A DNA stretch of 64,000 nt from Bryum argenteum (Eukaryota; Streptophyta; Bryopsida; Bryales; Bryaceae): positions 3,911,001-3,975,000 of the forward strand of contig CM073321.1 in NCBI GenBank assembly GCA_037043015.1, written 5' to 3'. Below the pieces are notes generated by a model, which saw only the letters and a program-made list of their open reading frames with translations, ran no database searches and had not been told where the DNA came from. Within the stretch, counting starts at the first letter, position 1. Each line of letters begins with the position of its first letter. A program made the position numbers and the translations under genes. Below are positions 1 through 64,000 of the stretch, piece after piece.

Positions 1-154
1 CTGCAATTCACTTTCAAGTGAGTGCTCTAGCTGATAATACAGGAAACATGTTAGAATTTAAAGTAACATACAAAGTCAAATATTGTATGCATGGAACGAA
101 AATGGAAGTTACCTATGCCCAAAGAGAAGCACAATGTAGAAATGCAACCAAAGC

Positions 155-617
155 TTAATTTTTCATAGGGCGTTCTTCTGGGAAGCGAAATGATCGTCGA
201 ACTTCGTCTGATGAGTTCCACCATTGGAGCCACTTTGCCTTGAAATCAAAGTGAACATTAGTAGTGGCTTCCATGTGTAAGCGTTCAAGCGTCATGTCGG
301 GTTTCAGGTTTTGGCTGTAATGAGAATTAATCTACACATCAGAATCACAATTTTGATTAGAGAAGTAGAACGTAAAGACGGATACAGTGACATAAATCGA
401 AGAATCCAGCCAGCAATACCTCTTTTGCAAATACTTTCCCGAGTTTGTTATTGGCCACAGCGACCATCTTGTCGAAATTCTTCCCACGTATTAATTTGAT
501 TTCAGCCTTGATTGCGTTATCCATGGCACTCCATACTCTCGGTCCAGTTTGTTTCTCTTTTGGAACAGTGGCGTAGTATGTAGCTTCAGCATCATCCGAT
601 TTTTTCGCTAACCTCCT
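155..617 (-). CDS. Two unrecognised exons, possible 3' part of ParB-like gene D
   Basis: Two open segments on the minus strand have good splice signals. The upstream one (about 617 to 420) follows a TATAG acceptor, encodes a basic stretch containing ATYYATVPKEKQTGPRVW and NFDKMVAVANNKLGKVFAKE, and ends at a GAG/gtattg donor. The second (about 314 to 155) follows a CATTACAG acceptor, contains FKAKWLQWWNSSDEVRRSF and ends at a stop codon. I do not recognise the domain. The strand, and their position beyond the ParB-like exon at 4.58-5.5 kb that ends in a clear donor, suggest that they are its 3' exons, separated by the inserted element at 1.2-4.4 kb. The two exon phases do not match simply, so decay or a missed exon is possible. 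They could equally be an independent gene. Confidence 0.4.
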
Positions 618-620
618 CTA

Positions 621-1190
621 TATACCAACCAGAACACAAATGAGAAGTTGCTTTAAAATAAATTTGAAGGAGAAGAATCCAGCACATATGTAGTAAACGT
701 ACCGCATATAGAAATTTTACAAAAAAGTCTATTGTGACAGGTTACGAAGTCTCTTTTTTTGCTTTGGCGTTCTTACAGATCCTGTAATCTTCTGTAGAAA
801 TGAGGTCCTTGAAAACTTCTCAGACAGAGCGTATTGCTCGGGAGACTGCGGCTAATTCTAATGTACTGAAGATATCGATAAATAGCTAAATCTACACCGA
901 CGTCTGGAACAAACCTCCAGTTTGTCGGGTCCGCTTTGGAGAAGCCTGTGCACATCAAATAGGTGACAACTCCTCGTTCGGCGAGTTGAGCGCAGCCGCA
1001 TTGGGCGGGAAGCAATCAGCATTGGAGTCGGTATCGACGATGCGCTTCCGGGCTTGCGAGCGGCCACCACTTCCTGCTGCATGTGCCAAAGATGTCGGCT
1101 GGCAGCCGACAGCTGAACGGCCGGCTGAGGACCGAGAGACCGCACGCTTTCTGTCGGACCCCGTTTTTTCAATTTTTGGCCACTAAGTTC
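621..1190. other. Unassigned stretch
   Basis: No supported gene. The part from about 960 to 1180 is distinctly GC-rich compared with its flanks and has short overlapping open frames on both strands, none with recognisable domain content. It may be the edge of the element whose long reading frame starts at 1569. Confidence 0.4.
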
Positions 1191-1397
1191 TAATGCGCAT
1201 TAAGAATAAATATAGAGTCTAGAATCCGACCTATGTATGTGCTAGGCCGTATACTATAAGGCAATTACGTTTTTACAAATAAGTGTATTAGTTAAAATCT
1301 AGTTTGTGTTAATAAGGACGGATTTGCGAATCCGTACTCTGTCACCATACGGCTAGGACGTGCTGTCAGAAGCCGGAATGGAAGTGGTGGCTCCCTC

Positions 1398-1405
1398 TAT
1401 AAAAG
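1398..1405 (+). promoter_or_regulatory. TATA box of the 602-aa transcription unit
   Basis: TATAAAAG lies 164 bases before the chosen ATG at 1569 in a C/T-rich leader, the arrangement expected of a plant pol II promoter. Transcription would start near 1430. It supports the downstream frame being a genuine transcription unit. Confidence 0.6.
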
Positions 1406-1568
1406 GCCACCCGTCCGCCCTCGTCGTCACCTGCCTCCTCGCTTTCTGCGCCTTTTGTCTTCTTGCGCTCCTGACTTCCGTCTTCTCCTTTCCGTCCCTT
1501 AGTTCTGATCCGGCCTACTGGCCGATCTTAGCACGGCCACTTTGTATTTTCTCTTGCACTTCTTTCCC

Positions 1569-3377
1569 ATGGCAGAAACGGCGTCCGCTTCCGCTCAGGT
1601 GCAGGAGGAGCTGAAGATCTCCATCAAGTTAGTGTCACCGTACATTCCGATCGATGAGGACAAGAAGAAGTCCTTGACGAAGGATCTCGAGAAGATGGGA
1701 CTAGCCGGCCTGCTGGACACGCCCTGGGGTTTGCGCGACGCGGAGATGGTGCGCGAGAGCAAGGTCGGCGGGCCAAATCAGTTCGAGGGGACGGTCAGAG
1801 GGAAGCCGGCTTCCTGGACGGCTGACCACTGGAGAGCTGTTTACGGCCTGACCGTAAACAGTGGAGTAGGGTTGTGCGGCCAGAAACACAATTGGGCGAA
1901 GAAGGCGTTCCACGGAAGTCCGCACAAGAACAACGGCTACTCGGTGGAGGATCGGAAGGATCCGAGAGAGTGCGCCATCATCAAGTTTTTGGCGCCGATT
2001 ATCCATGGGGAGAAGCCGCATCGCATAACCGTCCGGCTCGCCAACACCGTCCTGGGGTCCCTGCGCCGCGAACGAGAGGTCGACTGGGGAATGATTATCC
2101 GCGACCTGGTCGCCCGGCTCGCGGAGAACGTAGGTAAAACCCGTCCTAGTCTTATTACTCCTTTTTTTTACTACCTGTATAAGAAAGAAGAGGTGCTGAC
2201 GGAGGAGGACGAGGTCGGATCAGACGACGGGGACGTCCCACCGGACGCGCCAGAAGAGCCGGCTCCAGAGGCAACTCCACCGCGGACGGGTCCAGAGGTA
2301 ATCATCCTTCCGTCCCCGTCCCCTCCTACGAACCCGACCGAGGCCGGAACTCAGACTGAGCGAGGACAGCCTTCGAGGCCGATGGATGAAGGGGAAGTTA
2401 TGGCCGACTGGGAGAACCCCATGAACCCGAACGACCCCAGACTTCCCCCACCTCTCAGTCCGTCCGCCAACCATCCGGATCCCATGAAGCAAGTATGGCA
2501 CCACTTCACGGAAGCCAGGTGCCAGTATTTCTTCTACCAACAGCTACTTTCGAGGCTATGCCAAGAGTTTGGGGTGAAGACGTTGCTGGAGGTGAAGCAG
2601 AAGTGGGACTCCAAGCCGGACGAGGAGCAGTTCCGACAGATGGAGAAGCAAGTGACAAAGCTAACCCTGGAGAATAGACGTCTTCGCAAGACGGTCAGAC
2701 GAAGGGAGGAAGAACTCCTGGTCGGACGGCAGGCCGTAATCACGGCGAACGAGCAGGTCGTAAAGCTCGTCGAGATCTGCGAGACTCCGGCCGAGGTACT
2801 GCAGAAGGCGAACCTGTACGAGGCCGGAATCCTGGAGTCGGAGGTGTTGAAGGCGGAAACTTTTAGAAAGTTTCTCTTGGCAGCGAAGACGTACGCCGCG
2901 AAGGTTGAGAATAGCAACGCCGAGGTCAAGGTGCTGCTCGACGCCGTCCGGGAGCAGATGAAGGAGGTAGTCATGCCGGCTTTCACTTCTACTCCGGCCA
3001 AGACTCCGAGGCCGGATCCGATTAAGATGGAGAGGACGGATGCTGGACCCTCCAGTCCGACCAACACGAAGGGCAAGGCGAAGGTGAAGACGGAGGGAGA
3101 CGCACCCGTCCCAGCAGATTCTCCGGCCAAGAACACTCGTACCGCAAAGAGGAAGCTCACGGCCGAGGAATACGAGAAGTCTCCTGGAGCCCAGAAGCTT
3201 CACGACATCGGCCTCGAGCACTCCGAAGAAGAAGAGTTGAAGAGCGGAGACAAGACCAACTCCAGCGAGGACGAGTACATGATAACGGATGCGGGCAAGT
3301 GGATCAAGGTAGGACGTATCGCAGCCACGCCACTGAAGCGGCCGAAGCACGGGGTTAGTTCGCGAAGGAGGAGGTAG
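1569..3377 (+). CDS. 602-aa gag/transposon-like protein, frame looks whole
   Basis: This is the longest clean reading frame in the left half. I chose the ATG at 1569 because it has an excellent context (CCATGGCA) and follows a TATA box by about 160 bases; an upstream in-frame ATG at 1542 is weaker. The protein has an ordered N-terminal part (residues about 1-200, with DWGMIIRDLVARLAENVGK and HRITVRLANTVLGSLRRERE), an acidic proline-rich linker (about 210-320), a charged coiled-coil-like segment (about 350-450, KQVTKLTLENRRLRKTVRRR) and a lysine/serine-rich tail ending in RRRR. It looks like the gag-like or 'putative plant transposon protein' class rather than a housekeeping protein. No reverse transcriptase or integrase frame is visible next to it. 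The base composition is much GC-richer than its neighbours, which fits an inserted element. It looks whole. Confidence 0.55.
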   Translation: MAETASASAQVQEELKISIKLVSPYIPIDEDKKKSLTKDLEKMGLAGLLDTPWGLRDAEMVRESKVGGPNQFEGTVRGKPASWTADHWRAVYGLTVNSGVGLCGQKHNWAKKAFHGSPHKNNGYSVEDRKDPRECAIIKFLAPIIHGEKPHRITVRLANTVLGSLRREREVDWGMIIRDLVARLAENVGKTRPSLITPFFYYLYKKEEVLTEEDEVGSDDGDVPPDAPEEPAPEATPPRTGPEVIILPSPSPPTNPTEAGTQTERGQPSRPMDEGEVMADWENPMNPNDPRLPPPLSPSANHPDPMKQVWHHFTEARCQYFFYQQLLSRLCQEFGVKTLLEVKQKWDSKPDEEQFRQMEKQVTKLTLENRRLRKTVRRREEELLVGRQAVITANEQVVKLVEICETPAEVLQKANLYEAGILESEVLKAETFRKFLLAAKTYAAKVENSNAEVKVLLDAVREQMKEVVMPAFTSTPAKTPRPDPIKMERTDAGPSSPTNTKGKAKVKTEGDAPVPADSPAKNTRTAKRKLTAEEYEKSPGAQKLHDIGLEHSEEEELKSGDKTNSSEDEYMITDAGKWIKVGRIAATPLKRPKHGVSSRRRR

Positions 3378-4579
3378 GACGTTTTAGAGGTCGGCAGTCA
3401 GAGGACGGCCAGGGTTAGGAGGTCGGATTGAGATCCGTCCTAGGCCAGTATAATATTTTCTTTTTGGGAATGCGTGCCGCTTTTTGAGGAGTAGGCCTTG
3501 TAGGCCGGCGCCGCAATCCAGTTAGGTATCTAAGTCGTTGACTTAGAAGTACTTATAGGTGGTAGTTTGGCCACCTAAAACATTCCTTGCTTGAGTGTTA
3601 ATCGAACCTTCTTATGCGCATATTCGGTGTGATCATTTCCCTGTCTCCTTTTCAGTTGAGTGCTTGGAAAGTCGGATGTACTGTGTTGGGTTATGAGTTG
3701 GGAGTTAGGAATCCGGATTCTTTGTTAGATCGTTTCCGTGGAGTTGAAGTCGGGTTGGGCGTATTCTTGAGTGCCTTGTGTCTTGAACTGGTCTAGGTGT
3801 CTGAGAGAGGGAAACTGCTGTGGTAAACACTTACGGTCTAGGAGGGTCTGGGAGTAGTGTGTAAGAGGCCGGATTCCAATCCGACCTCCGGCTGCCACAG
3901 ACTTGGGTTCCTCTGTAGTCTCAGAGGATGGATCAAGCACAGTACATGACCAGAATACGTGTAAACGTCTTCTATCCGGATTTGGAGCTCTTGGAGTCTG
4001 TCATTGTAGTAAGTGTGATAGGGTAACCAGGACGGCCTGCGTGACCTGTTAGTTCGGACGGATAGGACGGATTAGTTGTGAGGACGTAATGTGTGCCTTA
4101 GTGTGTGTGTGTGTGAAGAGTCTAAGTGTGGAAGTTTCCGCCACGGTAAACATAAGGGAAAGAGTCTTTGTGCATCCCCTCTTGCAAAGGGATACCCTTG
4201 CCATGCAAGGCTAAAACATAAGTTGGGACTAGAAACGTTTGGGGGTTTGGTTGTTTTAGCACTACTTGTCTTGGTCACTTCACAGAATCCCTGGAACGAT
4301 ACACGAGTCACCTGAACACGGGTTTTACACCAATAAACGTGTAAGGGAGGATAAAGTGAATACATGGCATCCAACACTTTCCTTCGTGAATGGAAGAGGA
4401 GGATACTGATTATGATAGTTTCAATTTTCCAAACTTCCTCATGCGTTGCAGTTTGGTACAGAAACTGTCTTCGACGTGATCATGTTCAGTGGACCTACAA
4501 CATGGAAAGAAGAATAAGAAAAATTGTATATGACAAAATCATAAATAAGAAAGGATTTTTAAAAAAATGTGACATTCAC
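3378..4579. other. 3' flank of the 602-aa unit, non-coding
   Basis: No gene is supported. The stretch repeats short words also found upstream of the 602-aa frame, such as GGACGG, ATCCGTCC and GTCGGATT, and includes a short GT run near 4103. It is probably the 3' untranslated or terminal part of the same element. I could not identify terminal repeats. Confidence 0.4.
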
Positions 4580-5500
4580 TTACCAGTTTATGTCGTTCAT
4601 AGCATCGAGGAGGAGATTGCTCTCTCCACGGGCATCGAGTACGATGCAATCAACTGAAATGTACCACGACGGATCATTCTTGTGGTACCTCTCGATATGG
4701 CGCATCGATGCTGTAACACGGTGGTTACCTTCATAGACGAAGAAATATTTGTTACTAAGATTACGAAGATCTGGATCGGAACGCAGCTTACTCTCGAACT
4801 CTTCATTCGCGGCTCTCCAATGCGGGTTTGTCCAAAGTTCATCTTGAGTGTCAACGATTTTTTCTCGGCCTTTCCTGTCAAATGGAGACACTTACATTAC
4901 CCGATCGCCTTTGCGGTAGCCTTTGTTGAACTCATTTTCCAGTTTTCTGACGTCTTGTTCTGAGAGCGGGCAAACCTTCGGATAACAAACGAGGCGGCAT
5001 AGTAGAATAAGCATACGAGACTTCTTAACAAGTCTGTAGCATAACCTGTTGATGATTGCAATCGAATCACTCTTGTGGAGCATGCGCATTTCGTTCGCAC
5101 TCTAGTCGGGATCCTTGTTTTGAAGATGTTGAGGCATGTGAATGATTCCAACGTTGACACCTCCAGACAATGTAGTTTCTTCATCATCCGAGAGGAACTG
5201 GTGTCCGTCATGGTCCTGAGACGGTAAATGAATATCTTCAGCTTCGAGAGGATTGTCACTTGAAACTGCATTGCATTCACTTTCCAAAGGTTGGTGATCA
5301 GTTTCCGAAGGACTCTCTTGTCGTACTCGAGATCCCAACTCTTCAACATTTCTGACAGTATGAAGTATGAGTTCATCTCAGTCGGAAGACCCTGTTTGTG
5401 GAGGATTAAGGAGAGGCGGGTTGACTTCTTCATCTTCAATGAGATGGACTTGAGCTATATTCATCTGGCAATTCACAAAAAGAATAAGATAGTGTCAAAT
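4580..5500 (-). pseudogene. ParB-like domain gene D (third copy)
   Basis: The segment at about 4.58-4.89 kb encodes NKYFFVYEGNHRVTASMRHI followed by a beta/alpha stretch ending AMNDINW, directly before a strong donor (TGG/gtaagtga). The E-G-N-H-R-x-T-A pattern matches the G-x-x-R-x-x-A core of the ParB/sulfiredoxin fold and is the most canonical of the three ParB-like copies here. The same strand and frame upstream encode an acidic linker (DNPLEAEDIHLPSQDHDG) starting after a TTGCCAG acceptor near 5.47 kb. The same domain appears in gene A (19.1 kb) and gene B (45.9 kb), both followed by a similar alpha-helical region. The frame is interrupted a few times, so this copy looks broken. Its 3' exons may lie at 155-617. 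No palindromes like those of copies A and B were found nearby. Confidence 0.55.
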
Positions 5501-5582
5501 GAACAATAATATATAAAAAATAATACATAATCTTTTTGCAATTAAGGATATGATAAACATATCATATATTATGACAATGCAA

Positions 5583-6735
5583 CTAAGCAAATGTCAACTT
5601 TGCGGTTAGTCGCGAAGAACGTCTGGGTGCAAGTCTAGCTAGGGCTATCGCTTCGATACGACGAGCTTTTGCTTCATTCTTACGAATTCGCATGTTAACC
5701 GCTCGTGCAACCCGATCAACGTCAACACGTGAAATGTGACGGACAGGTGAGGCAGGAGCTGGAGTTTCTGGAACCGAAGACAATGCTATTACTAATCAAC
5801 GGGACTCCACTATAGCCAACATATCGTCTCTCAAAGCGGAGAGGTCGCTAACTGCATCGGATTCCTCCTCTGGATGAACTCCATGTTGCTTTAGAGTAGC
5901 CTGCAAAAACACCACCAACTCAACAATGAAATACCAAACAACGCAAACCAAATTTTAAAAAGGAAATTAAGTTAATCAATCCACCTTTGTTTCACATACT
6001 AATTAACAGAAATTCAGAAATCACGGACGATCAACCATTTCAGAATCAACCACCTATTAAAATATTAGAATTCAAATCGCAGTCAATAAGCTGGTTCCGG
6101 GCTCAGCGCAAAGCTTCATGGCCCGGCTAGCAGAGGAGCTTCCTCGGTGCTTCACAAACCCACGAGGCCGATACGAGCCCTGTGTAGGAGGGGCTGGCCT
6201 CCCCACAAGCCCGCGACCTCAGCGTAGACACAACAGAAGCAGACAACACGAGGAAGATCGAGACGAGGAAGATCGAGACCACCCTACAGTGGAAACCTGA
6301 TTTCGAAGCCTCGACATCTCCGGGAGATTGTACATCTTAACTGCTTGTTCTCTGCAGGGATCTGCAACCCCTCCAGAAGTCTCTCTATGAACTAGGGTTT
6401 TCGGATAACATTCAATTTTAGGTACGAATCAGTTTTGTGGAAAACATACCAAGAATTTTTTGGAGTACCACGCCTCCATCTCCGCCCTTGTTTTGATTGC
6501 TTCACCAGGAGCACGATGCGCCTTGTAAGATTCCTTGTAAATCTCGGCGAAAAGACTTGAATCTGTGGACTGAAAACTCACATTTTCTAAATCTTCTACG
6601 ACGTCCTCACTGCCTCCTTCCACTGCCACCTCTTTCTCTACAAGATCCACCATGTTTCTTCTTCTTGCAATTTCTTGACAGCAATGGTGTGCAACTTCAT
6701 CAAAGAACTCCCTCCCACAACTTGACAATATCAAA
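5583..6735 (-). CDS. Unrecognised two-exon gene E
   Basis: An upstream exon (about 6735 to 6448) encodes FFDEVAHHCCQEIARRR and MVDLVEKEVAVEGG and ends at a TTG/gtatgt donor. A downstream exon (about 5899 to 5583) begins after a TTTTTGCAG acceptor with ATLKQHGVHPEEESD, carries a basic run (VNMRIRKNEAKARRIEAIAL, then RLAPRRSSRLTAKLTFA) and ends at a stop. One in-frame stop lies inside the second exon, so the gene may be decaying or spliced differently. The acidic N-terminal and basic C-terminal layout suggests a nuclear or nucleic-acid-associated protein, but I recognise no domain. It is on the same strand as the ParB-like gene D immediately downstream and could be its 5' part. Confidence 0.35.
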
Positions 6736-7600
6736 TGTACCCCTTCTATCTTGCCAGTACGTTCTGTTGCTTGTACTAAAATTAATTGTCTTCCGAGCGC
6801 ATCGGCGGTTCTTGCTTTGGCCTATTCAAAAAAAGCACGAAGTTTTATTGTAATCGAATCTTGCAATTAAATAGTGCGACTTTGGAATGAGCTTGACTGC
6901 GGCAACCCTTGGCGCACTGAAGGGTCGGCGCCGAAAGAGGGAGCCCAAGTTCGACAAGATGGCGTTCGGCGCTGAGAGAGGGCCGGCAGCTCGCCGGTAC
7001 CCGGCCAAAAACTGGTACCCGGCCTCGCCAGGCCAGCCACGCCGTTACCCGGCACGACCGCGCCAACTCTGCAGCTTAACGGGGGTTAACGGACACGGCC
7101 TTCGTGCCGGATATCTGCTGGAGCGCCGAAAAAGGCAGCCCAAGCTCGTGGGTGGTAGCAGGGTTTGGGCATTGTGCCGGTTCTCAAGTGCTGTGGAGCA
7201 GGCCAGGTGCTTGTGAGCTCGGGGATCGGCTTTTGTCCGCGATAATTTCACCAACACTATGTATTGTATTTATTATCTCCGTACTGAGTCAGTGGAATTG
7301 TTATAAATATGATTTATATGTACCACAATTGAACAAACTTATACTCAATAGTTGTTTACATTTTTCTTTCAGAAATACTACTAAATCGTAATCTACATTT
7401 GTGTCCCCTATGGAGGTGAATGCTAAAATATGCCCATACTCTTTCATGCCACTCAGAAATTACGACATGTCATTTACCTGCTCACTGCTGGTAGTCCGTT
7501 TTAATATACACATGGGAATCATGAGACACTCGATAATATTATACCATGAAACAGTCATGGGTCCATATATATCATAGAAATCTATAATGTCAAAAGTTCA
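6736..7600. other. Unassigned stretch with a GC-rich island
   Basis: A GC-rich block (about 6890-7230) is surrounded by AT-rich DNA. It repeats the word GGTACCCGGCC and close variants at 6996-7050. No coding frame has recognisable content. It may be a short non-autonomous element. Confidence 0.35.
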
Positions 7601-7689
7601 AACTACATCAAATTGAAGAATGGACTCTCGTTGATTGTATACCTAACCAACCCTAGGTCCTCCCAACAAACCAAGAAGTAAGGTCTCTC

Positions 7690-8170
7690 ATGTACCTCCT
7701 CTAATTCTTCAGCACTTGTCTCAAATCCATCCGCTACATCATTCTGTGTTTCCTGATCAGTGGAGGCTTCTGCTCTCTCGCCCATATCAGTGACTCTTTT
7801 CTCCTCAAACATTGGAGCTTCTTCTCCTGATTGATCGTCTTCCTCTTCCAATCCTCTGCGACCCTGAAGACAACACATGTTCATATTAATCCATAAACGT
7901 ATTCAGTAATATTTTGACACTTACAAATATCAACATATTTGTAACATAGATTCCTTCATTACCTCATTTGTAGAGTCCACACCTCCATCGTCATCCCCAT
8001 CGACACAAACAGTCTCGCTAGACGTCCTAATGTGCCTTCTCCTAATGTGTCCTAATAAGCCCTTCCTCCTCCTTGGCTTGAGCTTCGTCCGTCTCGACAC
8101 TCTCCAGGACACTGTTGAGGTTGAGTGATTGCATTTTGATAGTCCGCCTGAATGGCGGTAGCACATCAAC
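7690..8170 (-). CDS. Unrecognised acidic exons, gene F
   Basis: Two adjacent minus-strand segments share plausible splice sites. The 5' segment ends CVDGDDDGGVDSTNE at a donor (GAG/gtaatg, near 7965). The 3' segment starts at a TGTCTTCAG acceptor (near 7863) with GRRGLEEEDDQSGEE and runs through a strongly acidic region to ELEE at a GAG/gtacat donor (near 7692). I recognise no domain, and no further exon was found. The acidic composition resembles linkers in the ParB-like genes of this window, but homology is not demonstrable. Confidence 0.3.
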
Positions 8171-9050
8171 GCCCATCAAGATGTCGTACCCCTCTAGCTC
8201 CCGATCATCGTTGCTAGAGCTTCTCCCATCGCGCTTCCGCTAAGAACTACGCCTTTGCGCTTTAGAATTAGTGAACTTCGTTCCACCCCTCCGCTTCTTC
8301 TTTCTCTAGCCTATCTCCTTTCCTCTCTCACTACCGCTAGCGGTTTCGTCCATACTGCTTGCAATGAGATAGCTTATCACACGTACCACCTAACAATTCC
8401 AATTGATCCGACTGCAAACAAAGAGGTCGAACTATGAGTTTCAACTCTATTACATAAGTTTCCCCATGCGGCTAAGAAGCCCTAATCAGCCAACGCGTAT
8501 TCCCTAACATCCCGCTATGACCGTGGCTAACAATCCAAAATAAGTTAACTTTTAAACGCATCCACCTAAATCTGCGCTTTTCTACACCTACTTATTTTAT
8601 CGATATTTTAAATAGTAGTTTAACTTTTAAATGATCCTGCTCACGATTAAGAATATCGGGTATATTTACGTTTATTATAAGAAATTACGTCTAATAACTA
8701 TTCACTTCCAAATTAAGATAGACAAACCCGCGATAATAATCCCATAAAAATCCAGAAAATAAAAACATCTAAGATTAAACCCACTCCGTAGGTGATAGTT
8801 TCGCATCATACGACTCTACGTTCAAATTAATAGGACTTAGATCCTAAGAAAGATATACTTGCTAAACTCGATAAATAAAAGAACCTGAGTTCCCGATGGC
8901 TCTCCAATAAACAAAAATATCTTCATATCTTCTAAAAACGAAGAAGTTTGCGTTTGGGAAAAAAATTGATTTCCATTCCATTCTTTAAAAAATCACAACG
9001 TCTCTTTCTCTTTCCTCCCCCACTTTCAATGGTGATGTCTTGTACATTCT
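8171..9050. other. Unassigned AT-rich stretch
   Basis: No gene or repeat is supported here. The sequence is AT-rich after about 8530, with only short random frames. Confidence 0.4.
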
Positions 9051-9059
9051 CCCTCCTGT

Positions 9060-10487
9060 TCTACCAACTACTACTGTCAAGGTAGCCAAATCTATGGAAG
9101 GGATGAAAAAAAGATACGATGGTCATGTCTGGACCAGGACAATGACCACTAACATCAGTAACAACCTCGGTTTGTCATTCGCTACTCTAACTGTGTAGGT
9201 CATCTTCAATGCCACAATGAGAATTGCGGCTTCTTGCTACGACCTGACCGCAGAGCACAGGTGAATGAAGTGGGGTTCGAGGGCTTTACCAAGGACCCCT
9301 TCTCGGTCGGCCACGCGCCTCCTCCTTTTTCAACACTGGTCTGTAAGATCTGCAAAGAACCTTCCGTTTGTGTTGCTATAAGTCCTTCTAAAATATTTTA
9401 CGTATTTGGAGACCATAGTCAAGAGCGAGCGTGTGTGCATATCCGTACTCACGAACATCCTGTCAAAGTCGGAGACTACATATGTGCACGTAAAATAATT
9501 GATGAGTTAATAGAAGAGCACGTAGAACGTAACCCACAAGCTACCACGTCCAAAATAGTTACGGAGGCTAGCAAAGACTTACTCGGAAAATTACTTCTCT
9601 ATGAAGAAGGTGACTCTGTACCTCCAAGCTCACCCTCCAGGAGCTAGAACCTATCTTCGATCAGTGTAAAGAGCTGAACTCTCTCAGCATCAGGAATCGT
9701 ATTACCACTTTTAAGCACTTGCGCATATATGGCGTTCTTGATGGAATCACCAAGCTTCGAGGCCTCAGCCATTGGGCTTACATCCAACGTAACCAGTTCC
9801 CGGGCCAAGGAGATGAAAGTGACAAAGTGTTTATTTAAAAATGTCGGCCCCAGAAGCGTTGTTGACCTTGTTCGCAGTATGCAGCCCTGAGGCAACCTGT
9901 CCCACGCGTGGTTGATGTTTGACCACGTCAAGCGTGTCAAGAACTGGACCACCATGGCGTGCCACGTTTATGACTCAAAAATTTGCCGCATTCTAACTAT
10001 TGCATGCTGTGATTTCCAGTCTAAAGACAGAGAAGCTCAAATCGACTTCTGGAAAAACCTAAACCACGTCATGGGCAGGAACGGAGTGGAAGCGCCGCAG
10101 TTTCAAGGGTTCATGGCCGACACTGCGCAAGCCAACTGGAACGGTGTGCGGATCATTTACGGCTCCGGAGACCCTAAAGTGCCCATGGAAGGCCGTGAGC
10201 GGACTTGCTACTTCCATTGGACGCGATCCCTAGAGAAACACACCAAACAATACATCGTGCACAAGCTGCAGGATCAACATCAACATCTTTGTAAGCAATA
10301 CAAAGATGCACGCACCATGGCTGAGGCGGAGACAAGATACTGGGCGATCCGAGCACGGTGGGCGTCGGCGCAGGCCACCTTCGACGTTGGATTAGGTCAC
10401 CTCGAACACTGGCTTGCATTCTGGCACTTCAGATATAGGCAGTGGGGTGGCTTTTTGGAATTGGTGAGTCCACAGTTGTTACCGTAG
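9060..10487 (+). pseudogene. MULE-type DNA transposase, broken and 3'-truncated
   Basis: The N-terminal region (9.10-9.45 kb) reads EGMKKRYDGHVW, then CVGHLQCHNENCGFLLR, a Cys/His cluster like the GCM/FLYWCH-type zinc fingers that precede some plant MULE transposases. The middle (9.64-9.91 kb) encodes RITTFKHLRIYGV. The catalytic-like region follows with MFDHVKRVKNWTTMACHVYD (first Asp), FKGFMADTAQ-like FQGFMADTAQANW (second Asp) and ERTCYFHWTRSLEKHTKQYI, the Cys-His region typical of MULE transposases, ending HFRYRQWGGF. At least one in-frame stop (in MQP-stop-GNL, near 9886) and changes of frame near 9180 show that it is inactive. Coding similarity ends at about 10.48 kb, so the C-terminal zinc-finger region is absent. 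Terminal inverted repeats were not found. Confidence 0.7.
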
Positions 10488-11370
10488 CCTACGTTGCCAG
10501 CAGGGTGGTCGCGGCCAAGTTGGGAAGATAGGGGGCACCGAATGGCAGCACGGACTTCGGGCGCATCGGCTACTTAAGAGCGTAGTCAACAAGATAGTCA
10601 TCGGTTGTTTTTGAGGCAGTGAGATAGGAATTAGGAGAAAATACAATGTACTCTTATTCCATTATCAATACAAAGGCCATAGCCGATCTTCTCTTTACCT
10701 CCCCGTATCCTGTTGTGCATGATCAAGAAGTCCAACCGTTTTTGGCTACCTTTCTTGCATGCTGCTCCTTACCCAACGTACACTTCCGCTGCCTTCGACT
10801 CCCACGCTGGCCGTAATCAAAGCTAAAAGGTCTCCTTCTCTCCTCTCCGTGTTGCGCAGGTAACAGCCATCGTGAGTCAACGTTGGCAGCATCGACACTC
10901 TGCTTCACTCTCTCCCTTTCTCCCCCTCGCGGGCCTTAGCTCCTCGAGCACTCACTGTTGACGCACTGGAGCCCTTACTGTCAAGACTGAGTCAGTCTTA
11001 TTCATACTCTCCGGTGACCTCGTGGGCATCTCAGGGCACTGCTACTTCCCTCTCTCAAAAACCCCATCAGTTGACACAAGCCGACGTCGCGTTAGAATCA
11101 GAGGCCACAATAGTCCAACATATGGTCAACGCTGCCTTAGGAGGTTCGGTTAGACCCTTCGGGTGTCTTTAACACCAGCTGCCCACACACTTCCCCGACT
11201 CCTCCCAAAATAAATACAATGTTGTCTCTGGATTACTCTGAATTGTGGTCGATTTAGGTAGTCTCGTAAAGCATCTCCATTCATACCCGGCTAACAGTCT
11301 GCAAGGAGAAGAGATTTATGCCAAAGGACCAAGTTTACAACATGGTCGCGAGTGCACATTCCTCTGTCCT
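10488..11370. other. Unassigned stretch
   Basis: Moderately GC-rich DNA without a supported gene. The piece at 10.60-10.70 kb (AGTGAGATAGGAATTAGGAG, then TCTTATTCCATTATCAATAC) has the feel of a retroelement long-terminal-repeat end, but no partner repeat was seen, so I do not call it. Confidence 0.35.
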
Positions 11371-11379
11371 ACCCGCTCC

Positions 11380-13160
11380 GATTGGTCCCAAGGCCGTTTT
11401 TGTTCGGCCCTCCTGCCTTGATTTCCTTTGTGAGTTGAATGAAGTTGCATACGTCTCCGTATGAAGTTTGAAGGTTCATGTGACCACAAAGTCCATATGT
11501 GAGTACTTGTTCCGGGGTATGCCATCCTGATACCTTGTTTGGGGGCAGAACTCATGTAAGGTTGTCAAGGTTCGTGGACCGCGGAATAAGTTGTCCAACT
11601 TCAAGATGAAGGGGACTAATAAGGATCTCTTCCTCAAACCTTTAGATATGCTTTTCAATTGTCTAAACTCAAAGTTTAATGAGCATGACACGATCATCAT
11701 CGACGATAGCCGCGAGAAGCACGTCGTGAATGAACCAGAGAATGTCGTACTGCCAGTCTTGTAGTCAGAGCATGATGTATCTAACAGACTCTTGGTAGAC
11801 GAGCTCCCCTCTTGGATTCAACGGCTACATCGGAGCTACGGTCAGGGCTTGTTGTCTTTCCGTAGAGAAAACAACATTGGGCGTAGAATGCTCTCTGAAG
11901 AGCACGATACTTCAGAATACGAAGAGCTTAGTAGTGTCGTAGAGGCTTTTAGGAAGCTAGTGCTTGATTAGGCTAGTAAACCATGATTGGTCTCACCAGA
12001 CATGATGAATCACATTTGTTATGTATATTGTGTAGATTATAATAAATGATTTCAATAATAATGTTTCCTCTCGGACTGATTTTATTTTGGAGCGGGCTTG
12101 TGTCCGACCTTTTATTTTATCCTATTATCTGATGTGCTAGTTCTCTCATCATTGATTTAAGTTGGGTCAACCTGATTTGGCTATATCATATTGCATATCA
12201 TCCTTGTTGATGATTCCTCTAAAATGAATTTGTATCCAGGTGTCCAATTCCGTCTCGGTTTTGGACAATGATTTTGATTTCCGTTGCGCTGCTTCTACTG
12301 ATTCGATTTTCGACTACGGACAATACAGAATTTCGCAGAGTGGAATGGGCCATATAATGTACTCAGCAACTACTGCACAATCAACTATGGACTACTCGAC
12401 AATGGCAATCGATGATGGTGTTGTGGATAGTCCTCCTTATGGCGGTAAACGACGACACTGTGCATGTTCTCCTTCCCCGCTGAAGAACCGTACCATGATA
12501 GACGAATCAAGTCGAGATGGCGCTCCGCAAAGAAAGCTTTATGATGATTCTGAGTTAGTTCAGGATGCACTTCTAGTACAGATATGTAATACCTAAAGCA
12601 GTTCATCTATGAATTTTTCTATGGTTGTTAACTTCAATCGTAGTTTGATTTACTTACATTTCTCTATATCTTTTCATGAACTTAGGCAACAACTGCAGCA
12701 GGCGTGCCCATACCGGTTATCTTTGAGTCTCCGGCTCTTCGTGTATCATCTTATAAGGCATCGTCGCTGAAAATATCTCGTGGTGCGACAACACATTCTC
12801 TGTCTACGCCTTGTCCATTGAAGTCTTTGGAGCCGGCAATAGAACTTGGAGACTGCATGACAGAATTAATGGGGCCGCCTAAACCGTCTGTTGCCTACGC
12901 TGTTGATACCTTGCATTTGCCCTTTCGTACTATGCGCCCGCCATTACACGAGGGTCACCGCCAGACTCAATCACACGATGGATTTCAGCCCATAGTTACT
13001 TGTCCTCCAGTTCGTGATGCATGGGAGCAACGGATTTTGAAGCTTCAAAGACGGGAAAAATGAAGTTCTCGTCTGTCACCATACACAGGCTACAGTCGTG
13101 GACGAGAAGTGTGGAAGGCACTAGCAGAAATTCGAAGCCGTTTGCACTTGTGATACGGCA
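11380..13160 (+). pseudogene. FCP1/NIF-like phosphatase-domain gene, copy C
   Basis: The plus strand encodes a diverged homologue of the minus-strand gene at 13.5-15.7 kb. Matching segments occur in the same order: FVRPSCLDFLCELNEVAYVS (11.39 kb), KMKGTNKDLFLKPLDMLFN (11.6 kb), IIIDDSREKHVVNEPENVVL (11.69 kb, the FCP1 'DD' motif IV region), LLVDELPSWIQRLHRS (11.8 kb), then after an intron STMDYSTMAIDDGVVDSPP and KLYDDSELVQDALLVQ (12.24-12.59 kb), and a final segment to about 13.15 kb. The N-terminal catalytic motif was not found. The FCP1 part carries an in-frame stop after NVVLPVL and frame changes, so it is a pseudogene. It is convergent with its paralogue, leaving about 370 bases between tails. 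Confidence 0.55.
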
Positions 13161-13529
13161 ACAGTCTTGATATGATTTAGAGGACATTGATCGGCATAAC
13201 CTCGTATTCGTTATATTGGGAAATATGCAGGATTTTGGGAGATTGAAAGGGATTTATGAGGCCTAAAAGCTGTACGTTTGGCACGTAAATTGTACAATTT
13301 AAATGACTTGATAACCTAAATATGATAGGGAGATGCTATAAACGTGGGGTTCGCACATGTATTGAGTGCGAGGTGTTGTTGTAAAGAGAAAATCGACACA
13401 AAAGCCATAGTATAAGAGGAGAGTTTGAGAATATTATTGAAATTTCCAAACTTTATATATGATAAATTACTCAAAGAGTAATTAATACATAGTTTATTCT
13501 TTGTATTCAACAGTAATCCAACTATCACT

Positions 13530-15662
13530 ACCTAAGGCGTTCCACCATATGCGATGATACGAGACTTTATGAACGCACGTTGACGCTGACGTGTCCATCC
13601 GTAATCATTATCTTGCATCATAGGGCTATCCAGCAGTCGTTGCAACCGTCATCTTCGATTATCCTCGATGCTTGATTTAGGAAGCGAGTGGCGGCGCGTT
13701 TCGGAAAGACTCCTGGTCGCTTCTTTTACATCAGTCGAGAAACCAAGAGGGGACTGGGGCTCTGAAGGTCCCTCCTGCACATAATGAGTTCAACTCCGTC
13801 TTAGAGATCAATTCCGCAAATTAAGGAAACTACAAGCGCGTAACATACCTATTCATGTATCTTGGGCGGGCATCGAAGTTAGCTCGACTCGAGCTAAAGT
13901 AAGCTCTCATTATGAAAGCATTGTACTTCATACTTTAGGAACCTAAAACCATTTTTATAGCACAGATTACCGCGAAATCGGAAACAATGCTTTGAAAGAG
14001 AGAAGGAAACTAACCTTTGGTGACAAATCTTGAGTAACGTCCACCTCGTCATACAACACGCGATTGGTTCGCCCACATCTATTCTCGATCTGTTTAACGT
14101 TATGACCTACTGAAAGTGACCTCACGGGCGGCGGCGACTTATCCAAGTCACGTGCTTGACAGTCGTCGCCACGGGATCGCTTACCACTCCATCGTCCACA
14201 GACCATGGTGGAGAACTCCATGGTTGATCGAGCCGTTGCGGTGGATCGCATTAATAGACCTCTACTCCGGAGTGTTGGCCCTACTCCTCCCCATTAATAA
14301 ACGAATCTACCAAGCACGACACCCCCTGCGGAACCTATTATAAATGATTGACACGATAATCGACGGATAAACAAACGTCGATTGAGCTCATTCGAACATA
14401 CAATATTCAAAGTACGACTCTAACTACTCTTCACTCTGCTCTATACGATTAACAAAACTTGTTAATTACAATGTAGAAAAATCGAAACCAGGTGAAAACA
14501 AACGAACAAAAACAAAAATGGATGTACAAAGACTCAAGAGAGACAAGAAGAATAGAATCGTTGCTAATCTGACATGGCCCTTAGGATGTCAGCATATATA
14601 GAACAAGTGGCTCTATCATCGTAAAACCTAGGTCGCCCAAAAAGATGGGAAGTGCGGTACTCCTTGAGTGATCCTGGGAACTCGTGTAGCTCTATGAGAT
14701 ATGGCAAAATCTCGTCTAGTAAAACGGAGTCCTCTTCAGCCCTATTGACCTTGGAAGTCCACGAAGGCAGTAAAAGAACATTCTCACTAAGATTTAACAT
14801 GTGCTTAATCGGACTATCGTCAATAAAGAGAGTATTGGCCTCTGTATATAGACCATCATAGCTATTAAAAAGGTGGGCTGACATGGTCTTAAGGAAAATA
14901 TCTTTTTGGGTTCCTGGTTCCTTCATGAAGATAGTTCGGCCCCCAACATTCCGCATGGGCACTCTATCACAGTCTTCTTGACCGATAATTCGTATTGGCT
15001 TAATAGGTTTTATCGGACCAAAGAGATAATCACAAATTGCTTCAGTCGTTGTTGTCATCATAGAACTCCAAACCGTGATAGTGGCGAACGCTGCCAACCC
15101 GGAGAGGAAGTCTTTACAACCGGGCCTTACCCACACAAGTTTCTTCCCCACCTCAGTTGGCACCGCGGCCGAGTGTACTTGGATGTCACGGTTTCTGGAT
15201 CCCTTAGCTTCCCATGTTGGGGAACAATAACAGAGGATCCCATTGAGGTCGATGACAACATTTAACCAAGCTTTGCCTGACTCTCTTGGAATAAAACCTA
15301 TTTCTTCACTAGAATTTTCAGAGACCGTGGCGTTCCTAACCTGGATAGCAAGCACGTCGCAGCAGGACAACATTACTGAGGTTTCTCTGCGAGAGGTTTA
15401 ATAAATTCAAAGACAACATCTTGTAGTACAAATATTCGATGATCTCTAAAGATAAGAATGGATTGATGAAAAGTACCTGGATATCGTCATTGCTCATCTC
15501 GTCATCATCGTGAAGGCCCATTGATCCTAGCGACTGTTGGGTGCAATCTACATCATCACCCAATGTAGGATCATTGCCGAGAAGCGATGCTTTAGTGTAA
15601 TTGGGAGTGTCCTCGGGAGGATGCGAGTCATGGCGAACAAGATCAACAAATACATCTTCCAT
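13530..15662 (-). CDS. FCP1/NIF-like phosphatase-domain gene, copy A
   Basis: The first exon (15662 to about 15478) begins MEDVFVDLVRHDSHPPED and ends DDIQ at a CAG/gtactt donor. The main exon (about 15373-14564) is an HAD-fold FCP1/NIF domain: VVIDLNGILCY (motif I), VWVRPGCKDFL, ITVWSSMMTTTT (motif II region), then LFIDDSPIKHML (motif IV). In active FCP1/SCP phosphatases motif I is D-x-D-x-T/V; here the second Asp is Asn (D-L-N), so catalysis is doubtful. A later segment (14.25-13.97 kb) carries STMEFSTM and RVLYDEVDVTQDLSPK, and the last (about 13.70-13.53 kb) ends DNDYGWTRQRQRAFIKSRII. These tails recur in copies B and C, so they belong to the gene. One palindrome lies in an intron near 13.88 kb and another near 15.81 kb, upstream. 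The exon joins between the FCP1 part and the tail were not resolved. Confidence 0.6.
13877..13899. repeat. Single palindrome in FCP1-like gene A
   Basis: A copy of the window's palindrome core (TTAGCTCGA, centre C, mirror) lies alone between the last two coding segments of the FCP1-like gene. The corresponding place in copy B (about 37.77 kb) holds an equivalent single palindrome, so it predates the duplication. Confidence 0.7.
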
Positions 15663-15805
15663 GACCGGAGTATCGATATCTTCATCCTCATCCTCTACAT
15701 CTGTTCAACGCAATACAAGGTCATTGAAATCAGGCAAACACAATGAAGTGTGGTGGAAGGAGGAGTGTGAATCCGAACAGAATGCCTATGTGGCTGATGG
15801 GCAAT

Positions 15806-15828
15806 TTAGCTCGAGTCGAGCTAAAATG
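15806..15828. repeat. Single palindrome between FCP1-like A and ParB-like A
   Basis: TTTAGCTCGA, centre G, and its mirror occur just beyond the 5' end of the FCP1-like gene and before the 3' end of the ParB-like gene. Confidence 0.7.
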
Positions 15829-16840
15829 AACGTGGTAACGCCTATATTAATTACAAAAAAATGTTTGAGAGTTTGTATCAAAAAAAGTGTTCTACCGGTT
15901 TTTACAACTCAATAACTATACAGTATACCCATTATCTAAGAAGAAGTGGGACCTGTGGTATTCTCTTGCACCTCAGCCTCAGAGTCAATATTCTGCGGAA
16001 TTGACGTAGGTGGATGCGCTGCTGGCTCGACGTTAGCAGTGGCTGGAGGTGCAGTGTCAGGAAGAGGGCGTTGCTGTCCATGGAAAGTACCTGCATCTAA
16101 ACTTTGAGTACTAGGCACTGCAATAGCAGAAGGCAGAGGAGGAGGAGGAAGTGCAGAAGGATTTAAGCCACCTAGTGCTCTACTAAACATATCCATTATA
16201 TCCAGGTGTCTTTTGTTAGCCTCCTGTTCGCGGCGAGCGTCGAGCGAAACTCATCGACCATTCGACAATCGCGGCTTGCTCTTCCTCAAGTTTCTTCTCA
16301 GGTTTTGAAATCACCGCAGCCTTCGAGAACCTTGACTTCGCGATTCCTTGGCCATTGCGAGCCTTTCCGCTTTCGACTTGCGGAACCCCGCACGCTACCG
16401 AACCGCTACGCGATTCCGGTATTTGCGCAGATTGTTGGAGCCGTCCCCTCGAGGTTCTTAAAATCGGGCTGTCGGATCCGCACAGGAGAGGCGTCTACCT
16501 CAGCCGACCCTGCTAGGCGCGCACTGCCTTCCGCTTCATCTTCCCCGGCGCTAGAGGCAACTTCTTCCACATCATCATCATCTTCTTCTCCTTCACCGTC
16601 ATCGCCCTTCATACTATCGTCATCAGCTTCCACCTTAGCTTTCCCCTTCAAGAGGGCTCTCCCAATGATAGGGTAGGTGTTAGCATTGACAGGATATCCG
16701 TTGATGCTGAAGTCATTCGGATCAAGATTAACACCAATCTGATATGCCTGGTGTATGTCAACGGAGTCGTCCTTGTCGGCGATGACGAAAGATTCAGACG
16801 CTATCATCTGCAGGACGACGATGAGAAGTCAGACCAAGCC

Positions 16841-17213
16841 ATTTAGCTCGATTCGAGCTAAACTACATGCTACGAAGGAAATGAACGAGTTCATAACTTA
16901 GAAGGAAATCAGAAGTATCAGAGATATCACGTAGTTTAGCTCGACTCGAGCTAAACTACATGTGCAGGAATCCATGTGCAGGAAGCATGCAACTGATTGA
17001 GTTTAGCTCGATTCGAGCTAAACTTCAGTCTAAGGAATGCAATCAAGGTTATGAAATAAGTGCGGCCTGAAGGACATGAAATGACATAGTTTAGCTCGAC
17101 TCGAGCTAAACTATATTACGATCATTGCAGACGAACCCGGAATTCAATGAGGATTTAAAATGATTCAGAGAAGGGAACGGTAATGACACCGTTTAGCTCG
17201 AGTCGAGCTAAAC
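16841..17213. repeat. Five palindromes inside an intron of ParB-like gene A
   Basis: Copies start at 16841, 16934, 17001, 17089 and 17191 (centre bases T, C, T, C, G), spaced 67-102 bases. All lie between the donor at about 17220 and the acceptor at about 16808 of the intron that splits the methyltransferase-like SAM-binding region. Each is half-site GTTTAGCTCGA (first copy ATTTAGCTCGA), one base, and the mirror. Confidence 0.9.
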
Positions 17214-18647
17214 TGGGCTGTATCTTACCATGCTTGCTGTAACGGCTTTTGATCCGGAATAGACAAGGCAGATAGACTCATTGGGGCCGCAGAAAAGCTT
17301 GATGACTTGAAGGTAGAATTCCATTTTCAGCTCGTTGGGGAACATGCTGTACTCCATCTCATTGTACTTTCGGGGCTTCTCGTACAGAATGTGTTTGGGG
17401 GCTGTGTAGATAGTTTTTATTTCCCCGCGGATCCTCACGGATGTGTGCTTGAGGAAGAGAAGTCGCACGGGCTCCATTGCCTGCCTACTCTTAGCGGCAA
17501 ACCCTCCAAGATGCTCGTTGGCGGCAGGCTCGTAAATGGACTGGATCAACTCGTATTCCACACCTTCGAAGAAGGAACTGGTCTTGGCGAAGTGCTGTAC
17601 ATGCTCAAGGTCCTTCTCATCCCCACATATGAACAGCCAGACAGGAACAGCCTTGAGAGAAGGCCTATCTTGTCCTCCGAGAACGTTCATGAAAATCTCA
17701 AAGAACGGTTTCTCGATAGTAGATTTCGCCTTTCCAGTAGCTCCAGGAACGAGTCTGAAGTCGATGATCCCGAAATTGATGTCCTCGCCTTCTTTACTCC
17801 AGGAACCTGCTTCCCAGTCATGAAGCTTCATCGGGTTCTCCCTTTGGAAGAACCGAGTATGAGCAATTCCAGCAGTAGGTTGGAATTTCTTTCGGACTTC
17901 AAGGAATACGCGGAAGAACTCTTTGGCGTATGGCGAGAGAACCTCGCAGTTGCTATTCCGGTGCATAGTCGCCTTCTGGTTGGCGTAGTATGACTCCGGA
18001 ACACCCCACTCGAGAAGCACTCGCTTCGACGCTTTTGTGACGTGGTAGTCCTGCTTAAATTTCTTCCACGCCTAAACGTCAAGTTCGTCGCCCTTGAAAA
18101 TACCGAGCGTAGGATCGATCTTGTGAAGCTAGAGCTGGGCGATAGCTTTGCGCTTCAATCGTTCTACGTAATCCTTCCATACGTAGCAGTCCTCGAGATG
18201 AGACTTAGGCTGCTTGAGCACAACCTTCGGGTATTTCAGTTTCCTTGATGGCCCTGACTCGTTCAAGATGTGCCTGCAGAGCTTCTCGTGGTCCTTCTCG
18301 GAGAGGTTGCCAAGGAATTTAAAAAACTCTCGATTGAGAGTTGTATCTCTGTCCGGAAGAAAGCCCTCCTTGTCCTTGAACTTGGATCCGTCCATGGACT
18401 CGGGGTCGACGAGGTCTCCTTGGGCGGCGCAAGTAATCACAGATTCCCAGAGCTTATACAGGTTCTCTGGTGCAGTGATGATCTTGATCTCGTTAGTAAG
18501 GGTAAGCAATTTCTTGCCGCCCTTCTTGTTTAGTTCCCTTTGATGATTGACAACGTCGATCATTGAGAACCTCTCGCTTACAGCCGCGAAGAATTTCTGC
18601 AAAATCGAGTACAGGTAATTCGAGTAAGAAACGACTGTGGCTATATA

Positions 18648-18803
18648 ATTTAGCTCGAATCGAGCTAAACCAAAGGGATTCATGTTCACAATAATGCATG
18701 TGCAGTTTAGCTCGATTCGAGCTAAACTTAATTGCATCTGCAGTTTAGCTCGACTCGAGCTAAACTTAACTGCATCTGCAGTTTAGCTCGAATCGAGCTA
18801 AAC
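18648..18803. repeat. Four palindromes inside another intron of ParB-like gene A
   Basis: Copies start at 18648, 18704, 18743 and 18781 (centre A, T, C, A), spaced 56, 39 and 38 bases, the tightest spacing in the window. They sit between the donor at about 18834 and the acceptor at about 18600. Confidence 0.9.
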
Positions 18804-20313
18804 ATTTGACACAGTGGTTCAGAAATGCTTACATCGTAAGCGATTGCTTGGCTTGCAGCGCGCTTTGGCTTTATTCGTTGCCCTGCCACCCCAGTTGCAT
18901 CACGTTTTGGTGGAGGACACCCGAACTCAACCCACACTTTCCGAGCGGCAAGGATATTCGTTGCCCACGTCGGCTTAAACTGAGCGAAGTGATTCACTCT
19001 GTTATAAAAAGCTGAAATTTTGCGCAGCTTGTCCACATCTTTAGTCCAGACTATGTACGCATTCCAAGTCCGGAAGTCCTTCTTAATAGGCTCGGGGACG
19101 GTGTCTTTCTGAATCATCTCCTTCGACGCAGTGACGCTGTGCTGGCCGTTAATGATGTAGAATTCGCAGTCCGTCATATCCCGTTCGTCCTTGGGATTGA
19201 ACTTCAAGTCGGGCATGACGCACAGAGTCTGCTTGTGTGACCGGTCCGGCAAATTAATGAGGTAGTTCAGGAGGTTGGTTTGCCCCCTCTTCTCGAAGGC
19301 TCGGATTGTCCACGACGCTGGTGCTTCCTTCATCTTCATGGTGTCAATCTCCAATTTCCGCTGGGGATTATTTTCGAAGACGAATGCGTCTTGGCAGTCC
19401 GAAAAGAATTTCTGGTATATGACATTGCAGTTGGTGTAGTCAATGTCTTCTACCTTGTCGACAATCATAGGGATCTCTGAGACGGCGTCGTTGATAGCGT
19501 TTGCCAAATCCTCTTCTGAGACCGAGCTTGTTGCGCCTCGCGTCATCGCCTAGCTTCCTCGACCGTCTCTTTTGAGGCGATGACAATCCGGGGTTCCAAC
19601 TATTCGCCCCGTGGATGTTACCCTGGGGTTGATGGCCGGGACTCGTGTGGTGGTCCTGCTATCTATGGGACCCCCGTCCCCGGTAAAAGGCCCGAACGCT
19701 CGAAGAGAGGTCGCCGAGCTACTTGTTTTGCTTTTGCCGCAACCGATGCCTCGAATGATGGAGTTGACGACGTTCCTGAGCTTGAAGGACAGAGCTTTAG
19801 CTTTGAGCGGCCCATCGTTCTTCGACCTCCACTTCCCATCAAGGATCTCAGCTCTGAGAGTGGATTTGACTTCGTCAAAATGTGATGCCTCTAAACTCTC
19901 GACCATTGCTACAGAATCGAAGGGCGTCGCTACTGTGTTGACGGCTATGGTGAAATTATAAGGCGTCGCCCCTGGAGAAGAGCAAATGATCTTGATCACC
20001 TCCGGTGACTCGCAATCAAGCTCGGTGATTTTCGTGTCGACATCGATCGTCATCGGCTCAGCGATAGGCCCCTCGTAGCTTACAGCGACCGTAAGGTGTG
20101 ACGTATGCGCAGCCCAAAGCGCTGTCCAGTTTTTGACCTTGGTTGCGTCCTTGAATTCGTAGCAATCAAGGTTCATGGTATCATCGCCATCATCGTCATC
20201 ATCCACCGGTGCCCTTGGCTTGAAGAAGTGGGCGAGCAAGCCCTTCATCCTCAGCTCACTGCAGTAGTCATGAGATTTTTGAGATTAGTAATGTGCGCGA
20301 GTTCGATGCCATA

Positions 20314-22251
20314 GTTTAGCTCGACTCGAGCTAAACTGAATAGAATTCATTAATCTCTTATGTTAATGTTTAGTTTAGCTCGAGTCGAGCTAAACTACAT
20401 AGTCGAGGGTCTGAAATATGAATATTGTATCTCGTTCCTCTGAACATTATATCCACTCTTGTAGGGTCACAGCTTAACCAAGTTACAGGATGTGCGAGTT
20501 CATGCCTTAGTTTAGCTCGAGTCGAGCTAAACTCCATACTTGTAATTGTCTCATGTGAACATTTAGTTTAGCTCGATTCGAGCTAAACTTACTCGACTAA
20601 GGTTAGATAAGAAGGGAAATTGAGGGTTACAGTCTAGCTCGAGTCGAACTAAACAATATTACAGTATGTACAAGTTAGTACCTAAGTTCAGCTCGACTCG
20701 AGCTAAACTGAACAGCTTGCAATTGTCCCATGTTAACATGAAGTTTAGCTCGATTCGAGCTAAACTTATTAGACTATGGTTAGATGTTAATGTTAATATT
20801 AGCTTACTATACTAAGGGTCACAGTTTAGCTCGAATCGAGCTAAACAAGATTAGAGAATGTGCGCGAGATTACCTTTGTTTAGCTCGACTTCTGCTAAAC
20901 TCAATAACTAGCAAATTTCTTATGTTAACAATAGGTTTAGCTCGATTCAAGCTTATCAAATTTACAGAGGGATTTTGTCACTTATTAAGGGTTTCAATTT
21001 AGCTCGACTCGAGCTAAACTTAGTTACAGTTTGTGCACGTTAGTAACTTAGTTTAGCTCGACTCGAGCTAAACTCAACAGCTCGCAAGTGTCTCATGTGA
21101 ACATGAAGTTTAGCTCGATTCGAGCTAAACTTCCTAGACGAAGGTTAGATGTTAATGTTAATGCTAACGTACTATACAAAGGGTCACAGTTTAGCTCGAT
21201 TCGAGCTAAACAAGATTACAGTATGTGCGAGATAAACTAAAGAGCTAGCAATGGTCTCATGTGACTTTTATGTTTACGTAGTTTCGAGCGTTACATTTGA
21301 ATCTAAGATTAGATATTAAGGTTAATTCTAAATCTATAATGGACTCAGTTTAGCTCGAATCGAGCTAAACTCAACTGAGTTACAGTATGTACGAGTTGGA
21401 AGCCTTAGTTTAGCTCGACTCGAGCTCAACTCATTAATTTTTATTGCTCTTATGCGAACATTTAGTTTAGCTCGAATCGAGCTAAACTTCATAGCTTAAG
21501 GTTAGTTATAATCAAGTTTACTATCAATTTTAAAACAGGTAAATTCTAACTAATGTAGGTTACAGTTTAGCTCGAGTCGAGCTAAATCAACTACAATTGT
21601 CATGAGTTGGTCAGCGTGTGTAGTTTAGCTCCGCTCGAGCTTAACTTAAAATATTTTAATATTCTCTTATATAAACGTTTAGTTTAGCTCGAATCGAGCT
21701 AAACTTTATAGTCAAAGGTTAGATATAATTTCAATTAGTACTATTTTCAATAGTAGAATTTATCGTATGTTATGTTTGGTTTCAGTTTAGGGTCACAGTT
21801 TAGCTCGAGTCGAGCTAAACTGAGTTACAGTTAAGGCGATTTGGATGCCTTAGTTTAGCTCGACTCGAGCTAAACTGAATAGATTAACATAGAGAACGTG
21901 TAGTTTAGCTCGATTCGAGCTAAACTTAGTTACCATTTGAGCTAAACTTAGTTATCATTACGTTTTTAATGTCTTTCTATTCAGGTACATTTTAAAATAT
22001 TTAGGGCCACAGTTTAGCTCGAGTCGAGCTAAACTTAGTTACCATTTGCCTGGGTTGGATACTATAGTTTAGCTCGACTCGAGCTAAACTAAATAGAATC
22101 CTATATTCGCCTATGCGAACGTGTAGTTTAGCTCGAATCGAGCTAAACTTCATACTCTAAGATTGGATAATCTTGTGTTTTTTATCTCGTTCTTAACCAG
22201 GACAATTCTACATACTGTCAGGAGCTTAGTTTAGCTCGACTCGAGCTAAAC
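20314..22251. repeat. Palindrome array A1, about 27 copies
   Basis: About 27 copies of the 23-bp palindrome (half-site GTTTAGCTCGA, one centre base, mirror) over 1.94 kb, mostly flanked by A on the left and T on the right. Spacers are 30-90 bases. The array is a higher-order repeat of about 160-230 bases holding three palindromes: one after GGGTCACAG (centre often G), one after a TTAGTACCTTA-like spacer (centre C) and one after CATGTGAACATGAA-like sequence (centre T or A). A few copies have decayed, for example those near 20880 and 20935. It lies directly upstream of the ParB-like gene, and may be an intron of it if the candidate exon at 22.3 kb is real. Confidence 0.92.
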
Positions 22252-22323
22252 TTTCAGCCTCTCAGTATCCATTTTTACAGAGTTAGAGGTGGTTTCAGCT
22301 TTGCGAGTGATTTCAATTAGCAC

Positions 22324-22399
22324 CTTTCTCCCATTCCAGCCATTTCTGTAAGCTGGAAGGTCCAATTTCCTGATGGTCGTCTTCGGCCTTGTCGTATGT
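22324..22399 (-). CDS. Candidate 5' exon of ParB-like gene A
   Basis: A 76-base open segment follows a GTTGTGCAG acceptor, encodes TYDKAEDDHQEIGPSSLQKW then LEWEK, and ends GAAAG/gtgcta. If joined to the exon at 20.26 kb, array A1 would be intronic. The phases do not fit directly, so an extra exon or decay must be assumed. Confidence 0.3.
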
Positions 22400-22409
22400 C
22401 TGCACAACA

Positions 22410-24030
22410 TACGAGCCTACGGTTTTAAAAAACAAGCAATAACAATCTACAAACTTTGCTGCGATTCTTAGTTTGCAAACTACGCTGTCATTACAAACTG
22501 GTTTCTAAATACTATTGCTAGAATCTCAAACTACCAAATCTGCTGGCACTAAATTGAGCACATTAAAGCTTCTTAACAGCATTTCAAATGTCTGATCATT
22601 CACAGTATTGAAAGACTTCAATCTAGCTTCAATCTAGCTACTAACTACATCCTTGGATAATATTCCAGGCAAACCACATATACAATATACATGCAGCCGC
22701 TTGCAATATTGGAATATCATGCGTGAAAGACTACTACACCTCTTTGAAAAAATTCATAGATCTATTACAACAAAGCTCCAAAACATCAGAACGAATTAAT
22801 GTGCACAGCATTGCTATTCCTGCATATCTAAAGAATCTAAGATGCAGTAGACGGAAGCTCAAAACATGAAATCATCATCGTCACATACACCAGACGGACC
22901 TCTTCATCAATCATCTGTCTTTCGACTTCATCGACTTTTATACTCGCGAAACTATCTATCGGAGCGCAATTACATTTTCATATGCTTAAAAACAACGAGA
23001 TCGTTAATCAAGCACTGTGCAGTACAGCAAAAAATCCACATTTTAGCAGTGGTTGAAGAACGAGCTGATCGGTACAGATGAGAAGAAATTGATTCAAAGA
23101 CCTGTTAGACTGAAGCTGTGATTGAATTATCTAACGATGTCTAAGGATGTCGTCCTGAGGTATCCATACCATTCCAACCCATAAAAACTGCAAACACTAC
23201 ATTCCTTCCAATTAGCTCGACTCCAGTCTGTGCGCAATATTACCTTAGTTTAGTTCGACACATTGCTTGACACCCTACACCCTACAGAAAAAGCTTGAGC
23301 AAATTGCAAACTTGGAAAGAGACTTGAAAACCCAACGTACCTCCTGTGAAGCTGTGGAACTCCACCTTCGACACGGCAAAGGTACTTAGCGGCGCTACCC
23401 TCCACAGCGCTCACCTTGAAAAGCGACCCTCCTAGCAGTGCGACGCTCCTCCAACAGCGCTCCACTCCAAACGGGCTCCGTCGAACACCAACCTCCTTGA
23501 ACAGTGTCGCTCCAAAAGCGCCTCCTCTCTCCCAGCAGTGCAAACCCCAACAACTAACACGCAAAACTGCGAAAAGCTACACCAAAAAGCTACCTCACTA
23601 CTGTAACCACGAGCTGCAAAAAAACGCTGAAATGGAAATCACTACACCGAAATCAAAAGACGCTGAAATCGAAATCGCTACACCGAAATCGCTGATACTC
23701 GCGCGCTACGCGAAGCGCCCTAATCGAGAGAAACGATAAATCAACTTTGCGAAAAGCAGAGAGGGAAAAACTCACATGCAAAGCGGAAATGCAGGAGCGA
23801 AAAAGCAGGAGCAAAAAAGCAGGAGCGAGACTGAGCAGAGGAAAAACAAAAACACGAAACTCAGCGTGACAGAAAGGGAGTGGGAGGTGAAAGGCGGCGC
23901 TAGTCGAATAATGATTATATCCAATCATTTTAACTACTGCCGAGGCCATCATTTTTACTGCCGAGGCTATCATTATTGCACGACAATCATTTTTTAAAAA
24001 CTTAATTTCTGAAACCATTTTTCACGTTAA
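22410..24030. other. Probable 5' flank of ParB-like gene A; no clear gene
   Basis: Mixed-composition DNA with no supported coding exon. The part from 23.38 to 23.90 kb is richer in GC and has short repeated words (GCTGAAAT-GAAATC, ACACCGAAATC at 23.63-23.69 kb) and a run of AAAAGCAGGAGC-type repeats at 23.79-23.83 kb. A leader or promoter region is plausible. Confidence 0.35.
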
Positions 24031-24034
24031 GTTT

Positions 24035-24645
24035 AGTACCATAATTATATTTTTTCACTTCTAAATTTTAATTCATTCACTTTATCAACTCATTTTTTTT
24101 TTAACCACATTAGAATGCTCATTCGTAAACACGCTAAGTTTGATTTTAAGTGTAATAATATAAGTTTCCATTCACTTTCATTACTCATCTTTTTTTAAGC
24201 TACATTAGAATGATAATTTTAACACGCAAAGTTTAAATGTAGTTGTACGAATATTAGTTTTCATTCAGTTTTATTACGCCTATTTTTTTGAGCAAAATTA
24301 GAATGCCAATTCAAACACGATAAGTTTAATTCTAATTGTATGAATATTAGTTTTCATCCACTTTTAGAACTTATATTTTTTTTAGCAAAATTAGAATGCT
24401 AATTCCTAAACACGCTAACTTTGATTTTAAGTGTAATAATATAAGTTTCAATTCACTTTTATTACTCATCTTTTTTTGAGCTACATTAGAATGATCATTT
24501 TAACACGCTAAGTTTAAATGTAGTTGCACTAATATTAGTTTTCAGTCACTTTTGTTACGCCTATTTTTTTAGCAACATTAGAATGCCAATTCAAACACGC
24601 TAATGTTTAAATCTAATTGTATTAATATTAGTTTTCTATTTAGTC
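24035..24645. repeat. AT-rich minisatellite, ~100-bp unit in a 3-unit higher-order repeat
   Basis: About six units share ATTAGAATG-C-AATTC, ACACGCTAAGTTT and ATTAGTTTTCATTCACTTTT-type words. Units 1 and 4 (near 24.11 and 24.39 kb) are near-identical (both with GATTTTAAGTGTAATAATAT), and units 2 and 5 likewise, giving a higher-order period of about 285 bases. Confidence 0.8.
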
Positions 24646-24649
24646 TTGT

Positions 24650-26280
24650 CAATTTATTGAAACTAAGTTGATGTTAATATTGTATACTCTATTTTCAGGA
24701 TGTGAACTTTACATTGCAATTCTTCTCACCATTTTCAACCAAATTCATTTTCAACCATAATGATTTTAGACGAGTCTATTTGCCAAGCGCTTCAAGTTGC
24801 TAGGTGAATCACCGTGGAGGAGCCGTGTCCATGGCGGGCATGCTCAAGCACCGTGCGCAATTTAGAAACCACAATTGGGTAAAGTAGGAGCGGAATCACT
24901 ACAACCCTATCGACACGTAAAGAGGTAGATGTCACACCAAGAATTGGCCTGTGCGTGGCAAATCAAGCACTTGGAGGCTCCTCCCCTAGGCAAGTTCGTG
25001 CTACAACCGTTTCATCAAATAGTTCATCGTATGATTGATCAACATGATTCCACTCCGCGCTTGGTTCCTCCATTGAATCAATCAGATAGTTGCTATGTTA
25101 GACAGTCGGCAAATGACACATGAAGTTTTTTTTTTTTAGTTTTGTATATTAAGCTATAAGAATTGAGTTGAGGTTTAAATTTTAAAGAATTGGTTGTGTT
25201 TTAAATTTTAAATTTCATTATTCCTTGATATGTGCCTTGTTTACCCTAGTGCAATACTTAATATGTGAAATCATTATTATTTATTCATTCGTATATCCTA
25301 TACGTAAGTATTATTTTTTAATTAAAAATTTAAGTGTTTAATTTCCAAGATTTGTCCAATCATTTTAACGTACATAAGTATCTCTCTTGATTTAAAATCT
25401 TCATATTGGTATATTTTCCAAATTTTGTAAACCATAGAGTACATAAGTATAATTGCATTCAAGTATAATAGGTTCAGGTTATAACTTTTGTCCATATGTA
25501 ATCACTACATATTTCTAAATAATGCCATGTATTCCAAATATACCTTTACATAGAAATTACATGTACCAGTATATGATTCGTTACAAATATATAATATTCT
25601 CTATATTAGTAATTATGCCAATTGAACACATTATTATATGAATACATTATGTATAGTAATTTATAGTACATTATCTAACATAATTATGAATATAGTGCAA
25701 AATTTAATCATAATTTCGAACGTTATCATTCTTATAACTACAATTAGAATGTAATTATTATTTATTACTAATAACCATTTACGATCGTATATAATTTAAA
25801 ATAAATAGCTTAGAAGAAGAGAAAGTGCTTAAAATATTAATTTGGAATAAATAGCACATTTCACATTAAAGGGTGCCCATAATACATCAGTGTCCGTTAT
25901 AGATAAAAGGATCTATTTAACTTCGTCAAAATGACTATTTCATTTTAAGTTCTATATTTGAAATCCTTGACATAAGTTCACCTACAATTGAACAAATACT
26001 TTGGTATATGCTTTGATGTAACATAGCAAGCTATTGTCACTATTTGCACAGAAATTGATACATAATTTAAGGCTTCCTATCAAAGTTACTTATCTTGGAG
26101 CATAAAACCTAGCATAAATAATTAAGTATATAGACTTGCTCATGCAAGTTGATTAGATGAACAAAAGCCTAAATTTCAGATATAAACATACAAAGTAAAG
26201 TGTTCGTAATACTGTAGATGTTGTACGTGATGTTTAGCAATTCAAGTTAAGTATTGAAGATTCACAATATAGTCTTTAGG
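24650..26280. other. AT-rich non-coding spacer
   Basis: Very AT-rich sequence with no coding frame longer than expected by chance and no recognised repeat. Confidence 0.5.
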
Positions 26281-26293
26281 ATTGAGAGTTTCT

Positions 26294-26377
26294 GGGTTTA
26301 GGATTTAGGGTTCAGGGTTTAGGGTTTAGGGTTTTAGGGTTTAGGGTTTAGGGTTTAGGGGTTTTGGTTTAGGGTTT
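26294..26377 (+). repeat. Interstitial plant-type telomere repeat
   Basis: About eleven copies of the 7-base word TTTAGGG or single-base variants (for example GGATTTAGGG, TTCAGGG and TTTTAGGG) occur in one strand orientation, embedded in AT-rich DNA. This is the plant telomere repeat, either an ancient break-repair insertion or a fusion scar. Confidence 0.85.
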
Positions 26378-27280
26378 CCGTTCTGTGGAGGCATTTGGCA
26401 ATTTAGTTATCTTTCCATGCTGTTATCACGTGAAGTTAACCATTTTGTTAAAATGCTGATTATACTGTTCTAAATATTTCCCGTTAAATACATTATATTC
26501 CATACATTCATACCTTGATTTTGATGTAATAGTATATGATTTATATTATTTGTTGCAAGGCATGTTGAGAGCTTTTTAAGAAATAGCATACTTATTGGAG
26601 TGTTACATTTTAATACATTTTTGTATGCACTTAAGTTAATATCGTCTTGAGATTGGTAATCAGGTTATTTCAGTTCATCATTTTTGAGAATTCATTATTT
26701 ATATGTTTTTGAGGTAACTCTTTCTTATTGACAATGAATCATATATAAAACCAAATTTCTTACATAGCATGGCACACTATGAATAATACTCATATTAAAT
26801 GTATTCAATATGAGGGACTTTGAAATGCCACAAAACGCTTAAGAAAGTACCAAGTGGAGAAGATGAATAATTACAATCTTTTAAATACAATATATCCATT
26901 TAAGTTGACATGTGAAACAAACCATATCCACATGCAATATAACCCCATGTAGTGAGACTAATAATGAATCCAATCACATTAAGCAATAAATATAATCATG
27001 AATGTCCATAAAAACAATTAAATTTTCTCTATATAATGAACAGAAAATTGTAAATTTATTTTCTACCTACGGTGAAAATGAGTATACAAAACTTAGAAGA
27101 ATATATCTTTCAAACTTAAACTATTTGAGTATGCCTAAGTTTTAATTGCATGGTCAATATTGGCATGATAACTTTGAAATGCATGCCTTCATTGGAAGCC
27201 TATTTCGGCCAATCAGTGTAATATTACGATTGATCTTGTCGCAGGGATGTATAGAATTCGTCGATGTACGCAGGAATGGC
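26378..27280. other. AT-rich non-coding spacer
   Basis: No gene or repeat is supported. Confidence 0.5.
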
Positions 27281-27284
27281 GGCT

Positions 27285-27430
27285 GTATTCCCGCCGACCG
27301 CGGATGCTACTTCTATGCAGAAATATAGGGAGAAGAAAGTTTCCCGCCGGAACTCACCATTGATTTTCCTGACAAATCACATTTGTATTTCCCGCCTCAT
27401 CTCGAGATAAGGTGGAGCGCGGGAAAGGCC
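27285..27430. promoter_or_regulatory. Cluster of E2F-like sites
   Basis: TTCCCGCC-type words occur at about 27289, 27340 (TTTCCCGCCGG) and 27389 (TTTCCCGCCTC), plus the reverse form GCGCGGGAAA at about 27417. TTTCCCGC fits the plant E2F/DP consensus. Four within 140 bases is unusual in AT-rich DNA. The cluster lies 2.2 kb upstream of the DUF7869-like gene with the palindrome array between. A promoter role is inference. Confidence 0.4.
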
Positions 27431-27886
27431 AGACGAATCTGAATGACCTCCGAGAACCTGGCAGTCTTGATTCCTTTTTCCTCATTTTCTGAAGCTGCTG
27501 CTCCTCCTTCAGCGTTTTCGGCTTCGTCGGCGTTTCAGATTCCAGCGCGCTGCACGTAGGGAACAAGATGAGCTCCACACAAGCGTCAAGGTAAGACTCC
27601 ACGCATATGCCAGTAAGATGATTTGTGTCTCTGTTATCGTACGTGCTTCTTGCATTCTACAATTCAGTTTCGGCGTCATAAACCCTAAACCCAGAGTAGC
27701 GTTCCACATACATCGTAGACGCCTTTATTGTGATGCTTAAATTTGTGTGTTTTCAATGTAAGTGCAGGCAAGCCTTCATTTTCATCGCACTCTTTTCGAG
27801 TGCAAACATATTGCTTTCAGAGAATGAGGAGAAGCGGTACTCCGGAATACGTGCCGTAATTATCGGGAGAGAAAGAGTGAAGACGT

Positions 27887-29492
27887 ATAGGTCGAGTCGA
27901 GCTAAATAGCAGGACTATCACAGTGAAGCAGTTTAGCTCGATTCGAGCTAAATTGCAGGGCTTGTACAGTCAAGTAGTTTAGCTCGACTCGAGCTAAATT
28001 ACTAGACTTTGCAAGGTCGAGCAATTTAGCTCGAGTCGAGCTAAAGTATGACTAACCATAGCCATAAAAGTTTAGCTCGATTCGAGCTAAACTACACGTC
28101 AAATAGAGATTGTTAATATTTAACCAGTTTAGCTCGACTCGAGCTAAACTACGGAGTCCAAATGGCGCAAACTGTGCTTCAGTTTAGCTCGACTCGAGCT
28201 AAACTAGACGTTTACTTTTGAGAGAACTGAAATCCATTTAGTTTAGCTCGACTCGAACTAAATTAAGGCACCCAAGTCGCCCAGTATGTAACTCAGTTTA
28301 GCTCGACTCGAGCTAAACTGTGACATTAAGTTAGTCGAAATTTACCTAAAGAATGAGAGTTCATGAATCATTCAAATCCTTAGACTGTAATGTTTAGCTT
28401 GATTCGAGGTAAACTAAACGATTAAATTACGGACTTTCGAATTCTATTCAGTTTAGCTCGAGTCGAGCTAAACTAAGGCACCAGTCTCCCAATATTTAAC
28501 TCAGTTTAGCTCGACTCGAGCTAAACTGTGACATCAAGTTAGTCAAAATTTACCTAAAGAATGAGAGTTGATGTAATCATTTAAAACCTTAGACTGTAAT
28601 GTTTAGCTCGATTCGAGGTAAACTAAACGATTAAATTACGGACTTTCGAATTCTATTCAGTTTAGCTCGAGTCGAGCTAAACTAAGGCACCCAGGTCTCC
28701 CAATATTTAACTCAGTTTAGCTCGACTCGAGCTAAACTGTGACATCAAGTTAGTCAAAATTTACCTAAAGAATGAGAGTTGATGTAATCATTTAAAACCT
28801 TAGACTGTAATGTTTAGCTCGATTCGAGGTAAACTTAACGATTAAATTACGGACTTCTGATAATCTATTAAGTTTAGCTCGAGTCGAGCTAAACTGAGTC
28901 CACCTCGACCAATATGTAACTTAGTTTAGCTCGAATCGAGCTAAACTGTGACCCTATGTAATTTAGAGTGTACCTAAATAGATCATAGAGCTGATTTACT
29001 CTATCAAATCCTTAGACTGTAAAGTTTAGCTCCATTCGAGCTAAACTAAACGATTAAAGTACGGACTTTTGATAATCTATGATGTTTAGCTCGAGTTGAG
29101 CTAAACTTACGATTCAACCTCGACCAATATGGAACTCAGTTTAGCTCGAGTCGAGCTAAACTGTGACCTTCAGTAAGACAAAACTTACCTAAAGGAAGAG
29201 AGTTGATGTAATCATTTAATTTCTTAGACTGTACTGTTTAGCTCGATTCGAGCTAAACTAAACGATTAAATTACGGGCTTTCGAAATCTATTAAGTTTAG
29301 CTCGAGTCGAGCTAAACTGTGACCCTATGTAATCCAGAGTGTACCTAAATAGAAAATAGAGCTGATTTACTCTATTAAATCCTTAGATTGAAAAGTTTAG
29401 CTCGATTCTAGCTGTACTAAACGATTACATCACAGACTATTGAAATATGAGACTTCGCGAACTCGAGGAATTTTGCTCGACTTGAGCTAAAT
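27887..29492. repeat. Palindrome array A2, about 25 copies
   Basis: About 25 copies of the same palindrome over 1.6 kb. From about 28.38 kb it becomes a clean higher-order repeat of roughly 210-235 bases with three palindromes (centres T, G, C in order) separated by conserved spacers, including GTGACATCAAGTTAGTCAAA and ACGATTAAATTACGGACTTT. The third-palindrome cycle is the same on the plus strand as in A1 (G, C, T/A). The spacers differ from those of A1, so the arrays are related in design rather than recent copies. The edge copies at 27.89 and 29.47 kb are decayed. It ends 100 bases before the DUF7869-like gene. Confidence 0.92.
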
Positions 29493-29592
29493 TACATGAC
29501 CTCGCAAAGGACCTGTACTGTACAAGGAGTCCTTATATCATTAATTTTAGAGACTTCGATGTGCTTGATGGCCTTTCTTTTAACTCGTTTCT

Positions 29593-32492
29593 ATGTCCAT
29601 GTGCATCTGCAGCATGGACACCTCATCCGCTGAGGAGGAGACTGTTGTTCCACCAGTGAACCCGGATATTCCAGATTTTGAGGTCATTCCACCTCAGCTC
29701 TGGTCGGGAAGAACGGTTGCGTTGCACAACAGCGATGGTCTCAAAATTGCAGAAGGTTTACCTCGGAATTTACGATCCAGTGCCCTTTCTAATTCTTCAG
29801 GACCCCTCGGTGAATCTGTTATTGTGGTGCAAGTTTCAACTTTGTTTGTGCCTGTGGACAATCCTGACGACTGGATTTACTCATTCAAGTCGTGGCCCAT
29901 TGATCGAGTTCTTCTGGACGGTGTTAGTCTTTTGCACCATACCCAGCGAGATGTGTACAACCGATGGGTTAAAGAACAGGGTCGGGTCAATGGTAGACGC
30001 ACTCGTACGTATGACAATTCCAATACAAATGTTCCTACACAAGCACCTCGCAGAGCAAAAACTTGTTGACACAAAGAATAATTAACGAAGTGGCATCGAA
30101 TACCTGTTGTAGCCGAAACTGTGTACAACACTACCCTAGAGACAAGATATAGGTTCTTAGGTCTCGCATGTATGAAAACACAACAGTGCAGTTCAGAAAC
30201 CACATCAAACTAGATGTTCATCGACAATTCCATACCAACGCTAATGGGCGGAATGTAGTGACACTTGAAGGCATAGACGTATGTCCGTTAGCGTGGATGC
30301 AAGTTATGGGTGTTAGTTCTAGCGTCTTTTATCGCAACGCTTTGAACGCAGCTGCTGGGTTCGAAGCCCAACATCATGGGAATACTGGAAAACGAAAGCC
30401 CAGGGGTCATACTGTTGTAGCTTCTGCTGTCTTGGGCGTATTACTTGCTAGGCATGCTGACCACATGCCTCACAAGTCTCATAGCCTCTCCTCAGGGGAG
30501 AAAGTTGTAACGAAGATACTTCCTGCAAGTTTTAAGTAGAAAAATCAGATTCCGCCTATATGTGAACATCTTGCTGAATGCGGGCTTCCACCAGTGTCAG
30601 CTTCAAGCATTAGCAAAATCCGCCGACTTAGCTATCCTGAGTACTACGCGAAGAGGGCAGGAGACAATTTCGCACGGTGCTCAAAGTGTGATGAGTTTGA
30701 CTCCTTGATGAAGCTCACCTTACCAAGAAGTCAATCTGCACTTTTATGGTCGAGGAAACTAAGTGCGCACTTGGACTCGGCGTTTGCTCATAGGGATTTG
30801 TATTACCTCAATCGTTTTAGGTCAAGGACGATGCCTCATGAGGTTCTTACTATTATGCATGACAAGATGGACCACTCGAAGACAGCCTCCCCTGCTTTAT
30901 CCCACAAGGTGAAGAACTTAGATGGTCTCATGAAATTGCCTCTAGCAGTAACAGGCATTTTAGCTCATGGACATGTAGATCAGCGCTATGCGCATTTTGG
31001 ATTAGATATTTTCTCACATGATGCAAATTACACTGTGGGGTCATTTGCGAAGCTGCTACGCGATCTGGAGGCTCCGCCGAAATCCTCCTCTAGACAACTT
31101 TTTACAGAGGCATCTTCGCATCCTCTTTACGCAGCTCTTCTTCATAGTTCAGAGATGTGTTTGGATCCACTTGGCGCGATTCCAGACATTTTGGTTCCAC
31201 CGAGGCCATTGCCCCCGATATTAAATGTCCAAATGGACAATGCTGTTAGTGATAACAAAAATAGGTTTGTCTTCTGTTTCTGGTCCCTTCTCGTAGCCAA
31301 ACGGGTATTTCGAGAAGTATATGTTAATTTTATGCTAGTTGGTCACACACATGATGACATAGATGCATTATTTGGTCGTTGGAGCATGGCTTTGCATAAG
31401 GAGGATTATCCTACTATCCCTCTTCTCATGAAATCTTTCATGAAGCTAGAGTCACTTCCTGTCATTCTTCACCTCGTTCAAGAGGTTCCTAACTTCAAAT
31501 CTTTCATTCAAGAGTGGTTGCTGGAGGGTGATGAAGCATTGGTTGGACATACAAAAGCGCATCAGTTCAAGTTCTTCCTCGATGCACGTGGGTGCCCGGT
31601 TATGAAGTACAAAATTCTTTGCCATGACGATGAATGGCTTCCTAGAGGTGATGAGGGGGGCATTAAGTTATGGAAGGAGGATTCAGAGGGTAGATCGCTA
31701 TGGCCTAGGGGGGTACCACAAGCTGTGCAGCCAATGCAGATGCGTCATTTGCCGGAGATTGTGAAAGGAGTTTCAGGATTTGTTGACCATTGGGAGCGAT
31801 TATCACGTGAGTCAATCGAATCAAGGCGATCAGATGAGCCTCTCTCATACTATTGGAGCAACGTAAAGGAAGCTCTTTGTATACCTATGGATACACTAAT
31901 ATCACAACAGCCTGGTATCCCGTCAACTCTTGAAGAAGCTCCGGAGTTGGAACATGGGTTTTGGCCATCAACTCGTCTCGCGCATGCTGTAGAAGATGAG
32001 TTTACATTGGAGGGGACACTTCGTGAAGAGTACGGCGAGGACGACCACTTTGTAGGTCAAAGACGTGATCGACCAGCTCCGTCATTCCGAGTTGGACGTG
32101 ACCTTTACAAGGGATATTTTGTTGCACTACGTCCATGTGGCACAGATGGCCGTCCATTTTGGATAGGGCGTGCTATGTCTGATCCAAATTCAAACCCAGA
32201 CTTACCTAATACCGTAGAAATCCAGTTCTTTCGTCCCATATCACGGGATAGGGATGTTCAAAAGAATTATACAGGTTGGGATGTAAACAAAAAGCTACGT
32301 TGGACGGTGGAGAGAGGCGTCGACGTTTCATCTCAAAGTACGGATGCCATTTTCACAGCTTGGAAATCTAGAACAAGGCAACCTAGGGGGGACGACGGAA
32401 TGGGGCAAGATATGACTATTTCAATACTTGAAATTCAAATCAATATCATAAAGGCCTCTTTGGGAGAACTTGCCACATCTTCAGAAGAGTAG
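29593..32492 (+). CDS. DUF7869-like transposase-like gene, copy A
   Basis: The N-terminal part (29.6-30.5 kb) has a Cys-rich segment near 30.1 kb (NTCCSRNCVQHYPRDK) and EGIDVCPLAWMQVMGVSSS. The C-terminal 632 codons (30594-32492) are uninterrupted. They contain FARCSKCD, a Cys pair, then three conserved blocks: MHDKMDHSKTASPALSHK, NVQMDNAVSDNKNRFVFCFW and VYVNFMLVGHTHDDIDALFG, followed by a domain with YKILCHDDEWLPRGDEGGIK. These blocks match proteins I know as the DUF7869 family, abundant in mosses, algae and animals and often repeat-associated. The spaced acidic residues (MDH, MDN, DDID) look like a DDE/RNase-H-like nuclease, but that is inference. The N-terminal part is broken by a few interruptions or has unrecognised introns. 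Palindrome array A2 lies immediately upstream; copy B has the same arrangement. Confidence 0.6.
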
Positions 32493-33440
32493 TATTCCAT
32501 CAATGATGTTCTACGCATCCGATAGCCGACTCTTACACCCTTTAGTTTGTATTCTAATATATAGTCATAAGTGAATTACATATTATAATGTATTTTGTTC
32601 ATTTCCTATTATATATTCAAATTATGGGTTGATGCAATCCAATTCTTCATATAACGATGTTGATACGATCTACGACAAGTGCTTATCATATTGCTAACAC
32701 AAGGGTCTCAATCACTCTGTTTTATTTTCTTCATCTCATGACATGCTTTCTACATAATGTTTTGATCTAAGTGGACCTCCAAATTTAATGGAAATTTTAT
32801 TTTCATAATACATATGCTTACGGTGTGGCCAATAACTGAGTGAATTTTAGCTCGATTGAACTCCATGTATTAATTTGGGAGATTTTTCTTCTCCCATTAT
32901 AACGAATACGAGGTTGCATAGTTCTTCATGGATAGCCCACGTTCAATACGATACTGTATTGTTCTATTGGTATAGATATATCGTACATTCAGATCATTGA
33001 TATGTAACTAGAGCTCACATTTATATTTGGATGAACATATTTCCTATGACGGGGTCAATTGGTGTATACAATGTCTATAAATAAACATACATTCATGTAT
33101 ATTCCATTCCGGTATACAATTATTCATCCATCTATATCTACTTTATACCATTTTTAACGGTCTATTTGGCTTCTTATCATTATATCTGGGACTCAACAAT
33201 ACTCTCATTATTGAGGAATACTCAAAATAATGAATATGGTGTTTTATTCGATGGGTGCTGACTACGCGGTTGTTGGAAAAACTCCCCAGGCCTCCCGCCC
33301 CGACTCCCCCCAGCCCCATGCTTTGGCATCTTTTTGATAAAAAAATAGAAAAATCTCCCCCCTTACAAACAGAAAGACTTCTTTCCTCCCTAGGATAAGG
33401 AGCGAGTGGATGGAAAATTCAAAGAATTTCCAACCTACAG
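32493..33440. other. AT-rich 3' flank, no gene
   Basis: AT-rich sequence after the DUF7869-like stop. A decayed half palindrome (TTTTAGCTCGATTGAACTCC) lies at about 32846. No other feature is supported. Confidence 0.45.
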
Positions 33441-33564
33441 CCACTCCGCACCCTGAAAAGGAAAAAAAGAAGTGAGGAGGAGGAGGATCGGTCGGCCTTA
33501 TGTAGGCCGCGGTCGCCCGGCCTACCAGCCGACCTAGATCCAACGGTCGCTGGCTGACCGGCCT

Positions 33565-33737
33565 GACCGATCGGACGGTCGGCACCGATCGGCCGGCCGC
33601 AACCGATTGGACGGCCGACGCCGACCGCGACCAATCGGACGGCCAACGCCGACCGCTACCAATCGGACGGCCAACGCCGACCGCTACCAATCGGACGGCC
33701 TACGCGGACCGCGACCGATCGGACGGTCGTGGACCGC
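33565..33737. repeat. GC-rich minisatellite, ~28-bp unit
   Basis: About six units of the type ACCAATCGGACGGCCAACGC plus CGACCGCT repeat head-to-tail. Units from 33.63 to 33.69 kb are near-identical. The words CGATCGG and CGGACGGTCG make it rich in short palindromes. It stands out sharply from AT-rich flanks. Confidence 0.8.
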
Positions 33738-33860
33738 CAAATCCAATCTAATGGTAACCACCTAAACTCACAATAACACTTTCAACGGCTAAGATGCGAC
33801 CTCCAATAGGATCTAACGGTTAATAATTTACTATTGTCATAGTAATTCCAATTTACCCAA

Positions 33861-33886
33861 TGGACGGACGTCCGGGCGTCCGTCCA
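33861..33886. repeat. Perfect 10-bp inverted repeat (hairpin)
   Basis: TGGACGGACG, six bases, then CGTCCGTCCA: a GC-rich hairpin 124 bases after the minisatellite and followed by a run of A. It could be the end of a small foldback or MITE-like element; no partner was found. Confidence 0.6.
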
Positions 33887-33889
33887 AAA

Positions 33890-36100
33890 AAACTCAAAAG
33901 ACGTCCATTTTGACATCGCTGATTTCAATGTATTGTTAATACCCACTCTAGAGATATAACTTACATGACCAGCAGTAGAAAGAACTTGAAGTACCGGCAC
34001 AAATAGTCTGTCACCAATAAGTCTGATATCTACGAATGCAACACCTAGAGGAAGAAGTTTATGTCAAGGACGAATATTTCTAGAGTTGACCGCAAGTTCT
34101 GGAACCGGTGCATCTAATGGGAATCTAATTGTAAGAGAAGGTGTAAGAACTCAACAACAAACCTAAACACGTGGAGGTGGAGCACAAGTAGGTTGTGTAG
34201 AGCAAAAAATGATAAGAGAAGATCAAAGGCAAGAAGGAGGAACATGTGAAGATTTAAACAACTCTTCATTTAATGATAAAGTATTAACAATTGTGACACA
34301 GTAAAAACTAGAAGATTATCAATCACGTTTCCAATAGAGGAGCAATTCAAGGCTCATCATGTATTCATGGTTCCTACAAAGAAGGTGCAACAAGAAATTA
34401 GTGCTAACAAAAAAAACCATTCCGCATTGTTTGAAGAGATATCTAACGTTTATGGGGAGATGATGAAGATCTTATTTTTGCTATTACACACTGACTATTT
34501 GCGTATAGGGAGAGCTCAATGCATGTTGATGGAAAGGAGGTACCGTTTCAAAAATGAGCGAGTGCAGATCATTTTAAAAGTTGTGTCTGAAAACTATAAG
34601 AGACATGATAATTACAATTTGAGTCTTTCAAAATAGGAGAGGTGGCTACAAAATTAGATAATATGGAAACCGGTGGACGGCCAAGACATCATGAAAGCAT
34701 GTATGTTTGCAAAGAAAAAAACGGAGGCCGAGAGACTGTCGCAAAATGATTACACCAATATATTTGCATATGAGAATGCAAAGTTTCTTGTATATATTGT
34801 AATGCTTAGTTTTGTATTGAGGCATCTGTGCCGATCAATTTAAGTCTTTCAAAGATTATGAGAGAAAATTCTCTATAACTTTTTGTGACAAATTGGTAAA
34901 GCTCAAAGAAATATGAATTTTTTGTAGAAAACCAAATACAACGGAGAGATTGGATAATGTAAAACAAGCACAAGCAGTAGCTATGGTTGCAAGTGCACTC
35001 CACATGAGTATGCAAATACATACACAAGAGTTATGCAAGTAGTAGCAAAGCGGATGGTGGAATGCACAAGGCATGCTTAAAAAGAAGACAATAGATGCTT
35101 TAAGTTTGAATTGAAGATTTGCAAGGATTACAAAGTTGCTTTTTTGTAGTATAGTAAGTTTAAGAAGAAGAAATGGAAGAAATGTATCAAAAATATTGTT
35201 GATAATAGACCACACAGATCCAAAATAGAGAAGAGTCGGTTGAGGCCCCTTGCTAGTGTACTACAAAAGGTGTATTTATTAGTATGAGAATCGCCAATGT
35301 CATGATGCTGAAGAGCCAACATTTGACTAGTTTGAGTAGTCCAATGGTATATCTAATTAAGTGCTTGCATAAAAATTATTTTTGAATTGTCAGTCTCTTC
35401 CAAAAAAAAAAACGATTTCTTCTACAATCAATACGTCTACCTCGCCAAATAAAACCATCCAATCTCCTCTGTTTCCTAACTTTATCCAGGACATAATCTC
35501 AAGTTTCCCAATCTTTGTAATCTTGGGCAATAGCAATACAAAATCTCAAATTCTTGGTTTCCATGGGAAACCCATGCATTGTAATAATAGCCCTTTTTTA
35601 TTTCGTATTTCGATACATCTGATATTTGAGTTGACAACCAACAAAAAGATATTAAAGTTTTATAAAACGAAAAAATATCAAAACAAGAAATCAATTTAAC
35701 AAATTATCTAAAATAAGAATTAAGAAGGGATTAGAATATGTTAGTGTATATACAAATACAATAACAATAAAAAAATAAAAAATAAATTAGCAACCATCCA
35801 AATGAAAAATATATAATAGATAAGCATATCAACCATATTGAAGCTTGATAAAGAAAGAGAAGGATTACAAGATAATAAAAGCTTCCAAACAAGTAGTGCA
35901 GTGAATGCTCAAATCACATACATCTTCATTCCTAACCCTTGTTTATGTATCATAATTAAGGCACTTAGTGCTACAATCTATATGTGAACAAAGAAGACCA
36001 ACACTTAATACATACACTCAGGCTCTTAGAACCAGCCCCTATTAGTCTTATACACTCAAATACACTCTAATAGTTTTTATAAACTATAAGCAACCTACTC
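33890..36100. other. AT-rich stretch, no supported gene
   Basis: There are short frames only. The plus-strand one at 34.37-34.64 kb (KVQQEISANKKNHSALFEEI) has some protein-like composition, but no recognised domain or splice signals. Probably decayed element DNA. Confidence 0.35.
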
Positions 36101-36109
36101 TCCAACATT

Positions 36110-37110
36110 CCAACTTCGGGAGTAGTTACTATCTCGCAATCTCATCGCCATTGTAAGCTTCCGATGCTTCACGTTAGCAAACGCCTTAGATAACTCATGC
36201 CATCTTATCATCAGTTGGGCAATACCACAAGTTCACCTCTCTATTGTCCAACTTCTCACGAATAAAGTGGTGTAGCAAATCAATGTATTTTATATAAGAC
36301 ACCTGCTTGGGGTCTTTTCTAATTGCAATCCATCCTTGGTTGTCACACATAATTCTTCTGGCTCACCATTGCATAGACCCAAGATCCTCTAATAGTTGTT
36401 TAAGCCACAATATGTCCTTTATCTAATGGCTTGTTGCAAAGTACTCCACCTTTGTACTAGACACCGCTATTGTGGATTGCCTCTTGCAACTCACACAAAA
36501 TTGTACTATTTTCTACAAACAACACATACTCCATCATAGACTGGCACTCATTCACAATACCGACCCAATCCACAGCATAATTTCCCTTAAACTCAATGTC
36601 CTTACAACCAAGGCACAATTTAAAACCAATGGCACCTTTACCTTTACTAAGTGCATCAAGATGCATTTTACCACCATTAAATGTTGGAGTCCAGCCTCTG
36701 CCAGAAACTAAATTACCATGCTAATCAGAAATACAACGCAAGTCCTTGTAGCATCCATTTTGTACATCAACAAACTCACCACTGCCTTGTATGAAATGGC
36801 TTTGATTTCTTCTTCAACCTCTTTAAACTCCTTATGCGAAAGGAGTTTCACCGATCTTACACTTTTGTATGTTAAATTGCTTAAGCACTTCTTCAATGTA
36901 CTTGCCTTTCTTAATGGTGATAGTGTGCATTGAGATTCCTCTCAAAGCCAACATTGAGACAGAACTCCAGAGTCCCAAGCTTACTTATCTCAAACTCTTT
37001 CCCAAGTTTGGCCTTCAACCACCCCAAAACCGCATCATCACCAGCCAAGATGATCAAATTTTCTACATAGATGATCACAATCAAGAAAAACTCTCCTCTT
37101 AAGCCCGTGT
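36110..37110 (-). mobile_element. Ty1/Copia retrotransposon fossil (RT end and RNase H region)
   Basis: The minus strand encodes fragments characteristic of Copia polyproteins, in order: the C-terminal part of reverse transcriptase (IIYVDN-like region, LGWLKAKLGKEFEISKLGTL), the connection (EFKEVEEEIKAISYKAVVSL) and RNase H (GFKLCLGCKDIEFKGNYAVD). It is a broken, old fragment; gag, protease, integrase and both LTRs were not recognised. Confidence 0.7.
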
Positions 37111-37434
37111 TTGTTGTATTAGAAATTATGCACGATTTTGCAAGATTGAGGAAGGATTATGAAGCTTGAAATTTGTACAATTTTGATGGCATTAGTACCA
37201 AAATATAGGTGAACCATGCTATAAAATATAGGTAAACCATGTATTTTAGTGCTTGTTTCGAGGGCTAAATTTTGGTTGGAAAGTGCAGAAGGAGACAAAA
37301 GCCAAAGAAGTAAGGGGGAGTATTAAAAGATCATTCAATTTTTTAAATTTTATATATGATAAAATTCTCAAAGAGAATTGAATATATGGTTTTGTCATTG
37401 CAATGAATAGTTTTTCAACTATCACTGACTAGGA

Positions 37435-39400
37435 CGTTCCACCATATGCAAAGATACAAAATTTGATAAATGCACGTTGACGTTGATGTGTCCACCCGCA
37501 ATCATTTCCTTGCATCATAGGGCTATCAAAAAGATGTTGCAACCTTCTTTTGCGATCATCCTCAATGTTTGCTTTAGGAAGTGAGTGGCGGCACGTTTTT
37601 GACAAAATCTTTGTCACTTCCTTTACAGCAGCCAACAAACCACCATGGTTCTGAGAGTCAAAAGGTTGTTCCTACACATGATAAATTCAATTCTATTTTA
37701 GAGTGAATTATGGAAATACCAAGCCTAGAGCACATTCATTCACGTACCCTTAGAGAGCACTTAAGTTAGCTCGACTCGAGCTAAAACAAGCTCTCGTTAT
37801 GAGAGTATTTTAGCTCATGCGTCCACATCTATTTTGGATTGGAGAAACCTTATAACCTACTAAAAGGAACCCCACGGGCCAAGGTGATTGTTCCAATTCA
37901 CATAATTGACAACTTGCCACAAGGTTGTTTAGTACTCCATCATCCACAACCATGGTCGAGAAATCCATGGTTGACTTAGCCATTGCAGCTCACTGCATCA
38001 AAAGACCTCCACTCTGAAGTGTTGGCCCTACTCCCTCAATGAATCTAATAAAGCACAAAAACCCCCCTACGTACCCTTTTGTGAATGATTGAAATGATAA
38101 TCGACAATAAACAGCCGTTAGTCAAACTCATACAAAACATACAATATTCAAATTTGTACTACTAAGTAACCTTTACTAGAATCGAAACATAAGATACAAC
38201 TTGCTATTTTTAAGCTTAATAATAAAGAGGGTTTAGTAAAACTGAAACCAAAGAAAGTCATGTATATTATTCGTCAGACAAGAACAAGACAAAAGTTGCT
38301 AATCTGACAAGGCCCTTTGGATTTCATTGTATATAGTACACGTTGTCATATCATCGTAAAACATAGGTTGTCCAAAAAGATGTGACGTGCAATACTTCAT
38401 AAAAGAACCCGAAATCTTATGAAGCTCTAAGAGGTATGGCAAAATCTCGCCTAGTAAAACAGAGTCCTCTTCACCCTTGTTGACCTTCTAAGTCTAAGAA
38501 GGCAGTAAAAGAACATTCTGACTAAGATTCAACATGTCTTTAATCGGACTATTGTCAATGAAAAGTGTATTGGCCTCTGTATATAGACCATCATAGCTCT
38601 TAAAGAGATGAGCTTACATGGTCTTAAGGAAATATATCTTTTGGGATTTCTAGTTCTTTCATGAGGAATGTTCGGCCCCCAACATTCCACAGAGGCACTC
38701 TATCACAGTCTTCTTGACCGAGAATTTGTAAGGGCTGAATAGGTTTTATTGAACCAAAGAGGTAATCACAAATTGCTCTTGTTGTTGTTGTCATCATAGA
38801 ACTCCAAACCGTGATGGTGGCAAACACTGCCAACTCGGAGACAAAGTCTTTACAGCTGGGCCTAATCCAGACAAGTTTCCTCCCCACATCAATTGACACC
38901 GCGGTCGAGTGTACACTAATGTTACTGTTTCTAGATCCCTTAGCTTCCTATGTAGCGAACAACAACACAGGACGCCATTGAGGTCAATGACAACATATAA
39001 CCAAGCTTTGTCTAACTCTCTTGGTACAAAACCTATACCTTCACTAGATTAATCAAAGACTGATGTGTTCCTAACTCCTATAGGAAGCACGTCGCAACAC
39101 GCCAACATCTCTGTGGTTTCTTTCCAATAGATTTAATAAACTCAAAGACAACACCTTCTCGTACATATCGATGGATTTTATAAATGAGCGTGGTTAAATG
39201 GAAGTACCTGGATATCCTCATTGCTCAGCTCGGCATCTTCACGAAGGCCCATTGATCTTAGACTATTGGATGCAATCTATATTATCACCCATTGCAGAAT
39301 CATTGCCGAGAAGCAATGCGTCAATGTTATTGGGTGTATCCTTGGAAGGATTCGGATCATGGCAAACAAGATCAACTAATACATCTTCCATCACCAAATT
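37435..39400 (-). pseudogene. FCP1/NIF-like gene, copy B (broken)
   Basis: Nucleotide similarity to copy A is obvious along its length (compare 38.62-38.94 kb with 14.9-15.2 kb). The best segment encodes GRKLVWIRPSCKDFVSELAV, FATITVWSSMMTTTT and ILGQEDCDRVPLWNVGGRTF. The tail also survives: STMDFSTMVVDDGVL near 37.97 kb and GNDCGWTHQRQRAFIKFCIF at 37.45 kb. The frame is broken several times, so this is a pseudogene. Copies A and B are duplicates of one ancestral gene, and both retain the intronic palindrome near the 3' end. Confidence 0.7.
37765..37787. repeat. Single palindrome in FCP1-like B
   Basis: TTAGCTCGA, centre C, mirror; positional equivalent of the copy at 13877 in gene A. Confidence 0.7.
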
Positions 39401-39534
39401 ATCAATATGTTAATTATCATCGTCTTCATCTGCTCAACACAATACAAGCTCATTGGAATCAGGCAACACAATGTAGAATAGAGGAGAAGAACATGTAATT
39501 CGTTATAATGTTAATATTCAAACTCTCAAAAACA

Positions 39535-39800
39535 GTTTCAAGGCTAACTTCAAGGTCAGTTCAGGACCAGTTTGAAGTCCAGGGCAGGGTTAGTGAAGGT
39601 CTAAGCCAGTTTCTGGTTTAGTTCAACATAAGTCTGGAATCTAAGACAGGACTAGTTTTGAATCTAAAACAGTTCTAGGACTAGGCTAAGACAAGTTTGT
39701 GATCCAAGGCAGGACCAGCTTTGAGTCTAGTCCAGTTCTAAGTCTAGACCAGGACCAGTTTGAGGTTCGGGCCAGAACCAGTTTGGAGCCTTAGGTAGGA
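39535..39800. repeat. Degenerate minisatellite, ~25-28-bp unit
   Basis: About ten imperfect units of the type CCAGGACCAGTTTGAGTCTA follow one another just beyond the FCP1-like copy B. The flanks on both sides share the sequence ACGTAATTCGTTATAATG-GTAATATTCAAACTCTC, seen at about 39495 and 39823, so the repeat may sit inside a short direct duplication. Confidence 0.7.
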
Positions 39801-40266
39801 TCATTGTTGAGTCTAGAACACGTAATTCGTTATAATGGTAATATTCAAACTCTCAAAAACCAATCGACCTAAATTCCAACATATGTATCGAGCAAAATGC
39901 GGGTAATGTAGAGCTAAAGTGAATACAAAAGATGATGAAAGTAGCAAACGCAAAATGCATTCCGACAGCAATTTGCAAAAAGAGCACGATAAAACGATAA
40001 ACATAATTAAACTGGGAATCGACAATCAAAGGCAAAAAATTACAAACACTTGAATCGTTGACCTTTAAGGCACACGACTGTACCAATACTTAACTACGGA
40101 TATCAACCGCTAGCAAAGATAAGAGATAGGACTTCTACGTGCATTTCTAAGATGATTCTATTGGCAAAAAGTCACAACACGATAAATTAATTGCTCAAAT
40201 TGCACTCAAGTCATTTAGCTTCGCTAGAGCTAAATTGGCATGCCCAAATAAACTACGGATGTCAGG
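39801..40266. other. Non-coding spacer
   Basis: No gene. A decayed palindrome (ATTTAGCTTCGCTAGAGCTA) lies at about 40213, just beyond the 3' end of the DUF7869-like gene. Confidence 0.45.
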
Positions 40267-42911
40267 CTACTCCTCTCCACCGTTGAACCGCTCACTACTT
40301 TGTTTGATGATGTCGATTTGACGCTCCGATAATGAAATAACCGGACGACGAGAGCCAAGTTTTGCACTTGATTTCCATGATGTAAAAATAGCATCAGCAT
40401 GAAGCCATTCCGGAATGTGAGTGTCTTCAACTGTCCATTTGAAAGTCTTCTTTGTATCCCAACCAACATAGGTTTCCTGAACAACACTATTTTTTGATGC
40501 AGGTTGAAAATATTGCATTTGAATACAGCCTGGATAGTTGTGATTAACATCGAAATCAGTTAAAGCCCTAGCAATCCAGAAATGACGAGCATCGCCATCG
40601 GCTGGACGTAGAGCTACAAAACATCCAGCAAAAACATCTCGACCAACCCGAAACGACTCCCTTGGTCTATCACACAACCGTCCGATAAAGTGCGGATCAA
40701 GCCCATATTCCTCTCGCAATTTGCCAGTATTTAAGAATTTTCGTGTCGCAGGTACTCAAGTTAAAGGCCAACACCCGTTCTTCAAAAATGAAGACACTTC
40801 TATAGGCTCAACCAACGCAAGCTTCACAGCTCGCCAATAGCAAATAAAAAATTCATGACGCCGACCAAATTCTCCAGATATTTCCTCCGCACATGAAGTC
40901 TCCCACATTTTAATAAACCCTCCAATGCCTTTTACAATGTCATCACGGTTCTTCATGGGAATGGGCGCCAAAGGTTTCATCTCACCTATAGGTAACAATG
41001 AATTTCCTGTACTTCTATCCTCTTTCCACAATTTTATACCTCCATTAGTAGAAGGTAACCACTCATTGTCTGTGCATAACATCTTATACTGCATCATGGA
41101 CCATCCATTGTCATGCTTGTAAAACTTGAATTGCTGACCCTCCGAATGCCCAACTAGAATTTCATCTCTAGAACCAATGTAGTCTTTGATATAACATTTG
41201 AAGTCAGGTATTTCGTCTATTAAATGAGGAATGACTGGCAAAGACTTTGCTTCCATAAATGACTTCATCAACTGAGGAAGTGTGAGAAAGTCATTCTCTT
41301 TGAGATTCATGCTCCAACGTCCAAAGAGGGCGTCAATATCTTCATGGGTATGTCCAACTAACAAGAAATTGACATATACTTGACGGAATACACCCATGTG
41401 TACCAGAAGAGACCAAAAGCAAAACATAAATCTATTCTTGTTGTCAGAAGCTGGGTTGTCTAGTTGCACATGCAGGACAGGAGGTAGAGGCTCCGCCACC
41501 CCAGAAACTTCACTATTAGGAAGAAGAGAGTTTAAACACCCTTCTTTTCTAAACAATATAGCTTCAAATAAAGGTAGCGACTCTGAATTTGCGAATAATG
41601 GTTTCGAATACGAGATCGAAACACCTTCTAGATCTCGTAAAAGCTTTAATATTGATCCAACATTGTGATTGCAATCACTTGGATAAATATCGAGCCCATA
41701 ATGAGCATACCGGGCATCGCTATGCCCGTGCGCAATCATGCCAGTCACAGCAATTGGAAGCTTCATCAATGCATCATTTGCCTTTGTCTTATGTGAAAAT
41801 ACAGGGCACGCAGTCTTTGCATGATCCATTTTGTCATGTATTATACAAAGTACATCTCTCGACCTCTGAATAGAAAGAGATCAATTTGAGTAATAATACT
41901 CACGATGCGTTTCTTGATGATGCAAATGCTCCTCTAGCTTCCTGATCTACATATTGTCTTCACATGAATCAGGTACCATTGACTTGATCATTGTCTCCAT
42001 CCTGTCACAGGTTGAGCAACGAGCAAAGTTGTCCCCCGGCGCCTTCTTTGAATAATCAGAACGTTGAAATCAGAACTCCACTTATATGTTGCTATCCACG
42101 CGCGCAAACGTCAATGCCTTCAGTCGTTACCATCATCGTGCCGTCTAGTGCCTGATGAAAACAATTATGAACATCTATCTTGAAATGTGACTTAAATTTC
42201 AAACCCGACGCCTTGTACATCTGCTTTCGGAGAGCCATAATTTTGTCTCGAGCGAAAGCTTGGCAATAGTTCTTGCAGCAGCAAATCTTGCTTGCAACCA
42301 AGTTGACTGAATCTAACGTCAGGAGCTCCTCTTCTCTCTTGGTCCTTAAGAATCGAGAGTTTCGTTGTTCCAACTCATACGGTCGCACCCCCTTCCTCTT
42401 TGGATGATCGCGGGCATAAACAGCGACGTTAAATTGATCAACTCGTAAATGATCAAGTAGTGACCAACCCTCATGGATAGCATGGCTGAGCTTCCAACTC
42501 CTAGTTCCATATATGGTCTCAGCAGGTACGTAGTCAAAATTCAAGCACTTCACAATCTGCACAACTACTTGATCTTTACATATGGGCTCGTCATTACTCT
42601 GTAACATTCCGTCAGCATCCAAAGTCTAACAAATGCCTTCACCTACAACGTCCCCTCTATCGTTGAGAAGTGTCACAAATTTTGTAACCCATTTACGTTT
42701 GGGCAGTCGAGGCAATCTTTTAAATGGTCCGGAAGAACAAGCTCGGAAGGGACATCCAAGTCCTATACGACCACAACCAAAGATGAATTAGTACAAATGG
42801 ATAAACTAAAGACAAAAACATATTAAGCAGAATTAGTAAATCCACTACCTCAGAAAAAAGACGCTGACAATCTCCGTCGCCATCGGATTCACTCAATTCC
42901 ATCATTATCTG
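40267..42911 (-). pseudogene. DUF7869-like transposase-like gene, copy B
   Basis: A short exon (about 42911-42849) after a GCATTCAG acceptor encodes MMELSESDGDGDCQRLFSE and ends at GAG/gtagtg. The 42.6-42.1 kb part contains SKICCCKNYCQAFARDKI, the Cys-rich block also seen in copy A. The long open part (41829-40756) contains the three conserved blocks MDHAKTACPVFSHK, VQLDNPASDNKNRFMFCFWS and VGHTHEDIDALFGRWS, then MLCTDNEWLPSTNGGIKLWK. The final part (40719-40267) reads GLDPHFIGRLCDRPRESFRV. Compared with copy A the gene is broken and incomplete in its N-terminal half. Palindrome array B1 begins about 100 bases upstream of the first exon, as array A2 does for copy A. Confidence 0.6.
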
Positions 42912-43007
42912 AATGCCATCAATAAACACACAATCATAAGTAATCACTGGTAAATTAATATACCTGCAATCAAAATTGTGTATGACCATTGAGGAAATTG
43001 TATGGCC

Positions 43008-43435
43008 ATTTAGCTCGACTCGAGCTAAATGGTCATGAAGATATTTGTTCATCACGCTAACCTCGGAGCAGTTGTAGCTGGATGACCATTTAGCTCGAGT
43101 TGAGCTAAATGGTCTTCCTTTTACAAATGCTTCGGTGTTTGTTGATGACCAAATATCATGATGCCCATTTAGCTCGAGTCAAGCTAAATGGTCATCAAGA
43201 TAAGTGTCCATCACGCTCGCCTCGAAGCAGTTGTAGCTGGATGACCATTTAGCTCGACTCGAGCTAAATGATCCTCCTACAATCATCTCCCAAGAAAACT
43301 CAAATTATACTTAGGTGGATGACCATTTAGCTGGAGTCAAGCTAAATGGTCTTCCTCTGAATAGTTCAACTAGACGAATTCGTGAACTCGAAGCATTTGT
43401 AAGTGGATGCCCATTTAGCTCGACTCGAGCTAATT
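43008..43435. repeat. Palindrome array B1, six copies at ~79-80-bp period
   Basis: Copies start at 43008, 43088, 43167, 43247, 43325 and 43413. The first four intervals are 80, 79, 80 and 78. The core is TTTAGCTCGA, one base, mirror; the flanks extend the palindrome outward to GACCA and TGGTC in the best copies, giving up to 29-31 symmetric bases. Spacers repeat GTAGCTGGATGACC and CATCACGCT-type words. It precedes the DUF7869-like gene B. Confidence 0.92.
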
Positions 43436-43859
43436 GAGCTTGTTCCTATTACATGCATTCGTAATAAGAAATTGCCTCGATATTCGTGCACAGTAATTTG
43501 TGAGAATGATTCATGGGAACCGTGCACAAGTAAAACAGTACATTTGCATTGATTTCCGTGCACACCAACTTCGACAAAATCCACTTTGTCATCAGGAATG
43601 CACCACGATGAAGGCAACATATGACCAATCAACAAGAAATCCTTGTTACACAATGACATTGAGGTTATTGATTGAACTCACCCTCACGCCGTGCCCGACA
43701 GCTGCAATAATTTAACGAAGGCCCTGGGCATCCTCAAAAGCAGCATGCGCATCAACTCCAAAGCTACTAAGAGTTCCAAACCCTAATCAGAATTTACTAA
43801 ACCGGAAGCACAGATGGAAACGGAGTATAGGCAAAGTGGAGTATAGTGAGACGAAGTGC

Positions 43860-44000
43860 AAAAATGCGGAGGTGCGGAAGTGAGACGAAGTAAAAATGTG
43901 CGAAGGTGCGAAGGTGCGAAGGTGCGAAGGAGCAGAGGAGCAGGAGAGCGGAGCAGCGGAGGAGCAGAGGAGCGAGATAGAGTGCAATGAGAAAGAAGAG
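43860..44000. repeat. Purine-rich short tandem repeats
   Basis: About four copies of GGTGCGAA (43898-43930) merge into GGAGCAGA-type repeats up to about 43980. Simple low-complexity DNA between the array and the ParB-like gene. Confidence 0.7.
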
Positions 44001-44476
44001 CGAGCAACACCAAGCGGGATGAAAAACGGCGCCAAAAAAGAGCACCAACTGGGCAGAGAAAGGGCGCCAAGATTTGAGTAAAAGCGATGTGGTTGGGAAC
44101 TTTGGGAACTTTGGGAGGAACGGGGACATTATGGGAGAGTAAAAATCATTTGAAGTTAAGTCCCCGAGAAATTTGGAATATTTCTAAAAATAGAAATTAC
44201 ATAATTAACACGTAATTCGTTATAATGGGAATATATACTGATTTTGGTAATTAGGGAGACTTCCATTTAGATCGATTCTAACCTGATTAGTTACCAAATC
44301 ACTAAGTTTTTTCTGATAATGATGAATTTTCTCAATAAAAAAAAGACAATCAAAGAAAGGAAATTATAATGCAAGCTAAGAAATATGCTCCCCCAAGAGA
44401 AAATTTTATGATATAAAAGCACAAATACAATTTATTGGTGTGATTGTAGACCTCCAACCAGTAGGCATTATATTAT

Positions 44477-47094
44477 CTACCAATCACGACGTGGCGCAGA
44501 GGAGGTATCACCACTAGAATCTTTCTTAAAGAATACAGGTTCCTCACTACGTGTGTATTTAAAGAAGGCAGGTTCGTCCATCTCCATAAGCGCACCACTT
44601 CTATGACGCTTTGATGCATGTCTCCATAATAGACGGTGAGTCTCAGACGAAAATCGTGCAGGATGAACGCGAGTGTTTGCCCCAAGAGATAAGGAGCAAT
44701 GAGCCATTGTATTTGGCAAGGAACTATTTAGCTCGAATCGAGCTAAATAGGCACGGCCATCTACGACGGAGTTGCGAAATGCAGCTTCACCTTGGGGTGC
44801 CGCTGCAACCGAGGTCATCTCACCGATTCGATCATGGCAAGTTGCAATACTTGGTTTAGTCTGAATAGGGGGACTGTCTACTACACCGTCATCGTCATTA
44901 TCCATGTCCTCCTTCGTGTAATCTACAGCCGACGCGTCGTCCGGAGCACAGTAGATCAACCGTCCCCGAATTCGTTCCGAGAAAGTTCTCGAGTCCTCAC
45001 TTGTAATAGAAGGATCGGACACTGTTGAAGGACCAATTACAAGATTTGCTTGCAAAGCACATGATGGAAGTGGAGAGAGCTGACGTCCAACGGCAACAAC
45101 CTGATTTATAACCACACCCATTTTAGAAAGTGAGTCCATGACACTAAGTGCAATGAAAAAGGTACACAATATAACAACGCATTTAATCAAGTATGTCGAG
45201 GGGGGATTCACCAATCGATCTACAATTTATCTCCATCTAAGCAACCGATAAACATAAGGTTTCTAGGGTAAAAATTTAAATATTATACCAATGATAAAAG
45301 CATTTAAGGCAAATTCTTCTCAGTGATTCGGTCGTGATTCCACAAATATGGAAGATTACGGCTCAAGAGCTTATACAACTTTGAGTCGTTGGACATTTCA
45401 TTGTGCGTGGGTCTACGATGGCGCATAGTCTCGTGAAAATTCTCAGGACCGTTCAAATGCACGGGAAGACATATCACGCCTATCCTTTTTAATAACTCGG
45501 ACTTTGGCTCCTCCGGACAGGAATGGTTCCACGAAAAGTGTGTTCTTTGTGGGAACCGCAATGCAAGTCTCAGGCTTGGAATCGACAATGACCAAGTTTT
45601 CGTCATTGAAATTGGCACCCTTCCTAGGATACAACCGCTGCCGAGGATATTTGCGCCCTTGATGTTCGTTGCTCAGGAAGGAATGAACGTGTCAGCATTG
45701 TTCGTCTTGTTCGCCATGGCCGTCACGTCCAAAATCTTGCCTATGTCCGAATGCCACACAACATGGGCTTTCCACGTCTGCAGGGCAAAGATCTTTGCGT
45801 CGTCAACCTTCTTGTCTCAAATCAACTGTTTTGCAGCCTCAACGTGGTGCTGCCCATCGATAATCCGGAACCGACAAGTTTGGACCATAATTTTCCAATC
45901 CCAAATCTCAGGCTCATCTACAATCTTCGGCATAATGATGATCATTTGCCTGAAACTAACATCGAGTGAATTCATCAAGATGTTCTTGTAATGGGCAATT
46001 CCAGTCGGTTCCAATGATCTCATGATGAATCTTGGTTGTGCAGGGTCGAGCAGGTCGATCGACACGTCAAGCGGATTGTCGCGACCGAAGACATAACAAT
46101 CTGCACAGTTGCCCCAATAGTCCTCGAGAGCCTTCGTCGCTTCCTTATACTTGATCTCCTTCTCCGAGACAACCACATTCATTGTGGGGTTCATGAACGT
46201 AAGTGCGCTACCGGAGGATTTGCTCCTTTTGGAGCCAGAACTCGAAGAGATCGGGTTAGCCCGCTTCGATCCCTGCTCGCCTAGACTTCCCTCAGGAGTG
46301 CCTAAACCCGACGGAGCATTTTTGAATGGAGCCGGCAACAGTTGATTCCCCGTCCGTTTCATCGGAGCCTTCCCTTTCTTCTTCGCAGTCTCGAAATCAG
46401 TCAGAGCCTTCCAAATCTGTGCCGTGTATGGAATGTACGATCTGACGAAGGCCTTTGGCGATGAAACATTGGGTAGCAATCTGGTGTCGAGATGATGCAG
46501 CTAAGTGGGATCGCCCTTCCTGACCATATAATTGCGGATGAAGTCATGGAAGAATCGGACTTTATTGGGCGGAAACACAATGGTGAAGACAAAATCTTTG
46601 ACCTCCACTGCTTCGAACTTGATCAGGAGGTATGCGTCTCCATAAGTAACAAGCCCGATGAAGGCATCAAGACACAGAGGAAAAAATGCCCCGTGAGACC
46701 CCGATTGTTGGTAGAAGAAGAAATGGGTCTTGTTCATCGGGCGAATAGACCTAGAGACGATGGAATTTTTCTTGGGGGTCCACAACCTCCCTCATTGCGC
46801 ATCCACAGCAATAGCTGCAAGTGGATCGTTTGTTGTTTCGAGTTCTACTGGTTCAAGGAATCCCTCCAGTGCTTGCATGTTATAAGTGACCTGTGGATAA
46901 CAAATTTACAGAGGGCGAATTAGCTCGACTCGAGCTAAATGGACACATCAAATGGGCATATGGATATGAGGTGGAGTTTTACTTCAGGAACAAGACTCTT
47001 ACTCCTCCGCTTCCATATCGACTTCAACTTCAGGCTCGGTAGGTGCATTCGCAGCCATCTGACAAATTTTGGCAATGGTTTTGGTTCTCGGCAT
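44477..47094 (-). pseudogene. ParB-like domain gene, copy B
   Basis: The likely first exon (47094-47003) begins with an ATG and encodes MPRTKTIAKICQMAANAPTE then a short acidic end, at a GGA/gtaaga donor. A further segment follows a TTATCCACAG acceptor at about 46890 (MQALEGFLEPVELETTNDPL). The 46.78-46.5 kb part encodes a beta-rich region (YLLIKFEAVEVKDFVFTIVF), equivalent in position to the N-terminal domain of copy A. The ParB-like core is QTCRFRIIDGQHHVEAAKQL near 45.83 kb, followed by LQTWKAHVVWHSDIGKILDV and TNNADTF, matching the post-core region of copy A (FRTWNAYIVWTKDVDKLRK). The 45.2-44.5 kb part resembles the Pro/Ser-rich C-terminal tail of copy A. The methyltransferase-like segment is not obvious here. 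The frame is broken several times. Confidence 0.55.
44729..44751. repeat. Single palindrome in the tail of ParB-like B
   Basis: TATTTAGCTCGA, centre A, mirror. It falls within an otherwise open minus-strand segment, where it would read ARFELN if translated. Confidence 0.75.
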
Positions 47095-47580
47095 CACTAT
47101 CATTCAACAAAAAATAATCACATGTAAGATTCACAAAGGCGGTATAACATCATAATGATCGTGACGATCAAATCCGGGAAGTAATTTTACATGTCTTCAT
47201 TTAGTCGCGAGATCATTTAGCTCGACTCGAGCTAAATGGGCTTGAGCTGGATTGCTATAGCTTGCACACTCTTACAAGCTCATTTAGCTCGACTCGATCT
47301 AAATGAGCCGACCTCAATTACATTTACCTTAACCTGCGAGACTATTTAGCTCGACTCTAGCTAAATGGACTTGATCTCAATACGAGGATCCAGACCATGT
47401 AGCTCAAGTCGAGCTTAATATGCTTGACCCTGAACCTAATAGTAAGTCCATTTAGCTCAGCTCGAGCTAAATGGGCTTGACCTCTAATAGAGTTAAATGG
47501 TCTTGACGAGCTAAATGGGATAAATGAGTTCAAGGTACTAAATGGGCTAAACGAGTTAAACGAGCTTAATGGGCTAGACC
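46918..47580. repeat. Palindrome array B2, about six recognisable copies
   Basis: Copies start at about 46918, 47215, 47282, 47344, 47397 and 47450, with flanks CA...TG (CATTTAGC). The first lies in the presumed first intron of ParB-like gene B; the others lie just upstream of its candidate start codon. From 47.48 to 47.58 kb the array dissolves into half-site debris such as GAGCTAAATGGG and GAGTTAAACGAG. Confidence 0.85.
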
Positions 47581-47709
47581 TGTCACAGAGTAGGAAGAAA
47601 ATGAGAATTCATTAATCCAACAGAATTTAAAGTGAGTAAAAACAGAAAATTGATGGGCAACAAGAGAGTGTAAGTGGTTTTTATAACTTTAATAGAAAAT
47701 AAATTCTTA

Positions 47710-47712
<3 letters not shown>

Positions 47713-47776
<64 letters not shown>
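47713..47776. repeat. (TA)n microsatellite
   Basis: About 32 uninterrupted TA dinucleotides. Confidence 0.95.
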
Positions 47777-47778
<2 letters not shown>

Positions 47779-47779
47779 T

Positions 47780-49335
47780 ATGAAAGATTTTCAATTCAAC
47801 TTTCTTATAGATCATGCAAGTATAATGTTCAAAGATGAAAAATAAATTTTTTTTTGTTCTTGCATAATGATTTTGGTACATTTCGTAAACCCAAAAATTA
47901 ATTTTCAAAAGATTTCTGAAATAGCGTTTTTTTCCATTTCTTATTTATATTGACTTTGCAATGTTCTCTTAGAAATTAACTTTAATTCTTCGATATTATA
48001 ACCTCTAAAAAAAATTGATCTTTTACATAAAGATATGCGAAAATTCAATAAAAATAGGAAAAAATTAAAATCACAATTTTCTTTGAGTTTGAGCCCTTTT
48101 TGCAAAAGAGATAATTCTAAACAAAATTTAAATTTAAATTCGCATATATTGCACTTCTGTGCAATATTCACGATCATTGCTATAAAAGAGCCTCAAACCT
48201 TAACTCCTAATCAATGGTGAATTGTGAAACATGTATGCCTTTCTTAGATTTGTTAGCCAATTCTTACGCTCCCATTTCAGCATAAAATTTGTTGTATTGT
48301 CAGTTATTGTTCAATTGAATGTATGAACAAGCAGTGATAACCTGTAAATTGCAAAACAATAATTACCATTAATTTTAAATTACCTGATAATAATTCATGA
48401 AATTCATATTTGGTTATTCAATTTTGTTTTCTGGATCTTTGTAGATGTTTATAGATTTTGTACATGTTGTTTAATCTTAAACTTATTTACATATGAGAGA
48501 TGAAAGCAGTTTCAATTAGAACCAAATATGTTGGTTATCCCTAAAGTACCAACTGAAGGCAGACTCGAAATATCGCATGTTTCAATTTGTCACTATAAAA
48601 GTTATAAAAAATATCTATTACGAATATTTGCCTACCTGATCTAGTAAGTTCCCAATGATAAAGATATTGGATATATTATAGATAGATAACCATACTATCT
48701 ACATGTCTAAGCTAGACTACTGCTTTCAAATGCAAACTAGGTACCCCCAAGAACTGAATTAAAATCCCAACTGATTTTAGAAATCTAATAATATCATTTT
48801 ATTTAAATTAGTGCATAGAACTAAAGTCCAAATAAATTCACATAGAATCCGCTTATTCATGTTTAAATATTAAATTCAAAAAACAGATTCCAACTGAATC
48901 TTAGAAATCTAATTTCATGATTTTATCAAAATTAGTGAATAGAACCAAAGTTTAAACAATTAAGATCTTATTATTTATATTTTCATTAGTGGCGATCATA
49001 ATTCACGAGGAAACTTTTACGCCCAATGTAACGGGCCAGATTGTAAGATTTGAATCATCCAAGAAGAACCACTTGCGCTTCTACTACATCGCTTTTTATT
49101 CCGATTGCTTACATTTATTGAAAAAAATATGAGGGACGACACGCAACTTGTCTTCAGTTTCAATTTGGAGCGTAAAGTTTGAAGCAATCAAACGTTTTAC
49201 ATTCCTCCATGTTCAAGAATGTCAAAACGCTGCTTCCTCTATGCTTGGCAACACCAATGTTAACTGTAGGGCGTACACAGTATTCTAGACAAAGTATTAA
49301 TGTTTGATGCAACAGACTGTTATTCCATCTCCGAG
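47780..49335. other. AT-rich stretch, no supported gene
   Basis: No coding content recognised. The piece at 48.75-48.97 kb contains an imperfect direct repeat (CCAACTGATTTTAGAAATCT and CCAACTGAATCTTAGAAATC, about 120 bases apart). Confidence 0.45.
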
Positions 49336-49344
49336 ACGGACATA

Positions 49345-49812
49345 TTATCCCCGGCCTGAGGATAACATCATGGAGAACGGGAGAAGGGTCCCCGACTAGG
49401 ATAATAAAAAATACGAGGAAGACAAAAATTATCCCAGGACCGGAGATAAATATTCTCATGCCAGTGCAGACAAATCAGATCCCCGGCCCGGGGATGACAA
49501 TTAGTAAATTAGATTAGGATATTATCCCCAGCCCGGGGATAATTATTAAACTGCCACTAAAACCACTAATATCCCCATACCCGGTAATAATAATCAGTAA
49601 GCTCTGTATAGGGATTCATCCCCGGACCGGGCGTAATTATGTACCTGCCCGCAAAAACATTGATTATCCCCGTCCCGGAGATAATATACAGTGACGTGTT
49701 GTAAGCTGCGAAATTATCCCCGCGGCGTGGATACTCATCCAATGAATGAGCACATATTCCAGGTCATAATCCCCACAGACACAGAAAGGTTATCCCTGAC
49801 CTACAGATAACG
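49345..49812. repeat. Second palindrome family, array C, ~10 copies at ~48 bp
   Basis: A different palindrome repeats here: half-site TTATCCCCGG, one base, then its mirror CCGGGGATAA. The best copies are at 49345, 49430, 49469 and 49520; weaker ones follow at about 49568, 49615, 49662, 49712, 49763 and 49788. Spacing is 39-51 bases. The design (about 10-base half-site, single centre base, roughly 50-base spacing) mirrors the GTTTAGCTCGA arrays, but the sequence is unrelated. Confidence 0.85.
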
Positions 49813-49859
49813 TGCATGCTATTAATAGTAAGTGTTGAAACACTGAGGAATTCTGCCTT

Positions 49860-50912
49860 GCACTCAATTTGCGAACCACGCTCACCTGCGTATTGCAGAT
49901 TTCAAAAGGAAAAGTAGGGCTCGCAACTGAAGAAACCACGCACAACAATCAATAGCTAATACAGAAGTCGAAAAATACATGACGAGCAACTGTCATAACT
50001 TGAAACATAATCAAACTAATACATCATGCGCCTCTTCTACAATACTGAAACCTCTAAATGAGAAACTACATCGGATACGGTATGCACGAACTCAAACTCC
50101 ATCTACACAAAAACGCAACCTTAAACACACACACCAGAACGAAATATCAGACTAAGCGCACCTTGATAGCACGGGCGAGAGTGAGAGAAAATGAAAGGAA
50201 AGATTGACAGAATGAGTTAGCAATCCCAGCTCGACCTCAACGGCTACCTCGTGAGAGTATCACCAACCCCCGATATTGTGCAAAAAGCCGACGCATTTTG
50301 TCGCAACATGAATTTTGTCTTCATTAGGGTACTATATAGAATTCCACTTTTTAGAGCTGAAATTTTGAAAATATTTGGCGGCAAAGATGTTTCGGCGGGA
50401 AATTCATTTTGGCAGAAAACTCATTCATAAATATGGATTTTTTTATTTTTTACAAACAATTGTGTCTTATTTTTTTCTCCATAAAATTAAACATTTTATA
50501 CATAACTATGACTAGTAGAAAAAAAAGACAAATTTGTTTTCACATATTTACTGAATAAAATATAATAATTACAAAATAAGAGTAACTAGAGTAATTGGGA
50601 ACATTACATTGACAAATCTTTATCTAATTAGGAAAAATAATGAAATCATATATGTGGTACACTACTTATAAAATATACCTTAAACAACATAGCATACTTA
50701 CATAGAATAAAAATAGCACAAATAAAAATGCATATGAATAAATATAAATAAGTACGTATATATACATAGATACTAGTGTAGAAGTTAAATTCATAAAATC
50801 TTAATTCAAATATATTTGATTATAAGATAATTTTAAATACAAATTAAGCATTTATTGTGCTATCTTAATATAGAATGAAAAAAAGCGCAATTAAATGCCC
50901 AAACAAGTACAA
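49860..50912. other. Flank of array C, no gene
   Basis: No supported coding frame. A TTTCCCGCC-type word on the minus strand (GGCGGGAAATT, about 50395) recalls the E2F-like cluster near array A2. The rest is AT-rich. Confidence 0.4.
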
Positions 50913-52492
50913 ATATATATACAGTGACAAACAAAACCGAGTAAAGTTATGACTCAATCCATTCAAAAAATCATATCATAAGCATAAGTGAGCCCAATTC
51001 AAATGTGTCTAAACAAAAATTGTAGTGCATAATGTATCACACAATGCTAAAAAGTTTGAAGTAGAGTTGAATTGGGGTTTGGAAGATATCAAATGTCAAA
51101 GTAGACTAGCCATTGACTCAGTTTTGTTCGAAGTTGCTTAGAAAGCTTTCAAAATTTGCACAATTTAGAATGAAGCCAACTTTCTTGTGCATTGCCTGTA
51201 AGGTAATGCCAAACATCACCTTGAACATGTATATGCCTTTCATCAACAAAAATCAACACTTGTGTGCTTAAAATAATATTCAAATTATGAAAAAACAGAT
51301 GATTATTGGAAATATGGCACATAATAATCCTCTATGGAATTGATAGCACGCAATGTTAGTGGGCTTTACAAATGACATATACAAATCAATATTGGCCATT
51401 AATGCATGTATTTTATTATTTATTTGAAAGGTTTTCAATCTTGAATAAAATCCTTTATAACTTGATTGTTTATATTGGGATGATGTGATAATTTTCTTAT
51501 TCAACCTTATTGATGTTCCAATGATGATTGATGAAAGCTTTCCATCTACTACAATGATTTCACTTACTTGCATTTTAGTGAAGCCATTTCATAAAAATTC
51601 TAATCCTTCATCTTGACCCTTCTTTAATTTTAATGCTAAAAATTATTATAATTTGCATTTCTAGCATCAACAAACCTTTCTCTTCTTACTGAACATGTAT
51701 GCACCAAAATTGTTCAGTAAGGAGAGAAAGGTTTGTTGATGCTAGAAATGCAAATTATAATAATTTTTAGCATTAAAATTAAAGAAGGGTCAAGATGAAG
51801 GATTAGAATTTTTATGAAATGGCTTCACTAAAATGCAAGTAAGTGAAATCATTGTAGTAGATGGAAAGCTTTCATCAATCATCATTGGAACATCAATAAG
51901 GTTGAATAAGAAAATTATCACATCATCCCAATATAAACAATCAAGTTATAAAGGATTTTATTCAAGATTGAAAACCTTTCAAATAAATAATAAAATACAC
52001 GCAATACTGGCCAATATTGATTTGTATAGGTCATTTGTAAAGCCCACTAACATTGCGTGCTATCAATTCCATAGAGGATTATTATGTGCCATATTTACAA
52101 TAATCATCTGTTTTTTCATAATTTGAATATTATTTTAAGCACACAAGTGTTGATTTTTGTTGATGAAAGGCATATACATGTTCAAGGTGATGTTTGGCAT
52201 TACCTTACAGGCAATGCACAAGAAAGTTGGCTTCATTCTAAATTGTGCAAATTTTGAAAGCTTTCTAAGCAACTTCGAACAAAACTGAGTCAATGGCTAG
52301 TCTACTTTGACATTTGATATCTTCCAAACCCCAATTCAACTCTACTTCAAACTTTTTAGCATCGTGTGATACATTATGCACTACAATTTTTGTTTAAACA
52401 CATTTGATTTTGGCTCACTTATACTTGTGATATGATTTTTTGAATGAAGGTAAGTTATAACTGTACTCGGTTTTAATTGTCACTGTATATAC
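50913..52492. repeat. Large foldback: two ~783-bp inverted arms with a 15-bp centre
   Basis: The left arm (50913-51695) and right arm (51711-52492) are reverse complements at high identity over their whole length, separated by about 15 bases (51696-51710). Both encode the same 97-residue open frame reading towards the arm's outer end (MQVSEIIVVDGKLSSIIIGT), with only a few differing residues. Arms this similar imply a young inversion-duplication or ongoing conversion. I recognise no protein domain and no target duplication. It could be a foldback transposon or the source of a long hairpin RNA. Confidence 0.9.
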
Positions 52493-52494
52493 AA

Positions 52495-53310
52495 TGTCGT
52501 CAATGTGTCACTTGTGGTAAATGTTTTTGATTCACTACTTCTACATTGTCTTCAATAGAACTCTTAGAGAATCTCACTAAGCATTATTGAAGACCCTCTA
52601 CTCACTATGCACTTCTACTCACCATGTAAATAACACACTTATTAGTGATGAATGAAATTTTGGATGACTTCAAAGAGCACAAACATTCATGAGTTCACAT
52701 ATTTATGAACAATCCGAAGGAACACTCCAAACATACATTAGGCCTTCATAGAATATTGCAAAGCATGCCATTCTATTGATATACCATTTTTGTGTATTAT
52801 AGCCGCCACCCTACACTCATTATCCCCATAATCGCAAATATCTCATTTCATTCAGAACCCAAGATTGCCTATTTGTAACCCAAAACCCTCGGGTGCCCAT
52901 CGATGTAGTGCATTAAATTGCTTTGCGGGCAATTTCTAGGGCCTAGCAGTAGAGTGCATCATGCATGTTTACCTCATTAATTTATGATATTCCCCTCTAC
53001 AAGTCTGATGCAACAACCCCAATACTCATATTGTTCAAAGGTGAAACAAACTATAAGCTTTGAGTGTATAAAGAGCGTTGTAATTCGCATCTTATCTATG
53101 TTGCAATCTACAGTGAAGTGGTATTCGGAATCCAACACTAAAAAAATACAACTTCCAAGATATTTACTTTGTTGGAAGCTACTTATTAGAAAATGCATAG
53201 CATAGATTCACAGTTTTTTTCACTATATAGGTTCCAATTGAAAAGAATCAATTTTGGATAAAAGAGTTATGGCTCTTCAAAAGCTTCAACCTTTCATCCA
53301 ACATCTTCAA
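52495..53310. other. Unassigned stretch
   Basis: No gene supported. Frames on both strands at 52.98-53.2 kb look random. Confidence 0.4.
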
Positions 53311-53768
53311 CTCCTTGTCAGCGTTCCCAGGACTGTTTTTCAAAAATATGGGGATAGGCTATCATTGGTCGACAAAAAACGCTTCTGGAGCTACTTTCAC
53401 GGGCAGTAGTGGAAAAAATATGTCTGCCCTTGTATTATTTTGACTACAAAAATAAGCTGAATGTTGTTTGACTATGCGATCATGCATCCAATTTTGTTGA
53501 GTGTAAGTGACTACATTGTGAAATTTTTGCTGTAATCAAACGCTAAGTGATGGAATGAGTACTCAAAAAAATGCTAAGTGGGAAAAAAGTGAAGGTCATG
53601 TGTTCAATTGTTCATAACATTCGAACATTCAAAAATGAGAGATTCACACAAACATTCATAACATTCAAAGATGTGATCAAAACACAAACATGATAAATGT
53701 GCAATTGGATTTCAATGTGAATGAAGAATTACAAGTTCAATTGTAAAATTTTTATCTAAATTCTAAGT

Positions 53769-53827
53769 CACTAGTGAGGGAATCGAACCCTTGTTGCAAA
53801 GCAACACTGCCCATTGCAGCACTAGTG
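53769..53827 (-). other. tRNA-like cloverleaf inside the hAT end
   Basis: On the minus strand, 59 bases fold as a cloverleaf: acceptor arms CACTAGTG and CACTAGTG (self-complementary), a CTGC-AATGG-GCAG hairpin, a TGTTG-CTTTG-CAACA hairpin with a 5-base loop, and AGGG-TTCGATT-CCCT carrying a perfect B-box (GGTTCGATTCC). The anticodon loop is two bases too short and no variable region is present, so it is not a functional standard tRNA. A tRNA-derived relic or mimic within the transposon is likely. Confidence 0.55.
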
Positions 53828-53900
53828 TCCTGCACACAAACAAACAACACAAACAAACGACACAAACAAACAACAGAGTTAGGAAAAAAATCGGGCCCAC

Positions 53901-54200
53901 TGCTCCACCGAATGGCAGCCCAAGGCTCCACAACTCCACCAAATGGCCGCCTGGGCTCATCGCTCCACCGAATGGCGGCCCAAGGCTCCACACTCCACCA
54001 AATGGCCGCCTGTGGCTCACCGCTCCACCGAATGGCGCCCAAGGCTCCACAGCTCTACCAAATGGCCGCCTGTGGCTCACTCGCTCCACCGAATGGCCGC
54101 CTGTGCTCCGGGGCTCCACCGCTTCACCGAATGGCCGCTCCAAGGCTCCACTTTGCTCCACCGAATGGCCGCTCCGGGCTCCACCGAATGGCCGCTCCAA
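53901..54200. repeat. Subterminal minisatellite of the hAT element
   Basis: About ten units built around GCTCCACCGAATGGCCGC, alternating ACCGAATGG with ACCAAATGG and spaced about 25-35 bases. hAT transposases typically bind short subterminal repeats, so these may be binding sites; GGCGGC-type words also occur near the other end (57.41-57.55 kb). Confidence 0.8.
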
Positions 54201-54350
54201 AGAACTCCTCCGCTCCAAATGTATCAAGGAACCCACACTCGAATACTAAGCTTCTCTAAATGAGCTTCAAGGCTAGCATAGCATCATGGAAACTAAGGAA
54301 ATTTGGGAGTTGAGGATACTAGAATTTTGGAGTTGAGGATACTAGATCTC

Positions 54351-57023
54351 TCAAGCATCCCCTTGCCGGCCCACCGTAACAGCCTCTTTCCAAGACTTAA
54401 TAGCCTTATCATAAGGAAATGACTTCAAGGAAAAGAATTTTTGCCCAAACATACGTACCACAAGCGGTAAGTGCTTGTCTAAGCGATTCCTATGGCATGA
54501 TTTCAGGAACTTCAAGGAAGAAAAACATCTCTCATCCTCCACCGAACCCAACACAAGCACAGACCCAATTTTTGCCAACTTGATATACTCCGGAATGAGT
54601 TTTGAGAGGTGCCGGGAGGCTGACAAGTTTCGCCAAAGCTTGATCAATGGATTCACTTCCAAGGGCAAGGCACACGCTGCCTCGCAGTTTGCCTTCATCG
54701 AGACCTTGAACAAGCCTTGCTGAGTATCAAGGCTTGATGCATTGAGCATCTCAGGGACCCTACAAGGCTTCTCCTCCTCGTTCCCATCATTCATTTTCCG
54801 GTCGCCACAGTAGAACCGCTTGAGCACCTCCAAATGCTTTTGAAAACTATCGTCTGCCCCTTCCTGCATCCAGTATTGAGGGTAGATGATCCCAAAGGCA
54901 TCCAACAACTCTTGATGAGGGAACCGCCGGTCCAGCTCATCTGAAAGAGCCTGGGCAACCTCTGCACAATGCATCACAAGGCACAAGGCATGTTTAGTGT
55001 CCATCACAAGGCAAAGCATGTATATGTTGCAAATCAGCAGGCATGTGAACACAAGTTTAGAAGAAAGAAAAACAAGAATAGAAAAAGTTGAGAAACGAAC
55101 CTGAAATCTGCCTTTCGACATTCAACTGGCAACGGTGAAGTTCCTCCTCTGTCACAAACTGGAGCTCACCGGTGATCTTGTCGTGGCACCTTGCAAAGAC
55201 ATTTGTTGTCCCAAAATCAAAGTACAAGTACTTGATTCCACTATCCCCGGGGAGCTCCTTCCAGGCCATTGGAATTGCCTTGTGGCGTAAGCCAAGCAAG
55301 TCATGGTACTCCCTGAAATCATGCTCCCCGAACGCTGTAGCTGGCTCAATGTATTTCGCAGCAAGCTCACCCTGCGCCACCTTCACAGCCTCCAAGAAAT
55401 CACAGATAAACACATCTCGTGATTGTGAGAACTTGCAAAGCATGTGAACGCAGTAGAATAGTGGCCGGACAACCGAAAAGGGACAGAGGACTTCGACATC
55501 AACTAGAGTCTCAAAGTTTAGGGTGGCCGTGGCACAAGCTTTCTTTCCAGATGGGGCTGTCATGTCCAAGCCCATCTTCATGACAAGTGTTTTGTACTCC
55601 TCAAAAACTCGCATGGCTGGACTCCGCATTGAAATCCAAATGTGGTCACGTTCCTCAACATTTTGTTTCCCTTAGTTTCCATGATACTAGCGAGCTCGAG
55701 CTCAAGATGCTTCTTGTTGCTCCTGCAAAAATACGAGTAGATAGATGCCAACATGCTTTCCAAACGAGAAACCATGGGAAAATTGGACAATGTCTGGACA
55801 GCCAAGTTAATCCTGTGGAAAGTGCAGTGAATCCCCAACATGAAGGGCGCTATGCGCTTCAACTGAGTAGTGACTCCGTTATGAGTGCCTTGGAAGGTGC
55901 TGACACCATCAGCGCCGAAGGACACCAACTTTGAAGCCACTTGCTCTCGGGTCAAGCCACCTTCATCGAGAAGGGCGTTCAAGATCACCTGCGTCAAGTG
56001 ATCCGAGATGCCGTCCTCCGACACGCAAGACAAGTGCAACAGATGCGGCACCCTCTCCCAATTGCTCAAAACATAGACATGCACACCACACCAGGCCGAA
56101 TTGTCAATCGCTGTGACTTCATCACACGAAACTGCTATCACATCAGCACCCTGCACTTCTAATTTCAGGGCCTTTAGAACACTAGCATGCATGTGTTCAC
56201 TGATATCCCATCCCATTGACTCGCTCCAAAGCTTCTTAGGCATATTCTTAACCCTAAGATGTTCAAACAATGCATGGCACCTCTCATAATCCACCATAGG
56301 ACGACCATGACTTAAGATTTGAAAGAGAGGCAAATTGTACTCCCTTTCGTTTGTTCTCTGTGAGGACACCGTGAATGTACCGCTCCACTGAGCCACTCAA
56401 CTTCCGCCCCGCTTGCGCCTTGAGTTCTTCACGTGCTTGCAATCAAGCTTTGTGTAGGAATCCCCACCTTCATCCCAAGCAGAGGAACACCATCTTGTCG
56501 ACAGGGCCCTCTTCCCCTCATGCTTTTGCAGGTTATCATCTTTGGGCACCATGACCTTTCTCCGGCCATCCAGAGTTGTGCACGTGGTGCACAGCACCCC
56601 CACAATGTTACCTGCACCCCAAAACAACCCCATAATGAACAAACAATGAAAAACAAAAACAAAAACAAGAAAAACAGGCAAGAAAACACTTACCTGAATC
56701 GTCAAACACCCCCTCGGCCCGTGTACTTTGCGCCCATCCTTCCCCGTCGCCGGTCGCGGCACTTGTGCTATTCTCCACAGCTTTTCCTCCTCTTCGCAAG
56801 ACAATGCAAGACATCCAGAGTTGGTCGACTTCCTTTTCTTCGATCTTAGAAGAGCGGGGGTGTAATAGGCGAGGTCACCGTGGCCGTGGAGTGCTCCGGC
56901 GGCCGCATGCGACGACATCAACCCCTCCAAACGCGTCTCGAAAATGTGAGTGACGTCGTCCCCGCAACAAGCCATCCAACCCAAACCGAGGAGACTCCAC
57001 CAAATATTTCCCCACCCCGGCAC
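54351..57023 (-). pseudogene. hAT transposase
   Basis: The N-terminal exon includes an EGVFDDS end at a TCAG/gtaagt donor (about 56694) that splices to GNIVGVLCTTCTTLDGRRKV, a BED-like zinc finger (CTTC plus His). The body encodes DVIAVSCDEVTAIDNSAWCG, HLLHLSCVSEDGISDHLTQV and FGADGVSTFQGTHNGVTTQL, typical of plant hAT/ZNF862-like transposases with acidic catalytic positions, then HCTFHRINLAVQTLS. An intron (about 55098-54972) precedes EVAQALSDELDRRFPHQELL. The C-terminal hAT dimerisation region is VLGSVEDERCFSSLKFLKSC. One in-frame TGA follows the BED-like exon (56397) and one single-base frame change lies near 55635, so it is recently inactivated rather than ancient. Confidence 0.85.
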
Positions 57024-57979
57024 GCCCTAGTGCTCCCGAAAAATTTGACCTTCATCCTCGCCGGAAGACCCAAGGGTCGCGAGCCATCACACCGACACAA
57101 AGAACACCCAACACCCACAGAAACACCCACGGAAAAGAGACAACACCCACAGAAATATCCACAGAAAAGACCGCAATATGCCAATGCAAACCTCTCGAAC
57201 AATGCAGCCAAGCTTTCAACCCTCAACCGCTCTCGCATTAGCTCGCAAATGCAAAGAATTCAAAGCTCTATACTCTCAATCCAAATAATCGATGCAAAGG
57301 TCGTGAGTGATAAGTGACACCGCCATGTTAAGTAGTGAATGCGAGTCATGTGCGCAAGGAAACACCGTGAGGCACGCATTCTCCACTAAAGGTGACCAAT
57401 TGCAAGGAAAACCGGCGGCCATAATGCAGGATTGGAGCGTAAACCGATGCTCACTGCTCAGAGTAAGAAACCGGCGGCAGTGCGGCACAGAGAGGAGCAA
57501 GTGATCAATGCTTACAGATGCAATTTGCAAAATGTAAAATCGGCGGCACCGGCAAAGAACAAGAAGGAGAATTGAACGCAACACAAGCTCCGCATCAACA
57601 GCAGGATACGCTACGCCCCCAAGTTTGAACTCGCATTCAATGCGATCTTCCCACGCAAACTGGAGGAGCATCGAAGCTACCCCCCCTCCCCCTTCACGGG
57701 CTTAGGGCAAGCTCAATCAACGATCAGGATTTCGCCGCATCGCGACGACACGACGTGGATGCATCATCATGGCGCGAAGTGGGTGGGGCATCGGGTCAAG
57801 TCCCAAGCTCATGTCACATCGATTGGGGAGAGGCTCCGGCCATCAGACCCGGCCCATCATTAGTAATCCAGCGATTTGGGGGTTTAAAAAGCCCCTATTT
57901 ACACTGGGCCGGTAGCTGCCCATAAAAAAAGGTAAAAAAACTGCTAATTTTAGCCAGTTTTGGGAACGCTGCTCCTTGT

Positions 57980-58870
57980 ACAAAGATGATGTTAAAGCAA
58001 GCAAATTTTATCTAACATCTTCGGCTCCTTGTACAAAGATGATATTAATGCAAGCAATTTTTGTGCATGGGGAATGCTAGTAGGAGGATAGGACTGATAT
58101 AACTGATATTAGGGTACTACTCCGTCCCCGCAGCGATGCCACATTCTGCGTTGCCGCAGCGTTACTTTTGGGGCCAACTCTCTGAAAATCGATATCTGTC
58201 AACCTGTATCGCAATCCACAGCGTTTCCCAGAACTCTGTCGTGTACAGCAAAGCAAAGCACCGAACTTAAATGATAAAAATAACCTGGCCTTAAATAATA
58301 TAATTAACCTGCCTTGAATGATAGAATTAACTTGTAATGGGTGTTATTCAGAATTCACTAAATAAACTTCGCATTTACACGTCTTCATCCTTGTTCCAAC
58401 TACGTCCGGAGGCGGGTAGATTGAGGATTTCTCACCTAACATAGAAAGAAAGAACAAGTCCGATCAGGTTCAAAATGATCCAATTCAGCGAAGGCAAAAG
58501 ATTTTAAGGCAAAGGCAACAATAGAAACAAATACGAATCATAAATAGAGCTCCTGAGAAGGAGTAGGGTTCGGTAACAATCTGCAATCAACCCCCAGATC
58601 GACAATGAGTACTTTAATCTATTATATGACCAACTCTTATAATACAGCTCTCGAACTCATGAATGAGTGGGTGACAACTTTTTTCCACATTTCAATTAGT
58701 AGATATTCCATGATGAGTTCCACCATAGTAAGATATTCCATGATGCATTCACATGGACAAATCAATATTGTCAAGAGCAATTCCATAACAGCTCCATATT
58801 TACAAGCATACGATGTCAAGTGCCCACTCATAACGCAGTGTACGTGCGCAATACCTTCTTCCGGGTGAAA
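57980..58870. other. Intergenic stretch and ABIL 3' flank
   Basis: It starts with two 53-bp tandem copies (about 57972 and 58025), the first carrying the hAT insertion. The rest probably includes the 3' untranslated region of the ABIL gene. No other gene is seen. Confidence 0.5.
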
Positions 58871-58875
58871 GGCTA

Positions 58876-61800
58876 TCAAGCAGGTCTTGAAGCCAATGTC
58901 TTGCTACTCTTTCGCCGCAGCAAAGAGCGTAACAAGCTCCTGCTTGGTGCTTGAGCATTACGAGAATCTTTGACTAAAGAATTAGCCCCTGCATGCGTTG
59001 TTCGAACCATGGAGAATGATCGTAGAATGCTTGTACCCTGTGGCTCAAACATGCCAAATTGAACAGTAATTAATTTTAGACATTCTAATCGACCCGCAGA
59101 AGAAAGCAGTGGTACTGCACTACGGAGCTGAAGTGGTTACAAAATGAAGTCATGGAATATTAAAACCACGATGATCATAGGAAAATTCACAATAAGCTGC
59201 ATACCTATCATCAAATACGGAACGTTGCCGCTATAACCACTATCATTGCAACTCAGAACTAGGACCTACCCGCGTGGAAGCTGCTATCACGGGTGCAAAG
59301 AAACCTGATCTTTGGGAGCTAGATATAGCAGACGCAGGATCTTCGGACGTGCAGACATCCGCCTCCAAACTTGAAACCAAGTCCACATTGTCTACCAAAA
59401 AGTAATCAGGACTGACTTCAGGTCAGAGAGCAAATTCAAGCTCAGAAAGCCACGATTGGTGATAACCACATTATTCACAAAACTAACCGTGTCCACTAAC
59501 CCTGTCTCTTTGCGAACTTCTCAGAAGCAGAAATCGAACTCGTTCTATACTCGAACTATATCATGCTTCAAACAACATATTCTCTGACACGGTACTAGTA
59601 GGATAATTACCTTCAGAAACAGCCATTACACTATCTTAGTCACACGCTATGTAGGTGAAAGCAATATAGTTACACTGATAGGTGTCACTTAGGTTTTCCT
59701 AACCTAGATCCTCTGATTCATTATGTTAATGGCAGATTTTATTTAATCCTAATGTAAAGTAGGTCTTACTCGAGCAGATTCAATTAAGTCAAGTCTTACT
59801 AATCAATTTTCACTTGACATTTAAATGCAGATGCATGAACTGAGTCTTCCTAATGTGCCAATGAACTCTTGTTCATGCCAATCAAGTCGTACCAACTTGT
59901 TTGAAGTCCAGTGATACGCACCCATTGCAAGCCAAGCCGTACTAAATCTTGTGCAAGCAACTTTGGACTAACCCATGTGCAAATCAAGTCTGAGCCACGC
60001 ATGTATTGACAGAGGTTTACTAACCCCTGTACACTGATTCTAACCCGTAAGTCAGTTAAGTCCCAATAACACATAGTATCTAGTTGGACCTTGCTAACTA
60101 AGTTCTGATAACCCCTATGTCAGCTAGGCCTTCCCGAACCTCGCATGTTAGTTGGATGTGAAGGGAAGCTTACAATGAGAGGGAGTGAGAGAAGAATTTT
60201 TCGACAAAGAAGCCTCCAAAGACCTACAAGAAACTGTTGGGGACGTGCGCTCGCCAGCACTATTTATAAGTAAGACAAGATTAACGACATAGGAGCAAAT
60301 CAGCAACCCGCGAAACTCTTCACATATGAAAAGCTCAACAACGCGTACAGAAGGGTGACTAGAAGGGATATAGAACTGAGTACTTAAGCTGAAGAAATAC
60401 AAAGTAAAGTGGGCGCAGGTACTTGTTATAAGGCAGAAGATTCGAAACAGAAGCCTATGACATTCCAATTCACCTGATAGGCAGTCTGCTGAAGTTGCTG
60501 CTATCACTGGTAGATGTTGGGGCAGTCTCAGGTGTAAAAGGCCATGCTACAAGTTCCGATCCACATGAGCCTAGTCAAACGAAAAACCTCAGAGCGTGAG
60601 TCTTTCTATAAACACAAACCTGCAGAGTTCTACCACAATGATAACGCTAATCAAGCATTTGTCTCGTTATTAGGGTGAACGATGAGCTGTCCTAAAAGTG
60701 GTCGACCATATACATCAAACAAGAAAAGAACAGTGATATTGAATAGATGAATTGCCTTTTACTTTATTGCACATAACACGTACTTGAGCAAAAGCAATAG
60801 ACTACTCCGCACACGTGGACCAAAAGAAGTAGAAAACCAAGCGGAACTATTTTGTGAAGAAGTCACCTAAAGGAGATTCCTTCGCCAGTGGTAGTGGTTG
60901 CAGATGTGAAGTTGGAGGACGGTGAGGATGAACTTTTAAAGAGTACGGGCGAGGATGAACAAGTTCAAACTTTTCCCGAAATAAAGGAGGGTTCAATTCT
61001 CCAGCACAAGGATCTACAAAACAACCTCTGGCATGACCATAAGAATTAAGAAAGGGTGCGCACACAGCTTCATGGTTTGAGAACATTCGCCGTGCTCTTC
61101 AGTCGAAATTTAAAATGACTTACTACTCCTGAAAGTGGATTTAGTGCCTCAGAGGGCCTTCATTTCGATTCCCGATCCCAATGCGCCTCGGACGGATGAA
61201 GTTAGAACAGAAATTCACACGAAAAACTCGTAATGGCAGACGCGTAAGTACCAGGCAAAAAATAATGCTTGTGGTTAGCGTGCATCGTTTTCGCCAAAGA
61301 CTGCTGCTTAAGCCCCTCTCGATCGGAATGCTCTTGACATGAGCGCATGCGCTGCCATGGAAGCAAAGAGATCAGAAAGAGAACACCTGAAATTTATAGA
61401 ATGGAAGATCTGGTTGATGCAAGTTCCAGTATGCAATGTCGCTGGCAGTCAGCCTACTGCACAACAGTAACAGAACAAAAGCCCAAAATGTGCAGTCGTT
61501 AAGTGATGGACTGTACTTGGGCCACTGAAGCAGCTCGCAGCTCAGTAGCTGATATTTCCGTAGACTGCTGTCCAAGAAGGTCATTGAGCTTATAGGCCAC
61601 AGTTCCAAGATGGTCCACTGCATTGACCAATGCCTTCACTGAATAATCCTTCAGATTGTCCAGCACCCTGGAAATACGGCATCGTATGTGATCTACCATG
61701 CGAGAGCACTAATTCCAAAGAAGATTTGCATGCCTGAAGTCTAACTTACCATCCAATCAACGAAGAGTATGTGCAACGATCACGGACCGAAGATTAATGC

Positions 61801-63155
61801 GCCTTACAGATAACCAGTGAAAGATGGCTGGCTACAAAGATGACTAGGAACTTTGGGTTCACGATAGCTCTCTACCAAGACTGCATAATGAGATGTTTAC
61901 GGCTAAAATCTAGGACCTTCAGACAAACGAAATGTTAGTGATCGATGGCTACACAAAGCATGCGTACGGAAACACTATCGTCCCAGTCAGGACGTTACAG
62001 CAAGTGGTCATCAGATTTGGCAACAGCATTTCCCAACAAGTGGATCTTGAGTCATGGTGACTCCGAACATTCTGATGCCAATCAGCATTACAAGAAAATA
62101 CTGCGGCACGAATACAATGGTCGGAAAGTGAATGATAGTGAAAAAAGGACGAACTTCTATAGCCACACTTACTTACACTTGCTTCTGATCGCTGTGAAGG
62201 TAAGAGGATTCACAATACTCAGCCGCTGAGTAAAGCTGTGGTCTTAGATTCTTCAGCTCCTGCACAATATGAAGTGCAATCCACTATCAACGCCAAACTA
62301 GCTCCGCACCACTGCAGTGGCATTCACAGGACAGACGCATAAGGATATCGCTGATGACACGTCACATGATCCTTGCAGCTCTCCAGACTGCTCCCGGAAA
62401 CGTTACCAACGGGCCACACCGCGTCAATATTTCAGGCAAGCAGCAGCTCAGTGCGCGTCCCACGCAAGAGAAAAGAACTTGTGAAATTTGAACAGCATGT
62501 CTTCCAACCTGTTGTACTGGTGGTTCCTCTCTGCTACCATAGGACACAATATGCAGGAGGAGGCGAGGTGATAGAGAAATAGAAATCACTGAGGCTCAAA
62601 CTCCACATGGAAGATGACATTAACCGCATCCCTCAAGCTGCTAACAAGTTGCGCGAAATGACTACAATGTTCTCAAGTCCCAAAGCACTGAAAGTGTGTG
62701 ACACTCAAGCACTGTTCCACGGTGAAATCAGAACCCAAGAGCTGCCGACGGAAAAGCGAAAAATCCATATGCATCATGACAGTCAAGGGACAAGACTGGA
62801 TATGATGTAAACTCAATCGTAAAATCGAGTGACAGTCGCTTCGAGCCAGTGTTCACTATAGTAAGAGCTAGCGCGAGAAAAAGAGTGAACGACGGAAGGG
62901 AGGGAATCCAGGAACCTTGAGAGCTTGAACAAAGTGGCGACTGCGTTGCATTTCGAGCTCGTCGAAGGTCATGTGAGCGGGGTCCACGTCGTCGTCGAGC
63001 AAAGGCGAGGTGTTGAGAGGAGCCGAGTGAGCAGCCGGGCGCCGCGAAGACACACTACTCGCTCCCGTAGCAGTCCTCATGCTGGACGAGTGCTCACAGA
63101 GCACCCAGCCACTACGGCAGGCGGGTTCAACAGCCAGCAGCGAAAGCCTTCGCAC
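58876..63155 (-). CDS. ABIL: ABI-like (ABIL) subunit of the SCAR/WAVE complex
   Basis: This is the clearest host gene. Exon 1 (63155-62916) ends MTFDELEMQRSRHFVQALK at AAG/gttcct. Exon 2 (62259-62177) encodes ELKNLRPQLYSAAEYCESSY then LHSDQKQ. Exon 3 (61667-61517) encodes VVLDNLKDYSVKALVNAVDH, LGTVAYKLNDLLGQQ and STEISATELRAASVAQ. The joins 1-2-3 are in phase, and the string matches the conserved N-terminal half of plant ABIL proteins, which bind SCAR and act in Arp2/3 actin nucleation. Downstream exons are less certain: about 60551-60478 (PETAPTSTSDSSNFSRLPIR), 59391-59270 (VDLVSSLEADVCTSEDPASA) and a last exon 59037-58876 with SRSLLRSLLRRKSSKTL, like the basic ABIL C-terminus; the last two join in phase. 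The start could also be an internal Met (MRTATGAS). The usual acidic YLDEY-type end of flowering-plant ABILs is absent. It looks functional. Confidence 0.82.
59750..60120. repeat. Degenerate repeat in an ABIL intron
   Basis: Loose repeats of AAGTC-GTACTAA / TGTCAGTTAAGTC-type words about 30-40 bases apart fill this presumed intron. Too decayed to define a unit. Confidence 0.3.
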
Positions 63156-63159
63156 GCGA

Positions 63160-64000
63160 GGCTGATGCGAGGCTCGTCCGCCTCGAATCAGCCTTTCCTC
63201 AAGAAACCGGAAAATGCTTCGCCAACCTTAGAGCATCCTTGTGCTCACGCAGCAATTGAAGAGCACGGCTCAAATTCCAAGCCCGAAGGCTCACGCCATT
63301 GTTCGCGTACCCGTCTAGGTCAAACAGCTCCCGGTCTCGACAAATTGCTTTCTCTCCTCGTAACTTCCTGCAGAGCATCTGCTTCGTGACTTCCTGCAGG
63401 GCATCCGCTGCGTGACTTCCTGCAGAGCATCCGATGCCTTACACTGTGAAAGATCCCGGCAAGATTGCGACGGCTCGGCAACTAAAAGTGTGCTGCAACG
63501 TCGTTATGCAAGGCCCGTCAGTCTCTGACGGAATCGCCCAATCAGGTGGTTTTCCCATAAAGATTTGAGAGTTTTGGCAAAGTTCCTGCACACGAGACCA
63601 CATCCAAGATATCCGTTAGCTTAACCCCTCAACGTCTTGGGGTATTTTTAGCCAAAAACTCATTTCTGAAAAAATCACGTAGATGAAACTAAATAAAAGT
63701 CATTCAGATTGAAACTCCGGTCCCTTTCTGAGGGGCCAACTTGAATGAAGTGTCCGTTTGTAATGATAATATCCCGATGGCCGACGGACAAGTGCAGAAT
63801 CGTACAAACTTGTTATAGTCTTGTAGATTGTGTGGACCAAAAACTTAACCCATGGACCTTATAAATTGCGAGATCATAACATCTGAGTGCGCAAAACAAG
63901 CTTCAAAAAACTATCATTCTCACTTTGAAGTAAAAATACTTTAAATTTGAATTTGCAATACAAAAATCACCAACTACCATATCTTGTAGCAATCCACCTC
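63160..64000. other. ABIL upstream region
   Basis: It includes GC-rich DNA immediately upstream of the ABIL start (to about 63.45 kb), a probable leader and promoter, then AT-rich DNA. No gene recognised. Confidence 0.4.
63361..63438. repeat. Three tandem 26-bp units
   Basis: Three head-to-tail copies of the type TGACTTCCTGCAGAGCATCC plus GCTGCG, at 63361, 63387 and 63413, upstream of the ABIL gene. Each differs by one to four bases. Confidence 0.9.

Follow-up and report, generated by a model that had tools for sequence, protein, structure and literature searches.

Two loci with ParB-like genes and palindrome arrays

The window, that is, the whole 64 kb stretch of DNA analysed here, contains at locus 1 an element of 19,718 bp, E1 (13198..32915), bounded by 24-bp terminal inverted repeats (TIRs). 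The left repeat (13198..13221, + strand) matches the inverted right repeat (32892..32915, - strand) at 23/24 bp, and a 4-bp target-site duplication, GCAT/GCAT, flanks the pair at 13194-13197 and 32916-32919. Searching for 24-bp inverted pairs with ≤2 mismatches, a spacing of 5-30 kb and an exact 12-mer half in common returned these ends as the sole pair in the window clear of palindromes; the two further rows repeat them at offsets of 1 and 2 bp. Locus 1 is one TIR DNA transposon. An earlier sequence-only reading of this DNA had proposed a mobile element family pairing a ParB-superfamily-like gene with its own arrays, and the inverted ends and target duplication of E1 bear this out.

E1 encodes an FCP1/NIF-like phosphatase gene (14564..15704, - strand; Pfam NIF E = 2.4e-14 on 14564-15397), a ParB/DGQHR-like gene (16406..20248, - strand) and a DUF7869 gene (27568..32489, + strand; Pfam PF25273 E = 1.3e-41), for which we infer the exon-intron structure from the sequence. 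The predicted exons of the ParB-like gene (20248-19622, 19549-18833, 18596-17229 and 16807-16406) are separated by GT-AG introns of 72, 236 and 421 bp, and the exon lengths keep the frame; exon 3 has two in-frame stops, indicating that this copy is dead. The predicted DUF7869 gene starts with exon 1 (27568-27590) and intron 1 (27591-29612); its remaining coding stretches, reaching 32489, are interrupted by a stop at 30537 and by stops in 30067-30152, the latter possibly an intron.

At locus 2, a left end that aligns with that of E1 adjoins a broken FCP1-like block (37101..39476, gene on the - strand). E1 blocks 13378-13931 and 14070-15748 have 74% and 78% identity with locus 2, where the FCP1-like copy is a 78% DNA homologue of E1's with a NIF match below the cut-off (E = 5.2e-4). 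Also present are a broken DUF7869 gene (40270..42625, - strand; PF25273 E = 1.6e-43), 55% identical to E1's over the core, and a ParB/DGQHR-like gene remnant with two in-frame stops (45676..46500, - strand). DUF7869 and FCP1-like genes thus occur at both loci, as had been claimed, and the ParB-like segments IINGQHSVTASKEM and RIIDGQHHVEAAKQ of the earlier reading are likewise present. Sequence resembling the element's left end recurs at 44207..44234 (+ strand), 39490-39517 and 39817-39844; a right end was looked for at locus 2 and not found, and the gene order differs from that of E1. An ORF at 44477..45226 (- strand) contains a DDGVVDSPP stretch that resembles, by eye, one near a third FCP1 remnant (12228-12593). 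These structures are best explained if E1 was once an autonomous TIR DNA transposon and locus 2 consists of older, broken relatives.

Sequence and placement of the palindromes

Scanning both strands of the window for RTTTAGCTCGANTCGAGCTAAAY with ≤3 mismatches gave 77 matches, 49 of them perfect, compared with none in 100 dinucleotide-preserving shuffles scanned at the same threshold. All lie within 13877-47472 and the remainder of the window has none, in agreement with the earlier count of about 80 palindromes clustered at two loci. Relaxing the threshold to ≤5 mismatches raised the total to 78 (63 at locus 1 and 15 at locus 2). The two half-site variants that had been described are also recovered: the outer pair is G...C in 51/63 palindromes at locus 1 and A...T in 14/15 at locus 2, while the flanking pair beyond the outer arm is A..T in 47/63 versus C..G in 9/15, and symmetry reaches about 25 bp at locus 1 and 27 bp and more at locus 2. 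The E1 form is AGTTTAGCTCGANTCGAGCTAAACT (E1-type site AGTTTAGC) and the locus-2 form CCATTTAGCTCGANTCGAGCTAAATGG (locus-2-type site CCATTTAGC); between them the core is retained and the outer arms are altered on both sides jointly, and all four bases occur at the centre. This longer palindrome, together with the inverted ends, the target duplication and the intron positions, is new here.

In E1, the palindromes occupy introns, 5' regions and gene flanks, and 0/63 touch the inferred coding sequence; counted by cluster, 0/6 fall in coding sequence, which makes up 36%, a figure that is weak evidence by itself. Single palindromes lie downstream of the FCP1-like ORF (13877..13899, a position common with 37764 in locus 2) and upstream of the FCP1-like gene (15804..15826). 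Five are located in intron 3 (16841..17213) and four in intron 2 (18648..18803) of the ParB-like gene, by the scan and the inferred exons. Array A (20314..22251) contains 27 palindromes in units of about 200 bp and lies 5' to the ParB-like coding sequence, in a 5' intron or promoter, and array B (27885..29492) contains 25, all inside the first intron inferred for the DUF7869 gene. At locus 2, the scan placed six palindromes on the 5' side of the DUF7869 gene (43008..43435) and six on the 5' side of the ParB-like gene (46918..47472), and one (44726) lies inside the ORF at 44477..45226, whose status is uncertain. A TTTAGGG-like run at 26275 is the one hint in the sequence that the host is a plant, as is probable.

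In En/Spm (CACTA) elements, which have TIRs, transposon-encoded proteins bind repeated motifs. By analogy with the subterminal motifs of En/Spm, the palindromes could be binding sites of a transposase, taken as the DUF7869 protein, that serve transposition or autoregulation. This protein is better conserved between the loci (55% over the core, with conserved Asp residues) than the ParB-like protein (about 30% identity), its gene adjoins the right end and has an array in its first intron, and some 60 bp separate a perfect half-site at 32846 from the right end of E1. However, the outermost full palindromes stand some 680 bp in from the left end and some 3.4 kb in from the right, and for 61/63 the nearer end is 3.4-9 kb away, many of these sites being intronic; the arrays are not subterminal as in En/Spm, nor do the ends of E1 start with CACTA. 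The DUF7869 protein is at most a candidate DDE/D transposase of RNase H fold: none of its PDB hits improved on E 1.8, and its AlphaFold model was poor (pLDDT 32, from a 3-row alignment). We consider this explanation unlikely. The DUF7869 protein had no relatives in viral contigs, and no description of it was found in open-licence literature.

An operator-like role, in which a dimer made by the element acts via the arrays on its own promoters, by repression or activation, in the manner of KorB or parS and without any part in silencing, would suit the long, symmetric sites and the location of arrays 5' of the ParB-like and DUF7869 coding regions at both loci. Against it, the two arrays, each spanning 1.6-2 kb, hold 52 sites and introns 2 and 3 of the ParB-like gene another nine, which would seem to exceed what a promoter operator needs, and autoregulation alone appears quite unlikely.

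Conservation of palindromes relative to linkers

Tandem repeats in the arrays have unit lengths near 200 and 212 bp. Across five units of array B, covering 15/25 palindromes, divergence was 18/600 (3.0%) in palindromes versus 288/1484 (19.4%) in linkers, and across nine units of array A, covering 25/27 palindromes, it was 296/2180 (13.6%) versus 1733/4282 (40.5%). Column rotations reached a value as low as that of the palindromes in 0/216 and 0/301 cases. Palindromes inside tandem units are far better conserved than their linkers. Between E1 and locus 2, the arrays with palindromes masked had no similarity at E≤0.01. No compensated pair was found among 28 + 16 (= 44) changed core pairs, indicating that it is the sequence that is kept and not a hairpin, and a hairpin function of the palindrome is disfavoured.

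The same comparisons bear on sequence-independent causes, whether RNA or DNA hairpins or unequal exchange and satellite-like spread with no protein involved. In favour are the tandem units, and a perfect palindrome can fold; yet the palindromes resist divergence within units, changed core pairs go uncompensated with all four centre bases occurring, and the core is identical between loci whose linkers are unrelated. A cause of this kind is very unlikely. Even less weight falls on binding by a host transcription factor, for which the intronic and 5' placement would be enhancer-like, whereas the two elements, in the same genome, do not have the same outer arms. Plant factors also rarely have sites as long as 25 bp or more.

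At locus 2, 10/18 core mismatches fall in CpG columns, which make up 4/20 core columns; this decay suggests that the sites were probably methylated for a time. The CpG observed/expected ratio of array linkers (0.79-0.92) is close to that of the window (0.85) with no outlier, and composition therefore gives no sign of protection from methylation.

Family assignment of the ParB-like protein

Neither ParB-like protein matched Pfam or NCBIfam at E≤10. Aligned by hhalign in local mode with a DGQHR/DndB family profile, the ParB-like protein gave Prob 54% and E 1.2e-4, against E 0.31 for the reversed control, while the full-length E1 sequence alone gave Prob 2.2% and E 0.021. Shuffled sequences scored as well in 0/2000 cases for locus 2 and 4/2000 for E1. 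Ranked by this profile among 1313 sequences, the copies came 4th (locus 2) and 25th (E1); the other 14 of the top 15 were all from loci fetched for GmrSD_N, and the locus-2 protein scored like ORFs from those loci. GmrSD_N itself gave no alignment for E1, and for locus 2, 65/2000 shuffles were as good. The DGQHR match rests mostly on the GQH box: DGQHH and NGQHS are the counterparts of the pentapeptide, and an N..N pair stands in place of an exact FxxxN.

DGQHR/DndB and GmrSD_N (DUF262) proteins, the branch set out in PMC4619093, have an F.II(D/N)GQH box in common with the ParB-like protein, but S or H here replaces the last R of DGQHR, FxxxN is not exact and overall similarity is weak. Here the gene bears introns and resides in a eukaryote-like transposon. 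These profile comparisons suggest that the ParB-like protein belongs with the DGQHR/GmrSD branch of the ParB/sulfiredoxin superfamily, weakly so for E1's copy.

The label "ParB-like" finds support at the level of this branch and did not hold for canonical ParB. For ParB_N, 362 and 475 of 2000 shuffles were as good and hhalign gave Prob 0.6%, though in register; the position of the GERR(xxA) box reads GQHSVTA or GQHHVEA, with both GERR arginines absent. With no Pfam or NCBIfam match either, a strict canonical ParB was rejected. The best PHROG for both copies was phrog_1033, a "ParB-like partition protein" (E 0.20 and 0.26), but this lead was dropped: a purpose-built alignment gave hhalign Prob 0.2%, 76/2000 shuffles equalled the E1 score, and the locus-2 copy did not align.

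These results also weigh on a parS-like role in partition or nuclear retention, in which a CTP-dependent ParB clamp would load at the arrays and spread. A palindrome array beside a ParB-superfamily-like gene and the phrog_1033 hit, at the E values above, speak for it, and canonical ParB/parS and IncP KorB resemble E1 in having many long palindromic sites close to the gene. The KorB operator, TTTAGCSGCTAAA, has the outer TTTAGC...GCTAAA in common with the palindrome. In contrast to canonical ParB/parS, E1 is an integrated DNA transposon, chromosomally inserted with a target duplication, and has no GERR box, no ParA and no significant profile match; neither a ParA-type nor any other Walker A motif occurs in the 122 ORFs of ≥60 aa at both loci, and there is no Pfam ATPase among the ORFs scanned. 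We regard this role as highly improbable, and the suggestion of nuclear segregation in the sequence-only reading is not sustained.

A degenerate N4/N6 DNA methyltransferase in the C-terminal half of the E1 protein, suggested by a stretch near 17300 that looks like a GSG-motif region by eye, was rejected: hhalign placed a stretch where expected, but at Prob 0.1% versus 0.3% for the reversed sequence and with no support against shuffles. An AlphaFold model of the ParB-like protein had pLDDT 31 (3-row alignment). Relatives were absent from viral contigs, tblastn found no match in plasmids, phmmer and hmmsearch against the PDB gave nothing convincing, and PADLOC, NCBIfam and Rfam gave no matches. 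The palindrome scan of viral contigs likewise returned 0 matches.

A putative cis-acting counter-silencing system

Among the three roles that had been put forward, silencing control fits the anatomy best and transposition is possible. Comparing two loci of one window, we propose, with a probability of about 0.4, that the palindromes are putative dimeric sites for a protein that the element itself encodes, the ParB/DGQHR-like one being the likeliest, and that this protein counters silencing in cis as VANC does. Each palindrome would be bound, as double-stranded DNA, by a symmetric dimer, and many copies in introns and 5' regions would load the protein densely onto the element's own non-coding DNA, so that its genes stay transcribable, as with VANC for VANDAL21. 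We infer dimer binding, the identity of the binder and counter-silencing alike; the DUF7869 protein or a host factor could be the binder instead.

PMC5735166 gives the VANC21 motif as a 9-bp YAGTATTAY whose copies all point the same way and form arrays in introns, intergenic stretches and non-coding termini, with growth by tandem repeats and variants between subfamilies. In that account VANDAL21 of Arabidopsis, like E1, has several genes and arrays in introns and upstream non-coding sequence, mainly not in coding sequence, that grow as tandem repeats and whose motif differs between related subfamilies. By contrast, the E1 site is a palindrome of 25 bp or more, and VANC has DUF1985/DUF287, with no ParB-type domain described for it in the Results of PMC5735166. 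No Pfam match to DUF1985/DUF287 appeared among the ORFs scanned, and E1, known here from sequence alone, is not a recognised MULE, unlike VANDAL21.

VANC is the one sequence-specific transposon anti-silencing system in the literature compared, and we found no description of a palindrome-array and ParB-like transposon system in open-licence literature. If counter-silencing is correct, the use of far longer, symmetric sites by a protein unrelated to VANC would mean that this strategy evolved more than once; it would also give a ParB-superfamily protein a role at palindrome arrays inside the nucleus of a eukaryote and might offer a programmable means of targeting chromatin opening. A more far-reaching version, which we hold to be doubtful, is that a DGQHR/ParB-superfamily protein was taken over by a eukaryotic transposon family to load sequence-specifically onto the family's own palindrome arrays. 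It would be a second, independently evolved counterpart of VANC that would nucleate at palindromes in introns and promoters and spread over the element to keep it from being silenced, while the site and the protein would co-evolve from family to family.

Sola-type transposons make a 4-bp duplication. E1 has TIRs like both En/Spm and Sola-type elements, and its 4-bp duplication is as in Sola.

A DNA transposon and its older relatives

One DNA transposon of 19.7 kb, E1 (13198-32915), makes up locus 1. It is bounded by a 24-bp left end (13198-13221) that recurs inverted, with one mismatch, as the right end (32892-32915), and GCAT directly abuts both ends. These inverted ends and the GCAT duplication bear out the mobile element family proposed by the sequence-only reading; no second such inverted pair, without palindromes, was found in the window. 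E1 carries an FCP1/NIF-like gene (14564-15704, minus strand), a ParB/DGQHR-like gene (16406-20248, minus strand) and a DUF7869 gene (27568-32489, plus strand), and this copy is dead.

By sequence comparison, older and broken relatives of E1 form a mosaic at locus 2 (37101 to about 47.5 kb). The left end at 37101 can be aligned with the E1 left end, and identity to E1 is 74-78% in the FCP1 block and, at the protein level, 55% in the DUF7869 core. Three further sequences resembling a left end were seen, at 39490, 39817 and 44207. Since no right end was found in locus 2 and its gene order is unlike that of E1, it could not be read as one intact element. Two near-identical 44-bp direct copies of left-end-like sequence, spaced 327 bp, were also seen at 39490-39860, between its FCP1 block and DUF7869 gene.

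Occurrence and constraint of the palindromes

Scanning the window for the 23-bp palindrome returned 77 matches at ≤3 mismatches (49 perfect), all between 13.9 and 47.5 kb, compared with none in 100 shuffles, so the previously noted clustered family lies far above chance. A scan for exact palindromes (8-bp arms, loop up to 6), which skipped arms made of one or two kinds of letter, found no other repeated one in the window. E1 also has a lone perfect half-site, TTTAGCTCGA, at 32846-32855, some 60 bp inward of its right end.

Within array B of E1 (27885-29492), palindrome columns differed in 18/600 comparisons and linkers in 288/1484 across five units of ~212 bp that took in 15 of its 25 palindromes; in array A (20314-22251), the values were 296/2180 and 1733/4282 across nine units covering 25 of 27. 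None of the column-set rotations was as low as observed (0/216 for array B, 0/301 for array A), in a comparison that may be biased somewhat in the palindromes' favour by most units being cut at palindromes. Compensating changes were absent among the changed core pairs (28 for E1, 16 for locus 2), which argues for sequence recognition over the rival explanation that the palindromes act as hairpins.

Between E1 and locus 2, a sample of two, the inner 21 bp of the palindrome was unchanged, the outer arms were altered jointly on both sides (G..C to A..T), as was the flank (A..T to C..G), and linkers had no detectable similarity. Locus 2 sites showed CpG decay, with 10 of their 18 core mismatches in CpG columns, as expected of an old, silenced copy.

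Placement of the sites relative to genes

The ParB-like gene of E1 has four inferred exons. The GT-AG introns between them measure 72, 236 and 421 bp and preserve the reading frame, and inferred exon 3 contains two in-frame stops; four palindromes lie in intron 2 and five in intron 3. The 27 palindromes of array A lie 5' of its coding region, and no exon was recognised upstream of them, so array A may be intron or promoter. In the DUF7869 gene, intron 1, inferred to span 2,022 bp, contains all 25 palindromes of array B, and the FCP1 gene has one single palindrome on each side. Coding sequence (7,029 bp, exons inferred) was touched by none of the 63 palindromes of E1; because the copies fall in six clusters, this is suggestive rather than statistically strong. 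In locus 2, too, the DUF7869 and ParB-like genes have arrays on their 5' sides, and one palindrome, at 44726, sits inside an ORF of uncertain status. A 93-bp tandem repeat array (24072-24644) and a degenerate TTTAGGG telomere-like run (26275-26378) were seen between arrays A and B.

Affinity of the ParB-like protein

In the profile searches that the sequence-only reading had proposed, Pfam and NCBIfam family scans gave no match to this protein, and both copies had the ParB-like phrog_1033 as best PHROGs family at insignificant E values (0.20 and 0.26), a membership that the family alignment built here did not confirm. Against family alignments built from prokaryote genomes, the two-copy alignment had DGQHR/DndB as its top match, at Prob 54% and E 1.2e-4 (E 0.31 for the reversed control), followed by GmrSD_N (5.8%), while ParB_N aligned in register only (0.6%). 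Shuffles equalled the DGQHR score in 0/2000 cases for locus 2 and 4/2000 for E1, and the ParB_N score in 475/2000 for locus 2 and 362/2000 for E1. Ranked by the DGQHR profile against 1311 other ORFs, real and spurious mixed, the locus 2 protein came 4th and the E1 protein 25th, and the remaining 14 of the top 15 were ORFs from loci fetched for GmrSD_N, which part of PMC4619093 describes as a member of the ParB/Srx superfamily. As a single full-length sequence, the E1 protein reached only Prob 2.2% against DGQHR. Profile matches, shuffle tests and ORF ranking made it likely that the protein belongs, as a divergent member, to the DGQHR/GmrSD side of this superfamily; the earlier assignment would thus hold for the superfamily but not for ParB itself.

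AlphaFold offered no usable model of the protein. A methyltransferase-like C-terminus spotted by eye in the E1 copy gained no support from profile comparison and shuffles. Its N-terminus, MKGLLAHFFKPR (start 20248, minus strand), resembles by eye a PCNA-interacting, PIP-box-like motif.

A putative anti-silencing role

According to part of PMC5735166, targets of VANC21, the anti-silencing protein of Arabidopsis VANDAL21 transposons, occur in introns and in intergenic and terminal non-coding regions, expand as tandem repeats and vary among subfamilies; their behaviour is also covered in part of PMC10398659. Similarly, the sites here lie in introns and 5' regions of a multi-gene transposon, E1 arrays grow in tandem and each element has its own site variants; the compared features also include long symmetric sites and strong site constraint. 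This combination matches published VANC21 target behaviour. We infer that the palindromes may be loading sites of an element-encoded dimer countering silencing: the dimer, most likely the ParB/DGQHR-like protein, would load on the arrays and keep the element's genes unsilenced. Rival explanations are that the palindromes are transposase sites, serve operator-like autoregulation or are bound by a host factor. Partition, the segregation idea raised earlier, ranks as the least likely rival because no Walker A motif occurs in the 122 ORFs of the two loci.

Neighbouring sequence

Immediately left of E1, a third, distant FCP1/NIF-like remnant (11270-12593, plus strand; pieces about 41% identical) precedes an ORF that contains a DDGVVDSPP stretch, with no palindrome nearby. 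By eye, ORFs at 9162-10487 (plus strand) resemble Mutator-type transposase, with no Pfam match, and those at 54351-57026 (minus strand) hAT-type transposase, with no Pfam match above cut-off. A foldback-type element lies at 50916-52491, a 1.58-kb inverted repeat that matches its own reverse complement at 97% identity.
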